46,174 bases of DNA from a virus, in the IMG/VR virus record IMGVR_UViG_3300018083_000012, positions 1 to 46,174 of that record; one strand, given 5' to 3'. Positions 1-46,174 of this stretch are shown in pieces (position 1 is the stretch's first letter; the number at the start of each line of letters is the position of its first letter). Made by a program: the position numbers and the translations under genes. Below the pieces are notes generated by a model, which was given only the letters and a program-made list of their open reading frames with translations, did no database searches and was not told where the DNA came from.

Positions 1-410
1 CCTTTTGTGTCTCCTCCGCTGCCTGTTCCATACCAAATCTGACTACCAAGCTTGAGCAGGGCTCCCTGCATGATGCCGTCGGCCTCTAGGGCGAGGGCGT
101 GTGCTTCTCCCTGGTCGTCTGCGGCCGCGATGGCGACGTCCATTTCGAGCTGGCCGTCAAAGTAGTAAGTCTGGACGAGTTTGTTCGCGTAGACGCTTTT
201 CTTGGGCTCGGTTCCTTCGTTCGGTAAGCGGAAGGCGGGCGAGGCCAGAGTGACGCGTTGGACGGTGGAGAAGCTTGTCCCGGAGATGGTCCTCATGGGG
301 AACATTTTCACTTCGGGGGCGATGTTGAGGTTCTCCTCGATCAATCCGACCGTGGTGTCCTGGCCGGACACTTTGGCGATGTCTAGGAGGGTAAGGTATG
401 CGTAGGCCAT
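1..410 (-). CDS. Major capsid protein, N-terminal part (gene crosses the circle join)
   Basis: Starts with ATG at 408-410 (MAYAYLTLLD) and reads off the left edge. Bases 1-123 recur at 46052-46174, and the frame continues without a break into 45529-46174, giving one protein of about 310 aa. It is called major capsid by position (after protease and scaffold, before a decoration-type gene) and by length, composition and general look, which fit an HK97-fold shell protein; the fold itself is inferred. Neither an RBS nor a TTGACT box is visible upstream, where the sequence is C-rich. It probably depends on transcription from the scaffold gene 34 bp upstream. Confidence 0.8.
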   Translation of the reverse strand, partial: MAYAYLTLLDIAKVSGQDTTVGLIEENLNIAPEVKMFPMRTISGTSFSTVQRVTLASPAFRLPNEGTEPKKSVYANKLVQTYYFDGQLEMDVAIAAADDQGEAHALALEADGIMQGALLKLGSQIWYGTGSGGDTK

Positions 411-443
411 TTGGGGTGGTGGTTAGGGTGTTGGGGCTGGGGC

Positions 444-899
444 TTAGTTTTTGGTTGCGAGCTGGGCGGCGATGGCGGCTTGCGCTTTTGCAAAGCCGGT
501 GAGTTCCGGTTTGGCCGGCGCGTTGGCTGCCGGGTTGGCGGGCTTCATCTCCAAAGCGGGGGCGCCTTGGCTGGCGACTATCGCGACGGACTTGGCGGCC
601 GCTGCGGTCTCGATCTGTGCGGGGACTAGCGCGAGCGCGGCGTTCAGCTCCGTGATCTGCGTGGTGTATTTGCTGACGGTCGCTTCGTGGACGGCCGCGG
701 CGACCGAGAGGGTGGCGATGCTGGCCTTGGCTGTGGCCAGGTCGGCTTGGGCTTGGGCTAGCTCGGTGCGGTTGGCTTCGGCGCTGGCTTCAAACTGCGC
801 GGGCATTTCCGCGAGTTCGGCGGTGATCGACGCGACTTGTGTTTCGAGGGCGGCGATGTGCGCGTTCGCCTTTACAACGTTGAAAAATGAGGTGGCCAT
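444..899 (-). CDS. Prohead scaffold-like coiled-coil protein (151 aa)
   Basis: An Ala/Glu/Gln-rich protein. Its first two thirds have heptad-like spacing with few Pro or Gly, as expected of a long coiled coil; a Pro/Ala-rich linker and a short helical tail ending QLATKN follow. It lies between the S49 prohead protease and the capsid gene, the position of the lambda Nu3 or gpO-type scaffold, which would assemble the procapsid and then be cleaved. Scaffold is inferred from position and composition, not from a sequence match. A TTGACT box (917-922) lies 17 nt upstream of the ATG, and there is no purine-rich RBS. Upstream is a family C repeat. Confidence 0.65.
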   Translation of the reverse strand: MATSFFNVVKANAHIAALETQVASITAELAEMPAQFEASAEANRTELAQAQADLATAKASIATLSVAAAVHEATVSKYTTQITELNAALALVPAQIETAAAAKSVAIVASQGAPALEMKPANPAANAPAKPELTGFAKAQAAIAAQLATKN

Positions 900-934
900 T
901 ATGAAGGCGGAAAAGAAGTCAACGGGACTGGGGG

Positions 935-972
935 AAAACGCTGAAACGCTGAAACGCTAAAAAGCTAAAAGG
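935..972 (+). repeat. Family C 8-bp tandem repeat (NGCTGAAA)
   Basis: Units ACGCTGAAACGCTGAAACGC then decayed GCTAAAA copies, upstream of the scaffold gene. Confidence 0.8.
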
Positions 973-1014
973 GGACGGCGTCGCTGGGACAGCTCGCCCT
1001 ACCTTCAGAGCAGG
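970..1014 (+). repeat. Family B repeat (GCTGGGACAGCTCGCCCTACC), partial
   Basis: Truncated 5' part; directly after a family C repeat and next to the protease stop. Confidence 0.7.
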
Positions 1015-1811
1015 TCTTCGATGTCGTCGACTAGGCTGTCGACGAAGCCGGCGATGATGGCGTCGGCTCCGGTGAAGACTTGGCCTTCGCAGGATTCGTC
1101 GGGGACGTTGCGGTTGGTCCGGACGGCGGTCTTGAATTGTTCGTGGATGGTGTCGACCTGGGCCTGGAACATCTTGCGCTCGTCGGTGGAAAGGGGGCGG
1201 AAGCTGGCGCCGGAAAGTTTGTATTTGCCGGCGCTGATCGCGTTGAATTTCACTCCCTCGTTTTCATACATGCGGCTCTTGTCCAAGAGGGCGAGGTAAA
1301 CTCCGACGGAGCCGACTTCGGCGCTTTCGGTGCAATAGAATTCTGATGCCTGGCTGGCGAGCCATAGGGCTCCGCTGCAGCACTCGCTGTCGGTGAAGCT
1401 CACGACGTGTTTGCTCTCGGCAAGGTTGGCGATGCGGCGGGCGGTCTCGGGGACGCCTGTGACGGTGCCTCCGGGGGAGCGGAAATCTAAAATGACTTTC
1501 TCGATGTTTGAATCGGCTTCGGCGACGGCCAGGGCGCTGTTGACGCTGTCCAGGTCGCAGCTCCCACTCATCATTTCCATTAGGGAAAGGTGCTTGCCGA
1601 TGATCCCGTAAATCGGGACGACCAGGGTGTGGGCGATGGTGTGTGGCTCCGCGGTTGGTGAATCGCCATCGATGAGGGCGTCCTGCGCGAATTCTCCGGA
1701 GAGCCGGCTGGCTAGGACGGATTCAATGGCCTGGAATTTGGCGTCGGTGATTACCCAGATTCCGCGGAGGACTTTGCTGAGGATGTGAGGGTAGTTGCTG
1801 GAGCTGGGCAT
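1005..1811 (-). CDS. S49 (SppA/ClpP-fold) prohead serine protease (268 aa)
   Basis: Lambda gpC-like peptidase of family S49, expected to cleave scaffold and capsid proteins during head maturation. Seen: a crotonase-like core with VILDFRSPGGTVTG (about 107-120), the nucleophile in CCSGALWLA (Ser146), GSVGVYLA (about 167-174), and AGKYKLSG, whose second Lys (198) fits the catalytic lysine of this Ser-Lys dyad family. The ATG at 1811 (MPSSSNY) is chosen over the in-frame TTG 21 nt upstream, because that TTG is part of the TTGACT box (1827-1832). The next gene is the scaffold, as in lambdoid head modules. Confidence 0.85.
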   Translation of the reverse strand: MPSSSNYPHILSKVLRGIWVITDAKFQAIESVLASRLSGEFAQDALIDGDSPTAEPHTIAHTLVVPIYGIIGKHLSLMEMMSGSCDLDSVNSALAVAEADSNIEKVILDFRSPGGTVTGVPETARRIANLAESKHVVSFTDSECCSGALWLASQASEFYCTESAEVGSVGVYLALLDKSRMYENEGVKFNAISAGKYKLSGASFRPLSTDERKMFQAQVDTIHEQFKTAVRTNRNVPDESCEGQVFTGADAIIAGFVDSLVDDIEDLL

Positions 1812-1826
1812 CGGGGATGCCCGACA

Positions 1827-1832
1827 AGTCAA
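1827..1832 (-). promoter_or_regulatory. TTGACT box, one of 17 (positions listed in Part 2)
   Basis: ATTGACT 15 nt before ATG 1811, with no Shine-Dalgarno between. Representative entry for the set. Confidence 0.6.
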
Positions 1833-1850
1833 TCGGATCAGCCCTAGGAA

Positions 1851-1900
1851 TGTTTCCGGCGAGGGCGCCGAAAACTACGCCCGAGGCGGGCGTGCTCCCC
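1851..1900 (+). repeat. Family A double-hairpin repeat
   Basis: Consensus core TTTCCGGCGAGGGCGCC followed by ACTACGCCCGAGGCGGGCG and TGCTCCCC. Both halves fold as stems. It lies between the LamG stop and the protease start. Confidence 0.85.
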
Positions 1901-2685
1901 TACCTACCGATTTGGAGGCCGTTCAGGCCGGCGTTGTAGGCTTCGGTGACTTCGGCGGTGGTTAGGATGCGGCTGTTCCAGAGGCAGACCTCGTCAATGG
2001 CGCCGTCGAAAAAGAACGTGTTGGCGGTCGCGCCGATGGTGAAGGCGCCTGTGCTGTTATGCACTCCGGTCGTGTGGGCGACGGTGTTCACTGTGCCGTC
2101 GTTGACCGAGATGCCGATCAGGTTGTTCGCGGCGTCGTGGAACACATAAACGAAATACCAGACGCCGGTGGTGGGCGTTCCGAAGCTGGTGGCCTCCCTG
2201 GTGACGCTGGCGAGGCCGTCGTCCGACACAATCCATTGAAGCTTGCCTGTCCCTGAATCGTAATGGACGCGCCAGGAGCGGTTCCCACTCGTGGTGCTCC
2301 AATGGGCCAAGGGAGTTTGACTCGATCCAATCGACGCAAATTTGATCCAGAGCGTTCGAGCGAAATCGTTGTTGGCGACCGAAATGTCCACGGAGTCGGT
2401 CTCGCTCAAGAATTCGCTGCTGGCGCTGGCAAACAAAGCGGCGTTGCCGACTTTGCCTGCGGCCTGGGAGACCGTCGCGTTGTCCTGCATCGCGTGCGGG
2501 GTGCCGGTCGGTTCCGAGTCGATCCGGGTGCCGGAGCCTTCCTCAAGCTGAAAGTAGGCGGTCAGGCCGACGTTGAGGGTCGAGGGGCTGCCGAAGGGGG
2601 AGATGATCGTCGCTGCGGCCGAGGCGGCGCTTACAAAAGCTAAAAAGCTAAAAAGCTGAAACGCTAAAAGGGGGATCCTGATCAT
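1900..2685 (-). CDS. Secreted LamG-like (concanavalin-type) surface or fibre protein (261 aa)
   Basis: A Sec signal peptide (MIRIPLLAFQLFSFLAFVSA) is followed by a single LamG/jelly-roll domain. The strands GLTAYFQLEEGSG, KVGNAALFASASSEFL and FFFDGAIDEVCLWNSRILTT, ending in AEVTEAYN, are the usual signature of Laminin_G_3 domains, which bind carbohydrates. Its ATG overlaps the stop of the 921-aa fibre gene (ATGA), so the two are translationally coupled. The signal peptide is encoded by a family C repeat (about 2636-2672), and the stop codon abuts a family A repeat. It may be an adhesin subunit of the virion or a protein exported by the host. The fold call is good; the biological role is inferred. 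Confidence 0.7.
   Translation of the reverse strand: MIRIPLLAFQLFSFLAFVSAASAAATIISPFGSPSTLNVGLTAYFQLEEGSGTRIDSEPTGTPHAMQDNATVSQAAGKVGNAALFASASSEFLSETDSVDISVANNDFARTLWIKFASIGSSQTPLAHWSTTSGNRSWRVHYDSGTGKLQWIVSDDGLASVTREATSFGTPTTGVWYFVYVFHDAANNLIGISVNDGTVNTVAHTTGVHNSTGAFTIGATANTFFFDGAIDEVCLWNSRILTTAEVTEAYNAGLNGLQIGR
2636..2672 (+). repeat. Family C repeat encoding a signal peptide
   Basis: AAGCTAAAAAGCTAAAAAGC then TGAAACGCTAAAAG. Read on the minus strand as LLAFQLFSFLAF of the LamG protein. Confidence 0.8.
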
Positions 2686-5447
2686 CGGTAGCCGATCAAA
2701 TAAACTTTGCCTCCGGCGGCGGTGCCGTCTCCGACTTGGGTGACGCTGAAGGTGATTTCGGCGTCGTCGGCGAGGGCGGTGTCGCTGATCACGGCGGGGG
2801 CGGCGGCGGTGGTGCTGGTCTTCTCGGTGTTGTCCAGGGTTAGGAGCGTGCTCAAGATGGTGGTGCCGGCTTCGAGGATGTCGATGGTGTAAGTCGGGCC
2901 AGTCGATTGCGCTGTTTTCAGCGAAGTGCGAACGGCGGTTAGGGTCATCGCATAGGGCATGCGGAAGGTGAATTTGGCCGTTCCGGTCGTGATGACGGTG
3001 GTCTCTCCGGAAATGGGGATGATCAGGGCCTCGACAATTCCCAGGGTGATGCGCTGCGCGGCGGCGGTGGTGTCGTCAATCAAAGCGCGGCCGGCGGCGG
3101 TCAAAGCGATTTCCTCGATGTCTCCGGCTCCGGAGGTGGAACGGCCGAGGACCTTGTCCGTGGCGCTGACGTTCTGAATCTTGGCGTAGGTGACGGCGTC
3201 GGCATCGATGCTGGCGGTGGGAACGGTGGCCAGAAGGGCCAGGGCGCCCAGGCCGAGGGTGGTGCGCTGGGCGGCGGCGTCGGCGTCATCGATGAGGGCG
3301 CGGCCGGCGGCGGTCATGGCGATTTCCTCGACGTCTCCGGCTCCGGAGGTGGAACGGCCAAGGACCTTGTCCGTGGCGCTGACGTTCTGAATCTTGGCGT
3401 AGGTGATCGCGTCGTTGTCCACGTTGGCGGTGGCGACCGTTGCCAAAAGAGCAACAGCTCCCAGGCCGAGGGTGGTGCGCTGGGCGGTGGCGCTCGCGTC
3501 GTCAATCAGGGCGCGGCCGGCGGCGGTAAGCGGGATTTCTTCGATGATGCCTGAGCCGGCTGTGGAACGTCCGAGGAGCATGTCCGTGGCGCTGACGTCC
3601 TGGATCCGGGCGTAGGTGACGGCGTCGTTGTCGATGTCTGCGGTGGCGATGGTGGTCTTGAGCGCGAGGGGGCCGAGGCCGAGGGTGGTGCGCTGGGCGG
3701 TGGCGTCGGCGTCGTCAACCAGGGCCCGGCCGGCGGCGGTCATGGCGATTTCTTCGACGTCGCCTGCGCCGGAGGTGGAACGGCCGAGGACTTTGTCCGT
3801 GGCGCTTACGTTCTGGATTTTGGCGTAGGTGACGGCATCGTTGTCGATGCTCGCAGTCGGAACGGTCGCAAGGAGGGCGAGTGCGCCCAACCCCAGTGTA
3901 GTCCGCTGGGCGGCGGCGTCGGCATCGTCAATCAAGGCGCGGCCGGCGCTGGTCAAAGCTATTTCCTCGATCACGCCGGCGCCGGAGGTGGAGCGGCCGA
4001 GGACTTTGTCCGTGGCGCTGACGTTCTGAATCTTGGCGTAGCTGACGGCGGCGGCGGTGATGTCCGAGGTGTCGACCGTCTTGGCGGCGGCGTCCTGGCT
4101 GCCGGCGGTGATGTGGGGAAAGCCGGTCCCGGTGGGGATCGTGCCGATTAAGCTCGCGATGGTGAGGGTGTTCGCGTTGCTGGTGAGCGTGATGTTCGCT
4201 CCGGCTTCAATCTGCCTGAAGGTCAGGTCCAGGGAGGACTTGGCCTTAAAAATCGGTTGGATCGTGGCGGAGCTCGTCCCGAGGTTCGAGCCGGTATTTA
4301 TTTCTCCGACGGCGCCGGTGGTGGCGATGACGAGGGCGGATCCGTTCGTGGAGAGGGCGATGTTGGCGCCGGCTTCCACATTGTGAGAAAGCGTCGGGTT
4401 ACCTGAAACTCCGCTTCCGTTTGAGACAGCCACTCCGATGCCAGCGGTGATTGTCCTGGCGCTGGCCGTTCCGGCGGCGGTGTGGGTGAGGAGTCCATCA
4501 GTCGAGTTGTTAGCCAGTGCCGCAAGGTCCGGATCATATCCTTGCACGTCCGTTCCAATCGCGAGGCCGAGGGTGGTGCGCTGCGCGGATGTAGTGGAAT
4601 CGTCAAGTAAGGCTCGGCCGACACTCGTAAGCGCAATTTCTTCAATGCTGCCTGCACCGGCCGTGGAACGTCCAAGAAGCTTATCGGTGGCGCTGATGTT
4701 TTGAATTTTCGCATAGGTGATGGCGGCGTCGGTGACGTCGGCGGTGTCGACCAGTTTGCTGGTCAGGTCTTCGACCGAGGAGGTGACGTGCCTGAAGCCG
4801 GTTCCGGTGGGCGGTGATCCGCCGGCGGCAGCGATGATTGTAATGTCCGAGGCGTTAGAAACAATCGTGATGTTGGCTCCGGCGACGATGCTGCGGAGCT
4901 GAAGATCAAAAGCTTCCTTCGCTTTGAATATTCCGTGGCCGTCTCCCACGTTGCTGGCGGTGTTGGTCTCGCCTGAAATAACGGCGGCGGCGACTTCGTC
5001 AACGTATCCCTTGGTGGCGGCGTGGTAGGTGTTGGTCGGGGCTCCGCTGAGTGTCAGGAAACCGGACATGGTGTCGCCGATCCGAAGGACGTAGCTGGGG
5101 AAAAGGCGGAAAACTGAGATCAGCTCGGTCAGGGGATAAATCTCGTCGTCATTGGGGACAGCGATGAGAAAGCTGTCCTGGGTGCGGCCGCCGACGGTGA
5201 CTCGGTAGTCTCCGGCCGTTAGGACGATCGAGAAGGCTCCCGAGCTGTCACTGGTCGCGGTCTGCTGGGTGGTGGTGACGATGATGTCCGAGCTGATGAC
5301 GGGGGTGCTTAACGGGGCGAAAACGATGCTGGTCACGCGGCCGGCTCCGGCGGCGCTCTGGACTGTGCCTGTGATCGTCGAGGCCTGGGCGGGCAGTAAA
5401 AGGGTCAGGAGGGTGAAAAAAGGGAGGGCGTGGCGTAGGAAAGGCAT
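2682..5447 (-). CDS. Tail-fibre-like protein with tandem 71-aa modules and a signal peptide (921 aa)
   Basis: Begins MPFLRHALPFFTLLTLLLPA, a clear Sec signal peptide. A carboxypeptidase-regulatory-like beta domain follows (ITGTVQSAAGAG to GDYRVTVGGR), then a shaft of about six modules with the phage-fibre motif GRSTSGAGDVEEIA / AGRAL(I/V)DDADA / QRTTLGLG. The C-terminal domain of about 100 aa, ending YLIGYR, is paralogous to that of the 268-aa gene at 6542-7348. The motif is common in phage tail fibres, so receptor binding is the likely role. ATG 5447 is preferred to the TTG inside the TTGACT box (5463-5468). ATGA overlap with the LamG gene. Confidence 0.75.
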   Translation of the reverse strand: MPFLRHALPFFTLLTLLLPAQASTITGTVQSAAGAGRVTSIVFAPLSTPVISSDIIVTTTQQTATSDSSGAFSIVLTAGDYRVTVGGRTQDSFLIAVPNDDEIYPLTELISVFRLFPSYVLRIGDTMSGFLTLSGAPTNTYHAATKGYVDEVAAAVISGETNTASNVGDGHGIFKAKEAFDLQLRSIVAGANITIVSNASDITIIAAAGGSPPTGTGFRHVTSSVEDLTSKLVDTADVTDAAITYAKIQNISATDKLLGRSTAGAGSIEEIALTSVGRALLDDSTTSAQRTTLGLAIGTDVQGYDPDLAALANNSTDGLLTHTAAGTASARTITAGIGVAVSNGSGVSGNPTLSHNVEAGANIALSTNGSALVIATTGAVGEINTGSNLGTSSATIQPIFKAKSSLDLTFRQIEAGANITLTSNANTLTIASLIGTIPTGTGFPHITAGSQDAAAKTVDTSDITAAAVSYAKIQNVSATDKVLGRSTSGAGVIEEIALTSAGRALIDDADAAAQRTTLGLGALALLATVPTASIDNDAVTYAKIQNVSATDKVLGRSTSGAGDVEEIAMTAAGRALVDDADATAQRTTLGLGPLALKTTIATADIDNDAVTYARIQDVSATDMLLGRSTAGSGIIEEIPLTAAGRALIDDASATAQRTTLGLGAVALLATVATANVDNDAITYAKIQNVSATDKVLGRSTSGAGDVEEIAMTAAGRALIDDADAAAQRTTLGLGALALLATVPTASIDADAVTYAKIQNVSATDKVLGRSTSGAGDIEEIALTAAGRALIDDTTAAAQRITLGIVEALIIPISGETTVITTGTAKFTFRMPYAMTLTAVRTSLKTAQSTGPTYTIDILEAGTTILSTLLTLDNTEKTSTTAAAPAVISDTALADDAEITFSVTQVGDGTAAGGKVYLIGYR
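3037..4050 (-). repeat. 213-bp tandem coding repeats of the fibre shaft
   Basis: Near-identical 213-bp units are visible. For example, the segment around gttctgaatcttggcgtagg recurs at about 3173, 3386, 3599, 3812 and 4025. Each unit encodes 71 aa. The repeats are diverged enough to count, but they could promote copy-number change or assembly collapse. Confidence 0.85.
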
Positions 5448-5486
5448 CGCGGATGCCGTGGAAGTCAATCGATTGAGACCTAGGAA

Positions 5487-5537
5487 TGTTTCCGGCGAGG
5501 GCGCCGAAAACTACGCCCGAGGCGGGCGTGCTCCCCC
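5487..5537 (+). repeat. Family A double-hairpin repeat
   Basis: Same orientation and sequence as the copy at 1851, between the beta-helix stop and the 921-aa fibre start. Confidence 0.85.
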
Positions 5538-5540
5538 AAA

Positions 5541-6545
5541 CTAAACTTCGTCGGCGCCGATGTCCCAGGAGCCGGATCGGGTGGCTCCGTCGATGTCGTC
5601 GAGGTAGAGGCCGGCGCCGGGGTTGGTCACGCCGAAATCTTTTGCTCCGGCGTCGGCGGCATCGAGGTGGAAGTTCTTCCCGGCGGCGTCGACAAAGGTG
5701 AAGGTTTGGCTGATCCGCTTGTGCGTGCCTTTGGCGCTGGTGTCGAAGCTCGCGTTGTAGTCCGACAATCCTCCGCCGGTTCCGACGCTGAGAAAGTTCT
5801 CGATGGTCCCGGTGCTGGCTCCGAGGCAATTGTAGCAGACCATCGTGTCTTCGAAGTCGGCCTCGGTCGTTCCGTGGGCGGTGCAGTTGTAATGGGTTAC
5901 GATGCCGTCCACGGCGGTGGCAAAGCCGACGGTCAGGTCGTAGGACAAACAATTCCAGATTTTGACGGTTCCGCCGGCGGTCTCCGCAAAGGGGCTGTTG
6001 TAGTGGCCAAAAGATTTGTCTGTGCCGCTGTGGATCCCTTTGGCGATGGAATTGGCGACTCGGCAGTCGCAGTCGGTCAGGCCGGTTCCGACGTTCTGCG
6101 TGGAGAGGCGGTAGCCGATATATTGGGCGCCGGTGCTCGTGTTGGTCGTGAGCTGGACTTGGAGATTCTTGATCCGGACGTGGCCTGGGTTGTTGTTGTA
6201 GATGGCGCTGTCGTTGGTTACTTCGATTCTGTAGGCGCTGGTATTCCAGAGGCCGGTCGTGTTGTCTCCGCGGATCTCCAAATAGTTCGCGGCGGTGGTG
6301 CTGACGCTGTCCCAGTGGGCTTGCTTGCAGCTCAAGATGTCGGCGGCGGTGCCTGAGCACAAAATCAAACGGGGCGAGGAAACGTCCAGGCCGGCGTGCG
6401 TGATGGCCTCGCGCAAGCTCGCGAAGGCGCGGGTGGCTCCGGTGGTGAGGTTGGTCGTTCCGTCTCCGCCGGTGGAGGCGGCGGTGTTGACGTAGAAGGT
6501 GGCTCCGACGAATGCGGGGGTGAATCGGTAGGGGCTTATGATCAT
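5541..6545 (-). CDS. Right-handed beta-helix surface or fibre protein (334 aa)
   Basis: Contains stacked short beta-strand turns rich in Asn, Thr and Gly (RIEVTNDSAIYNNN, HVRIKNLQVQL, VKIWNCLSYDL) and ends with GSWDIGADEV. That ending is typical of parallel beta-helix proteins of the choice-of-anchor/PbH1 kind. ATG 6545 (MIISPYRFTP) overlaps the upstream stop as ATGA, so translation is coupled to the 268-aa fibre gene. No signal peptide is visible. A family A repeat lies directly after the stop. By analogy it may be a tailspike or an adhesin partner of the upstream protein. No catalytic residues can be assigned. Confidence 0.65.
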   Translation of the reverse strand: MIISPYRFTPAFVGATFYVNTAASTGGDGTTNLTTGATRAFASLREAITHAGLDVSSPRLILCSGTAADILSCKQAHWDSVSTTAANYLEIRGDNTTGLWNTSAYRIEVTNDSAIYNNNPGHVRIKNLQVQLTTNTSTGAQYIGYRLSTQNVGTGLTDCDCRVANSIAKGIHSGTDKSFGHYNSPFAETAGGTVKIWNCLSYDLTVGFATAVDGIVTHYNCTAHGTTEADFEDTMVCYNCLGASTGTIENFLSVGTGGGLSDYNASFDTSAKGTHKRISQTFTFVDAAGKNFHLDAADAGAKDFGVTNPGAGLYLDDIDGATRSGSWDIGADEV

Positions 6546-7348
6546 CGGTATCCTTTGATCCAAAGTTTCAGGCCGGCTCCGGCGACGGAGCTGCCGACTT
6601 GGTCAAAGTTCACGGAGAGCACTGCGTCGTCGGCGATGGCGGGGTCGCTGATGACGTAGGGCGTCGCGGCGGTGGTCGAGGTGGATTCGCTCGCGTCAAC
6701 CATCACGCGGGTCGAGAGGACGGTGGTTCCGCTTTCCTTCAGGTCGACCAGAATTGTCGAGCCGGTGGGCGCGGTGTTCACTCCGACTCGAAGGTCGGTC
6801 AGGGTGAAGGCGTAAGGGGCGCGGAATTGGACCTTGGCGGTGCCGGTCGTGATCGCGGTCGTCTCGTCGCTCGCGGCGATGCACCATTCAACGGGCAGGC
6901 CGGTGCTGGATTGTCGGTCCAGGGTGGTGGTCTGGTTCGCGGTGAAGGTCTTACCGTCGGCAATGGTGACGGTGGCGCTGGTGGCCGGCGCGGTGAAGGC
7001 GACCTTGTTGGCGCTGGTGAACGAGGCGACTCCGAGCGTGGGTGTGACTAGCGTGGGGCTCGTCGCAAACACCAGGACTCCGCTGCCTGTCTCGTCTCCC
7101 ACAATGGCTTTAATCTCCGCGGAAGTGTCGATGTCGGTGGAGGCCAGGCCGGCGGCGATGGCGGGGATGTTGTTTGAAACGAAATTAAGGATTTGCCAGC
7201 CGTAGTATTTGAATTGCGCTTCGCGGGCGTTCTCGACGGGGAACATATCGCCCACGGCCAGGGCGGTCGTGGTGGGCAAATCGCGGATGGCTTGGGCCTG
7301 GACGCTGAGCGCGGCCAGGGTGAAAAGGAGGGAAAGGATTTTTGACAT
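6542..7348 (-). CDS. Short tail-fibre-like protein with signal peptide (268 aa)
   Basis: Starts MSKILSLLFTLAALSVQAQA, a Sec signal peptide, followed by RDLPTTTALAVGDMFPVENA and a fibre-like middle (ATSPTLVTPTLGVASFTSAN, a pattern common in phage fibres). The last 100 residues (ITTGTAKVQFRAPYAFTLTD to LWIKGYR) align by eye with the end of the 921-aa fibre (ITTGTAKFTFRMPYAMTLTA to YLIGYR), so this is a shared terminal domain. A TTGACT box (7365-7370) lies 16 nt before the ATG. Its stop overlaps the beta-helix gene. Probably part of a two-gene adhesin cassette. Confidence 0.7.
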   Translation of the reverse strand: MSKILSLLFTLAALSVQAQAIRDLPTTTALAVGDMFPVENAREAQFKYYGWQILNFVSNNIPAIAAGLASTDIDTSAEIKAIVGDETGSGVLVFATSPTLVTPTLGVASFTSANKVAFTAPATSATVTIADGKTFTANQTTTLDRQSSTGLPVEWCIAASDETTAITTGTAKVQFRAPYAFTLTDLRVGVNTAPTGSTILVDLKESGTTVLSTRVMVDASESTSTTAATPYVISDPAIADDAVLSVNFDQVGSSVAGAGLKLWIKGYR

Positions 7349-7384
7349 TCGAGGACGGTCTCGAAGTCAATGGGGGCTGCTGGC

Positions 7385-7422
7385 TTCGGCGGCGGCGGGC
7401 TGGGACAGCTCGCCCTACCTTT
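7385..7422 (+). repeat. Family B repeat
   Basis: Contains GGCGGCGGGCTGGGACAGCT then CGCCCTACC, between the portal stop and the 268-aa fibre start. Confidence 0.8.
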
Positions 7423-7428
7423 CTGAAA

Positions 7429-8964
7429 TCAGGCGGCGGCGGCGTGGGGCGGGGCCTCGGTTTCCTCTGGCGGGGGCATGGGCAAATTGCCGTTTGGTGT
7501 CGGCGGGTTCAAGAGGACGATGGCTTCCTGGATGGAAATGTCGAATTCCTTGGCCAGGTCCTTGGCGCGGGTCAGGTCGGCGCGGACTTCGGCCAGGCGC
7601 TGGGCGTCCACGTCTTCCCAGTAGGTGCCGCGGCGGCCGCAGGCTTCTTTGCGGGTCTTCAGGCCGAAGCGGACTTCCTGGATGTCGATGTCCGACTCAT
7701 ACTTCGCGTCGGCGGTCAGGCGGGCCGGCGGTTGGTATTCCCACATATACCAGTCGGGATCGGGGCGGACTTCCTTGCGCTCGATGGCCTTGCTCAAGGC
7801 GTAGCCGTCAAAGCGGCGGCAAACTTTCCCGACCATCTTCTGGCGTTTCTCGATGGTGCGGTTGATCTTGTCCACGATGACGCGCATCGGGGCTCCGCCG
7901 ACGTTGCTCGGGTCTAAGCAAAAGTCGAAGCTCCATTCCATCCCGCAAAAGGCGCTGCGGACGATCCGGTCTTCAAACATCTGTTGGTTGCTCGTGGGGC
8001 GGTCGCTGCGGAAGGCTTCGATCTTGGATCCGCTGCCTGCTCTGAAGCGGCGGATTTCTCCGGTCAATTTCTCGGTGGCGTTGGCGGTCTTCGCGCCGGT
8101 GTCGTCGTAGGTGGCCAGGCTGCCCATGACGGCCTTGGATTCGTCGATGTCTCCGGTCTCGTTGTTCTCCAGCAGGTAAATGGCGGCGGCGACCTTCTGC
8201 GCTACCAGTTCGAATTGGCGGCTCTCCTGGACGTCCTGCCAGTCGAAGATGGCGCTGACGAGGCTGGGGATCCCGCGTTTCTGGCCTCGGACCAGGGGCC
8301 AGAAGTTCAAGATCAGGTTGCGGAAGCTGACGTCTGTGAATTCGTGGGACGCAAAGTTGTCATCGCGGTAAATGCGGGCGGCGATGGGGCGGGTGTAGCT
8401 GTCCACGATGATGCCATCGATGATGGTCGCTCCGTCGTGTTCTCCGCCGATGACCACGTTCTGGTGGTTGCGGCTCCCGATCAAATGGCCAGGGATCACT
8501 TGGACAAGGGGTTTGCCGGCTTCCTCGGGGCTTTCGGTCAAGTAGAGGCCGATGTCGCCGTCGACTAAGTCGGCGATGATCAAGTGCTGGATCAGGTTGT
8601 CGTAATCGTAGGGGGCGCCTTCGAGGTCCATGTTCTTGTGCCACTCGAAGAGCCAGTTTTCGGCTTCGTTGCCGAAGCCGGCTTTGTCCCGGCCGTAATA
8701 TTGGGGGATGAAACTCGAGACGGCTAAGTTGGCTTGCTCAAGGCAGGCGCCTTGGATCGCGGGGAAATTCCAGAAGAGGTAACGCGAAATACTCATCAAG
8801 GTTCGCCGGCCGAGGTTGCTGACGTTCCGGTGGAAGTCCCGGTCCAGCATCGGGATGTTCTTGCGCTCGGTGGTCTGCGTGGCGGAGCGGATGAGGCTGT
8901 TGCTCTGCGAAATGTAGCCGGAGGAGGAGCGGCGGTCGGTGAATTTGTAGGCGGCTTGCGGCAT
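7429..8964 (-). CDS. Portal protein, lambda GpB-like (511 aa)
   Basis: Twelve-fold vertex channel protein for DNA packaging and tail attachment. Seen: an N-terminal SRYLFWNFPAIQGACLEQAN helix, DYDNLIQHLIIADLVDGDIG, then VIPGHLIGSRNHQN, WPLVRGQKRGIPSLVSAIFD and WSFDFCLDPSNVGGAPMRVI. This order and spacing are those of the lambda-portal family, in which the GxPxL and W-x-SNVGGAP segments are strongly conserved. The length is typical of the family. ATG 8964 (MPQAAYKF) is chosen because the longer TTG start lies in the TTGACT box (8980-8985). It lies downstream of the large terminase and connector-like genes, as in lambda. Confidence 0.9.
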   Translation of the reverse strand: MPQAAYKFTDRRSSSGYISQSNSLIRSATQTTERKNIPMLDRDFHRNVSNLGRRTLMSISRYLFWNFPAIQGACLEQANLAVSSFIPQYYGRDKAGFGNEAENWLFEWHKNMDLEGAPYDYDNLIQHLIIADLVDGDIGLYLTESPEEAGKPLVQVIPGHLIGSRNHQNVVIGGEHDGATIIDGIIVDSYTRPIAARIYRDDNFASHEFTDVSFRNLILNFWPLVRGQKRGIPSLVSAIFDWQDVQESRQFELVAQKVAAAIYLLENNETGDIDESKAVMGSLATYDDTGAKTANATEKLTGEIRRFRAGSGSKIEAFRSDRPTSNQQMFEDRIVRSAFCGMEWSFDFCLDPSNVGGAPMRVIVDKINRTIEKRQKMVGKVCRRFDGYALSKAIERKEVRPDPDWYMWEYQPPARLTADAKYESDIDIQEVRFGLKTRKEACGRRGTYWEDVDAQRLAEVRADLTRAKDLAKEFDISIQEAIVLLNPPTPNGNLPMPPPEETEAPPHAAAA

Positions 8965-9048
8965 TGCCCATGCCGGGCCAGTCAATCCGCGGGGGGCATG
9001 TCCCTTTTCTCTTCCTCAAATGAGGCGGGAAAAAGGGACTTGGTCCTT

Positions 9049-9222
9049 TTACTGGACTCGCAGGAGAGATCCTGTGGCTTGGACTTGGTAGGTTTGCACG
9101 TCGTCCTTGTCGAATTTGAAAAGGGTTCCTGGCGGGCGGGATTTGGGAACGTAAGCTTTGCGCCATTTCGCGCTGTAGGTGATCTCGTTCATTCGGTTGC
9201 GCCAGGTGGGGTCGGTGGGCAT
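9049..9222 (-). CDS. Small basic protein before portal (57 aa, gpW-position)
   Basis: A short ORF, ATG 9222 to TAA 9049 (MPTDPTWRNRMNEITYSAKW, ending SLLRVQ). It begins 7 bp after the preceding gene's stop and sits between that gene and the portal. Rich in Lys, Arg and aromatic residues. In lambda a small head-completion protein (gpW) lies between terminase and portal, and one of the two genes here may do that job, but I see no clear gpW match. Reality is supported by the tight packing and the protein-like composition. Confidence 0.6.
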   Translation of the reverse strand: MPTDPTWRNRMNEITYSAKWRKAYVPKSRPPGTLFKFDKDDVQTYQVQATGSLLRVQ

Positions 9223-9229
9223 AGGGTTT

Positions 9230-9484
9230 TTAGGAAAAGTTTACTCCGGTTCGTTCCTCGCGGGTGATCTGGTCGGCGGGGTATTTGACGGGGTCCAGGC
9301 GGTGCAGGGCTCGCAAGAGTTCTTCGATGATCCCCTTGATGCTGTCGTTGATCTGGCGCTGGGTGTTCACGTCTCCGGCTCCGCTGGCGATGAGGAGGCT
9401 TCCTTCGCGTAGGTCCTCCTGGCGCTCGGCCAGGGAGGCTTCGAGGGTTTCCAGGGAGGTCCCGAAATGATAGTTGATCGGCAT
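9230..9484 (-). CDS. Small head-completion or connector candidate (84 aa)
   Basis: ATG 9484 gives MPINYHFGTSLETLEASLAE, a mostly helical, acidic protein (LEASLAERQEDLREGSLLIA, then NDSIKGIIEELLRAL). A head-tail joining role is inferred only from its place between large terminase and portal. It is one of the few genes with both a TTGACT box (9500-9505, 15 nt before ATG) and a purine-rich GGAGG directly before the start codon. The longer upstream frame has no coding character and is discarded. Confidence 0.6.
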   Translation of the reverse strand: MPINYHFGTSLETLEASLAERQEDLREGSLLIASGAGDVNTQRQINDSIKGIIEELLRALHRLDPVKYPADQITREERTGVNFS

Positions 9485-9508
9485 CCTCCGCGGTGGTTCA
9501 GTCAACGA

Positions 9509-9712
9509 ATGCGCTCTAAAAATTTCCCCCTGTACATGGCGATCCTTTTCGCCTGGCTGCTCGGGATGATCTTTTCCTCGGATGTCCTGGTCCGGAAATG
9601 GCGGGCGGCTAAACAGCGGCGGATCGATGCGGCGGAGTCGGCGCGGAAGGACAAACAATGGCGGGAATCTCGTGGGAGGCTATGGTCAAAGCTGGCGGGG
9701 GCAACATTGTAA
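9509..9712 (+). CDS. Small single-pass membrane protein on the opposite strand (67 aa)
   Basis: A plus-strand ORF in an otherwise minus-strand head module. MRSKNFPLYMAILFAWLLGM forms one transmembrane segment, followed by a basic cytoplasmic-type tail (RKWRAAKQRRIDAAES). ATG 9509 is favoured because it directly precedes the membrane segment. It overlaps the next plus-strand ORF by about 55 nt and starts next to the TTGACT box of the divergent 84-aa gene. It resembles a phage moron or small holin/antiholin, but no family is recognised. Confidence 0.5.
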   Translation: MRSKNFPLYMAILFAWLLGMIFSSDVLVRKWRAAKQRRIDAAESARKDKQWRESRGRLWSKLAGATL

Positions 9713-9906
9713 CGCTGCAGCCGGGTGTGCCGGTCATCGAATTTGACGGGGAGGGGAATATGAAACTCGGGGGCAAGCTGATCATGAGTAACGGGGTCCC
9801 GACGGGCGCCGGTTGGCACGGCGGGACAAACTGGGGGACAAACCGTTGGCAGGCGCCGGCGGAGTTGGATCTTCGGGATCGGATCTATATCGGGAAAGAG
9901 CTCTAA
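9658..9906 (+). CDS. Hypothetical beta-rich protein on the opposite strand (82 aa)
   Basis: MAGISWEAMVKAGGGNIVTL leads into a strand-rich body (VIEFDGEGNMKLGGKLIM) and a Trp/Gly-rich stretch (GWHGGTNWGTNRW). Codon use has strong GC at third positions in this frame, as in the neighbours, and the opposite frames look random, so it is probably real. Its stop overlaps the end of the large terminase gene tail-to-tail by a few bases. Function unknown; possibly a small virion protein or moron. An internal start at Met9 would reduce the overlap with the upstream ORF. Confidence 0.55.
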   Translation: MAGISWEAMVKAGGGNIVTLQPGVPVIEFDGEGNMKLGGKLIMSNGVPTGAGWHGGTNWGTNRWQAPAELDLRDRIYIGKEL

Positions 9907-11753
9907 GCGGCCAGGGCTGGTTCTGGTTCGGGCTTGGCCGCTGCCGCGGCGGCGGTCGTCGCTTCTTCCAGGGCATCGGGGAGGATATCGCTCAAGGTGG
10001 CGCAAAGGATTTGCATGGCCGCACAATCGCGGGCGTGGTTGTTTCCGCTGGGGCAGACCCATACTAGCTTCACGACGTGGGTGAACGGGTTCACTTTTCG
10101 CCGTTTGTATTCGCTGGCCATCTGGCGCCTGAATTCCTTTTCGATGGGCTCGTCATCGTGGCCGGCTGGGGAAATAAATTTCCCGAGGTCGATGATGTTC
10201 TGCAGGCGGTCTCCCATCGTCGGGCGGGAAAAGCGGATCAGCTTGGCCTGGCGGCCGCGGCTCGCTCCGCCGGATTCCGGGTCGCCGTAGGTCAAAGGGG
10301 CGTAGCTCTTGGATATCTTGCGGCCGTTGCGGGTGTGCCAGAAGACGATGGGGTCTCCTCCTTCGCTGGCGACGCCCTTGGCCGCGATCCAGCGATACTT
10401 GATCGCGGCCGCATACACTCCGTTATCGCCCTTGGGCTGGTATCCGGAATCGATGAAATGGTGGTTGGGCGCGACTTTGAACGTCTCGCGGATCACTTCG
10501 AGCTCGGCGAAGGAAAAGGCTTTGCCGAATTTCAGCCGGCGGATCTCGGGGGCTTTGCTCCAGGCGCAAATTAAATACCAGAACGTATCTTCTTCCTGGC
10601 GATCGCTGGTCATAAAGCGGCCGGCCTCCGCGGGCCACTCGGAGTTGATCTCATAGCTGGCGGTGGCGAAGCTCCGCGAATTGTCCATGAGGCTGCGCTC
10701 GCTCTTGGGCTCCGCGGGATACTTCTGAAAGAATTGGATCAGGGGCTCGGAGACGCCTTTCTTGAAAGCGTTCATCGAGGTCAGGAAGTCCTCGACCAAA
10801 AGTGCCCAGCTCCGGGTGACGATGGCGCTGTAATGAAAGCTGACGTGCTGCCGCAGGGCGTTTGGGTTGGTCGCTAAATATTTGCCGGTTCGGTTCCACT
10901 CGCTGCGGTTGCGGCCGGTGTCGATGTGCGGGTGGCCGCAGGCTTGGCATTCGAAGCGGACGGTGGGTAGGGCCTTGGCGATGTCCCAGTCGCCGTTCTC
11001 GGTCTTGTGCGGGTCCCAAACTAAACCCCAGCGGGTGCCGTCGGGCCGGGTGTGGCTCCAGCCGGTGTCCATGTAGTGGGAGCAGGCCTGGCATTGGATC
11101 TGCCATTCGCTCTTGCTCCCTTTCTTCCAGAGCTCGTCGAGGTCGTCGTCCTCGGTGCCTCCCTGCGAAATGTTGAGAACCTTGGAATTCTGAAGTTCTT
11201 GAAAGTCTCCCAGGCGTCCCATCGCTTCGCGGTGCCGGCCTGGGCGCCAAAGCCAAACTTCATCGTTGACCATGTATCTGATCCCTTTCCCCTGCAGGTT
11301 GGTCAGGGCGTTCCCCTGGACGTAAAGGGGCATGCCGTTGCGGAAAACGATTTCGGAGGTGTTCTTAAGGTGCCGGTCGTCGGGGAAAAGGGCGGCGACG
11401 GGCGGGCAGTGCTCGAGCATGTAGTTGGTCCGGGTCTTGACGTGTTCCAGGGCCAGCTCGTTCTTCGCCCAGTTGAACATGAAAGGGCCGGGGTCGACCG
11501 CTATCGTCCAGGGGAGCCAAACGTCGGCCAGAAGGGTTTTGCCTCCGCGGACGGGGGCGACGACGGTGACGGTGCGGACGTGGTCGTCGCCTAATGCGTC
11601 GAAGGGGGCGATGAGGTGCCGGCTGTCCTCGACTCGAAATAGGCCGCTGCGGGTAAGGACGGGCGGCATGGTGACGTGCTCGCTCGCCCATTCGTAAATC
11701 GGCCGGCGGTCAGGCGCGGCGAAGCAGGAGGAAAAGTCGGCATGAAGTCCCAC
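9903..11753 (-). CDS. Terminase large subunit, GpA family (616 aa)
   Basis: ATP-driven DNA packaging motor and genome-cutting nuclease. The Walker A-like segment VVAPVRGGKTLLAD lies at about 64-77, and Walker B-like RYMVNDEVWLW (acidic residues 164-165) at about 159-169. Two CxxC pairs (CQACSHYM, CQACGHPH) form the zinc-ribbon-like insertion usual in GpA terminases. The C-terminal nuclease domain has FIDSGYQ, GVYAA and the closing NHARDC segment typical of the family. The length is normal. The start is GTG 11753 (MGLHADFSS); a TTGACT box (11768-11773) is 14 nt upstream. It follows a Nu1-like gene, as in lambda. Confidence 0.92.
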   Translation of the reverse strand: MGLHADFSSCFAAPDRRPIYEWASEHVTMPPVLTRSGLFRVEDSRHLIAPFDALGDDHVRTVTVVAPVRGGKTLLADVWLPWTIAVDPGPFMFNWAKNELALEHVKTRTNYMLEHCPPVAALFPDDRHLKNTSEIVFRNGMPLYVQGNALTNLQGKGIRYMVNDEVWLWRPGRHREAMGRLGDFQELQNSKVLNISQGGTEDDDLDELWKKGSKSEWQIQCQACSHYMDTGWSHTRPDGTRWGLVWDPHKTENGDWDIAKALPTVRFECQACGHPHIDTGRNRSEWNRTGKYLATNPNALRQHVSFHYSAIVTRSWALLVEDFLTSMNAFKKGVSEPLIQFFQKYPAEPKSERSLMDNSRSFATASYEINSEWPAEAGRFMTSDRQEEDTFWYLICAWSKAPEIRRLKFGKAFSFAELEVIRETFKVAPNHHFIDSGYQPKGDNGVYAAAIKYRWIAAKGVASEGGDPIVFWHTRNGRKISKSYAPLTYGDPESGGASRGRQAKLIRFSRPTMGDRLQNIIDLGKFISPAGHDDEPIEKEFRRQMASEYKRRKVNPFTHVVKLVWVCPSGNNHARDCAAMQILCATLSDILPDALEEATTAAAAAAKPEPEPALAA

Positions 11754-11817
11754 GGGGAGGGGCGGTCAGTCAATTTGTCTGTGCGGCCGCGGTGGGGGCG
11801 TGGTAGGGTGCGCTCTT

Positions 11818-11958
11818 ATGGCAACATCAACGACGAAGGCGGCGCCGGCTCGAACATCTAAAACTGGGGGTCCTATGCGCCGGCAGCCGACCTCTGGAAA
11901 ACAAACTGGAAACCGACCGACCACCAGCCGGCGTAAAGCGGGGGCGTCGGATCGTTAA
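11818..11958 (+). CDS. Possible very small basic protein (46 aa)
   Basis: A plus-strand ORF starting MATSTTKAAPARTSKTGGPM and ending RRKAGASDR, rich in Thr, Lys and Arg. It lies in the 217-bp gap between the two terminase genes, antisense to them, with no recognisable RBS. The composition is plausible for a small nucleic-acid-binding protein, but so short an ORF in GC-rich sequence may be chance. Nothing else is recognised in this gap, where lambda-type phages can hold cos or pac-related signals. Confidence 0.3.
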   Translation: MATSTTKAAPARTSKTGGPMRRQPTSGKQTGNRPTTSRRKAGASDR

Positions 11959-11970
11959 GGTCTTCGCGGT

Positions 11971-12582
11971 TCAGGAAGTTTTTAGCTTCTTCTCGTAGGC
12001 GTCGGCGAAGTCGCGCATTTTGGCGCAGATGTCGTCGACCAAACGTTTCCCGAAAATGCGGGCCTGGGCAGGGTCCATGCCTGCGACGGCCGTGGGGTAT
12101 TCGTTCTCTAATTTCTGGCGGAGGATCTTGATCTGCTCGGCGCAAATTCCCTGAAGCTCTGCGCTGACGGTCTTGGTCTCCATCAAGGTGCCGCTGGTCC
12201 GGTCGTTGATCAGCTTCAATTTTCGGTGGGCCTCAAACTTCACCTTGTTCCCCATCTCGCCGTCGGACCGTTCCTGGTAATATTTGAAGTTCCCGCGGAT
12301 CGTGGCCTCGAATTGGTATTTGCCGCGGATGGGCGGCGGGAAATAGCCATCATGGGCAAGCTGGCGGTGCCGGCGGTCGGTCAGGCCGGTTAGTTTGCAC
12401 AGCTCGGTGGCTACGATCGTGCGGGCCAGCGGCTCGGCCGGCTTCTTGGCTTCGCTCTGTTCGCTGGTCTGTTCGAGGAGTTCGAGTTCGGCGCTGGATA
12501 GGGGCTTCCCGCTTTTAACCTTGCGGATGATGTTGGAAATGTTCGCCTGAAATATCTTGGACTTGGCCTCGGCATCGATCAC
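11971..12582 (-). CDS. Terminase small subunit, Nu1-like (203 aa)
   Basis: Recognises the packaging site and recruits the large subunit. The centre carries a winged helix-turn-helix of the Nu1/MerR type (ATELCKLTGLTDRRHRQLAH, then DGYFPPPIRGKYQFEATIRG), with the wing sequence leading into FKYYQERSDGEMGN. The C-terminal half is charged and helical, for oligomerisation and large-subunit contact. It starts at GTG 12582 (MIDAEAKSK), with a TTGACT box at 12597-12602, 14 nt upstream. Position directly before a GpA-type terminase supports the call. Confidence 0.8.
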   Translation of the reverse strand: MIDAEAKSKIFQANISNIIRKVKSGKPLSSAELELLEQTSEQSEAKKPAEPLARTIVATELCKLTGLTDRRHRQLAHDGYFPPPIRGKYQFEATIRGNFKYYQERSDGEMGNKVKFEAHRKLKLINDRTSGTLMETKTVSAELQGICAEQIKILRQKLENEYPTAVAGMDPAQARIFGKRLVDDICAKMRDFADAYEKKLKTS

Positions 12583-12626
12583 GTGGATCGTGGGTCAGTC
12601 AATCCCCTGGCATTTTGTGCCAGGGG

Positions 12627-13370
12627 TCAGTCTTTGGATTCCTGCCAAACGGTTTCGAGCCAGGTCGCGTGGAAATTGAAAAGCTGCTCGGATTGGGTCA
12701 TGACAAACTGCTCGATATTGTGGCAGCTCCGCAAATTGGCGGAGGACTCGACCACGAAATATTTGCCGTTGATCTCGCCCAGGATCAATTTGGTGTGGTT
12801 GCGAAAGCTCCGCCATCCGTAGCCGGCGGCCTCGGCTTGGATTTTTCCTTCGGCAAAGAGCGCGGTGTCGGCGCGGCGGAAAAAGTCTGCGCAAAGGATT
12901 TTTGTTTTGGCCGGCGTGATCTTCCCGTTGTCGACCAGCATCTGGAGCTGGGCGATGTTGTCCCGGTTAAACCCAAGCGTGGTCAGGTAGAGCTGCTCGA
13001 ATCCTCCGGAGGCACCGCCTTCCGCACCTACGGGCCCTACCTGAACGGCGTCCTCCAGCTCTAGGATCGCGGGGAGCAAATCGAAGCCGGCGAATTCCTG
13101 CCCGACCACGAAGTGGAAATATTCCCGCGGCCTGGGGAGGACTCGGATGCAATCAACGGCTTTCTTCACCTTGCGGGCGTCGAAGGTTGTAATCTTGGCG
13201 GCTCGCTCGCGGTGACCCAGGGCAAACGTTTTGACTCCGAAAATTAGCGACATGGGCCGGTTGTCGATTTGGGTGCTCGGGTCGGTCAGGGTGTCAAAAT
13301 CGGGGAGTTCCAGGTTCAGTCCCTCCAAATCAGGATTTTGAAACTGAAACGCCTTTTTTTTGGCCTTCAT
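12627..13370 (-). CDS. PLD-like (HKD-type) protein (247 aa)
   Basis: The C-terminal third shows HTKLILGEINGKYFVVESSA followed by NLRSCHNIEQFVM. This resembles the H-x-K...E/D plus S-x-N pattern of phospholipase-D-superfamily nucleases, which act as dimers when they carry one motif. The N-terminus (MKAKKKAFQF) is basic. It lies upstream of the small terminase, so a nuclease role in DNA processing or packaging is possible but inferred. No TTGACT box is seen before ATG 13370; an AAGGAG-like sequence lies too far upstream to serve. Confidence 0.5.
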   Translation of the reverse strand: MKAKKKAFQFQNPDLEGLNLELPDFDTLTDPSTQIDNRPMSLIFGVKTFALGHRERAAKITTFDARKVKKAVDCIRVLPRPREYFHFVVGQEFAGFDLLPAILELEDAVQVGPVGAEGGASGGFEQLYLTTLGFNRDNIAQLQMLVDNGKITPAKTKILCADFFRRADTALFAEGKIQAEAAGYGWRSFRNHTKLILGEINGKYFVVESSANLRSCHNIEQFVMTQSEQLFNFHATWLETVWQESKD

Positions 13371-13489
13371 AGAAATCTAGTGAAGTGGTCGGAAGACCCT
13401 CAGACGGGGGAGTTTAGTAGTCTCCTTATGGGGGGTGGGTGGCGCCACGTTGGCCTGTGCGCGGCTTTCCCGCGGCGACGCTGCTGCTA
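13371..13489. other. Intergenic region upstream of the PLD-like gene
   Basis: About 120 bp without a gene. It contains a GGCGCC palindrome with flanking TGGCGCCACG (about 13441-13450) and a GC-rich segment. No clear promoter is seen. Confidence 0.5.
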
Positions 13490-14170
13490 TCAATTGATCC
13501 CTGCGGCCTGTTGTGGGGCATTCCTGTGAAGATCGAGGGAGAATTGGACTAATGGCATCAACTCATTCAGCGTGGCGGACTTGCGGGCCTTGCTCCAGTC
13601 CTTGCATGGTACGATCGCGGCCTGTTGTTTGTAGTAACGATACAGGTCTGCTGCTCCTCGCTTGGGGTTGAATTTGAATAGCTTGGTTGGTGGTGTCTTC
13701 TTCCCCTTGTGGTAACTGACGCTCATGTGCTGCTTGGCCTCTGCGCTCCGCATCGCTCTGGTCTGCCTCAGTCCTAAGTTTTCCCTGATCCTTCGAACGG
13801 CCTGCTGAAACGCTTGCTTGGTTAGTCCGTGGCGCTTGGCCAGTTCGGGCATCGAAACTCCGGAGGAGGTGTACATTCCCGACGCCCATCCGATCTGCTC
13901 GCTCTGTGTCCTCGGGTTGGCTGCATCCAGGACGAGCATTATTACGGCGCTGACGGCCTCCTGTGCGGCGAGCGAGCTCTCTCGTTCTACGATGGCGGCT
14001 AAGATCGGTTTGACGTCCTGCTGGGTGAGGACGGCCTCCGCGAGGCGTTCCTCGTCTGAATCAAGGGCGTCATAGTCAAATTCAACGGTTCCGACGGGGC
14101 TGCTCTGCTCTCCGTGGCCTCCGCCTTCGAATGCTAAATTGGGAATTCCTCCGCTGTGCTCAATGGGCAT
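13490..14170 (-). CDS. Helix-turn-helix regulator, sigma-region-4-like (226 aa)
   Basis: The middle carries MPELAKRHGLTKQAFQQAVR followed by RIRENLGL, a helix-turn-helix of the sigma region 4 or RinA/terminator-factor type. A basic C-terminus (KGKKTPPTKLFKFNPKRG) follows. The N-terminal half is acidic. Placed between the early-type operon and the terminase genes, it is a reasonable candidate for the late-gene activator, but this is inference. ATG 14170 (MPIEHSGG) has a TTGACT box (14185-14190) 14 nt upstream. The longer frame to 14263 would overrun the preceding gene and is rejected. Confidence 0.5.
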   Translation of the reverse strand: MPIEHSGGIPNLAFEGGGHGEQSSPVGTVEFDYDALDSDEERLAEAVLTQQDVKPILAAIVERESSLAAQEAVSAVIMLVLDAANPRTQSEQIGWASGMYTSSGVSMPELAKRHGLTKQAFQQAVRRIRENLGLRQTRAMRSAEAKQHMSVSYHKGKKTPPTKLFKFNPKRGAADLYRYYKQQAAIVPCKDWSKARKSATLNELMPLVQFSLDLHRNAPQQAAGIN

Positions 14171-14259
14171 GAGCGCGGCGCGGGAGTCAATCGGTGTATT
14201 GGGTGAAGGGGGAAAACGGAGAAAGGTGGTCAGCACTCCCTTTCCATCGTCACTGTTGG

Positions 14260-14538
14260 TCAACTGCTGGATGGAAATTTGCCTCCCTGTTTTCTTCTGG
14301 CCTCGCGAATGGCTATGGCCAGGGCTTGCTCTCCGACTCGGATCGTCATCTTGACCACGTGCTCAACTAGCTTTTCCCGGTTTTCCTTTTCCTCCTTCGT
14401 TCCTGGTGGTCCGCATCGCAGCTCGATGGCCAGTCTCGCTGCTGTCCTCGCTGCGTTCGTGACCGTGGAGTCGATGATCGCTCCGAGAAGGGCATCGTTT
14501 CTCGCTCCTCCCGATTCTGCTGGTTCGTTGGAGATCAT
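14260..14538 (-). CDS. Hypothetical helical protein (92 aa)
   Basis: MISNEPAESGGARNDALLGA and then a long helical run with Ala and Glu/Lys alternation (VEHVVKMTIRVGEQALAIAI). No family recognised. The ATG overlaps the upstream stop (ATGA), making it the last gene of a five-gene coupled operon running from 15693 to 14260. Composition suggests a soluble helical oligomer. Confidence 0.55.
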   Translation of the reverse strand: MISNEPAESGGARNDALLGAIIDSTVTNAARTAARLAIELRCGPPGTKEEKENREKLVEHVVKMTIRVGEQALAIAIREARRKQGGKFPSSS

Positions 14539-14762
14539 GCTTTGATCTCGCGGCAAAGGAGGACGTTTAGGTGGTTGGGTTTGTAGTGAACCACGACCCA
14601 TTCTCCTTTCAGGTCCTCGGGGACGGGCTTGGCGTTGGGGAGCGATTCGATGTCGACGGTTTGTCCCTTGGCCGGCAGCCGGCGCTCGGTGGGGAGGAGA
14701 TCGCGGTCGATCCATTCCCGCTGGACGAAGCTGGGCGGCGGCTCCTGTTGGTTCTCGCTCAT
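14535..14762 (-). CDS. Hypothetical protein (75 aa)
   Basis: MSENQQEPPPSFVQREWIDR and a C-terminus with GEWVVVHYKPNHLNVLLCRE. Small, acidic-to-neutral, not recognised. It starts 3 bp after the upstream stop and overlaps the downstream start by ATGA, so it is co-translated with the neighbouring small genes beside the integrase. Confidence 0.55.
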   Translation of the reverse strand: MSENQQEPPPSFVQREWIDRDLLPTERRLPAKGQTVDIESLPNAKPVPEDLKGEWVVVHYKPNHLNVLLCREIKA

Positions 14763-14765
14763 AAT

Positions 14766-15068
14766 TCAGTTGCGCGATCTGCTGACGTCGGTCGCAAATT
14801 TCAAAACTCGTCGATAGGCTTTTTCGTATTCCTGCGCTGAGGCTTTGGCCTCGTCCGGTGGGAATTCTTTGGGGCAGGCGTAGAGGCGTCTGTGTCGGCT
14901 GGTGTCGATTGCTCTCCATTCGCTGTTCTTTCCGGCCTTGGCTAATTCAAAGCGGCCGCAAACGACGCAAATCATGATCTCGCCTTCCTGAAAGGCCATC
15001 GGTGTTTTGCCGCTGATGATGTCCGCGATGGCTTGGGGGTCTCCGTAGGCGGAAATTTCTTTCTTCAT
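14766..15068 (-). CDS. Hypothetical zinc-ribbon-like protein (100 aa)
   Basis: One CxxC pair (ICVVCGRFE) and a further Cys in RLYACPKEFP are compatible with a small zinc site, though a fourth ligand is not obvious; a nearby His (RHRRLYAC) may serve. The C-terminal helix is basic and charged (YEKAYRRVLKFATDVSRSRN). ATGA overlap with the upstream 86-aa gene. Possibly a DNA- or RNA-binding accessory protein; no family recognised. Confidence 0.5.
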   Translation of the reverse strand: MKKEISAYGDPQAIADIISGKTPMAFQEGEIMICVVCGRFELAKAGKNSEWRAIDTSRHRRLYACPKEFPPDEAKASAQEYEKAYRRVLKFATDVSRSRN

Positions 15069-15325
15069 GGGTCCTTCAGTCGTGGATCGATGTTGACCTT
15101 GGTGTGCGGTCCGATGGCGCCTGCGGTTTGCATTTCTGCCTGCATGGCCAGTTCGTCCTCTCCAAAAAACAGAACTATTTCAAAGCCGGCGGGGATGGCC
15201 TCTCCGTGTGTCTTGCGTCGAAGGCAGATCGGTTTTCGTTCAACGAGTCGCTCCAAATTCTTGCGGGTGATGCCCAGGATCAGGATCTCGGTCCCGTCCT
15301 CCTTCGTGGCTTTGGCGATCATCAT
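15065..15325 (-). CDS. Hypothetical protein (86 aa)
   Basis: MMIAKATKEDGTEILILGIT, then a pattern of strands (EIVLFFGEDELAM) and an acidic end. Not recognised. It has a good Shine-Dalgarno (CGGAGGACGAATATG), unlike most genes here, and overlaps both neighbours by ATGA. The SD shows that the host uses ordinary anti-SD pairing for at least some genes. Confidence 0.55.
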   Translation of the reverse strand: MMIAKATKEDGTEILILGITRKNLERLVERKPICLRRKTHGEAIPAGFEIVLFFGEDELAMQAEMQTAGAIGPHTKVNIDPRLKDP

Positions 15326-15693
15326 ATTCGTCCTCCGTCCTCCGTGGTGCTTTTGCCTTCGATGGTCATATACTTTGAGAGCATGACTAAAACCTGTTCA
15401 ACGTTCTCGTTCAGTCGGACCAGGGCGTCGGAAAAGCTGACGAAGGTTCCCACGGTCCTGTCCAGGCTTTCGTTCTGTGCGGCCTGGGTCGGGTAATCCC
15501 CTCGCTTGCTCCGGACGCGTAAAAGGAGGCTGCTGTCGGGTTGCCTCTCCAACCAAGCGCATGACCAGCTCGCTTCAATTTCAATTCTCCAGTCGACGTG
15601 GCTCCGGTTGCCTACGATCACGAGGCCGGTCATGTCGTGCTTTTTAAGGACGGCGCTGATTTCTTCCAGGACGGGAAGTATCTCCTTGTTCAT
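15322..15693 (-). CDS. Hypothetical protein, first gene of small operon (123 aa)
   Basis: ATG 15693 gives MNKEILPVLEEISAVLKKHD followed by TGLVIVGNRSHVDWRIEIEA and, near the end, VRLNENVEQVLVMLSKYM, an amphipathic helix. It looks like a small alpha/beta protein; no family recognised. The start directly follows a run of nine C residues on the coding strand (plus-strand G run 15694-15702), an unusual leader. The frame is open for 39 more codons upstream, but that part has non-protein composition. Confidence 0.5.
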   Translation of the reverse strand: MNKEILPVLEEISAVLKKHDMTGLVIVGNRSHVDWRIEIEASWSCAWLERQPDSSLLLRVRSKRGDYPTQAAQNESLDRTVGTFVSFSDALVRLNENVEQVLVMLSKYMTIEGKSTTEDGGRI

Positions 15694-15898
15694 GGGGGGG
15701 GGTTGGCGTGGGACGATTTGGGACGAATTTCCTGCTCTGAAACGTGTCTGGCGGGCTGTTTTGGGAACGGTCCGACTCGAGTCAAAACCGTTGCAAGTCT
15801 CGTAATGCACGCAATTAAAGGGGGTTTTGCAGATTTGCCGGAAGTTGGGGTCATAGGAATGGTACGCCTAGTTCATTTTTCAAAAACCCCTGTGTTTG
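15694..15898. other. Integrase-proximal gap; candidate attP or arm-site region
   Basis: No gene is seen. It holds tandem TGGGACGATT and TGGGACGAATT at 15709-15729; a third TGGGACGAATTTC lies at 15940-15952, inside the end of the integrase gene. It also has an A/T-richer segment around 15870-15895. Next to an integrase gene, this is the natural place for an attachment core and arm sites; the core itself cannot be identified without the host sequence. Confidence 0.35.
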
Positions 15899-17083
15899 TT
15901 AGCCAAAGATGTGAGGGAGGATAATTTGGGTGACGGTTGTGGGACGAATTTCAAACCATTCCTGGGCCTCCGCGGGGCTGGTCAGCTCCAGATAATGTTT
16001 GTGAATCACGCTCGGGCTGTTGCCTGCTTCGACCGCGACTTGCGCAATGTCTTTGATCAGGGCGAGCCGGTAGGAAATGAAGCTGTGGCGCAGGGTGTTC
16101 CTTCCCCATTTGAAACCGAGCTGCTTGGCCAAGGCGCATTTCTGTGCGCTCGCGGTGGTGTGCTCGAAGACTCGCTTGTTCAGCTCCGTCCAGGGCTTGA
16201 GCCATTCGGCCAGGTTGGGAAGGATCGGCACGGTGCGCGTGCGGTTGGTCTTGGTGACTTCGCTCCCGAGATAGATGTGCCCTTTCTCCCATTTGAAGTC
16301 GCTCCATTTGATGCGGGCGATTTCTTCGCTCCTTAATCCCGCGAAGGCGCCCAGCACGATCACGGGGAGGAAGCTCGTTTTGCACTCGTTCAGTAAAAGG
16401 CGCATCTGTTCCGGCGTGAAGAGGCGAATGGTGCGGCCTTTGATCCGGCAGGGCTTGAGCGAATCCAGTTCTGCCCAGTCGGCGGGCAATTCTTTGCGCT
16501 CCTTGGCAAATTGGAAAAGTCCAGCCAGGGCCTGGCGGTAATTGTTCCAAGTGCAAGCTCCAACCTTTAACCCGTTCAACCAGTCTTCGAGCTCCGATCG
16601 GAGGATGCGGTTGATCGGCACGTTGAAATCCTTGGCGAAGCGTCCCAGGCGGCTCTTGATGTCGCGAAGGTGGTATTCGCTCAATTGCTGGCGGCTCTTG
16701 TTGGTCAGGTAGTCCTCCAGGATCTTGCTCACGGTGGGGCTGGCGGCGAGGCGCTGCTGGCTGGTTAGCTTCCATCGCTCCACGTAATCGGCGGCGGCTT
16801 CGAGGATGGTCCGGCCGGTCGGCTTGAGAATTTCCAGGGCTCGCTCGGCTTCGTAGGCTTGGGTGTCGTTCAGGCGCCACTTGGCGCTTTGCCCGTTGCA
16901 CATCATCGTGGCGCGTTGCTGGGCGTAGAATAGCGCGGCCGGCTTGCTGGTAAACTTCTTGCGGTGGGTCTTGCCGCGGCCTCCGAAGTGGTCCCGGACT
17001 TCATAGCGCATTTTTCCGCGTTGGGGGACGCAGTAAACTTTCAGGCAAACGCTCCCGGCGCGGATGAGGATCGGCTTAGGCAT
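15899..17083 (-). CDS. int: Tyrosine recombinase / phage integrase (394 aa)
   Basis: Catalyses site-specific integration. Order: N-terminal arm-binding-like region (to about 100), SAM-like core-binding domain (about 110-195, ILEDYLTNKS to ALAGLFQFAK) and catalytic domain. Visible residues: Arg251 (AGLRSEEIARIKW), Lys278 (SEVTKTNRTR), box II NTLRHSFISY with Arg332 and His333, and nucleophile Tyr364 (VIHKHYLEL). Asn stands at the usual His of box II (329) and at the later His/Trp position (GNSPSV, 355); I recall both substitutions in related verrucomicrobial integrases, so it may still be active. It overlaps the upstream 73-aa gene by 1 bp. Confidence 0.9.
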   Translation of the reverse strand: MPKPILIRAGSVCLKVYCVPQRGKMRYEVRDHFGGRGKTHRKKFTSKPAALFYAQQRATMMCNGQSAKWRLNDTQAYEAERALEILKPTGRTILEAAADYVERWKLTSQQRLAASPTVSKILEDYLTNKSRQQLSEYHLRDIKSRLGRFAKDFNVPINRILRSELEDWLNGLKVGACTWNNYRQALAGLFQFAKERKELPADWAELDSLKPCRIKGRTIRLFTPEQMRLLLNECKTSFLPVIVLGAFAGLRSEEIARIKWSDFKWEKGHIYLGSEVTKTNRTRTVPILPNLAEWLKPWTELNKRVFEHTTASAQKCALAKQLGFKWGRNTLRHSFISYRLALIKDIAQVAVEAGNSPSVIHKHYLELTSPAEAQEWFEIRPTTVTQIILPHIFG

Positions 17084-17304
17084 CAGCCTTTGGCTAGTCG
17101 GCCTGGTTCTTCGATGGATGTGATGTGCAGGCCGGAAAGGATCACGCCACTCCCGTCGTCAAACCAGATGACGATTCTTTTCTTGTCCGGGTGGAGGCCG
17201 GCGTGTTCGGCGGTCGGCACTTCGTAACGCTGTCCGCTGCTCATCACCACCACGAATGGCTCGAACGGCCGGGCGGCCAATTTTTTCAGGATGTCTAGGG
17301 TCAT
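17083..17304 (-). CDS. Small hypothetical protein (73 aa)
   Basis: MTLDILKKLAARPFEPFVVV followed by MSSGQRYEVPTAEHAGLHPD and RIVIWFDDGSGVILSGLHIT. This FEPF...SG..Y.VP layout recurs, from memory, in short uncharacterised proteins of Planctomycetes and Verrucomicrobia that form a small SH3-like beta barrel; no function is known. The stop overlaps the integrase ATG by one base, so it is likely co-expressed with the integrase. Confidence 0.65.
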   Translation of the reverse strand: MTLDILKKLAARPFEPFVVVMSSGQRYEVPTAEHAGLHPDKKRIVIWFDDGSGVILSGLHITSIEEPGRLAKG

Positions 17305-17310
17305 AAACTT

Positions 17311-17802
17311 TTACTTGGCCTGCTGCTTCATCTGCCACTCCCTGACCTGAGCAATCGTTGGCGTTGTGCCTGTCTTCCAGACTTCCATCATCATTCCGTT
17401 GATGTTTGCCTGACCGACCGGCATCGCTAACCACTCGGCTGTCTTTGTGCGCGTGACCTCTTGTCCAATGAGAAGTTTGTGCCCGAAAAGGAAGATCGTC
17501 GAACCGTAGACCTTGGCTGTTAAACCTCTAATAATTGCGCCCGGTGGTCGCCCCACGTTGTAGACCTTGGCACGAGTGGTTTTTGCTTCGCGGCTCCGCA
17601 CAGGCTGATAAGAGAATTGCCGGATGATGCTGCCCGTCGGCGTGATCCCAGTAACTTCAGCTCGTGCGTGCAGATCCATCCATCTGCTACCCGGTGCGGT
17701 GATATCGTAGATCGTCCCGTCAACCATTTTGAAGTTGATCGGAGCGGGATCTGAATAAGCGACGTTGCAGAGAAGTGTGAGGATCAGCAGTAATTTCTTC
17801 AT
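17311..17802 (-). CDS. Exported hypothetical protein (163 aa)
   Basis: A typical Sec signal peptide (MKKLLLILTLLCNVAYS, likely cut before DPAP). The mature protein has strand-rich segments (INFKMVDGTIYDITAPGSRW) and a C-terminal amphipathic helix (QVREWQMKQQAK). No family recognised. Located between the regulatory gene and the integrase cluster, it could be a lysogenic-conversion or superinfection-exclusion factor in the periplasm; this is inference. The start codon follows a weak purine stretch. Confidence 0.6.
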   Translation of the reverse strand: MKKLLLILTLLCNVAYSDPAPINFKMVDGTIYDITAPGSRWMDLHARAEVTGITPTGSIIRQFSYQPVRSREAKTTRAKVYNVGRPPGAIIRGLTAKVYGSTIFLFGHKLLIGQEVTRTKTAEWLAMPVGQANINGMMMEVWKTGTTPTIAQVREWQMKQQAK

Positions 17803-17851
17803 GGTTGGTTTTGCGCCCTGTTGTCTGTGGTTGGCTGTCGCTGAAAAGTTT

Positions 17852-18166
17852 CTAACGGTTCTCGGTGTGCCTGTTCTGCGAGTGGGACTCAAACGGCTTT
17901 GCTTTTTTGGCGGCGTCCGGCTCATCGCAGGATTTCATTTTCCGCGAACGCTTACCCGCAGACGCTTCTCCTGGGTTGATTACTTTGAGGTCCAGCGGGA
18001 GAGGGAGGTCGTAGTTATTTTTTTGGACGGCGAGGAGTCCTCCGTGAAGGGCCTGGCTCATCACATCGATCAAGCTTATGCCTAGATGGTCCGCGATTTT
18101 TTGGGCGATTTCGGTATCGCCTTTTAGCGGGCGGATTTTCTGAGGGATCTCCTTTTTCGGTCTCAT
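17852..18166 (-). CDS. Putative helical regulator, divergent from early operon (104 aa)
   Basis: ATG 18166 gives MRPKKEIPQKIRPLKGDTEI and a helix-turn-helix-like EIAQKIADHLGISLIDVMSQ, resembling the DNA-recognition part of small repressors. The C-terminal half is basic and polar (GKRSRKMKSCDEPDAAKKAK). It lies back-to-back with the plus-strand early operon, and the palindrome at 18215-18241 is in the shared intergenic region, so a repressor or antirepressor role is plausible. The upstream in-frame TTG lies in the promoter region and is rejected as the start. Confidence 0.45.
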   Translation of the reverse strand: MRPKKEIPQKIRPLKGDTEIAQKIADHLGISLIDVMSQALHGGLLAVQKNNYDLPLPLDLKVINPGEASAGKRSRKMKSCDEPDAAKKAKPFESHSQNRHTENR

Positions 18167-18212
18167 TGGTTGGGGAAAATAGTGCAATAAATATAGGTCG
18201 GCAAGCTTTTTG

Positions 18213-18240
18213 TTGACTTTAGACCACAAACGTCTACAGT
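18213..18240 (+). promoter_or_regulatory. Early promoter (-35 TTGACT, 16 bp, -10 TACAGT)
   Basis: TTGACT at 18213-18218 and TACAGT at 18235-18240 make a sigma-70-like promoter. The predicted start would lie only a few bases before the ATG at 18252, so the leader is nearly absent. Confidence 0.5.
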
Positions 18241-18241
18241 C
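18215..18241. promoter_or_regulatory. Operator-like palindrome overlapping the early promoter
   Basis: GACTTTAGAC, a 7-bp spacer, then GTCTACAGTC: arms match at 9 of 10 positions. It covers the -35 tail, spacer and -10, so a bound dimer would block the plus-strand promoter and could also control the divergent gene. Confidence 0.55.
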
Positions 18242-18251
18242 GCCTCCCTAA

Positions 18252-18464
18252 ATGAAAGAAACAAATCCTGAAGACACAACGCTGGGCGATCCGACTCGAA
18301 TTCGGGTCTTTGCGGCCGACGAGGGAATCATCCGGAAAACATCGGAAAAGACGGGGCTCGGTGGTGACGACGTGAAACGGCGGGCCATTCATGTCGGGTT
18401 GCCAATTCTGGCAAAAAAGTTGGGCCTGAAGTTGGACGACCTCGACGGCACTAAGGCTGCCTAA
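18252..18464 (+). CDS. Small putative DNA-binding or antitoxin-like protein (70 aa)
   Basis: MKETNPEDTTLGDPTRIRVF then helices AADEGIIRKTSEKTGLGGDD and VKRRAIHVGLPILAKKLGLK. One strand followed by two helices suits a ribbon-helix-helix protein, though the match is by eye only. First gene of the plus-strand early operon, 11 bp after the -10. TAATG overlap with the following excisionase-like gene. It may be a Cro-like regulator of the palindromic operator. Confidence 0.5.
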   Translation: MKETNPEDTTLGDPTRIRVFAADEGIIRKTSEKTGLGGDDVKRRAIHVGLPILAKKLGLKLDDLDGTKAA

Positions 18465-18688
18465 TGCCTGAATCGCCCACATTTTATACGGTCGAGGAAG
18501 CGGCCGCGGTGCTCAAGGTGCCTCCGAAGGTAATCCGTGAGGCCATCGAGGGCGGTTTTCTGCATCATGTCAAAGTGTCCTCCCGGATCACGCGGATTCA
18601 TCGTGATGATTTCGAGGACTTCTGGCGGTCGCTCAAAGTGAAGAAGTGGGCCGACGTGGAGCAAATGCCTTTAGTGGTGGTCAAATGA
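18464..18688 (+). CDS. Excisionase / MerR-like helix-turn-helix protein (74 aa)
   Basis: FYTVEEAAAVLKVPPKVIRE is followed by AIEGGFLHHVKVSSRITRIH and DDFEDFW. This is the HTH_17/excisionase pattern: the recognition helix follows a turn at V-P, then a short wing. Proteins of this kind act as Xis for tyrosine integrases or as small regulators. It is the second gene of the early operon; the start overlaps the previous stop by one base (TAATG) and the stop overlaps the next ATG. Confidence 0.7.
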   Translation: MPESPTFYTVEEAAAVLKVPPKVIREAIEGGFLHHVKVSSRITRIHRDDFEDFWRSLKVKKWADVEQMPLVVVK

Positions 18689-18804
18689 ATTTCGCTGGCC
18701 TCGCTGGTCGGTCTTCAATGGCGATCCTCTCGTCGATGCGAACCTACGTTGTGAAAAAGCGGCGAGGCCGGCGGCTCAAGCTCGGGGGGCAACATGGCTT
18801 CTGA
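18685..18804 (+). CDS. Possible small basic protein (39 aa)
   Basis: MNFAGLAGRSSMAILSSMRT and then a very basic end (KKRRGRRLKLGG). ATGA overlap upstream and an 11-bp overlap with the following gene keep the operon's coupled pattern, which argues that it is translated. Too short for a family call. Confidence 0.4.
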   Translation: MNFAGLAGRSSMAILSSMRTYVVKKRRGRRLKLGGQHGF

Positions 18805-19150
18805 AGTCCAACGTGAAGAAAGCCGGCCCTTACCAGGAGCCGGCAAACCGAACACCACCAATACTACAACCTGCGAGCAGCTTAGTCTGTTCGTCGCTAA
18901 TGGCAAGGCTGCGGAGGCCGCGGTGGGTGGGCGTCTCGGCGGGCTGGGACAGCCTCGCCCTACCTCGCCGCTGGCGATCTGGACGGCCGTCAATCGTAAG
19001 ACGGGTTATTTGCTCCTGGTCCGGTGCAAGAATGGCAAGCGGTTTGAGTTGGCCGTCGGGCTCAAGTTTCCTCTCACGGATTCGGCCGTTGGTGAAGCGT
19101 TCCGCGAAAACTTCCCGGCGTGGATCCCTTACAAAGGTTGCCGGTTATGA
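18794..19150 (+). CDS. Hypothetical protein carrying an in-frame family B repeat (118 aa)
   Basis: MASEVQREESRPLPGAGKPN, then a stretch encoded by a family B element (GGRLGGLGQPRPTSP, 18930-18966), then an ordered C-terminal domain (AIWTAVNRKTGYLLLVRCKN, followed by GKRFELAVGLKFPLTDSAVG). The last 60 residues look like a small alpha/beta domain; the first 55 look disordered. No function recognised. ATGA overlap with the next gene shows that the frame is intact despite the repeat. Confidence 0.55.
   Translation: MASEVQREESRPLPGAGKPNTTNTTTCEQLSLFVANGKAAEAAVGGRLGGLGQPRPTSPLAIWTAVNRKTGYLLLVRCKNGKRFELAVGLKFPLTDSAVGEAFRENFPAWIPYKGCRL
18930..18966 (+). repeat. Family B repeat inside a CDS
   Basis: GGCGGGCTGGGACAGCCTCG then CCCTACC, in frame in the 118-aa gene of the early operon. 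Confidence 0.8.
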
Positions 19151-19254
19151 TTTTTCTTTTGGCCGCGGTCGCGTTGGTCCTCGGGTTCCTTGTGGCGCTC
19201 GGGATGGCGATCATTGCAGCCGCGGCCGTTCCCTCTCCCTCCGTCGATCCATGA
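19147..19254 (+). CDS. Very small single-span membrane protein (35 aa)
   Basis: MIFLLAAVALVLGFLVALGM continues into AIIAAAAVPSPSVDP, one hydrophobic helix and a short polar tail. Both ends use ATGA overlaps with neighbours (19147-19150 and 19251-19254), strong positional evidence that this short frame is a gene. Function unknown; possibly an early membrane-associated factor. Confidence 0.6.
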   Translation: MIFLLAAVALVLGFLVALGMAIIAAAAVPSPSVDP

Positions 19255-19523
19255 AAGAAGATCCAAAATTCATGACGGCGCTGTTGGAATTGGCGGATGA
19301 TCCGCAGCCGGTCAAGGTTGAGATCCCGAAGATCCTGGCCTGGCAGGTCGTGTCGGCCTTACAGCTCGCCTGCTCCCATCCCAATTTCAAAGGCGCCATT
19401 CGGGAAAACGTCGAGGCTTTCGCTCGGGATCTGTGCGCGGCGCTGTGTGCGAACAATCAGGATTTGCGTCTGCTCTCGGCGATGGGCTGGGAGCGCGTGT
19501 TCGACGAGAAGGTTCCCGAATGA
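19251..19523 (+). CDS. Hypothetical helical protein (90 aa)
   Basis: MKEDPKFMTALLELADDPQP followed by KILAWQVVSALQLACSHPNF and an amphipathic C-terminal region with VEAFARDLCAALCANNQDLR. Mostly helical; not recognised. ATGA overlaps at both ends fix the start. The longer open frame upstream overlaps two other genes and is not used. Confidence 0.6.
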   Translation: MKEDPKFMTALLELADDPQPVKVEIPKILAWQVVSALQLACSHPNFKGAIRENVEAFARDLCAALCANNQDLRLLSAMGWERVFDEKVPE

Positions 19524-19768
19524 GTTTTGCCTTTGATAACGGTCCGGGTAAATACGACGGGCCTTGCCAGGCGGCTCGGGTGAAGGCCGGTGCGGAAGGC
19601 TGCGTCCTGATCGTCTTCAATGGCCAGAAAGGGACGGGCTTTAGCGTCCAGGGGACCGAGCGCGTGATTCAGGCTTTGCCGGCGGTGCTGCGCGAGGTCG
19701 CGGCGAGCATCGATGAGCAGCTCGCGGCGTCCTCGGGCTCCGGCGCGGGCGATCAATTCCCTGCATGA
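19520..19768 (+). CDS. Hypothetical protein upstream of Pol X gene (82 aa)
   Basis: MSFAFDNGPGKYDGPCQAAR and a beta-hairpin-like EGCVLIVFNGQKGTGFSVQG, then a helix (VIQALPAVLREVAASIDEQL). It resembles small phage proteins of mixed alpha/beta fold, but no family is recognised. Coupled to both neighbours by ATGA, so stoichiometric expression with the Pol X-like enzyme is likely. Confidence 0.6.
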   Translation: MSFAFDNGPGKYDGPCQAARVKAGAEGCVLIVFNGQKGTGFSVQGTERVIQALPAVLREVAASIDEQLAASSGSGAGDQFPA

Positions 19769-20433
19769 AGGAGGCCGGTGTCAAAATGCCGGTGGCGCAG
19801 GCGCTGCGGCGGGCGGAAAAGTTCCTGAGCTGTATCGAGCCTTATTGCGATCGCACGTCGCTGGCGGGCAGCGTCCGGCGGGGCGGCGAAAAAGGTTTCT
19901 GCTCGGACGTGGACGTGGTCGTCATTCATAAACGGCAGCCGGGCTCGCTCGAATTCTTCGAGCAGGAATTGAAAGAGGCGCTTCCTAGTCTGCTCCATCG
20001 TCACTTGGTCAAGCTCACGGATAATCGTTCCCGGTTCAATTGGCTGAAAAGTCGGGACAATAGCTCGCCTGAAAGCGGGTCCTTCTACCAGATCAGGGTG
20101 GACGATTGGCTGCTGGAAATCTACTGCGCGACGCTCGAAACGTGGGGCTCTGTCCTGGCCTGTCGGACGGGCTCCGCCGACGCTAATCGATGGCTGGCCT
20201 TGTGGGCGAAGGGTCGCGGCCTTCAGTGGCGAACCAGCCGCGGTCTTCAGCCGGCCGGCGCTCCCGAGGATGCTCCGTGTTTTGCGGGGGCGTCCGAGGA
20301 GTCGTTCTTCGCGGAGCTGGGCTTTCCCTTCGTGCCTGATCCCAAAGCTCGGACGCCTGAATTCTACGAACACATTTTCCGATCCCTCGCGCCTGGCGTG
20401 GGGCTCGTTCCTCAGATCGAAACTATGAAATGA
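19765..20433 (+). CDS. Family X DNA polymerase-like nucleotidyltransferase (222 aa)
   Basis: Palm and thumb of a Pol X enzyme. LAGSVRRGGEKGFCSDVDVV has the GS motif (35-36) and two metal aspartates (48, 50). QIRVDDWLLEIY holds the third (113 or 114). GSVLACRTGSADANRWLALW and the following RTSRGLQP match the thumb segment TGS..N..L that binds the incoming nucleotide. The end (FAELGFPFVPD) matches the usual closing motif. The N-terminal 8-kDa/HhH region is missing, so it is a minimal form. It may fill gaps or repair ends during replication. The start overlaps the previous stop. Confidence 0.75.
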   Translation: MKEAGVKMPVAQALRRAEKFLSCIEPYCDRTSLAGSVRRGGEKGFCSDVDVVVIHKRQPGSLEFFEQELKEALPSLLHRHLVKLTDNRSRFNWLKSRDNSSPESGSFYQIRVDDWLLEIYCATLETWGSVLACRTGSADANRWLALWAKGRGLQWRTSRGLQPAGAPEDAPCFAGASEESFFAELGFPFVPDPKARTPEFYEHIFRSLAPGVGLVPQIETMK

Positions 20434-20526
20434 CGGGGGCGGGAGGGCTCCAAGCGAAGGTTTAAAACAAAAAGGCGCCACTCGCCCGATGGGGATTGGA
20501 ACGAATGGCGCCACGATATTTAGCCA
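20434..20526. other. Gap before the initiator gene with a GGCGCCA inverted repeat
   Basis: Ninety-three bases between the Pol X-like and initiator genes. GGCGCCA at 20474-20480 pairs with TGGCGCC at 20506-20512 across a 25-nt loop, preceded by an A/T-rich stretch. It breaks the otherwise overlapping operon, so it may hold a terminator, operator or second promoter. Confidence 0.4.
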
Positions 20527-21669
20527 ATGGAAAAAGTAGGCAGGGACGCGTCGTTTTCAAGTCAAAATCAGCAGCTCGGCCTCGGGGTTCTCCCTGAAAT
20601 TCTCCTCGGGGATTGGACGAAGCGGGAGCAAAAGCTGATCGGGATTCTCTACCTTCTGACCTTCGGTGCTCGTCGAAGCAAGGCGGCGATTCCTACCCAG
20701 CAGTTCTTTGTCGAGTTGTCCGGGTTCCACAAATCGGATGTCTCTCGGACGCTCCGCGGCCTCATCAAAAAGAAGGTCTTCGAGGTCGTCCGCGAGGGGG
20801 TCTATGCCTTCCATCCGTTTTGGGGCGGTTTGTCTCGGGAGCAGACGGTGCTTCTGAATTTCCTTCGTCGGGTGGATCCCGACTCCGATCAATTGCCTCT
20901 CTTTCCTCCTACCCTTGCCGATGCGCTCCGTGGTTTGGAGCTGGTTGGTGATTCGCCAACTCCGGGGGCGCTGGTTGGTGTTTCGCCAACTTGGGGGGGC
21001 GCAGTTGGTGTTTCGCCAACTTCTGAGTTGGTGATTCGCCAACTCCCAGTTGGTGTTTCGCCAACTTGGGGGGCTCCTGGGGGTCCAGTTGGTGATTCGC
21101 CAACTTCTGAGTTGGTGATTCGCCAACTCGCAGTTGGTGATTCGCCAACTCCAACGGTGGCGCCTGGCGCGGGTGTTGGTGAATTGCCAACGGCCGGCGG
21201 TCAAGTTGCTGATTTGACGAAGGCTGCGCCGTATGATCTGAAGGCGGCGGCGGCGCAATTGCACATGGATTTGGATGCGGGCGTCCCAATTCCGGAGCAC
21301 ATTGGCGTTGGCACGAAATCTGGTATAGCTAGCTATAGCTCTGTACATGAAGAGAGCTTAGCTAAGGGGCCTGTGAGTAACGTGCGTCAAGCTGGCTCGG
21401 CAGGTTTTTCCACGATCGCGAGCCGGCCGCGTCATGATGTCGCAACGGTCCTTTTGCAGTTGCAGGAGATGCTCTCTCCTTACGGCCAGTGGGGTCCATT
21501 GTTCCGACAATGGTGGACGGAATTAACCGAACGCGATCCGGATTATGTGGTCCTGCTGATGCGGGCTGCCAAGCTGGCAAATCCCGCGAAGCTCGGGGGC
21601 TGGATGTATCGTAAAGCGGTTGGTGATCGGAAAAAGGAGCCGTTGAAATCAATCTTCCGTGACAGATGA
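20527..21669 (+). CDS. Lambda-O-like replication initiator with embedded origin (380 aa)
   Basis: The N-terminal winged helix (LLGDWTKREQKLIGILYLLT to SDVSRTLRGLIKKKVFEVVR, about 27-90) resembles the DNA-binding domain of phage replication proteins of the O/DnaD-like kind. The middle (about 140-220) is low-complexity, made of repeated VG(D/V)SPT peptides that are the translation of palindromic iterons. The C-terminal domain (HDVATVLLQLQEMLSPYGQW to WMYRKAVG) is helical and could recruit the host helicase or loader. Lambda O has the same architecture: origin repeats inside its own gene, between DNA-binding and partner-binding domains. Confidence 0.7.
   Translation: MEKVGRDASFSSQNQQLGLGVLPEILLGDWTKREQKLIGILYLLTFGARRSKAAIPTQQFFVELSGFHKSDVSRTLRGLIKKKVFEVVREGVYAFHPFWGGLSREQTVLLNFLRRVDPDSDQLPLFPPTLADALRGLELVGDSPTPGALVGVSPTWGGAVGVSPTSELVIRQLPVGVSPTWGAPGGPVGDSPTSELVIRQLAVGDSPTPTVAPGAGVGELPTAGGQVADLTKAAPYDLKAAAAQLHMDLDAGVPIPEHIGVGTKSGIASYSSVHEESLAKGPVSNVRQAGSAGFSTIASRPRHDVATVLLQLQEMLSPYGQWGPLFRQWWTELTERDPDYVVLLMRAAKLANPAKLGGWMYRKAVGDRKKEPLKSIFRDR
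20944..21191 (+). repeat. Nine palindromic iterons; predicted replication origin
   Basis: Eight copies of GTTGGTG(A/T)TTCGCCAAC start at 20944, 20974, 21004, 21027, 21049, 21088, 21111 and 21133, with a weaker ninth at 21175 (GAATT centre). Each is a near-perfect palindrome. An A/T-richer segment with the perfect palindrome TATAGCTAGCTATA (21324-21337) follows about 130 bp downstream, a plausible unwinding region. Confidence 0.75.
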
Positions 21670-21896
21670 AAACTCCAGGGGATTCGTTGGCTGAATGGCG
21701 GCTTGTCGAAGTTAAGAAGTTGCTCGAAAAGCCGGAGGGCCTTTCGCTGGCGGTGTTTGAGGAGCTGGTCATTGAGAAGGACTTCCTCGTGGGCTTGCTG
21801 CGCGAGAAGTATCGGTCCCGAGAAAAGGCTTTGCTGGTCGAGGGTCCGGATTCCCATCAAAAGTCTTTGCTCCTGCTTCCGGCGAAATGCGGGTGA
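21666..21896 (+). CDS. Hypothetical protein downstream of the initiator (76 aa)
   Basis: MKTPGDSLAEWRLVEVKKLL, then LAVFEELVIEKDFLVGLLRE and a basic C-terminus. Entirely helical and charged. ATGA overlap with the initiator gene couples their translation. In lambda this place holds the helicase loader P, but this protein is far too short for P and shows no ATPase motif; a small accessory factor is the most that can be said. Confidence 0.5.
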   Translation: MKTPGDSLAEWRLVEVKKLLEKPEGLSLAVFEELVIEKDFLVGLLREKYRSREKALLVEGPDSHQKSLLLLPAKCG

Positions 21897-22021
21897 ATTC
21901 CTCGCGACGTTTGGCCTGGGCGCGTTTGTACGATCGGGGGTGCCTCTCGATGGTGGTCTATCCCTGGATCGGCGTTTTCTTGGTGGCGTCCTGGTATCGC
22001 TGCAGGGCGACGGCGGTGTAG
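21887..22021 (+). CDS. Possible small protein overlapping the methyltransferase end (44 aa)
   Basis: MRVNSSRRLAWARLYDRGCL then SMVVYPWIGVFLVASWYRCR. It overlaps the upstream stop by 10 bp and the convergent methyltransferase gene by 64 bp. Protein-like composition, but the heavy overlap makes it doubtful. It could be the remains of a longer early gene cut by arrival of the methyltransferase. Confidence 0.3.
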   Translation: MRVNSSRRLAWARLYDRGCLSMVVYPWIGVFLVASWYRCRATAV

Positions 22022-22908
22022 TTGGGGCTGATCTCGATGGCAAAACAACGGCGTCCTAAGTTCTCCGCGGCGATGATCGTGGTTCCGCTGCCGCTGAAGG
22101 GCTCGTAAACGTTTCCCTCGTGGTTGCTCATCGGCCTGGCCATGCATTCGACGGGCTTCTGTGTGCTGTGGCCTCCGTCGACGTTCTTGTCGCCTGAAAT
22201 CTCCCAGACGGTGGTGGCGGTGGCGGGAAAGGCGTAAACGGTCTTTTCATCGATCAAGGTGGCGAATAGGTCTTTGCCCTTGGGTTTGTAGGCGTCGATA
22301 ATGTCTGCCCAAATGGTTTTCTGTTTGCGGCCTCCCTGGAAATCTGCCTGGCGCCCTTTGCGAACGGCATACCAGCAGGGCTCGTGGCTCCAGTGGTAAT
22401 CTCCGCGGCTGATCACGAAAGTTTTTTTCTTCCAAATGATTTGCGATCGCATTTGAAATCCGCAGGACTCGAGTCCCTGGCAAACGGTCGAGGAATAGAG
22501 GCCGCTGTGCCAAACGTAAGCGATGTCTCCGGGGAAAAGGGAATAGGTCTTTGCCCAGGCGGCGCGGTCGTCGTTCTCAACGGCTCCGATTCGGCGGCCG
22601 GCTTTGCTCTTGCCCAGCTCGGCCTCCCTCCCTTTGGCGTCGTAGTTCACCCCATAGGGCGGATCGGTGATCATCAGGCGCGGCTTCTCTTTTCCGAGAA
22701 GTCTGCCGACGTCGGCCGGGTTGGTGGAATCTCCGCAAAGTAAGCGGTGGCTCCCGAGAATCCAAAGTTGGCCAGGCTTGGTCTTCCATTTCTTGGCCAG
22801 CTCCGCGGCGCGGTCGGCCTGGGGCTCGGCATCGACAGGCGCGTCGGGCTCGAGCAATCCCTGGGCGGCCGCGTTATCGAAGCCGGCCAGTTCCAGGTCC
22901 AGGTCCAT
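21958..22908 (-). CDS. DNA methyltransferase domain, class beta (316 aa; 3' part of a broken ParB-MTase gene)
   Basis: A site-specific N4-cytosine or N6-adenine methyltransferase. Motif IV DPPY is at 82-85, before motif I EPFSGSGTT (about 269-277), the class-beta order. LLCGDST (57-62) is typical of the ParB-MTase fusions of phages. The usual N-terminal ParB domain is encoded just upstream in another frame, so ATG 22908 is only the first Met of the remaining frame. The catalytic domain is complete and might still work if translation restarts there. It could protect phage DNA or alter host restriction. Confidence 0.8.
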   Translation of the reverse strand: MDLDLELAGFDNAAAQGLLEPDAPVDAEPQADRAAELAKKWKTKPGQLWILGSHRLLCGDSTNPADVGRLLGKEKPRLMITDPPYGVNYDAKGREAELGKSKAGRRIGAVENDDRAAWAKTYSLFPGDIAYVWHSGLYSSTVCQGLESCGFQMRSQIIWKKKTFVISRGDYHWSHEPCWYAVRKGRQADFQGGRKQKTIWADIIDAYKPKGKDLFATLIDEKTVYAFPATATTVWEISGDKNVDGGHSTQKPVECMARPMSNHEGNVYEPFSGSGTTIIAAENLGRRCFAIEISPNYTAVALQRYQDATKKTPIQG

Positions 22909-22920
22909 TCCCTGGATCTC

Positions 22921-23339
22921 GGGTCAAAAGGGTTTTCAGGTCGGCCTCGTTCAGCTCGGCTAATTCCGGCAGGCCGGTTATCGGCGAGCATGTGGGCCGT
23001 TTCGTCTGCAGGTGTTCTGAAGTCCTGGAAATCAACGGGGGCTTTGGTCTCGCCCATGTCCCGCAAAAGCTGAAAAAGTCCGTGGCCGGTGACGATCAAT
23101 CCGCTTTGGTTGGAAACGATGATCGCGCGGCGGATCCCCTGGTGGACGACGGCCTTTTTGTAAAGGCGCATCTGTTCGGCGGGATGGCCGTTGGGATTTC
23201 TCGGGTTGGGCTTGAGGTCGGCGATGTTGGCGAGGCGGGTGTAGGTGCAGCGGATGGCAAGTGTGCCAGGCGAGGCGCCTGCCACTACGCCCGAGGGCGG
23301 GCGTGCTCCCCCTGATTTTTTGCTTCGGGTGGTTTTCAT
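22921..23339 (-). pseudogene. ParB-like N-terminal domain, frameshifted from the methyltransferase
   Basis: Begins MKTTRSKKSGGARPPSGVVA, where residues 9 onward come from a variant family A repeat, then a recognisable ParB domain (NIADLKPNPRNPNGHPAEQM, RRAIIVSNQSGLIVTGHGLF, DETAHMLADNR). The homology then jumps frame near 22970-22976 to LPELAELNEADLKTLL, and again near 22921-22937 into the methyltransferase frame. Two single-base insertions would explain it. The frame that continues from the first part is out of phase to 22674 and reads nonsense. Real decay or sequencing error cannot be told apart here. Confidence 0.7.
23262..23311 (+). repeat. Family A repeat variant inside the ParB reading frame
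   Basis: First stem changed to CCAGGCGAGGCGCCTGCC-like pairing, second stem CGCCCGAGGGCGGGCG. It encodes ParB N-terminal residues. Confidence 0.75.
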
Positions 23340-23343
23340 CGGG

Positions 23344-23631
23344 CTAAACGCAATCGATGGTCAGGTAGAAACTTGTCTTGGCGCAGGCTTCGGCGGCCTC
23401 GGGGAATTTGGCCTTGAGTAGTTTGCTGTCGATGCCGGTGCGGACCTTCTCCTTGATCAAGGCCAGAAGCTGGGCGTTGTGTTTGATGCTGCCTTCCTGG
23501 TTCTCCACATAGTCTTTGATGATGGTGGTCAGGTCGTCCTGTCGGTCGGCTGAAATCTTGGCGAGGCGCCGAAGCTCGGACAGCTCGGCTATGTTTTCCC
23601 TCATTATCGGCGTGGCTTGTTTTTGGATCAT
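23344..23631 (-). CDS. Hypothetical helical protein (95 aa)
   Basis: ATG 23631 gives MIQKQATPIMRENIAELSEL, and the body is charged and helical (DRQDDLTTIIKDYVENQEGS, then NAQLLALIKEKVRTGIDSKL). No family recognised. A TTGACT box (23646-23651) lies 14 nt upstream, marking it as part of the boxed gene set although it sits next to the methyltransferase, 4 bp from the ParB start. A family C repeat lies further upstream. Confidence 0.5.
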   Translation of the reverse strand: MIQKQATPIMRENIAELSELRRLAKISADRQDDLTTIIKDYVENQEGSIKHNAQLLALIKEKVRTGIDSKLLKAKFPEAAEACAKTSFYLTIDCV

Positions 23632-23662
23632 GCTGATCCAAAGGGAGTCAACCCGAGGGGGC

Positions 23663-23700
23663 AAAAGCTGAAAGGCTGAAACGCTGAAACGCTGAAAAAA
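23663..23700 (+). repeat. Family C repeat
   Basis: Four units with N = A, G, C, C, between the divergent 95-aa and 58-aa genes. Confidence 0.8.
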
Positions 23701-23727
23701 ATAAATTGAAAAAAGATCACTTTCCAC

Positions 23728-23756
23728 TTGCTCAAGCTGCTTGCGCATCGTATAGT
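23728..23756 (+). promoter_or_regulatory. Sigma-70-like promoter for a leaderless gene
   Basis: TTGCTC (23728-23733), 17 bp, TATAGT (23751-23756). The predicted transcription start coincides with the ATG at 23763. Confidence 0.45.
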
Positions 23757-23762
23757 TTGAAC

Positions 23763-23939
23763 ATGCAAATCGAACGAACGACGGAAGATGAAGCGGTGGC
23801 GGAAATTCAGGAGGAGATCTATCAAGGGGTTTTCTTCGGCGACAATAAGCTCGCGGTGCATCGGTCCGATGAAGGCGAGGCGGTGATAGAAACCAAGGGC
23901 GGGCGCAAGTTCGTCGTCAAACTGTGGGAGGTCCTTTGA
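23763..23939 (+). CDS. Small acidic hypothetical protein (58 aa)
   Basis: MQIERTTEDEAVAEIQEEIY then GVFFGDNKLAVHRSDEGEAV and a closing strand KFVVKLWEVL. Compact alpha/beta look; no family recognised. It follows a good promoter with almost no leader and overlaps the next TTG start, forming a three-gene plus-strand cluster convergent with the tail genes. An antitoxin- or inhibitor-like small protein is possible. Confidence 0.55.
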   Translation: MQIERTTEDEAVAEIQEEIYQGVFFGDNKLAVHRSDEGEAVIETKGGRKFVVKLWEVL

Positions 23940-24100
23940 AAGTTTCTTCTGCTGTCCGCGAGCATTATGCGCGGATCGGGTCGGTTGGTGGGAAAACCAA
24001 AGGGGCATCGAAGGCGCGGACTTCGGCTCAAGCGCGGGCGGCGGCGCGGGCGCGATGGGGAAAACCGAAGGCGGCGAAAATGAAGGAGGCCAAAATATGA
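23936..24100 (+). CDS. Small Lys/Ala-rich protein (54 aa, TTG start)
   Basis: TTG 23936 overlaps the previous stop; the protein reads VREHYARIGSVGGKTKGASK and continues ARTSAQARAAARARWGK. The Y-x-x-IGxxGG pattern with later Ala/Arg helix resembles short phage and plasmid proteins of the KGG/SEAK type. Probably DNA-associated; no function assigned. It ends in ATGA overlap with the following ORF. Confidence 0.5.
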   Translation: MKVSSAVREHYARIGSVGGKTKGASKARTSAQARAAARARWGKPKAAKMKEAKI

Positions 24101-24363
24101 AAACTCCAACCATCTCGGAAGTTGGAAAAATGCTCGACCACTTGTTGGAGGTTCAGCGGTGCTTGACCCATGCTAAGGATCTCAAGCGGCTCGCTCTGTT
24201 GCGTCCGCTGAACGACGCGTTGCAGGACGACTACCTGCGACTACTAAAAGTGCGTCACGGTGGCGCGGAAGGTTCCGCTGGCGGGGTTGATCGAGCCGGC
24301 GCTGTAGTTGTTGAATCGGACGGTGACGGTGTTCGCGCTGCTGACCCAGGCGGTGAAACATGA
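24097..24363 (+). CDS. Hypothetical protein whose 3' end reads into the tail-fibre gene (88 aa)
   Basis: A strong Shine-Dalgarno (AAGGAGG, about 24083-24089) precedes ATG 24097. The first 51 residues (MKTPTISEVGKMLDHLLEVQ, then RCLTHAKDLKRLALLRPLND) are a plausible helical protein. From about 24246 the frame overlaps the convergent 400-aa fibre gene and becomes Gly/Ala/Val-rich shadow sequence. This suggests that the original stop was lost where two modules were joined. Confidence 0.45.
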   Translation: MKTPTISEVGKMLDHLLEVQRCLTHAKDLKRLALLRPLNDALQDDYLRLLKVRHGGAEGSAGGVDRAGAVVVESDGDGVRAADPGGET

Positions 24364-25446
24364 ATTTGCGTCGACGCTCCCGGCGGGGACTCCGATTGTT
24401 ACCGGGTCTCCGTCGGCGGCGCCGGTGACGGTGATCGTAAGGTCTCCGCTGGTCGCGGTGAGGGTGTTCCCGAAATTCAAGGTGGCCGAGGCGGACATCA
24501 CTTTCGTGATGGCTGTGCCTCCACCGATGGTCAGGTTCCCGACCGTGAGCGGTGCGTCGGCGGAGCCGTCGGCTAACTTCAAGTTGAGCGCGGTGCTGTT
24601 CCGGATGAAGCACGGAAAGGCGCTGCTCATTCCTCCGAAGGCAAGCTTGGTGAATCCGGTTTGGGCGTCGTTGTAGAGGACCAGCACTCCGTCGCTGTCC
24701 ATCTTCAGCTTGCCTCGGGATACCCAGGAAAAGAAATTTCCGTCTGCGACTTGGATGTAGTCGCTCGCGTAAACGCTCACTCCGCTAAACGTCGAGGTCC
24801 CGGTGATCGGCGAGTTCACGATGGGGGAGCCGTAAATCTGCGCAAAGTAGTTTGTTCCGTCGTAGGCTTTGGCGCCTGCGATGTTCGTTTGGTTGCTCGC
24901 TTTGTCCACGAAGTTTGATCCGAAGACGCTTCCGGATGCGACGCTGCCTGTGCTGTAGAGGGAAAGCGCGGCGGCGAGGTAGCTGGCTTGGTTGGTCCGG
25001 TCGCTGGCGGGGAGCGGCATCGATGAGAAGGGGACGCGAACGGCCTGGAGGACGGGGACGCTCTGTGTCGAAAGGGTTATATAACCCCAGGTTCCGGTCA
25101 GGCTCGCGGCCATGCTCCCGGATAGAAGGGTCGTAAGGGTGATTCCGTTTGTTCCGGATCGGCTCAAAAGGAGGGAGCCGGCGTGCGGGTAGGCGGCCAG
25201 GTGGTTGAATAGGTTGGTAGCGACGGCGCCGATGCTGTTGGTCACTCCGATTTGTGTGCTCGGGGTCGCGACGGGCTGGGTCTTCCAGGTGCGGGTGTCT
25301 CCGTTTATGACGAAGGTGTTGTTGTTGGCGCTCGCGTTCGTGACGGTCACGGTGGCGGTGATCCGGTCCAGGGAAAACGCTGAAACGCTAAAAAGCTGAA
25401 ACGCTAAAAGGAAAAAAGGCCAAAGACTGAAAGGCTGAATTCTCAT
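24244..25446 (-). CDS. Tail-fibre-like exported protein (400 aa)
   Basis: A signal peptide (MRIQPFSLWPFFLLAFQLFS, then VSAFSLDRIT) whose second half is encoded by a family C repeat. The body is beta-rich and Asn/Thr/Ser-rich (ATVTVTNASANNNTFVINGD, YAGSVLLSRSG-like turns, GTSTFSGVSVYASDYIQVAD). The C-terminus has ALNLKLADGSADAPLTVGNL and a Thr-rich head, as in many phage fibre or head-domain proteins. ATGA overlap with the 193-aa gene. Likely the distal fibre or receptor-binding protein of the tail module. Confidence 0.6.
   Translation of the reverse strand: MRIQPFSLWPFFLLAFQLFSVSAFSLDRITATVTVTNASANNNTFVINGDTRTWKTQPVATPSTQIGVTNSIGAVATNLFNHLAAYPHAGSLLLSRSGTNGITLTTLLSGSMAASLTGTWGYITLSTQSVPVLQAVRVPFSSMPLPASDRTNQASYLAAALSLYSTGSVASGSVFGSNFVDKASNQTNIAGAKAYDGTNYFAQIYGSPIVNSPITGTSTFSGVSVYASDYIQVADGNFFSWVSRGKLKMDSDGVLVLYNDAQTGFTKLAFGGMSSAFPCFIRNSTALNLKLADGSADAPLTVGNLTIGGGTAITKVMSASATLNFGNTLTATSGDLTITVTGAADGDPVTIGVPAGSVDANSCFTAWVSSANTVTVRFNNYSAGSINPASGTFRATVTHF
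25372..25438 (+). repeat. Family C repeat encoding a signal peptide
   Basis: Units with a poly-A interruption. Minus-strand reading gives FFLLAFQLFSVSAF of the 400-aa fibre. Confidence 0.8.
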
Positions 25447-26024
25447 GTGATGGGGGTCAAAAGGAATTGGCCGCTGACGACGGTGAATAGGTGGAGGGAG
25501 CCGTCGGTCTGGTCGATCATGACGATCTGGTCCGTTCCGGCCTTCGCAGCGTAAAGGGCGCGGGCTTCATACTTCCCGAGGGCCTCGTCGGCGACGGCCG
25601 CGGGGACGGTGACGGGGGTGGCCAGGCGGTTGGTCAGGTTGACCACGAAAAGCATCTTCCAGTAACCCGAGCCGTTCAGGATCTCCAGCTCTAGGTCCTT
25701 GGTCAGGGGCGCGGTCAGGGCCAGGATCCCGGCGGTGTTGAGCGCAAGGTCGCCTTCGTGGATGTCTCCGTTGGCGACCAGTGAAACGGAGTTGAGTTCA
25801 GCTCCGCCGGCGGTCCCGATGGTGGCTTTGATGGAGGTCCCGGCGCCTGGGATGGTGGAAAGGGCGACGGATCCTCCGCTGGGGTTGGGCTTAACGAGCG
25901 TGATCGCAAAGCTGATGGTGTCTCCAAGCGCGAAGGGCGGGAGGGTGAAATGAGAATCAACGACCGAGCTCTTGCTGAGACGCTTGGTGGCGATGTTGGC
26001 TGCGAATTCTAAGGGGACGCCCAT
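25443..26024 (-). CDS. Fibre-associated / baseplate-like protein (193 aa)
   Basis: ATG 26024 (MGVPLEFAANIATKRLSKSS) is chosen; the TTG 21 nt upstream is in the TTGACT box (26040-26045). The protein is a beta-sandwich-like structure (FTLPPFALGDTISFAITLVK, NGDIHEGDLALNTAGILALT) ending VVSGQFLLTPIT. Located between a distal tail protein and a fibre and translationally coupled to the fibre, so probably an adaptor or chaperone. No family recognised. Confidence 0.5.
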   Translation of the reverse strand: MGVPLEFAANIATKRLSKSSVVDSHFTLPPFALGDTISFAITLVKPNPSGGSVALSTIPGAGTSIKATIGTAGGAELNSVSLVANGDIHEGDLALNTAGILALTAPLTKDLELEILNGSGYWKMLFVVNLTNRLATPVTVPAAVADEALGKYEARALYAAKAGTDQIVMIDQTDGSLHLFTVVSGQFLLTPIT

Positions 26025-26049
26025 TGCGGACCGGGCGCGAGTCAATGAA

Positions 26050-26099
26050 TGTTTCCGGCGAGGCGCCGAAAACTACGCCCGAGGCGGGCGTGCTCCCCC
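26050..26099 (+). repeat. Family A double-hairpin repeat
   Basis: Between the 398-aa gene's stop and the 193-aa gene's start; short-loop version (CGGCGAGGCGCCG). Confidence 0.85.
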
Positions 26100-26102
26100 A
26101 AA

Positions 26103-26138
26103 TTTCAGCGTTTCAGCGTTTCAGCGTTTTAGCGTTTA
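26103..26138 (-). repeat. Family C repeat, inverted copy
   Basis: TTTCAGCGTTTCAGCGTTTC on the plus strand, the only copy opposite to the rest; the 398-aa gene's stop lies in it. Confidence 0.8.
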
Positions 26139-27332
26139 ACTGAGGGAGCAGTCGGGGTCGGAGCCGGATGTGGCGGAATTAAGGCAGGAGTCGGGGTAGT
26201 CGTTGGAGCCGCGGTAAAGGATGGTCTTCCAGGAGTCCAGGCCGCGGTGGCAGGCTGGGTCTAAATAGATCGACTCTTCCTCCTGCAGGACTCGGTAGGG
26301 GATGCACTTTTGCGAATCTACTTCGGCAGGAAACGCGGCGCCGTCGACGGTCGCTGGATTTTTAACCGTGACGATGCAAACCCGATACTCAAGGTCCAGG
26401 GCCTGGCCTCCGCTGGCGTAGGCTCCGCTGCCTGCGCTGTCGATCAACTCGAAGGAATCGGCGGTGACGTCGTCAATGTTCCATTCTCCGTTGGCGTCCT
26501 CGTTCCCCACGATCCCGGTTATGCTCACGCGATCTCCGTCCTGGAAACCATGATCCAGGGCGGTGGTGATGATGATGGGCGTGGTGTTGGTCGCTCCGAT
26601 GATTTCCTTCTCGCCCAGGTCCGGCGGCATGACGGTCTTGGAGCGCTGCATCAGAAATTCTGTGAACGTGGGGAAGATGGCGCCTATGTAAAAGGCGAGG
26701 CCGCGAATTCCTTCGGGTTCGTCAAAGTCCGTAAAGTCGGCTGTTTCGGTCGTGGCCGGCCGGTCGACGTCGTCAATGGTGACGTAGGTGTTGCTGTCGT
26801 AGGAGTCGATGTCCGGCGTCTGCAGGAGGGCGTAGGCGGCGGCGGCTCCGTCGTCGTGGGTGACTTCCTCGGTCAAAGTAACTTCGTCCGACCGTTCGAC
26901 GGGGGTGGTGGCGTCTCCGCTGTGGCCTTCGGTTTTCTCCTTGTCGTCGGAGATCAATGTGTAAATGACCGAGCCAAACGGGGGGCGTGCTTCGGCGGCG
27001 CGATCGTACGTTGCTTGATCCGGGTCGTAGACGACGGGGTCGGTGGTGGTGGCGCCTGTCGTGGCGTGGACGTGGGTGACGGAGGTCTTGGTCTCTCCGC
27101 CTGGCGTCGGGGGTCCGGTGAAGGCGAAGGGGTTGGCGGTGACCCAGGTCTCGACTTGGGTCCGGGTGAGGTAGCGGTCTCCTCCTGCTGCGCCCAGTTC
27201 CAGGTAGCCGTAGAAATAATGTCTCGCGAAAATGAAGACGCTCCCGATTTCGTCGTCGGCGGCGTTGCGGGCGTGGGCGGGCGATTCGACGCAGGCGTTG
27301 GCGGGCGAGCTGGTTGGCGCTCCGTCACTCAT
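26136..27332 (-). CDS. Distal tail / hub-type protein with FCCH-like domain (398 aa)
   Basis: The centre contains the ubiquitin-E1-FCCH-like module of phage tail proteins: IIGATNTTPIIITTALDHGF, then QDGDRVSITGIVGN and WNIDDVTADSFELI. The N-terminal part is polar and unstructured-looking, and the C-terminus is Cys-containing (ACHRGLDSW, DSCLNSATSGSDPDCS), perhaps disulphide or metal bound. The first bases directly follow a family B repeat and there is no TTGACT box. Position suggests a component of the tail tip. Confidence 0.55.
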   Translation of the reverse strand: MSDGAPTSSPANACVESPAHARNAADDEIGSVFIFARHYFYGYLELGAAGGDRYLTRTQVETWVTANPFAFTGPPTPGGETKTSVTHVHATTGATTTDPVVYDPDQATYDRAAEARPPFGSVIYTLISDDKEKTEGHSGDATTPVERSDEVTLTEEVTHDDGAAAAYALLQTPDIDSYDSNTYVTIDDVDRPATTETADFTDFDEPEGIRGLAFYIGAIFPTFTEFLMQRSKTVMPPDLGEKEIIGATNTTPIIITTALDHGFQDGDRVSITGIVGNEDANGEWNIDDVTADSFELIDSAGSGAYASGGQALDLEYRVCIVTVKNPATVDGAAFPAEVDSQKCIPYRVLQEEESIYLDPACHRGLDSWKTILYRGSNDYPDSCLNSATSGSDPDCSLS

Positions 27333-27339
27333 GGGGAAA

Positions 27340-27383
27340 CGCTGGGTTCGCGGCGGCGGGCTGGGACAGCTCGCCCTACCTTC
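27340..27383 (+). repeat. Family B repeat
   Basis: Full GCTGGGTTCGCGGCGGCGGG then CTGGGACAGCTCGCCCTACC, directly upstream of the 398-aa tail gene. Confidence 0.85.
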
Positions 27384-27392
27384 GCTGAAAGG

Positions 27393-28013
27393 TTAGAAAC
27401 TACCATCGGCGTCGATCCGGACGTTGGTCTTGCAGAAGATGCGGCCGGCGCGGTTGGTGTCCGACCAAGCGATCAAATTGTCGGCTCCGTCGTAAGCGTT
27501 CGTTCCTCCCTCCGGTTGATCCGCGTAAATCAGCCAATTGTACATGTAGTGAGGGACGACTTGCTGGATTTCCTTTTTGCTGTCGGTGACTCGGGTGGCG
27601 TGCCGGCGGATGGCGAGGAAGCCGGGGCTCGTGTCGACGGTGTCGTAGGACCAGCCATCGACGGTCAATCCATCAAAGTCGTAATTGCGCAGCTCATGCG
27701 GCTTGGCGATCTTTATCAGAGAGGAGCTGTCTTCGGCTACAAAGCCCGAAACAATGTCTTCGGCGCTGGCTGGGGACGAATAGGGCAGGCAGAGCAGATA
27801 ATCGTTACGCACATACTTGAGGACGAATTGCTTGGTTCCCTGGCTGGTTTTGCTGCGGCCAAAGCGGGGGATCAGCCGAAAGCCGTTGGTCTGGTAATCC
27901 GCATGCCAGTTTTCATCGCGGAGAATTGTGCGCTCCAGGACGCATTGCCTCAACTGGTTAAAGGCGCGGACGATCGCGGCGGTTCCGGTCGCTTTCTGTG
28001 GGAGCTCGGTCAT
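27393..28013 (-). CDS. Tail module hypothetical protein (206 aa)
   Basis: MTELPQKATGTAAIVRAFNQ then LRQCVLERTILRDENWHADY and several Trp/Tyr-rich strands (HYMYNWLIYADQ). It ends with DNLIAWSDTNRAG. Not recognised. The start shares one base with the upstream stop (TAATG), so it is coupled to the 254-aa gene. Most likely a minor tail or tip protein. Confidence 0.5.
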   Translation of the reverse strand: MTELPQKATGTAAIVRAFNQLRQCVLERTILRDENWHADYQTNGFRLIPRFGRSKTSQGTKQFVLKYVRNDYLLCLPYSSPASAEDIVSGFVAEDSSSLIKIAKPHELRNYDFDGLTVDGWSYDTVDTSPGFLAIRRHATRVTDSKKEIQQVVPHYMYNWLIYADQPEGGTNAYDGADNLIAWSDTNRAGRIFCKTNVRIDADGSF

Positions 28014-28777
28014 TAGAAGCCGGAATATAGCAGCGTGGTCCAGCGGGCGGATTGCCAGCTCTCGGTGATCTGCTGGTTTCCGTTGGAAATGCGGATGACG
28101 TCGGTCGGGCGCTTACGCCAGCCGTAGGCCAGGAGAAGGCGCTCGGAATTGGCGACGGCCGGTAGCGAGGGAACGTTGAAAGGGGCGGGGTCTCCGACGT
28201 AGGTGGCGACTTGGGCGCTGCTCCAAATGTAACCGTCATAGGTGAATTCCAGGACGGCCTGGTAATTGCGCGAGCCGGTCCTCGTCCGGATGAAGACGTA
28301 AGATTGGGCGACTAAATAGCTGTCGGTGCCTTCCATGAGCAAGTCGAAGGCGGAGAGGGCGGCAAAAACGCTGTCGCTGTTGGTGCTGGCGGTCGTGGTG
28401 ATCGCGGCGGAGCAGGTGGCGTAGTCGTCCGTCGACTCGACCATGTCCCGGACTTTTTTCTGCGTCGCTCGGGAAATCCCGGAAAGGCCAGGATGTTTCC
28501 AGATGCTCTGCGTGATCTCCTCGCCGCGCATCTCGAATTGGGTTGTGAGGATCTCGGTGCTTCCGTCCTGGGCTCCTCCGAAGCGGGCGGCGAGCGAGGC
28601 GGATGCGCCGGTGGAATCGAATTGCAGGTTGTCCGCCCAATTGCTTTGGATGGCGGCCTCGGCCAGGACGGCGTGGTGGGCGCCTGCCCAGCGGCGGACT
28701 TGGGTCGTGCCGCTAAGTCGATCAAATGAAATGCTGAAAGGCTGCTCGTGGTGAAGAGGGCCGATGATGGTGCTCAT
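28013..28777 (-). CDS. Tail module hypothetical protein (254 aa)
   Basis: MSTIIGPLHHEQPFSISFDR, then DNLQFDSTGASASLAARFGG, a helix QKKVRDMVESTDDYATCSAA and a C-terminal beta region (YQAVLEFTYDGYIWSSAQVA). The end LLAYGWRKRPTDVIRI is basic. It lies directly after the tape measure and is coupled by ATGA, the usual place of a distal tail protein (Dit-like). Fold not confirmed. Confidence 0.5.
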   Translation of the reverse strand: MSTIIGPLHHEQPFSISFDRLSGTTQVRRWAGAHHAVLAEAAIQSNWADNLQFDSTGASASLAARFGGAQDGSTEILTTQFEMRGEEITQSIWKHPGLSGISRATQKKVRDMVESTDDYATCSAAITTTASTNSDSVFAALSAFDLLMEGTDSYLVAQSYVFIRTRTGSRNYQAVLEFTYDGYIWSSAQVATYVGDPAPFNVPSLPAVANSERLLLAYGWRKRPTDVIRISNGNQQITESWQSARWTTLLYSGF

Positions 28778-29817
28778 ACGCCAAAGGTTGCTTTGTTTTG
28801 GTTCAGGTCGCGCAAGTGATCTCGGGAGGCGGTTTGCACTCGAAGGCTTTGCTTGAGGAGGTCCGTTGCTCCTCCTCCTCCTCCTCCGGCTCCGCCGACG
28901 AATCCTCCGACGTTGGCCAGGGCGTCGGTTTGGGTGTTTCGGTAGGTTTCGGGCTTTTTTGGCTTCCGAAAAAGATCATTAAACCCTGCGCCGGCATCCA
29001 GGATGTTCAATCCGTCGGACGGGGGCTTCCCCTGCATCGCGGCCAGGTCGGCCTCTGAGTAAGTGTCTCCTCCGCTGTCGGTCTTGTTCCACAAGCTGCC
29101 GACGGCTGAAACGATTCCGCCGTGGGTCAGGAGAGCCCAGGGGTTTTTGAGCAGGTTGGCTGTCACGCGGACGGCGGCGTTCTTGGCGGCTTGCCAGGCG
29201 GCCGAAATGGCATCGTCTGCGCCTTCGACTCGTTTGATGTCCTCCGGTGCAGCTTGAAAGGGCGCGTTGGCTCCGGCTCCCTGCAGGGCGGCGATCATTC
29301 TCAATCCTCGCGCACCAAACATTTCTTTGAGCTCGGCTCGCTGGGCTGGGGTGATCTTGATCCCCTTAAGCGCGACCACCATCTTCTCGATCAGCTCTAG
29401 GTTGTCTTGTAGTGGGTTTTTTACTTCGTCGAGGGTGATCCCGAATTGCTTCAACGTGGCGGCGGCTTCCTCGTCTCCGTCGGCGGCTCGCTTTCGCATG
29501 GCGCCGAATTTGTCCATTGCCTTGCCGAAGTCTTCGAAGGTCAATCCTCCCTGCTTGAGGGCAAAGTCGATGCGCTGGACGGCGTCGGTGGAAATGTCGA
29601 ATTGTTCGGCGAGGTCCTGCGCTCGGCTGGCTGTCTCGGCGATGGTTCTGGCGATGGAAACTGCGGCGCCGACGGAGAAGGCTCCGCCGAGCTGGCTCTT
29701 GAGGGAGGCGCCGACGCGTTTTCCGAATCCTCCGGCGCTGGCTTCGGCCTGTTTGAGGCCGGTGTTAAAGCCGGAAATATCCAGGCCAAGTTTGGCGATT
29801 AAAGAAAGGAGACCCAT
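28774..29817 (-). CDS. Tape measure protein, short (347 aa)
   Basis: Determines tail length in siphophages. MGLLSLIAKLGLDISGFNTG starts a typical tape-measure N-terminus (LGLD.SGF..GL..A...). SIARTIAETASRAQDLAEQF follows, then DAVQRIDFALKQGGLTFEDF and a coiled region. The C-terminus has a Gly-rich linker (GGFVGGAGGGGGGA) and a charged helix. It is short for the family, which would suggest a short tail. One base after the preceding stop; coupled by ATGA to the next gene. Confidence 0.65.
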   Translation of the reverse strand: MGLLSLIAKLGLDISGFNTGLKQAEASAGGFGKRVGASLKSQLGGAFSVGAAVSIARTIAETASRAQDLAEQFDISTDAVQRIDFALKQGGLTFEDFGKAMDKFGAMRKRAADGDEEAAATLKQFGITLDEVKNPLQDNLELIEKMVVALKGIKITPAQRAELKEMFGARGLRMIAALQGAGANAPFQAAPEDIKRVEGADDAISAAWQAAKNAAVRVTANLLKNPWALLTHGGIVSAVGSLWNKTDSGGDTYSEADLAAMQGKPPSDGLNILDAGAGFNDLFRKPKKPETYRNTQTDALANVGGFVGGAGGGGGGATDLLKQSLRVQTASRDHLRDLNQNKATFGV

Positions 29818-29818
29818 C

Positions 29819-30382
29819 TTAGTTTTTCTCCTGCTGCTCGCGGTCGCGTGCCTGCGCGAATTCCCAGAATCCTCGCTCGTCGTCGTTCATGATCGTTGCT
29901 TTTCCCTGGCGGTCGGATTCCGTCGCCCAGCGGCAGAGGGCCTCGCGCATGGTCAGGTCGAGGGCCTCGGTCTTGGATTTGTGGAAATCAACTTCGAGCA
30001 TCACCAGGAGGCGCCATTCCTCGGGGGCTCCGAGCCGGCGGGCGGGTCCGTTGCGGTAGGTGTGCATTTTCGGGCAGCGGGTCCCGTGGTCGATGTAGGC
30101 TCGGAATTTCTCGGCTTCCTCGTGGGGTTTTAACTTGCGGCAGAAGAAGCCGAGGCCGGTCATAAACCATTTCGCCCAGCGGGAGTTCAGGTTCCGGCGG
30201 GCTTGCTCGTGGCTGGTGGCGCAAATGAAGACGCCGACGATCAGGTCGCTGGTCGTGGGTGCGTCCAGGTCAATCTCGCATTCGCGCAAAAGGAAAAGGT
30301 GACCCAGGGTCAACGGTTCCAAGCGGAGCCGGAGGCAGGTGTGCGGCTTGGGGGATGCCGACCGCAAAAAGGCGGCGTCCAT
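29819..30382 (-). CDS. Tail assembly chaperone-position protein (187 aa)
   Basis: MDAAFLRSASPKPHTCLRLR, then a helical region with LTLGHLFLLRECEIDLDAPT and RARRNLNSRW-like basic helices. It ends WEFAQARDREQQEKN. It sits between the tail-tube candidate and the tape measure, the classic slot of the G/GT chaperone, whose second product often comes from a ribosomal frameshift; I could not identify a slippery site. Family not recognised. Confidence 0.5.
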   Translation of the reverse strand: MDAAFLRSASPKPHTCLRLRLEPLTLGHLFLLRECEIDLDAPTTSDLIVGVFICATSHEQARRNLNSRWAKWFMTGLGFFCRKLKPHEEAEKFRAYIDHGTRCPKMHTYRNGPARRLGAPEEWRLLVMLEVDFHKSKTEALDLTMREALCRWATESDRQGKATIMNDDERGFWEFAQARDREQQEKN

Positions 30383-30392
30383 AGGGTTTGCC

Positions 30393-30875
30393 TTAGACGG
30401 TGATGCTGGCGGCGGACGTGACGCCGATGGCGCGGCGGAAGGTGTAGCTGCCCATTGCTTTTTGGTCGTTGCCGTGGTCGAGGTTCGAGCTGGGGAAATG
30501 GACCCAGGGCTGGGTGTTGCCGCTGTCGGTGTTCCAGGCGTCGGTAAAGGCGCCCATTGCGATTACGGGCATTCCGCTGATTTTCATGCCTGAACCGAGG
30601 ACGGGGCCGGTGGCGGATTTCTTGGCGTTGGCGAGGGTGGTTCCCTCGGGGATAAAATTGATCGAGCACTCGAGATATTGGCCGCTGAAAATGTAGGAGC
30701 CTATTTCTCCGGCCTGGTCTTTGATGACGTCAACGTCGCCGTTGTCCACCAGGCGTAGGGATTGCAAGTTGGGTTGAACGTAGCCGGAGAGCGTGCTGGT
30801 TCCGTCTGACTGCAAAAGAAGAATTGCGACGCTGGAAAGTCCGAAGACGTGCCCTTTGTTGATCTGGTTGGCCAT
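30393..30875 (-). CDS. Major tail protein candidate (160 aa)
   Basis: MANQINKGHVFGLSSVAILL with alternating strands (GYVQPNLQSLRLVDNGDVDV, SYIFSGQYLECSINFIPEGT) and a closing SYTFRRAIGVTSAASITV. Size and beta-rich pattern fit a tail-tube monomer, and it precedes the chaperone and tape-measure genes. A TTGACT box (30892-30897) lies 16 nt before ATG; families A and C repeats separate it from the upstream gene, as expected for a highly expressed gene with its own signal. Confidence 0.55.
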   Translation of the reverse strand: MANQINKGHVFGLSSVAILLLQSDGTSTLSGYVQPNLQSLRLVDNGDVDVIKDQAGEIGSYIFSGQYLECSINFIPEGTTLANAKKSATGPVLGSGMKISGMPVIAMGAFTDAWNTDSGNTQPWVHFPSSNLDHGNDQKAMGSYTFRRAIGVTSAASITV

Positions 30876-30912
30876 ATAGGGGCGAACGCGAAGTCAATCG
30901 GGGGCTGCGAAG

Positions 30913-30963
30913 TGTTTCCGGCGAGGGCGCCGGAAACTACGCCCGAGGCGGGCGTGCTCCCCC
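30913..30963 (+). repeat. Family A double-hairpin repeat
   Basis: Fully paired version (TTTCCGGCG...CGCCGGAAA). A family C repeat follows directly. Confidence 0.85.
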
Positions 30964-30970
30964 GACAAAC

Positions 30971-31010
30971 CAAACGCTGAAACGCTGAAACGCTGAAACG
31001 CTGAAAGGGG
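30971..31010 (+). repeat. Family C repeat
   Basis: Four near-perfect CGCTGAAA units after the family A copy at 30913. Confidence 0.85.
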
Positions 31011-31016
31011 AGGGCT

Positions 31017-31463
31017 CTAAGAAACGTCTCCGCCGCAGCATTCGATTTCGACGGTCAAAGTGTTTTGCCATTGGCGTCCGACGCGCTGCTTGCTCTGGCG
31101 GGGCTCGCGGATGATGAAAAGGGTGAAAACGTCCAGGGAGGCGCTGATCAGGGTCTCGGCGTCGCTGGCGCTTATCAAGGCAAAGACGGCGTTGCAGCGG
31201 GCGACGTGCTGCGATCGCGGGGTGTCGTCGGCCTGGCTGGCGACGGTGATCGATACTTGGGCGGTCCAGTTGCCGCTGTTGCAGGCTCCGTTCTCGGCGG
31301 CGTCGGTGGCCTCGACCACAACATGTGGTGTGATCATGTCGTCTCCCTCCTTGTAATGGCCTGGGAAAACGTTCAACGGCGGGATGTCGGAAAGGGGGCG
31401 GGCCTTCAGGTAGGCCACGAAGGCATCGTCAATTTGATCGAGGATGTCGTTTTGGGTGGCCAC
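31017..31463 (-). CDS. Tail terminator-like protein (148 aa)
   Basis: The start is GTG 31463 (MATQNDILDQIDDAFVAYLK). It contains NWTAQVSITVASQADDTPRS and FALISASDAETLISASLDVF, an alpha/beta arrangement seen in tail-terminator (gpU-like) proteins, and ends TLTVEIECCGGDVS. A TTGACT box (31478-31483) lies 14 nt upstream. It precedes the tail-tube gene, the common order. The assignment is by position and look. Confidence 0.5.
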   Translation of the reverse strand: MATQNDILDQIDDAFVAYLKARPLSDIPPLNVFPGHYKEGDDMITPHVVVEATDAAENGACNSGNWTAQVSITVASQADDTPRSQHVARCNAVFALISASDAETLISASLDVFTLFIIREPRQSKQRVGRQWQNTLTVEIECCGGDVS

Positions 31464-31497
31464 GTGGAAACGGGGCGAGTCAATGAAGGGGCGGGAG

Positions 31498-31554
31498 CGT
31501 TGGGTTCGCGGCGGCGGGCTGGGACAGCCTCGCCCTACCTACCTTCGCCCTACC
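31498..31554 (+). repeat. Family B repeat
   Basis: Full copy with a duplicated TACCTTCGCCCTACC end; supplies the stop codon of the 257-aa gene. Confidence 0.85.
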
Positions 31555-32323
31555 TTAGAAATTTTCCTTTTTTCCAGCCACTCGAAATGATGCGCTCGGC
31601 TAGGGCTCGCATGTTCCGGGTCCGGATTCCCAGGGCGGTCTCGATGATCTGAAGATCGGCGCTGCTCTGGTGCTTGGCGGCGGTGTTGCCGAGCGTGATG
31701 CTGGGAAAGGTCCGGTTGTTCGTGTGGTCAATGAAGATTCCGGGGATGCTGTGCCGGCTGATCCAGTCGGGGACTTTGATCCCCAGGTGCATGGCGCAGC
31801 TCATCCAGCCGGACTTCCATTTGCCGACGTGGGTCTGGGTCTGCTTGATGTAGCTCTTGATGCTGGATTCGCTCAAAACGAATTGGCCGTGGCCTTTTCC
31901 TACTCGGCCGCGGGCGTTCCTCGCGGCTTTGTGGACGGATGGCTGGGCGGCCGCTAGGACTTTGGGGTCGGCGATCCCCATGTTTCGCAGGATGGCCTGA
32001 ATGCCTGCGACGTTGCCCGCGCGGCTCAATTGGCGGAGGCGGGCTCCTAGCTTCTTGTTGGTCGGGTTCTTCACCATTCCCAGGTGCTCGAAGCTCACGA
32101 AGACTTTCCGAATGTCCCGGCGGACGGCGTTGTCACCGACTCGCTTTTGGGCGGCGTAGCTTTCGGAGATGGGCTGGGTTTTGCCTCGGGGCGGGGTCAG
32201 GTGGAGGACGTCTTTCACGAATAGCTTGGCCTGCTGGCGGATCAGTTCTCCGCCGGATTTCCCGGTGATCTGCATGAGTTGACGGGCCTGGCGGGAAAAG
32301 CCGGCTTGATCAATCGTGAACAT
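31550..32323 (-). CDS. Minor tail / HK97 gp10-like morphogenesis protein (257 aa)
   Basis: MFTIDQAGFSRQARQLMQIT followed by QAKLFVKDVLHLTPPRGKTQ, a pattern found in phage minor-tail or virion-morphogenesis proteins that sit between connectors and terminator. It is basic throughout, with a helix-rich centre. The stop codon is formed inside a family B repeat (CTAAGGTAG end). It starts 3 bp after the preceding stop. Confidence 0.5.
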   Translation of the reverse strand: MFTIDQAGFSRQARQLMQITGKSGGELIRQQAKLFVKDVLHLTPPRGKTQPISESYAAQKRVGDNAVRRDIRKVFVSFEHLGMVKNPTNKKLGARLRQLSRAGNVAGIQAILRNMGIADPKVLAAAQPSVHKAARNARGRVGKGHGQFVLSESSIKSYIKQTQTHVGKWKSGWMSCAMHLGIKVPDWISRHSIPGIFIDHTNNRTFPSITLGNTAAKHQSSADLQIIETALGIRTRNMRALAERIISSGWKKGKFLR

Positions 32324-32326
32324 GAT

Positions 32327-32731
32327 TCAGCGGTTGGGCGAGGCCAGGACGAATTCGTAAGCGGCGTCTGCTCCGGGGTTGCTCCGTTTGAAGACGCGAT
32401 ATTCGCGGCCAGGTAGGGGCGGGGCGGGAAAGGTGACTTTGCTCCCGGCGCTGGGCGGGGCGGGATAATCATTGTCGGCGGTGTATCCGGTATCGTCGGC
32501 GCTGACGGTGGTCATGTCGGCGGTCAGGGCCGCGGGGAAATCTGATTGAAGGACGAAAAGGGAGAAATCAACGATGCCTTCGAATCCTCCGCTGGTCAGG
32601 GTAGATCCGCGGCTCAAGGTGTTCGGAACGCAGAAGTACTCGGCGCCGGCGTAAACAAACTTTTGGCTGCCGAGGTCCTTGCGTAGGGAACGGAGACCGC
32701 GCGAGTTCATTGCGGATACGCGGTTGGCCAT
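32327..32731 (-). CDS. Head-tail connector-position protein (134 aa)
   Basis: MANRVSAMNSRGLRSLRKDL then strands FVYAGAEYFCVPNTLSRGST and GSKVTFPAPPLPGREYRVFK. A small beta-barrel-like protein preceding the morphogenesis gene, as stopper/FII-type proteins do. The start follows a family C repeat directly, with neither SD nor TTGACT box, so initiation depends on something else. Confidence 0.45.
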   Translation of the reverse strand: MANRVSAMNSRGLRSLRKDLGSQKFVYAGAEYFCVPNTLSRGSTLTSGGFEGIVDFSLFVLQSDFPAALTADMTTVSADDTGYTADNDYPAPPSAGSKVTFPAPPLPGREYRVFKRSNPGADAAYEFVLASPNR

Positions 32732-32737
32732 AAAACA

Positions 32738-32774
32738 AAAAAGCTGAAACGCTGAAAGGCTGAAACGCTGAAAT
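32738..32774 (+). repeat. Family C repeat
   Basis: AGCTGAAACGCTGAAAGGCT and onward, directly upstream of the 134-aa gene start. Confidence 0.85.
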
Positions 32775-32990
32775 TTAGCGGATGGGGACGCAGCTCTTTT
32801 CGGCGAGCATTAGGGCTAGGGGCGCCCAGTTGTTGGCGGCGTAGGTGTCGGCGATTGGGTTGGAGGGGTTGCTCAAGATGGCAAAGAGGATCTTGTCGAC
32901 TCGGTCCTGGTCGGGCTCCGGCGCGATGCTCGGGGTGCTGCTCGTGGTGCGGGTGCGGCTTTTAAAGATGTTGCCTGTGGTTGTGCTCAT
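32775..32990 (-). CDS. Small hypothetical protein (71 aa)
   Basis: ATG 32990 gives MSTTTGNIFKSRTRTTSSTP, a Ser/Thr-rich unstructured beginning and a helical end (DRVDKILFAILSNPSNPIAD). ATGA overlap with the 82-aa gene upstream. A longer upstream frame has random composition. Possibly a virion-associated or connector accessory protein. Confidence 0.45.
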   Translation of the reverse strand: MSTTTGNIFKSRTRTTSSTPSIAPEPDQDRVDKILFAILSNPSNPIADTYAANNWAPLALMLAEKSCVPIR

Positions 32991-33235
32991 TGGCTCGGGG
33001 GGGTGGTCAGGACCTCGATCTGCGTGATCACTTGTTGGGCGATGTCCAGGTTGGATCCGCCTTGGGTGTCCACGAGTTCGTTTCGGGCGCTCTGGATGAG
33101 CATCCTCAGCGGCCAAAGCCAGGCTCTGACTTCGCGTTTGATCTTTGCGGTCGCGGGGTCGGGGACGGGGTAGCTCGTGATTACTTCGGCGATTGGGGTG
33201 CCGTCCTTGTCCAAAATGGTTTGTTTTCGGTCCAT
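32987..33235 (-). CDS. Small hypothetical protein (82 aa)
   Basis: MDRKQTILDKDGTPIAEVIT, then a basic helix (AKIKREVRAWLWPLRMLIQS) and DIAQQVITQIEVLTTPPSQ. A TTGACT box (33250-33255) lies 14 nt before ATG. No family recognised; it heads a short connector-type operon that follows the lysis-type genes. A family A repeat lies just upstream. Confidence 0.45.
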   Translation of the reverse strand: MDRKQTILDKDGTPIAEVITSYPVPDPATAKIKREVRAWLWPLRMLIQSARNELVDTQGGSNLDIAQQVITQIEVLTTPPSQ

Positions 33236-33284
33236 GTGGGACCGAGGTCAGTCAACGACGGATGAAAGGCGGCCGCGCTGGAAA

Positions 33285-33334
33285 TGTTTCCGGCGAGGCG
33301 CCGGAAACTACGCCCGAGGCGGGCGTGCTCCCCC
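33285..33334 (+). repeat. Family A double-hairpin repeat
   Basis: Fully paired, short-loop version between the lipoprotein stop and the 82-aa gene start. Confidence 0.85.
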
Positions 33335-33754
33335 TTACTTCATCAAGAGTTGCGCTTGGCGGATGGCGAGGCGGAGGACGTCTAGGGCGGCGAGGACGGC
33401 CTGGACGCTTTCTTCGTCTCCGGCTTCCTGGTAGGTGGCGACGGAAAGGGCCAGTTCTTCGATCCAGGCGTCGCCGTTGATGCGGATCTTCTGGGCGAGG
33501 TCGTGGTATTGCGAAGAGCGGGCGGCCAGGGCGGCGGCGTTCTGCCGTTCCCAGTCATCGAAGGCGGGGAAAACGTCGAGGGCTTGGACGATCGCGGCGT
33601 CGGTGACGGTGAAGATTTGATCCTCGTCCTTGATCGGGGGGACGTCGGCCCATCCTCCGGCGGGCGTGGTGTTGGGCGTCGGGCTGGCGCAGCCTAATAC
33701 CCAAAGGGCAAGGGCGAGAATTAGGATGGCTGAAAGGGGCGTCGCGTCGGTCAT
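33335..33754 (-). CDS. Lipoprotein, possible spanin-type (139 aa)
   Basis: MTDATPLSAILILALALWVL is a signal peptide ending in the lipobox LGC (Cys22), so the protein is lipid-anchored in the envelope. The mature part is helical (RQNAAALAARSSQYHDLAQK) and Pro-rich near its start. Its ATG overlaps the holin-like gene's stop (ATGA). A lipoprotein beside a holin suggests an o-spanin for outer-membrane disruption, but it is longer than typical spanins and no partner i-spanin is seen. Confidence 0.55.
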   Translation of the reverse strand: MTDATPLSAILILALALWVLGCASPTPNTTPAGGWADVPPIKDEDQIFTVTDAAIVQALDVFPAFDDWERQNAAALAARSSQYHDLAQKIRINGDAWIEELALSVATYQEAGDEESVQAVLAALDVLRLAIRQAQLLMK

Positions 33755-34065
33755 GCTTCCTGCTGATGCTCGTCTATATGGTGAATCCCTCGACCGATTC
33801 CGCCGGTCTTCGTGTGGTTCGTGCGGCCGAAGTAAAAGCCGACAATCAAGAAAAAGGCGTTGGCCATCATGGCTTCCTTGGCGGCGCCGTTGGCGTTGGT
33901 CGTGGCGACAAACACGACGGCGATGTTAGCAAGGACCACGGCGATGGCGATGCCGGCCTGGGTCGATTCCCAAAGTAAATTGATCCGGCGCTGGCTGCGG
34001 TTGTGTAAGGTCAATCTCGCATCGCGTTGAGTTGGCGGTTCTATCGGTTTGTCGGTCGGGGTCAT
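33751..34065 (-). CDS. Holin-like membrane protein (104 aa)
   Basis: Two hydrophobic segments: GIAIAVVLANIAVVFVATTN and MMANAFFLIVGFYFG, followed by a polar tail ending HHIDEHQQEA, with a charged N-terminus (RDARLTLHNRSQRRINLL). This is the size and topology of class II holins, and I recall the FFLxxGFYFGRTNHT segment from phage-encoded small membrane proteins. A TTGACT box (34082-34087) lies 16 nt upstream. It heads the lysis-like pair. Confidence 0.6.
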   Translation of the reverse strand: MTPTDKPIEPPTQRDARLTLHNRSQRRINLLWESTQAGIAIAVVLANIAVVFVATTNANGAAKEAMMANAFFLIVGFYFGRTNHTKTGGIGRGIHHIDEHQQEA

Positions 34066-34094
34066 TAACCAAAGAGGCCGCAGTCAACTCGGGG

Positions 34095-34140
34095 GCGTTG
34101 GGTTCGCGGCGGCGGGCTGGGACAGCCTCGCCCTACCTTA
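34095..34140 (+). repeat. Family B repeat
   Basis: Full copy between the 2,044-aa gene's stop and the holin-like gene. Confidence 0.85.
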
Positions 34141-37100
34141 CGGCGGGTAGAGGCTGGTCCAGTTTTTGGCGGGCCAGATTAGTTTGCAACGGTTCAGGAT
34201 GGCAATTTGCAGATTGCGGTCGACGGCGAGGCCGGTGCCGCTGCCTAGATTGTTGATGTAAAATTTTCCGTTCCGCGGGGTGAACATGGAGACGATGCTG
34301 TCTCCGAAGTGGCCTCCGTCGCGGTTGTCCACGGGGATGTAGGCGGCGGTCGTGAGCGGGGAGGTGCCGGCGTAATAGAGGGCGACGGGCCATCGCTCGG
34401 TTTCATAAAGCCAGTTCCGCATGCAGGCTTCGGTGATCAACTTGCGGGTGGCGTTGGGGGTGTTGCTCCAAAATGGATTGAAGTCTGAATCAACAAAGCT
34501 GTCGGGGTTGGTCGTGGTGTGCGGGTTCCATCCTCCGTTGTTCCAGCGATCGGGGCCGTAGGTGTAGGCGTTGGCCTGGATCTCTTTGACCTTCCAGAGG
34601 GTAAATAGTCCTCCGAGGGCGAAGTTTGTGGGGGTGAGATTCTGGAGGTCTTTGAGGATGCCTTCGACGTAAGGCCAGTCCACGGGGGCTTGTGACGTCG
34701 AATAGAAAATATCCGGGGAACGGTTGCCGGCGTCGATCAGTAATTGGACTTGATACCAGGCTTGGCTGAAATAGCGGTGCGTTTGAAGGCTGCCGTTGTT
34801 GATTCCGTGGGTGGTCAGGCCGAGGCCGAGGATGTTCGGGCTGGCATCAAAATAAACTCGCTTGGTGTACTGGGTGCGCGGCTCGGCCGCTAAGCTGAAG
34901 ATGCCGGCGCCGTTGGGCAGGCGGGTGGCGCAGCGGGCCAGCTCGGCTGAAAGTCCGATCCTGTAAAATGCGTTGTCGTTCCGGTCTCCGGTGGTGGTGT
35001 TGACCTTGGTGAGCAGCTTGTCCATCGCGGCGAAGGTGGTGGGGCTCCACTCGGCGAGCCAGTTCCAGCCGTAGGCGACGACGCCGTTCAGGTAGGGGCC
35101 ATATGATCTGAAGGCGGTGTTTTGGCCATCAGCGAAGTTTACAAAGCGGGGGCTGGTCGGGAGGGTGAGGGATTTGTCCCAAATTTGGGAGTTGAGCAGG
35201 CTGGTGATGCCATCGAGGTAACTTTTGTCAAAGGTCACTCCGGCGCGGTAAAGCTCGATCAGGGCTACGGGGACGCGATTGGCGTGCTCGGTGTCGATGC
35301 TGGTGTAAGGGCTTTCAAGTCCAAAGCCTTTATCCCAGAGCAGTCCGCCGGCGTGGGGCACGAAGCGGGCGAGCGTGCCGAAGTGGTCTTTCATTCCGCT
35401 GGCGTAATGGGCGACCAGGGCGGGCCAGGCATAGGTGACGTTGTCGCTGTTCCCCAGGGCGGTGCTGCATTGGGAAAGGTTGAGAATGTTGCGCAGCATC
35501 AGGGCTGGCTTGTCGCTCATGCCGTTGTTTGTCCGGCTCAAGAGCGTATCCATAAACGCCTGGCCGTTCCGGGTGATGAGGATGTTGTTTACGACGTGGG
35601 TTTTGATGTGGTTGTAAATCGCGGTGGCTCGGGTGTTGAATGCTGAAAGGCTAGGCGTGGTCAGGATGACGCGAGCCAGCCGGGTTAGCTCGGCGGTGCC
35701 TTGATAGGTCGAGAGCTCGGTGGCGATGGGCGTGGCGCTGTAGGGGGATGCCCAGGCGCCTGGCCAGTTCAGTTTGCCGTTGCTGTCGGTGATGGTGGCC
35801 TTGGAAATGATCGTCTCTGCCCACGTCAAAGCGCGGTTCAGATAAAGGAGGTTGCTCGTGGCCTCCCACATCGAGGTGGTGGCCATCATCTGGTGGATGG
35901 TGCTGTAGAGGTCTAGCTCGTTGCTGCTGGCGGCGAGGTTGTCGTAGGTGGTCTTCGAAGCGGTGTATTCGGCATCGTAGATGGCGGCGTAATTGGGGCG
36001 GACGATGTTGGCGCCGGCTAAATTCTGGAGCTCGAATTCGTTGTGCAGCTCCCACATCTTCGTGACTTGCCAGAGGGCGGCGGCGTAGGCTTTGCGTCCC
36101 GGTCCGATAGGGTCCCTGCTGGCCTTGGGAGAAATCGAGAGCTGGTACGGGGACGACTCGGACGTCTGTTCCAGGATCCACGGACCGAGGATATCCTTCG
36201 AATTAGCCAAGCTTGCGGCGCTGCCTCGGACCAATGTGTTGCGTAAATATTGCGTTCCGACGGCGGCGCCGTTTGTGCCTCCTCCGTATTGCGTGAGAAG
36301 CTTGGATCCCGAATTGATGAAGGCGGCCGGGCCGAAAGCGTCCAGGGGGTGAATGCTGGGGAGCCAGTGGTTCCAGTCGGGGAGCTGCATGGCGATCCGC
36401 ACTTGGCGTGGGTTCGCGTTGTTGGTTAGGGTGATGACCGTATTCGTCACCACGGTCCCGAAAATGTCCGAGATGGTGAGCTGATCGTTGTCCAGCACTG
36501 CACCGATCCCGGCGCCTGCTGCCCATGCGGAGAGGACGTTGGTGTCCAGGCCGGGTCCCGGCTGGTAAGGGGGATTCCAGGGTCGGCCTGGGCTCGGCAC
36601 GTTCAACGAACGAATGTAGGAGGCGACGTATTCCCCTTGAAGCTGTGTCAGCCCGTGGAATTTGCTGCGTTCGACAATCGATTTGTTGCTGTAGTTGTAA
36701 TACTTGAGATCCCTCCCGTCCTGAGCGTGACAATCGGTGCATTTCGCGCGGATGGACGCAAAGGTCCCGTCCGATTGAAAGCCGGTCAGGTTGGTTCCAT
36801 ACCAGATCCCGCGGCCTGTCGCGATGAGCGTGGCGTTCGTGTAAATGGGCGCCCAGTTGGCTGGGTCTTCAGTCGAGAATTTCGTGGTCGGAATCAGGTT
36901 CGTGCCGGCGTGCTGGAAATTAAACGCGAGCACTCGGATGGCCGCTGGCGAGCTGTTGGTGTCGCTGAAGATGAAGCGAACGGTGTTGAGGGCGTTGTTG
37001 AGGAGTATGCTTCCCGATATCCCGGAGTTGGTGCATCTAATCACCGAGCTCCCTCCGAAATGTCCTCCAAACGCGGCCTCGCGTTGGGCTGGGGGAAAGG

Positions 37101-40100
37101 TGACGTCGTTTACGTTGATCGTCGGGCCGTTGTTGAATTGCACCTTAAACCCGTTTGTGCTGTGCAGGGTGTGGTGGTAGGTCATCGAGAATTTGTAGGA
37201 ATCTCCCGGCGCGATGTCCGTTAGTCCGACGGTGACAACTTCGGTTATTCCCTGGTGGCCGGCGATCTCGATGGGCAGGCTGTTGGTCGGGAAGGTCGGC
37301 TGGCTCGCGGGCAGAACGGTGACGACCACGGTGTCGGTGTTGGTCGCCTGGGCGGTGGTGGCTCGAAGCTGCAAAACATAGGAGCCGGAGACGGAAAATG
37401 TTGCGGTCGTGTTCGTGTGGTTGGCGTTGGCAAAGCTGACCGTTCCGGCTCCGGTGACTTTGCTCCAGGTAACTTGCGAGATGGCATTTCCCGTGGCGGT
37501 GGCGGTGCTTAGGCTTCCGGTCGCGGGCAAGGTGACGGTGAAGTCGGATCCTGCGTTGACCAAAAGCGGGACGGCCGCGTCGACCACGGAAATTAAAACG
37601 GTGGCGGAGGCTCGGGTGGCGCCGGAGTTGTCTGTCGCGACGGCGGTCAGGCTGTAGTTTCCACGTGGAACGTCGAACCAAAGGACGCCAAAAGGGGTTA
37701 GTGGGTCGGTGTTGATTAGGTTTCCTCCCTCGAAGAATTCAACCTTGGTGATCGTGCCGTCGCTGTCCGTGGCGGTTGCGGCCAGGACGATGTCCTCGCC
37801 TGCGTTAAAACTGGTTCCGGCAGCCGGCGCGGTCAGGGTAACGGCCGGGGCGACGTTGGGAACGGGGAGGACGGTGTAACTGACGCTGGTGGTGGTGTTT
37901 GAGCCGAGGTTGTCTGTGGCTTTGGCGGTGGCCAGGTGGGTCCCGACGCTGGGGGTGATGCTGACCGAATAGGGCGAGCTGGTGTCGGTGGAGAGCGTCG
38001 AGCCGTTATCGATAAACAAGACGCTGGCGATGGTGCCGTCCGGATCTGTGGCGCTGGCGACCAGGTTAAAGGTGACGGGGGCGGTGAAGGTGGCGCCGTT
38101 GGTGGGTGTGGTGAAGGCGACGGCGGGGAATTGGTTGGCCGCGGTGACGATGGCGTTGATCGTGGCGGAAACTCCGACTCCGCCGAGGTTGTCCGTGGCT
38201 TCGGCGCGGATGGTGTAGGTCCCGACGGGGACGCTCACGGCAAAGCCGTCATAGGGGGCGCTCAATTCTGTTGCTCCGAGCTGGGTGGCCTCGTGGTAAA
38301 AGCGGACGCTGACGATGGTCCCGTCGGCGTCGGTGGCGGTGGCGGCCAGGGCGAAGGTCGCGGGCGCGATGAAGGGCGTGTTGTTCGTGGGCAAGGTCAC
38401 GGTGACCACGGGGACGGCGTTGTTGTTTACGATGGCGTTGATCGTGGCGCTGCTGACGATGGCTCCGCTGTTGTCCGTGGCCTCGGCTCGGATGGCGTAG
38501 GTCCCGGCGGGGACGGCCGCGGCGCTCCCGGTGAAGGGCGAGCTGGTGTCGGTCCCCAGGAGGGTGCTCCCGTTGTAGAATTTGACGTTGGCGATTGTGC
38601 CGTCGGCGTCGGTGGCGGTGGCGGTGATGTTGATCGTGGCCGGCGCGATGTAGACGGTGGCGTCGGCTGGGCTCGTGATCGCTACCACGGGGAGAATGTT
38701 CACGGCTGGGGCGCTGACGTTGATCGTGACTGCTCCGCTGCTGTTGGTGTCTCCGCGGTCGTCCGTGGCGACGGCGGTGAAGCTGTAGTTGCCGGCGGCC
38801 GCTGAGGGGATCGAATGGGTAAAGGGCGAGCTGGTGTCGGTGGCCAGTAAAGTTCCGCCGTTGTAGAATTTGACGCTGACGATGGTTCCGTCGCTGTCGG
38901 TGGCGGTGGCGGCGAGCGGGATGGTGACGGGCGTTAGGAAGGAGAGGCCGTTGGTCGGGGCGGTTAGCGTCACGGTGGGGACGCTGTTGGGAACGACCAA
39001 GGCGTTGATTGCGATTGAGGTGGAGATTTCGCCTGAATTGTCGAGCGCGACGGCATGAATCGGGTAATTGCCGGCGGCGGCGGAGGCGATCTGTGCGGTG
39101 TAGGGCGAGGTGGTGTCGGTGCTGATCAGCGTTTCGGCGTTGTAGAAGCGGACGCTGGCGATTGTGCCGTCCGGATCAAAGGCGCTGGCGGTGATGGCCA
39201 GGGTGGCCGGCGCGATGAAGGTCTGCGTGTTGGTCGGGCTCGTGATGGCGACGACGGGCAAGACATTCGGAACGACGGGCAGGGGTAGGACATCGATTGT
39301 CACAGCTCCGCTGGCTCCGACCAGTCCCTCGTCGTCCGTGGCCTGGGCGGTGATCTGGTAAAGGCCGGCGGCGCCTGGCGTCCAGGTCAGGGCAAAGGGG
39401 GCGTTGGTGTCAGTCCCTATTAAAGTTTCATCGTGGAAGAAACTAACGCTGACGACGGTTCCCTCGGTATCGCTGGCGGTGGCGGCGATGCTCACGCTCG
39501 CGGCGGCGGCGAATTGCTGCGTATTGGTCGGGCTGGTGATGACGATTGTGGGCGGGACGTTGGGCAGGCGAAGGACGGAAATGGCGACCGAGACCATGGT
39601 CGTGGCGCCGGCGTTGTCGGTTGCGATCGCGTCCAGGACGTGCGATCCAGGTGTCATCAGTGGAAGCTCCGCGGCGTAAGGGGCATTGGATACTGTGAGG
39701 ACGTCCTGCCCGTTGTCCCGGAAAAGGACCGATGTGACTTGTCCTCCGTTATCGTCTGCGGTGGCTTCCATTGTCAGTGAAATAGGCGCGGTGAAGGTGG
39801 CGCCGTTCGTGGGCGCGGTGATCACCACGACGGGGGCGATGTTCATGGGGGGCGGCGGCGGGGGATCAATCGGCGGCGGTTGGATCGCGGGCTCGATCAC
39901 GAAGACTTTGAAGGTGTTCGTGCTGTAATAGGTTCCTTTCCGGCCGGTGACTTGGATGGTGTAGCTGCCCACGGCGCTGAAGGCGGCGGTGACGTTCGTC
40001 CCGGTGCTCGGGGTGAAGGTGACGACGCCTGGCGAGTCGATGTAGCTCCACTCGGTGCTCGTTCCGCTGGTGCTGCCGTCGACCGAGGTGATCGCGGATA

Positions 40101-40272
40101 AAAGCGCGTTGGTGGGAAAGCCGACGATGTAATTGTCGGTGACGTCGATCTGGACGCTCGATGAAAGGATGTTGCCGAAGCCGGAGGTCGACGGGCGCGG
40201 GGTTCGATAGGTCGCGGCCTGGGTGGCGCAAATGAGAAAGGCGGCGAAAAGAAAGGTGAGGGTCTTGGGCAT
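34138..40272 (-). CDS. Giant secreted multidomain protein: Ig-like array, CxxCH heme motif, helical C-terminal domain (2,044 aa)
   Basis: Signal peptide MPKTLTFLFAAFLICATQA, then a PKD-like domain and a Pro-rich linker (PPPIDPPPPPP). Eight tandem Big_9-type Ig-like domains follow, each opening like NVLPVVAITSPTNTQTF and carrying DxDGTI(A/V)SVxFY, plus another PKD-like domain. Next is a beta-rich segment (EIAGHQGITEVVTVG), then CTDCH at about 1178-1182, a c-type heme site, with HGLTQLQGEYVASYIRSLNV behind it as in cytochrome c helices. The last ~850 residues are helical with Trp/Tyr-rich turns, like alpha/alpha-toroid polysaccharide-active enzymes, though I see no named family. ATG 40272, TTGACT box at 40288-40293. 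Confidence 0.65.
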   Translation of the reverse strand: MPKTLTFLFAAFLICATQAATYRTPRPSTSGFGNILSSSVQIDVTDNYIVGFPTNALLSAITSVDGSTSGTSTEWSYIDSPGVVTFTPSTGTNVTAAFSAVGSYTIQVTGRKGTYYSTNTFKVFVIEPAIQPPPIDPPPPPPMNIAPVVVITAPTNGATFTAPISLTMEATADDNGGQVTSVLFRDNGQDVLTVSNAPYAAELPLMTPGSHVLDAIATDNAGATTMVSVAISVLRLPNVPPTIVITSPTNTQQFAAAASVSIAATASDTEGTVVSVSFFHDETLIGTDTNAPFALTWTPGAAGLYQITAQATDDEGLVGASGAVTIDVLPLPVVPNVLPVVAITSPTNTQTFIAPATLAITASAFDPDGTIASVRFYNAETLISTDTTSPYTAQIASAAAGNYPIHAVALDNSGEISTSIAINALVVPNSVPTVTLTAPTNGLSFLTPVTIPLAATATDSDGTIVSVKFYNGGTLLATDTSSPFTHSIPSAAAGNYSFTAVATDDRGDTNSSGAVTINVSAPAVNILPVVAITSPADATVYIAPATINITATATDADGTIANVKFYNGSTLLGTDTSSPFTGSAAAVPAGTYAIRAEATDNSGAIVSSATINAIVNNNAVPVVTVTLPTNNTPFIAPATFALAATATDADGTIVSVRFYHEATQLGATELSAPYDGFAVSVPVGTYTIRAEATDNLGGVGVSATINAIVTAANQFPAVAFTTPTNGATFTAPVTFNLVASATDPDGTIASVLFIDNGSTLSTDTSSPYSVSITPSVGTHLATAKATDNLGSNTTTSVSYTVLPVPNVAPAVTLTAPAAGTSFNAGEDIVLAATATDSDGTITKVEFFEGGNLINTDPLTPFGVLWFDVPRGNYSLTAVATDNSGATRASATVLISVVDAAVPLLVNAGSDFTVTLPATGSLSTATATGNAISQVTWSKVTGAGTVSFANANHTNTTATFSVSGSYVLQLRATTAQATNTDTVVVTVLPASQPTFPTNSLPIEIAGHQGITEVVTVGLTDIAPGDSYKFSMTYHHTLHSTNGFKVQFNNGPTINVNDVTFPPAQREAAFGGHFGGSSVIRCTNSGISGSILLNNALNTVRFIFSDTNSSPAAIRVLAFNFQHAGTNLIPTTKFSTEDPANWAPIYTNATLIATGRGIWYGTNLTGFQSDGTFASIRAKCTDCHAQDGRDLKYYNYSNKSIVERSKFHGLTQLQGEYVASYIRSLNVPSPGRPWNPPYQPGPGLDTNVLSAWAAGAGIGAVLDNDQLTISDIFGTVVTNTVITLTNNANPRQVRIAMQLPDWNHWLPSIHPLDAFGPAAFINSGSKLLTQYGGGTNGAAVGTQYLRNTLVRGSAASLANSKDILGPWILEQTSESSPYQLSISPKASRDPIGPGRKAYAAALWQVTKMWELHNEFELQNLAGANIVRPNYAAIYDAEYTASKTTYDNLAASSNELDLYSTIHQMMATTSMWEATSNLLYLNRALTWAETIISKATITDSNGKLNWPGAWASPYSATPIATELSTYQGTAELTRLARVILTTPSLSAFNTRATAIYNHIKTHVVNNILITRNGQAFMDTLLSRTNNGMSDKPALMLRNILNLSQCSTALGNSDNVTYAWPALVAHYASGMKDHFGTLARFVPHAGGLLWDKGFGLESPYTSIDTEHANRVPVALIELYRAGVTFDKSYLDGITSLLNSQIWDKSLTLPTSPRFVNFADGQNTAFRSYGPYLNGVVAYGWNWLAEWSPTTFAAMDKLLTKVNTTTGDRNDNAFYRIGLSAELARCATRLPNGAGIFSLAAEPRTQYTKRVYFDASPNILGLGLTTHGINNGSLQTHRYFSQAWYQVQLLIDAGNRSPDIFYSTSQAPVDWPYVEGILKDLQNLTPTNFALGGLFTLWKVKEIQANAYTYGPDRWNNGGWNPHTTTNPDSFVDSDFNPFWSNTPNATRKLITEACMRNWLYETERWPVALYYAGTSPLTTAAYIPVDNRDGGHFGDSIVSMFTPRNGKFYINNLGSGTGLAVDRNLQIAILNRCKLIWPAKNWTSLYPP

Positions 40273-40307
40273 CGGCTACCCAAGGAAAGTCAATGCGCCA
40301 CAAAAGG

Positions 40308-40358
40308 TGTTTCCGGCGAGGGCGCCGGAAACTACGCCCGAGGCGGGCGTGCTCCCCC
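40308..40358 (+). repeat. Family A double-hairpin repeat
   Basis: Upstream of the 2,044-aa gene. Continues through GACAAACC into a family C repeat, as the 30913 copy does. Confidence 0.85.
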
Positions 40359-40364
40359 GACAAA

Positions 40365-40402
40365 CCAAAAGCTGAAACGCTGAAAGGCTGAAACGCTGAA
40401 AT
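40365..40402 (+). repeat. Family C repeat
   Basis: Follows the family A copy at 40308 and ends at the tailspike stop codon. Confidence 0.85.
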
Positions 40403-43400
40403 TTACGGAGTTGGCTCGACTAGGAGCCAGTCGAAGGCGGCGGTGTCTCCGGCGTCCGATGATGTGACGGTAAAGCTGGTGCTGTTCACGCGGGAGGCGA
40501 CTCGGATGCGGCCGTTTAGGGTTCCCGCTGCAGCGGGGAAAACAAAGATGCGCGTGCTCGCGGTGATCGAGGTGTTCGCGATGGTCACTGTGCCTGTAAC
40601 GAGCGTGCTCTGGCCCATCCTCGCGTTGGATCCTTCCTTGATCCTCACGCCTTGGCCGGCGACTAGCGTTTCGATTGAGCCGTTCACGAGGAATTGCTTC
40701 GAGCCGTTCATCCCAAAGCCGTAAGTGAGGGTGTTGGTGGGGTCGCCGGCGGTGTGAACAAAAAAGGCATGGCCGGCGTGGTAGGCGGCTTCCAGGGGCC
40801 AGACGTGATATTGGGCATCGCGGTCGCTCGATGCGCCGAAGTAGTTGTCCTGGTGAATGCCGAACCAGCCAGGGCTCCCGTCGCGGTGCAAGGTAAAGGT
40901 GTAGCCGGTCTGCGCTCCCATGTCGACGTGCAGGGCGCGGTCGCCGGCGGTGTCGTCCACGGTCCCGGTCAAGTGGGCGGTCGGATAGTTGAATCCGGCG
41001 CCGGCGTTGAGGATGACGTTGTTGAAAGTCAGGAGGCGGCCGAGCGTGGATCGGACCATGTCGCTGCTCGAATTCCCCATGACGATGTTATCGCTGAAGG
41101 TTCCGTTTGTGACTCCGATATCGGCGCAAATCGTCGCGGTGGTCGAATTGTTCGTGATGTAATTATTCACGATCATGGCGCGGCCGGTGGTCGAAACGAC
41201 CAGGGGGCTTTGCGAGTCCGGGTAGCTTTCGATTTGGTTGCCACTCATCTGCAGCAGGGTGGTCCCGGTGATCTCGAATCCTCCGACGTTGTTGTCCTCG
41301 ATGCGGACCTTCCGGCCGGCGAGGGATGCTCCGCGGGGATAAACTCCGTCCGGCGCGATGGTGATGTTCCGGCTGAAGTCCACGGCGGCGGTTCCGCTAA
41401 TGAAGGCGATGGGGCGCTTGCTCATCGAATTAGTGATGATGAAGGTCGAATCGACCACCTTGATAAAACCTTTGCTCGCGGAAAACTGGAGGACCTTGGG
41501 CGGGTCGCCTGATCCGGCGGCTCCGCGGAAATCAAAGGTGACGTTGTCCACGGTCAGATTTTCATAAAAAATGGGTTCGACGTTCCGCATGGCGTATTCG
41601 TCTCCGGCGGAGCTGACCAGGGTCAGGTTGCGAAAGATCATATTCTTCATGATCGGCGGGCGCAGATATGTTTCGCTGGCGGGGATGGTGGCTCCGAGGC
41701 CGGCGGTGGTGCTCTCGTAATATCCTCCATCGAAGACCAGGCCGGTGCAATTGCCTCCGGGCCAAAGCGGGGAGCCGGTTACTTTGACGTAATTGTTGCG
41801 GACGATGGTGCCTGGGGCGCTGTTGATCTCGATGCCGTGTCCGGTCCCGCGGATGTCGTTCTGCTCGATCACGACGGAGCTGGTCATGTTGGTTACGATG
41901 AAGCCGGCTTGCACGTAGTCGCTGGTGGGGGTGTTGATCCGCAGGTTGATCGCTCCGTTGTCGCCGAAGGAGCCGGTGATGGTGTTGCCTCGGACCAGGC
42001 CGGGCATGTTGTAAATGTTCGTCCCGTTCAAGTCGGTAAAGCCGGCGTCTCCTGAATAGATGACGACGGAGCCGGTCGGGGTGTCCATGTCGATCATGAC
42101 GTTATCGAGAAATTTGAAGCCGGGCGCGGCGCTAAACAGGACGCAGATTTTGTTCGGGTTGCTCCCGATGAAGGTGTTCCCCTGGACAAGCGGGCTGAGC
42201 GGGCTGCGGTAGATCAGCTCCTTGTTGTAGGTGCTGAGATCGCCTGGCGTGATCGAGGCGTCTTCGTAAAATAGCCAGTCCAGCCGTTGGCCGACTCCGA
42301 AGGTGATTCCGCTTTTGACGAAGCTGTTGTTGATAAATTGGGGGTAGCTGCCGCTGCAGGAGATTCCCTTGCCGGTCCCGGTGTCGAAGAGGTTGTTGCG
42401 GACCACGACGTTGGTGGCCAGGTGGATGTTCACGGGGCTGCAAAAGCCGGTGACGTTGTCTGTCTCGGTCGTGGGGTAGAGGCCGGCCTGGCGGAAGGTG
42501 AAACCTTCCACGACGGTGTTGTGGGCGCAGATCGTGAACACGGAAGAAATGCGCGGGACGACGCCTTCCTCGGGGTTGTGGTAGTGCTGCTCCAGGGTGG
42601 CGCCGTCGGAAATCAGGGAGACGCTCCCGTTGGTGACCCAGATGCTGCAAACGAAATAAGGGCTGGGGCCGCGGGGGACAAAAACTTTTCCGTTGAATTG
42701 CTGTTTGTGGTGGACGGCTTGCTGGAAGGCGACGGTGTCATCGGTGAAGCCGTCGCGGACGGCGCCGTAGCCGAGGACGGTGTCCTGGCCGTTCTCGTCG
42801 AAGATTTGCAGGTTGGAAAAGGCTTTGCCGTCCAGGGGCGATAGATAGCCGGTGTACCAGTCGCGGGCTTGAATTCCGCCGATGCTGAAGTTTGTCACGG
42901 CGCCCAGGTCGATAAGGTATCCGGTGTTATTCGTGGATCCGGGGGTCTCGAGTCTTCCTCGCAATTTCAAATTCCAGATGGCGCCGTTGGTCGTTCCCTC
43001 GGGGACGGTGATCAATGTCCAGCTCGCGGGCTGCAATCCTTCAAAGTGGAGGCCTCCGCCGGGGGCGCCTAAGAGGGCGACGTTGCTCCGCATGGTGATC
43101 GGGTCGTTGATCGGGTCGATGGCGGTGTCGGCGGTGATCCAGACGGTTCCATGGCCTCGGGTTGAAACGTAGGAAATCGCGGCGTTGATGGTCGCGTTGT
43201 TGATCACTCCGCCAAACCATTGCGGGTAGACGTCGGAGTTGTCCTCCAGGCGGCGGATGCGGCCGACGTTGTTGTTGGGCGTGATGATGGTGCCGGCGTT
43301 GTCGTCCTCGATGCCGAGCGGGTCCACGTAAAAGCGGCCTCCGCCTCCGTCGTTGGCGGTCAGGTAGCCGACGAGCTGGTAGCCGGTGGTCGAGTTGGTC

Positions 43401-43633
43401 GCGGGCATCGCTCGAAGGGCGGCCATTGTGGGGACGGTCAACAAATTGGTGACGGTGCCGAATTGGGCGTCAAGGTTCGAGAAGTTCGTGTTGATGATCT
43501 GAAAGGCGCGGCGGATGACGTCGCCGGTCATGTCGTTGGCGCTGGCGCCGACGTTGACGGCGGTAATGGCGGCGTGCGTCGGGGACGAAAGGGCGAGGAG
43601 CGTTAAAAGGGGGAGGAGCTTGAGCGTGGGCAT
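40403..43633 (-). CDS. Right-handed beta-helix tailspike-like exported protein (1,076 aa)
   Basis: Signal peptide MPTLKLLPLLTLLALSSPTH. The region from about 100 shows AAISYVSTRGHGTVWITADT and, from about 230, QAVHHKQQFNGKVFVPRG. This is the pectate-lyase-like superhelix start found in tailspikes. Long stacks of short beta turns follow (VVRNNLFDTGTGKGISCSGS, VVIEQNDIRGTGHGIEINSA, MIVNNYITNNST). The C-terminal part is a separate domain. It would bind or depolymerise cell-surface glycans; no catalytic residues can be named. ATG 43633 is chosen over the TTG in the TTGACT box (43649-43654). Confidence 0.7.
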   Translation of the reverse strand: MPTLKLLPLLTLLALSSPTHAAITAVNVGASANDMTGDVIRRAFQIINTNFSNLDAQFGTVTNLLTVPTMAALRAMPATNSTTGYQLVGYLTANDGGGGRFYVDPLGIEDDNAGTIITPNNNVGRIRRLEDNSDVYPQWFGGVINNATINAAISYVSTRGHGTVWITADTAIDPINDPITMRSNVALLGAPGGGLHFEGLQPASWTLITVPEGTTNGAIWNLKLRGRLETPGSTNNTGYLIDLGAVTNFSIGGIQARDWYTGYLSPLDGKAFSNLQIFDENGQDTVLGYGAVRDGFTDDTVAFQQAVHHKQQFNGKVFVPRGPSPYFVCSIWVTNGSVSLISDGATLEQHYHNPEEGVVPRISSVFTICAHNTVVEGFTFRQAGLYPTTETDNVTGFCSPVNIHLATNVVVRNNLFDTGTGKGISCSGSYPQFINNSFVKSGITFGVGQRLDWLFYEDASITPGDLSTYNKELIYRSPLSPLVQGNTFIGSNPNKICVLFSAAPGFKFLDNVMIDMDTPTGSVVIYSGDAGFTDLNGTNIYNMPGLVRGNTITGSFGDNGAINLRINTPTSDYVQAGFIVTNMTSSVVIEQNDIRGTGHGIEINSAPGTIVRNNYVKVTGSPLWPGGNCTGLVFDGGYYESTTAGLGATIPASETYLRPPIMKNMIFRNLTLVSSAGDEYAMRNVEPIFYENLTVDNVTFDFRGAAGSGDPPKVLQFSASKGFIKVVDSTFIITNSMSKRPIAFISGTAAVDFSRNITIAPDGVYPRGASLAGRKVRIEDNNVGGFEITGTTLLQMSGNQIESYPDSQSPLVVSTTGRAMIVNNYITNNSTTATICADIGVTNGTFSDNIVMGNSSSDMVRSTLGRLLTFNNVILNAGAGFNYPTAHLTGTVDDTAGDRALHVDMGAQTGYTFTLHRDGSPGWFGIHQDNYFGASSDRDAQYHVWPLEAAYHAGHAFFVHTAGDPTNTLTYGFGMNGSKQFLVNGSIETLVAGQGVRIKEGSNARMGQSTLVTGTVTIANTSITASTRIFVFPAAAGTLNGRIRVASRVNSTSFTVTSSDAGDTAAFDWLLVEPTP

Positions 43634-43670
43634 CGGCGATGCCCAGGAAGTCAATTCGAGTCAGTTGGGG

Positions 43671-44840
43671 TTACGAGGTTTCCGGCGAGGCGCCGAAAAC
43701 TACGCCCGAGGCGGGCGTGCTCCCTACCTCGTATTCGGCGACGGCGGCGGCGTAGGCGGGGCGTTTCAGGTTGGAGGCGTGGGCGATTTCTGCGGCCTCG
43801 GCTTGGGCGGGGTCGGCTCGCATAATCTTCACGCGGAGATAGTCGCGTCCCCATTCGCCTTTGTCCCAGATGCGGTCGTGGTTCCAGGGTGGTGGGAATG
43901 GCTTGGGCAGGGCGTCCATCATAGTGAACCAGGCGGCGGCGTGGTGGACGGCGTTCTCTCGAAGGGATTTCTGGCTCTTTAATGCCCAGGCTTCGCGGCG
44001 CTGCGGGCTGATCTCCGTGGCGTAGTGCAAATGGCGGAGGGCCAGGGCGGGCTGAAGCTCGGCTAACTGCAGGAGGACCTTGTAACGGTCGTCATGCTTG
44101 GCGACGGCCAGGTCCATCATGGCCTGATTGCCGGCGGCGACGGCGTCCAGCCGGTTGTTCTCGTTGGTCCGGTCCTGTTCCCAAAGCCAGAAAAGTTCGC
44201 TGTGATAGTAGAATTCCAGGCGGGCTTTGTCTTCCTGGGTGAGCGGGGTGTCCTGGAGCGCGAGCTGTAACAGGGTCAGGTTGCGCGCGCGGGCTGCGGG
44301 GCGGTCGATCCCGGTCGGGTTGTGCTCGATGACGATGCTGTCATCGCGTCCCAGGTCTCCGCTGGCAATGATGCACGTCTCGTGGATCCGGCTTTTCCAG
44401 AGGCCAGCTCCGCGGCGGATCAGTCGCTCGCGTGGGCAGGTGGATCCGTCGGGCTTGGTGTAGCCGAATTGGTAGCAGTCGTGACGGTCGTCTTCGGCGT
44501 GGGCGCGGATCCCTTGGCAAGTCTCGGGTGTGAGGACGTCGTCGCAATCCAGCCAGAGCTGCCAGTGTTGGGTGGCCAGGGCAAAGGACATATTGCGGGC
44601 GTTGCCGAAATGATCGACGTGGGGCAGGCCGTCAATCTCGTTCTTGTACTCGGCGAATTTGAAAGACTTGGCGTTGATGATCGCCCAGTTTCTGGCTTCG
44701 ATGAAGGTCCAGTCTTCCTCCGCGGTCCCGATGGCGCGAACCATGCATAGCTCGTCGATCAGGTCCTTCGCGGATTCCAAAAGGCGGAGGATGTGGGCGT
44801 CCTCGTTCCCGCAAATCAAACAAAGGGAGATCTTTTTCAT
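43671..44840 (-). CDS. Family 2 glycosyltransferase with helical repeat extension (389 aa)
   Basis: MKKISLCLICGNEDAHILRL is the GT-A nucleotide-sugar-binding start, and LWLDCDDVL (Asp98, Asp100) is the metal-binding DxD. VDHFGNARNMSFAL lies between. After about 200 come TPR-like helices (LALQDTPLTQEDKARLEFYY, ALALRHLHYATEISPQRREA). The C-terminal 19 residues (VGSTPASGVVFGASPETS) are translated from a family A repeat, which also supplies the stop. It may modify host surface glycans in lysogens or decorate virion proteins. No TTGACT box; the start has AGGGAGATC-like context only on the other side. Confidence 0.75.
   Translation of the reverse strand: MKKISLCLICGNEDAHILRLLESAKDLIDELCMVRAIGTAEEDWTFIEARNWAIINAKSFKFAEYKNEIDGLPHVDHFGNARNMSFALATQHWQLWLDCDDVLTPETCQGIRAHAEDDRHDCYQFGYTKPDGSTCPRERLIRRGAGLWKSRIHETCIIASGDLGRDDSIVIEHNPTGIDRPAARARNLTLLQLALQDTPLTQEDKARLEFYYHSELFWLWEQDRTNENNRLDAVAAGNQAMMDLAVAKHDDRYKVLLQLAELQPALALRHLHYATEISPQRREAWALKSQKSLRENAVHHAAAWFTMMDALPKPFPPPWNHDRIWDKGEWGRDYLRVKIMRADPAQAEAAEIAHASNLKRPAYAAAVAEYEVGSTPASGVVFGASPETS
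43678..43724 (+). repeat. Family A repeat forming the glycosyltransferase C-terminus
   Basis: Short-loop version, translated as the last residues of the glycosyltransferase. Confidence 0.85.
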
Positions 44841-44866
44841 GACGCTCCAACAGTAGGGGCAAAAGA

Positions 44867-44918
44867 TGTTTCCGGCGAGGGCGCCGAAAACTACGCCCGA
44901 GGCGGGCGTGCTCCCCCC
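44867..44918 (+). repeat. Family A double-hairpin repeat
   Basis: Between the terminator and the glycosyltransferase start, followed by a family C repeat. Confidence 0.85.
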
Positions 44919-44925
44919 AAAAAGA

Positions 44926-44960
44926 AAAAGCTGAAAGGCTGAAAGGCTGAAACGCTAAAA
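44926..44960 (+). repeat. Family C repeat
   Basis: Units with N = A, G, G, C; borders the terminator's T-tract. Confidence 0.85.
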
Positions 44961-44999
44961 GAAAATCCCCACGGGCGCCTGGCGGCGCCTGCGGGGAAG
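44957..44999 (-). terminator. Rho-independent terminator after the decoration-protein gene
   Basis: On the minus strand: CCCCGCAGGCGCC, a 4-nt loop, GGCGCCCGTGGGG, then ATTTTCTTTTA. A strong GC stem with a T-rich tail, placed to end capsid-operon transcription. Confidence 0.75.
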
Positions 45000-45011
45000 T
45001 TATGCGAGTAG

Positions 45012-45041
45012 GACAGCGGGGAAAAATGAAAAACCGCTGTC
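45012..45041. repeat. Inverted repeat GACAGCGG / CCGCTGTC
   Basis: Perfect 8-bp arms with a 14-nt A-rich loop, between the decoration-protein stop and the terminator. It could be a second termination or RNA-stability stem. Confidence 0.5.
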
Positions 45042-45062
45042 TGGTTAGCTCGTTCTAGTCAA

Positions 45063-45497
45063 TTAGTTCTTGCCGAAACGGACGGTGACGGTCGCGGCGA
45101 GGGCGGACGCGTCGGCGGTCGTGGTGCCGAGGGTCACTTTGCCGCGGACATAGCGTTCGCAGTTGGACGGAATGGCGGCGCGGATCGTTTTGGCGACCAG
45201 GGCGGTCGTGGTGTCTCCGGCGAAATTCTGCGAGCGGATGATGCTGCGGATCGCGGTAAAGACGTCGGTGTCGCTCGTCTCGACGACGTAGGTCACGCCG
45301 GCGGTCGATGTTCCGGGGTTGATCGTGGTGGTGAGCGCGGGGACGGCGAGCTCGATTTCAACGTTGGCTAGCTTCGCGGTGTCTGCGCCGAGGTCGATCA
45401 CGGCGCTGGTCGTGCTGGTGCTCGCGGCGCTGGGCAGGGTGAAGGTCGCGGGGTTGAGGCTCGCGTCCTGGAGATTGGGTGCAAATTCGTTGGCCAT
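45063..45497 (-). CDS. Capsid decoration / cement-like protein (144 aa)
   Basis: MANEFAPNLQDASLNPATFT then TSTTSAVIDLGADTAKLANV and VTYVVETSDTDVFTAIRSII, ending VTLGTTTADASALAATVTVR. The beta-rich layout with an early VIDLG segment recalls the Bbp16-type jelly-roll decoration proteins, which lie next to the capsid gene; this is a weak match by eye. It follows the capsid gene by 31 bp and precedes a terminator. Confidence 0.55.
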   Translation of the reverse strand: MANEFAPNLQDASLNPATFTLPSAASTSTTSAVIDLGADTAKLANVEIELAVPALTTTINPGTSTAGVTYVVETSDTDVFTAIRSIIRSQNFAGDTTTALVAKTIRAAIPSNCERYVRGKVTLGTTTADASALAATVTVRFGKN

Positions 45498-45528
45498 AAT
45501 TTTGTTGGGTGTGGGTGTGGGGGTGGGA

Positions 45529-46174
45529 TCAGAGGGTCAACGATTCGGTGTTGAGCAAGCTGTCGGTGACGACAATCGGGATGCCGGCCATTTCGGTCGG
45601 TGTGGGCGGGTATTGGACGGCGCCGGAGTCGTTGTTGGTCGCGGTGGCGCGGGACGCCTGGAGCTGGCGGCGGCTCCGGCGGGTCATAAACCAATAGTCG
45701 GGGACGACGTTTGCGGGGAGGAGCGCGATCAGGTCTGCCGCTAGGGCGTCGGTCAATCCTTTGCCGCTGTCGGCTGTAAGTTTCTTAATGCGGCAAACGC
45801 TGTTCTTGTTCACCCATTGGCAGCCGACGTAACCCTGAATGCTGTTCTTCCAGGCTTGGAGTTCCTTGGAGGAGCGCGTGATGTATTGCTTGGTCCATTC
45901 GCCGACCGAGAAGACGGAATTGTTTCCGCCGACTAAGGTCACTTGGTTGGAGCCGAGTTTGACTCCGTAGACGCTGGATCCGGTTGTGGCGGTCGTGCCT
46001 GCGGCGTCGACCACGTAAGCGGAATCAACGACTGAAACTGCGCCAGGAAAACCTTTTGTGTCTCCTCCGCTGCCTGTTCCATACCAAATCTGACTACCAA
46101 GCTTGAGCAGGGCTCCCTGCATGATGCCGTCGGCCTCTAGGGCGAGGGCGTGTGCTTCTCCCTGGTCGTCTGCG
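45529..46174 (-). CDS. Major capsid protein, C-terminal part (gene crosses the circle join)
   Basis: The frame is continuous with the ATG at 410 through the shared 123-bp ends, for about 310 aa in all. This part reads SQIWYGTGSGGDTKGFPGAV, then NNSVFSVGEWTKQYITRSSK, a central helix and the closing AGIPIVVTDSLLNTESLTL. The typical strand pattern AGIPIVVTDS near the end is common in HK97-fold capsids, where it forms the last axial-domain strands. Together with 1-410 it is the most abundant virion protein expected. Confidence 0.8.
   Translation of the reverse strand, partial: ADDQGEAHALALEADGIMQGALLKLGSQIWYGTGSGGDTKGFPGAVSVVDSAYVVDAAGTTATTGSSVYGVKLGSNQVTLVGGNNSVFSVGEWTKQYITRSSKELQAWKNSIQGYVGCQWVNKNSVCRIKKLTADSGKGLTDALAADLIALLPANVVPDYWFMTRRSRRQLQASRATATNNDSGAVQYPPTPTEMAGIPIVVTDSLLNTESLTL
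46052..46174. repeat. Terminal direct repeat, 123 bp identical to bases 1-123
   Basis: Exact identity of both ends within a continuous gene shows that the sequence is circular or circularly permuted. The overlap is more likely an assembly k-mer remainder than a biological terminal repeat, because it lies inside the capsid gene. Confidence 0.9.

Follow-up and report, generated by a model that had tools for sequence, protein, structure and literature searches.

Background

In cluster K phages a short conserved sequence, the SAS (GGGATAGGAGCCC), recurs at many start codons within one phage; inverted repeats (ESAS) lie near the start as well, and a role in gene expression has been proposed for it. 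In the coat gene of phage MS2, a single gene with a Shine-Dalgarno (SD) sequence, the start codon lies in a hairpin loop and the stability of the hairpin sets translation, while the stoperators of phage L5 are 13-bp asymmetric sites bound by the phage repressor. One T4 factor, RegA, targets the translation start regions of about 30 mRNAs, which it represses through A+U-rich, unstructured sites that overlap or abut the AUG (PMC3014915). At the DNA level, the late promoters of the giant phages AR9 and phiKZ consist of AACA-N6-TA/G or TATG and are read by phage multisubunit RNA polymerases (PMC5312081).

The window analysed here, a stretch of 46,174 nt, is in its entirety a circular temperate phage, whose host probably belongs to the Verrucomicrobiota; in it, a TTGACT box stands upstream of 17 start codons (Table 1). 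Like the SAS, the box is a short conserved sequence near many starts of one phage with inverted repeats close by, but the SAS contains, by our own reading, an SD-like AGGAG, whereas the box is SD-free, lies 14-17 nt away, belongs to late genes and is accompanied by hairpins of gene-specific sequence. No match to the SAS with up to 2 mismatches occurs in the window. RegA offers the parallel of a single phage factor serving many translation starts, such a factor being only presumed here; unlike RegA sites, those of the window are structured, with a distant box and on late genes, and since they are GC-rich and more structured than shuffled sequences they do not qualify as operators of the RegA type. 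The MS2 hairpin likewise displays the start codon in a loop, but here many genes are concerned, the SD is missing and a common box is added. With the AR9 and phiKZ promoters the box shares a very short late consensus at a fixed distance (there from the RNA start) and the lack of host -35/-10 elements (PMC5312081), but the motif is a different one, and none of the window's genes was recognised as encoding an RNA polymerase. The AR9-type AACA-N6-TA/G is not enriched in the window (17 matches against 15.8 expected), and PF00940, the single-subunit, T7-like RNA polymerase, matched 0 of 7 phage records, the control genomes being equally silent.

The box in the window, its relatives and their hosts

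The 17 boxes listed by the first-pass annotation were all found, on the minus strand and far above chance, and its gap figures were reproduced: 14 nt in six cases, 15 nt in seven, 16 nt in three and 17 nt in one. The window contains 25 copies of TTGACT; shuffled versions have 13.0 +/- 3.5, and not one of 100 reached 25. The minus strand holds 21 of these copies, and 17 of the 21 are boxes. The pattern RTTGACW-N14-16-RTG matches 16 times on the minus strand and never on the plus strand, and its reversed control matches neither. In a de novo scan of all hexamers 5' of starts in the window, TTGACT ranked first (14 genes, where 0.3 would be expected; P 4e-19). The statement that box genes mostly lack an SD was also borne out, purine-rich SD-like sequence being nearly absent in the window apart from CGGAGG at gene 9484.

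For comparison, prophages were picked up via the terminase as relatives, and viral contigs were also sampled. The relatives carry TTGACA (or TTGACT) 14-17 nt ahead of start codons, on a single strand and in clusters of about 20-30 kb; the box carriers are a group of viruses and prophages of Verrucomicrobiota in which the box is general, and the box genes are late, mostly virion, genes. Orthologous genes keep the box: it precedes, for instance, the protease gene in 10 relatives and the gene of the large terminase in 4 or more. An SD-like sequence (GGAG-like purines 4-16 nt 5' of the start) precedes 1 of 103 box genes in relatives against 59 of 287 others. The earlier claim that a gene overlapping the previous stop has no box is true of the window, where gene 23631 overlaps a doubtful ORF only, and fails in the relatives: 18 of 103 box genes there overlap the preceding ORF, the protease gene often via a GTGA overlap, and 32 of 103 begin inside the previous ORF or at most 18 nt from it. 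In Verrucomicrobia phage P8625, whose terminase is distant, the box was not clearly enriched, and single IMG/VR queries with the tape-measure-like protein and the window HTH protein matched only copies of the same phage.

The comparison with host starts indicated that the box is phage-borne. Two host genomes, sampled over 200 kb each, lack a peak at gaps 14-16, while their prophages do peak. Within most late modules all boxes share one sixth base, and T-type prophages (C11, C56) occur in a single genome (G137) alongside mostly A-type ones (C15, C17), which argues that each phage brings its own box reader.

A predicted hairpin at the start codon

As judged from base pairing in the sequence, the leader, which separates the box from the start codon, is complementary specifically to the first codons of its own gene, giving a predicted hairpin whose loop holds the start codon or lies near it. 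This gene-specific hairpin is new here, having been missed in the first-pass annotation. When leaders were exchanged among genes and the loss of stability was measured, the leader-swap Z was -5.9 for the 17 window sites, -11.4 for 127 sites in relatives, -7.3 for 90 sites from viral contigs and -14.9 for 323 distinct sites pooled, against -0.17 for 522 box-less starts from the same prophage regions. Stems of at least 6 pairs starting 5-14 nt from the box start number 10 in the window (0.6 expected), leaving about 7 of 17 box sites without one. The excess pairing falls at -9..-4 and +4..+12, with none at the start codon itself. The stems contain 22 G-U pairs against 7.4 in swapped controls and 19 A-C against 14.5, and the sense strand folds more stably than the antisense, an asymmetry that is moderate overall and slight in the relatives alone (-11.4 vs -10.5). 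A hairpin across the start codon with stability above expectation is what a translational operator would present. Compensatory changes keeping the stems between orthologous genes were not above slid controls. A CC...GG consensus was considered as a fixed stem and rejected, excess pairing being absent there.

Table 1. Boxes, predicted hairpins and the candidate reader in the window
Feature	Position	Strand	Remark
TTGACT box	917..922	minus	17 nt 5' of ATG 899
TTGACT box	1827..1832	minus	15 nt 5' of ATG 1811, head maturation protease
TTGACT box	5463..5468	minus	15 nt 5' of ATG 5447
TTGACT box	7365..7370	minus	16 nt 5' of ATG 7348
TTGACT box	8980..8985	minus	15 nt 5' of ATG 8964, portal
TTGACT box	9500..9505	minus	15 nt 5' of ATG 9484; gene with GGAGG, without hairpin
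TTGACT box	11768..11773	minus	14 nt 5' of GTG 11753, large terminase
TTGACT box	12597..12602	minus	14 nt 5' of GTG 12582, small terminase-like
TTGACT box	14185..14190	minus	14 nt 5' of ATG 14170, HTH protein
TTGACT box	23646..23651	minus	14 nt 5' of ATG 23631
TTGACT box	26040..26045	minus	15 nt 5' of ATG 26024
TTGACT box	30892..30897	minus	16 nt 5' of ATG 30875
TTGACT box	31478..31483	minus	14 nt 5' of GTG 31463
TTGACT box	33250..33255	minus	14 nt 5' of ATG 33235
TTGACT box	34082..34087	minus	16 nt 5' of ATG 34065
TTGACT box	40288..40293	minus	15 nt 5' of ATG 40272, 2044-aa protein
TTGACT box	43649..43654	minus	15 nt 5' of ATG 43633, 1076-aa protein
Start-codon hairpin GGGCAT-CCCCG-ATGCCC	1806..1822	minus	ATG 1811
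Start-codon hairpin GGCAT-CCGCG-ATGCC	5443..5457	minus	ATG 5447
Leader hairpin TCGAG-ACCGTC-CTCGA	7349..7364	minus	stops immediately 5' of ATG 7348
Start-codon hairpin CGGCAT-GGGCA-ATGCCG	8959..8975	minus	ATG 8964
Start-codon hairpin CGATC-CACGT-GATCG	12576..12590	minus	GTG 12582
Start-codon hairpin TTTGGATC-AGCAT-GATCCAAA	23622..23642	minus	ATG 23631
Start-codon hairpin GCGCCCG-GTCCGCAA-TGGGCGT	26017..26038	minus	ATG 26024
Start-codon hairpin TCGGTCC-CACAT-GGACCGA	33227..33245	minus	ATG 33235
Start-codon hairpin CTTGGGTA-GCCGA-TGCCCAAG	40264..40284	minus	ATG 40272; one G-U pair
Start-codon hairpin TGGGCATC-GCC-GATGCCCA	43627..43645	minus	ATG 43633
HTH protein, 226 aa	13490..14170	minus	candidate late regulator/box reader

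The HTH protein as candidate reader

The HTH protein, already singled out as a candidate in the first-pass annotation, has homologues in 11 of the 12 box prophages mapped; where the position was inspected, they lie close to the start of the late module. Its family matches 52 of 369 class genomes. In the recognition helix most A-types have TRAAVSKR and the two T-type lineages KQAF, though not without exceptions. Its likeness to sigma region 4 and late activators consists of weak matches by single members of the family only (E 1e-4 to 0.08), and no profile match above the curated cut-off for a sigma factor or late transcriptional activator was found; the structure predicted by AlphaFold without an alignment (pLDDT 42) was too poor for use. 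The HTH protein may be the factor that reads the box, or may control that factor. Autoregulation through the box as a general rule was dropped, the box preceding only 2 of 45 HTH genes.

Discussion

Because a gene-specific hairpin surrounds the start codon, we tentatively prefer, at a little short of an even chance, an SD-independent, phage-specific start signal of late genes that acts in the mRNA. A single signal would consist of UUGAC(A/U), about 14 nt of leader and the hairpin. The leader would supply the 5' arm and codons 2-4 of the same gene the 3' arm, with the start codon inside the loop or adjoining it. On late, mostly virion, genes this signal would take the place of the SD. Besides the hairpin, with its excess of G-U pairs and its more stable sense strand, the near-absence of SD sequences at box genes, the box genes that begin inside or close to the previous ORF, the GC-rich leaders and the two prophage types within G137 speak for this reading. 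A phage-specific factor, produced at the early/late switch, would recognise UUGAC beside the hairpin and ribosomes would then start there, so that late genes would be translated together and not earlier. The complete proposal, a phage-encoded, SD-independent translation start of late genes in SD-poor bacteria with a UUGAC tag, an own-codon hairpin and a phage-specific factor, is a serious possibility but well short of an even chance. Counting against action in RNA are the lack of compensatory stem conservation, the moderate strand asymmetry, the window sites without a stem of 6 pairs and the fact that the conserved candidate is an HTH of DNA-binding type and not a known RNA-binding fold. A GG lies about 11 nt past the box, followed by a pyrimidine/purine step, and keeps this distance when the start codon stands 3 nt further in the gap-17 sites; its resemblance to a transcription initiator also counts against action in RNA.

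A late promoter giving near-leaderless mRNA remains a close rival, a serious possibility if well short of an even chance. The sigma-region-4-like HTH protein would bind TTGAC and recruit RNA polymerase, which would start at GGY/R, an initiator 14 nt past the box. Each late mRNA would be leaderless or carry a leader of 1-3 nt, and both the constant spacing and the lack of an SD would be explained. The steady position of GGY/R, the boxes on one strand of the late module, the near-constant presence of the HTH family with its weak sigma and late-activator matches, and the gap distribution in relatives, with its sharp onset at 14 nt from TTGAC and a tail to 16-17 (87, 65, 38 vs about 15), all speak for such a promoter. 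Yet the leader, which pairs specifically with the codons, would then be absent from the mRNA; the region to be melted is GC-rich (leader GC 0.62-0.66), with no AT-rich stretch and no -10; and GTG, which is unusual as a start of leaderless genes in many bacteria, makes up 36% of starts in the gap-14 set. We know of no promoter geometry with a sole box at -19 to -15. A standard -35/-10 promoter was rejected, as the first-pass annotation had already argued, the -10 element being absent after the box: the box-site logo lacks TATAAT-like columns, and only 1 sigma-70-like site (a -10 hexamer 16-18 nt after TTGACA) lies between 26000 and 45000, away from the boxes, where 3.4 would be expected. The spacing TTGACA-N14-TG, equal to that between a -35 and an extended -10 'TG', was taken as coincidence because no -10 follows and transcription would begin within the gene.

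That the HTH protein is instead a repressor, silencing late genes in the prophage from oriented boxes as in mycobacteriophage L5, seems improbable. The many copies in the same orientation relative to transcription, at short gaps near gene starts, and the conserved HTH gene do recall the stoperators and their regulator, but those have neither a fixed start-codon distance nor a hairpin, and a repressor site requires neither the 14-17 nt spacing, nor the loss of the SD, nor gene-specific hairpins. The reading of TTGAC as a signal of the Verrucomicrobiota's own genes, copied by the phage, is very improbable and close to refuted: the hosts are likewise SD-poor (13-14% of ATG ORFs), but the gap 14-16 peak is missing from both, and RTTGACT-N14-15-ATG occurs in class genomes at 0 to about 15 per Mb, mostly below 10, a much lower density than that of the 46-kb window.

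In each phage a compact signal stands before many different late genes, its leader fitted to the codons of the individual gene. SD-poor bacteria and phages are common, and the signal bears on how start codons are chosen in them. If it acts in DNA, its promoter geometry would be new as far as we know; if it acts in RNA, it would be a phage-made means of translating the late genes together.

Distribution of the box in the phage genome

The first-pass annotation had reported 17 TTGACT boxes ahead of start codons, and all were recovered exactly where it had placed them. The hexamer occurs 25 times in the 46 kb of the window, as against 13.0 +/- 3.5 in shuffles, and the minus strand carries 21 of the 25, of which 17 sit 14-17 nt ahead of a start codon. 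TTGACT also ranked first in a motif-blind scan of all hexamers upstream of window starts (14 genes vs 0.3 expected, P 4e-19), and the pattern RTTGACW-N14-16-RTG was found 16 times on the minus strand and 0 times on the plus strand, the reversed control giving none on either.

The phage, its host and its repeats

The window encodes an integrase, terminase, portal and head protease, and is a temperate phage. Its ends have 123 bp in common and are bridged by L007, an IMG/VR contig from a different assembly, so the genome is circular; L007 and a second contig, L004, represent the same phage at 99.99-100% identity. The top phage match of the terminase is Verrucomicrobia phage P8625 (22%), and an exact copy of a window intergenic repeat is present in one genome, a Pedosphaera MAG; from these two sequence matches, the host is probably a member of the Verrucomicrobiota.

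The core of the 60-bp module was also found in the Pedosphaera MAG, and the module looks like a REP-type repeat common to phage and host. Repeats of the second family lie directly upstream of a box in three cases. The three very large proteins have signal-peptide-like N-termini, and those of 2044 and 921 aa contain internal repeats; proteins with such features are unusual for a phage.

Repeats and selected genes of the window
Feature	Coordinates	Details
60-bp intergenic module, GGAGCACGCCCGCCTCGGGCGTAGTTTYCGGCGCCCTCGCCGGAAAC	1850-1909, 5486-5545, 23260-23319, 26048-26107, 30912-30971, 33283-33342, 40307-40366, 43675-43734, 44866-44925	nine copies, two hairpins
Second intergenic repeat family, GGTAGGGCGAGGCTGTCCCAGCCCGCCGCCGCGAACCC	7373, 18917, 27334, 31492, 34090 (starts)	~49 bp
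8-bp unit, AAACGCTG	928-987, 2635-2686, 23663-23722, 25367-25442, 30972-31031, 32731-32790, 40367-40418, 44926-44977	short arrays, mostly intergenic
Palindromic unit, GTTGGTGATTCGCCAACT	20944-21207	eight copies, within overlapping ORFs of both strands
Very large protein	34138-40272	2044 aa
Very large protein	40403-43633	1076 aa
Very large protein	2682-5447	921 aa
HTH protein	13490-14170 (-)	226 aa
DNA methyltransferase and ParB-like pair	21958-23339	families in all or most box prophages

The box in related prophages

Terminase relatives were present in 64 of the 384 genomes of the Pedosphaera MAG's class, the best being ~30-36% identical. In ~40 prophage regions, with gene starts set by simple ORF rules and sites pooled within lineages, where they are not independent, TTGAC peaks sharply 14, 15 and 16 nt before ATG or GTG (87, 65 and 38; neighbouring positions ~15), and the top de novo hexamer was TTGACA, TTGACT or GTTGAC in many of them. 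In the window, as in 11 extended prophages, the box cluster spans ~20-30 kb, mostly on a single strand and mostly with a single sixth base. This base is A in most; two prophages of G137 share a T with the window. No box peak was seen in 200 kb each of two host genomes that carry box prophages, and the density of the TTGACT-type pattern in the class genomes ranges from 0 to ~15 per Mb, mostly <10. The box observation thus holds beyond the window, in related prophages.

A candidate factor

Of the 12 box prophages mapped, 11 encode a homologue of the HTH protein, a candidate reader of the box. This spread is nearly equal to that of terminase and portal, and wherever maps were inspected the gene lies at the start of the box cluster. 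In relatives, just 2 of 45 HTH genes have their own box; in several prophages, the first box is on the following gene. Searching by the HTH protein alone located box clusters in prophages of G138 and G224, both genomes without a terminase match, and 80 IMG/VR loci, some of them near-duplicates, which hold 176 boxes on the HTH-gene strand vs 21 on the opposite one. Among 39 terminase regions, 18 had both boxes and strong HTH matches, 13 neither and 4+4 were mixed (Fisher P 4e-4, shared descent ignored); L076, counted as box-less here, carries 11 boxes on the opposite strand. Two similar regions in G269 (L196/L197 and L194/L195, contigs C4 and C9) have the HTH gene with one isolated TTGACT box in place of a box cluster, and are possibly satellites or remnants.

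In profile searches, the protein matched families of HTH proteins, sigma factors and late activators, all weakly. Its recognition helix reads KQAF in both T-type lineages and is TRAAVSKR-like in most A-type phages; G078 (KQDF, A-type) and G035, with KQAF beside TTGACA, depart from this, so that a helix code for the sixth base is only a lead.

Leaders and the start-codon hairpin

An SD-like sequence precedes 1 of 103 box genes vs 59 of 287 other late-region genes, for which start choice was crude, and 32 of the 103 start within the preceding ORF or <=18 nt from its end. The box-to-start stretch has a GC content of 0.62-0.66, higher than its flanks. The logo of 73 gap-14 sites reads not-C, TTGAC, A (0.74), C (0.66), a C/G-rich spacer, GG (0.58, 0.73), Y (0.92) and then ATG (0.64) or GTG (0.36), with nothing resembling TATAAT on either side.

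The 34-nt stretch that follows the box exceeds dinucleotide shuffles in stability (Z -6.2 in the window, -11.2 in relatives; -2.2 at box-less starts). The best control, in which leaders were swapped among genes with both halves unchanged, gave Z -5.9 in the window, -11.4 in relatives and -0.17 at 522 starts without a box, and in further sets -14.9 (323 distinct sites) and -7.3 (90 viral-contig sites); every leader is therefore matched to its own gene. The pairing excess joins -9..-4 with +4..+12 and none falls on the start codon, which thus lies on average in or beside the hairpin loop; several window hairpins include the ATG in the paired 3' arm.

Internal G-U pairs (22 vs 7.4 in swapped controls; A-C, 19 vs 14.5) and the lower stability of the antisense strand at hairpin sites lend moderate support to pairing in RNA. 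Against it counts the finding that stems are not preserved by compensatory change among orthologues, and it seems that stability rather than one fixed stem is selected.

Possible modes of action

Among known systems, the start-associated sequences of cluster K mycobacteriophages come closest in kind to the box element; the window has zero copies of them. T4 RegA sites (PMC3014915) and the late promoters of giant phages (AR9/phiKZ, PMC5312081) each have one aspect in common with it, but it lacks the features of either that were tested. No report of the element was found in the open-access literature, to which the search was confined.

That the box is a phage promoter is possible, though we hold it to be rather less than an even chance. 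In favour of a promoter, an initiator-like GGY/R lies at a constant distance from the box, and in gap-17 sites the GG keeps its distance to the box and not to the start codon; the gap distribution has a sharp lower limit, and the HTH protein is weakly sigma-like. The gene-specific pairing of the leaders, on the other hand, suggests that the leader is present in the mRNA, in which case the box would be transcribed too, and a translation start signal or switch would be the simplest view of the element. We tentatively prefer this reading, at slightly below even probability: the box may act in the mRNA, as a signal or switch for the start of translation.
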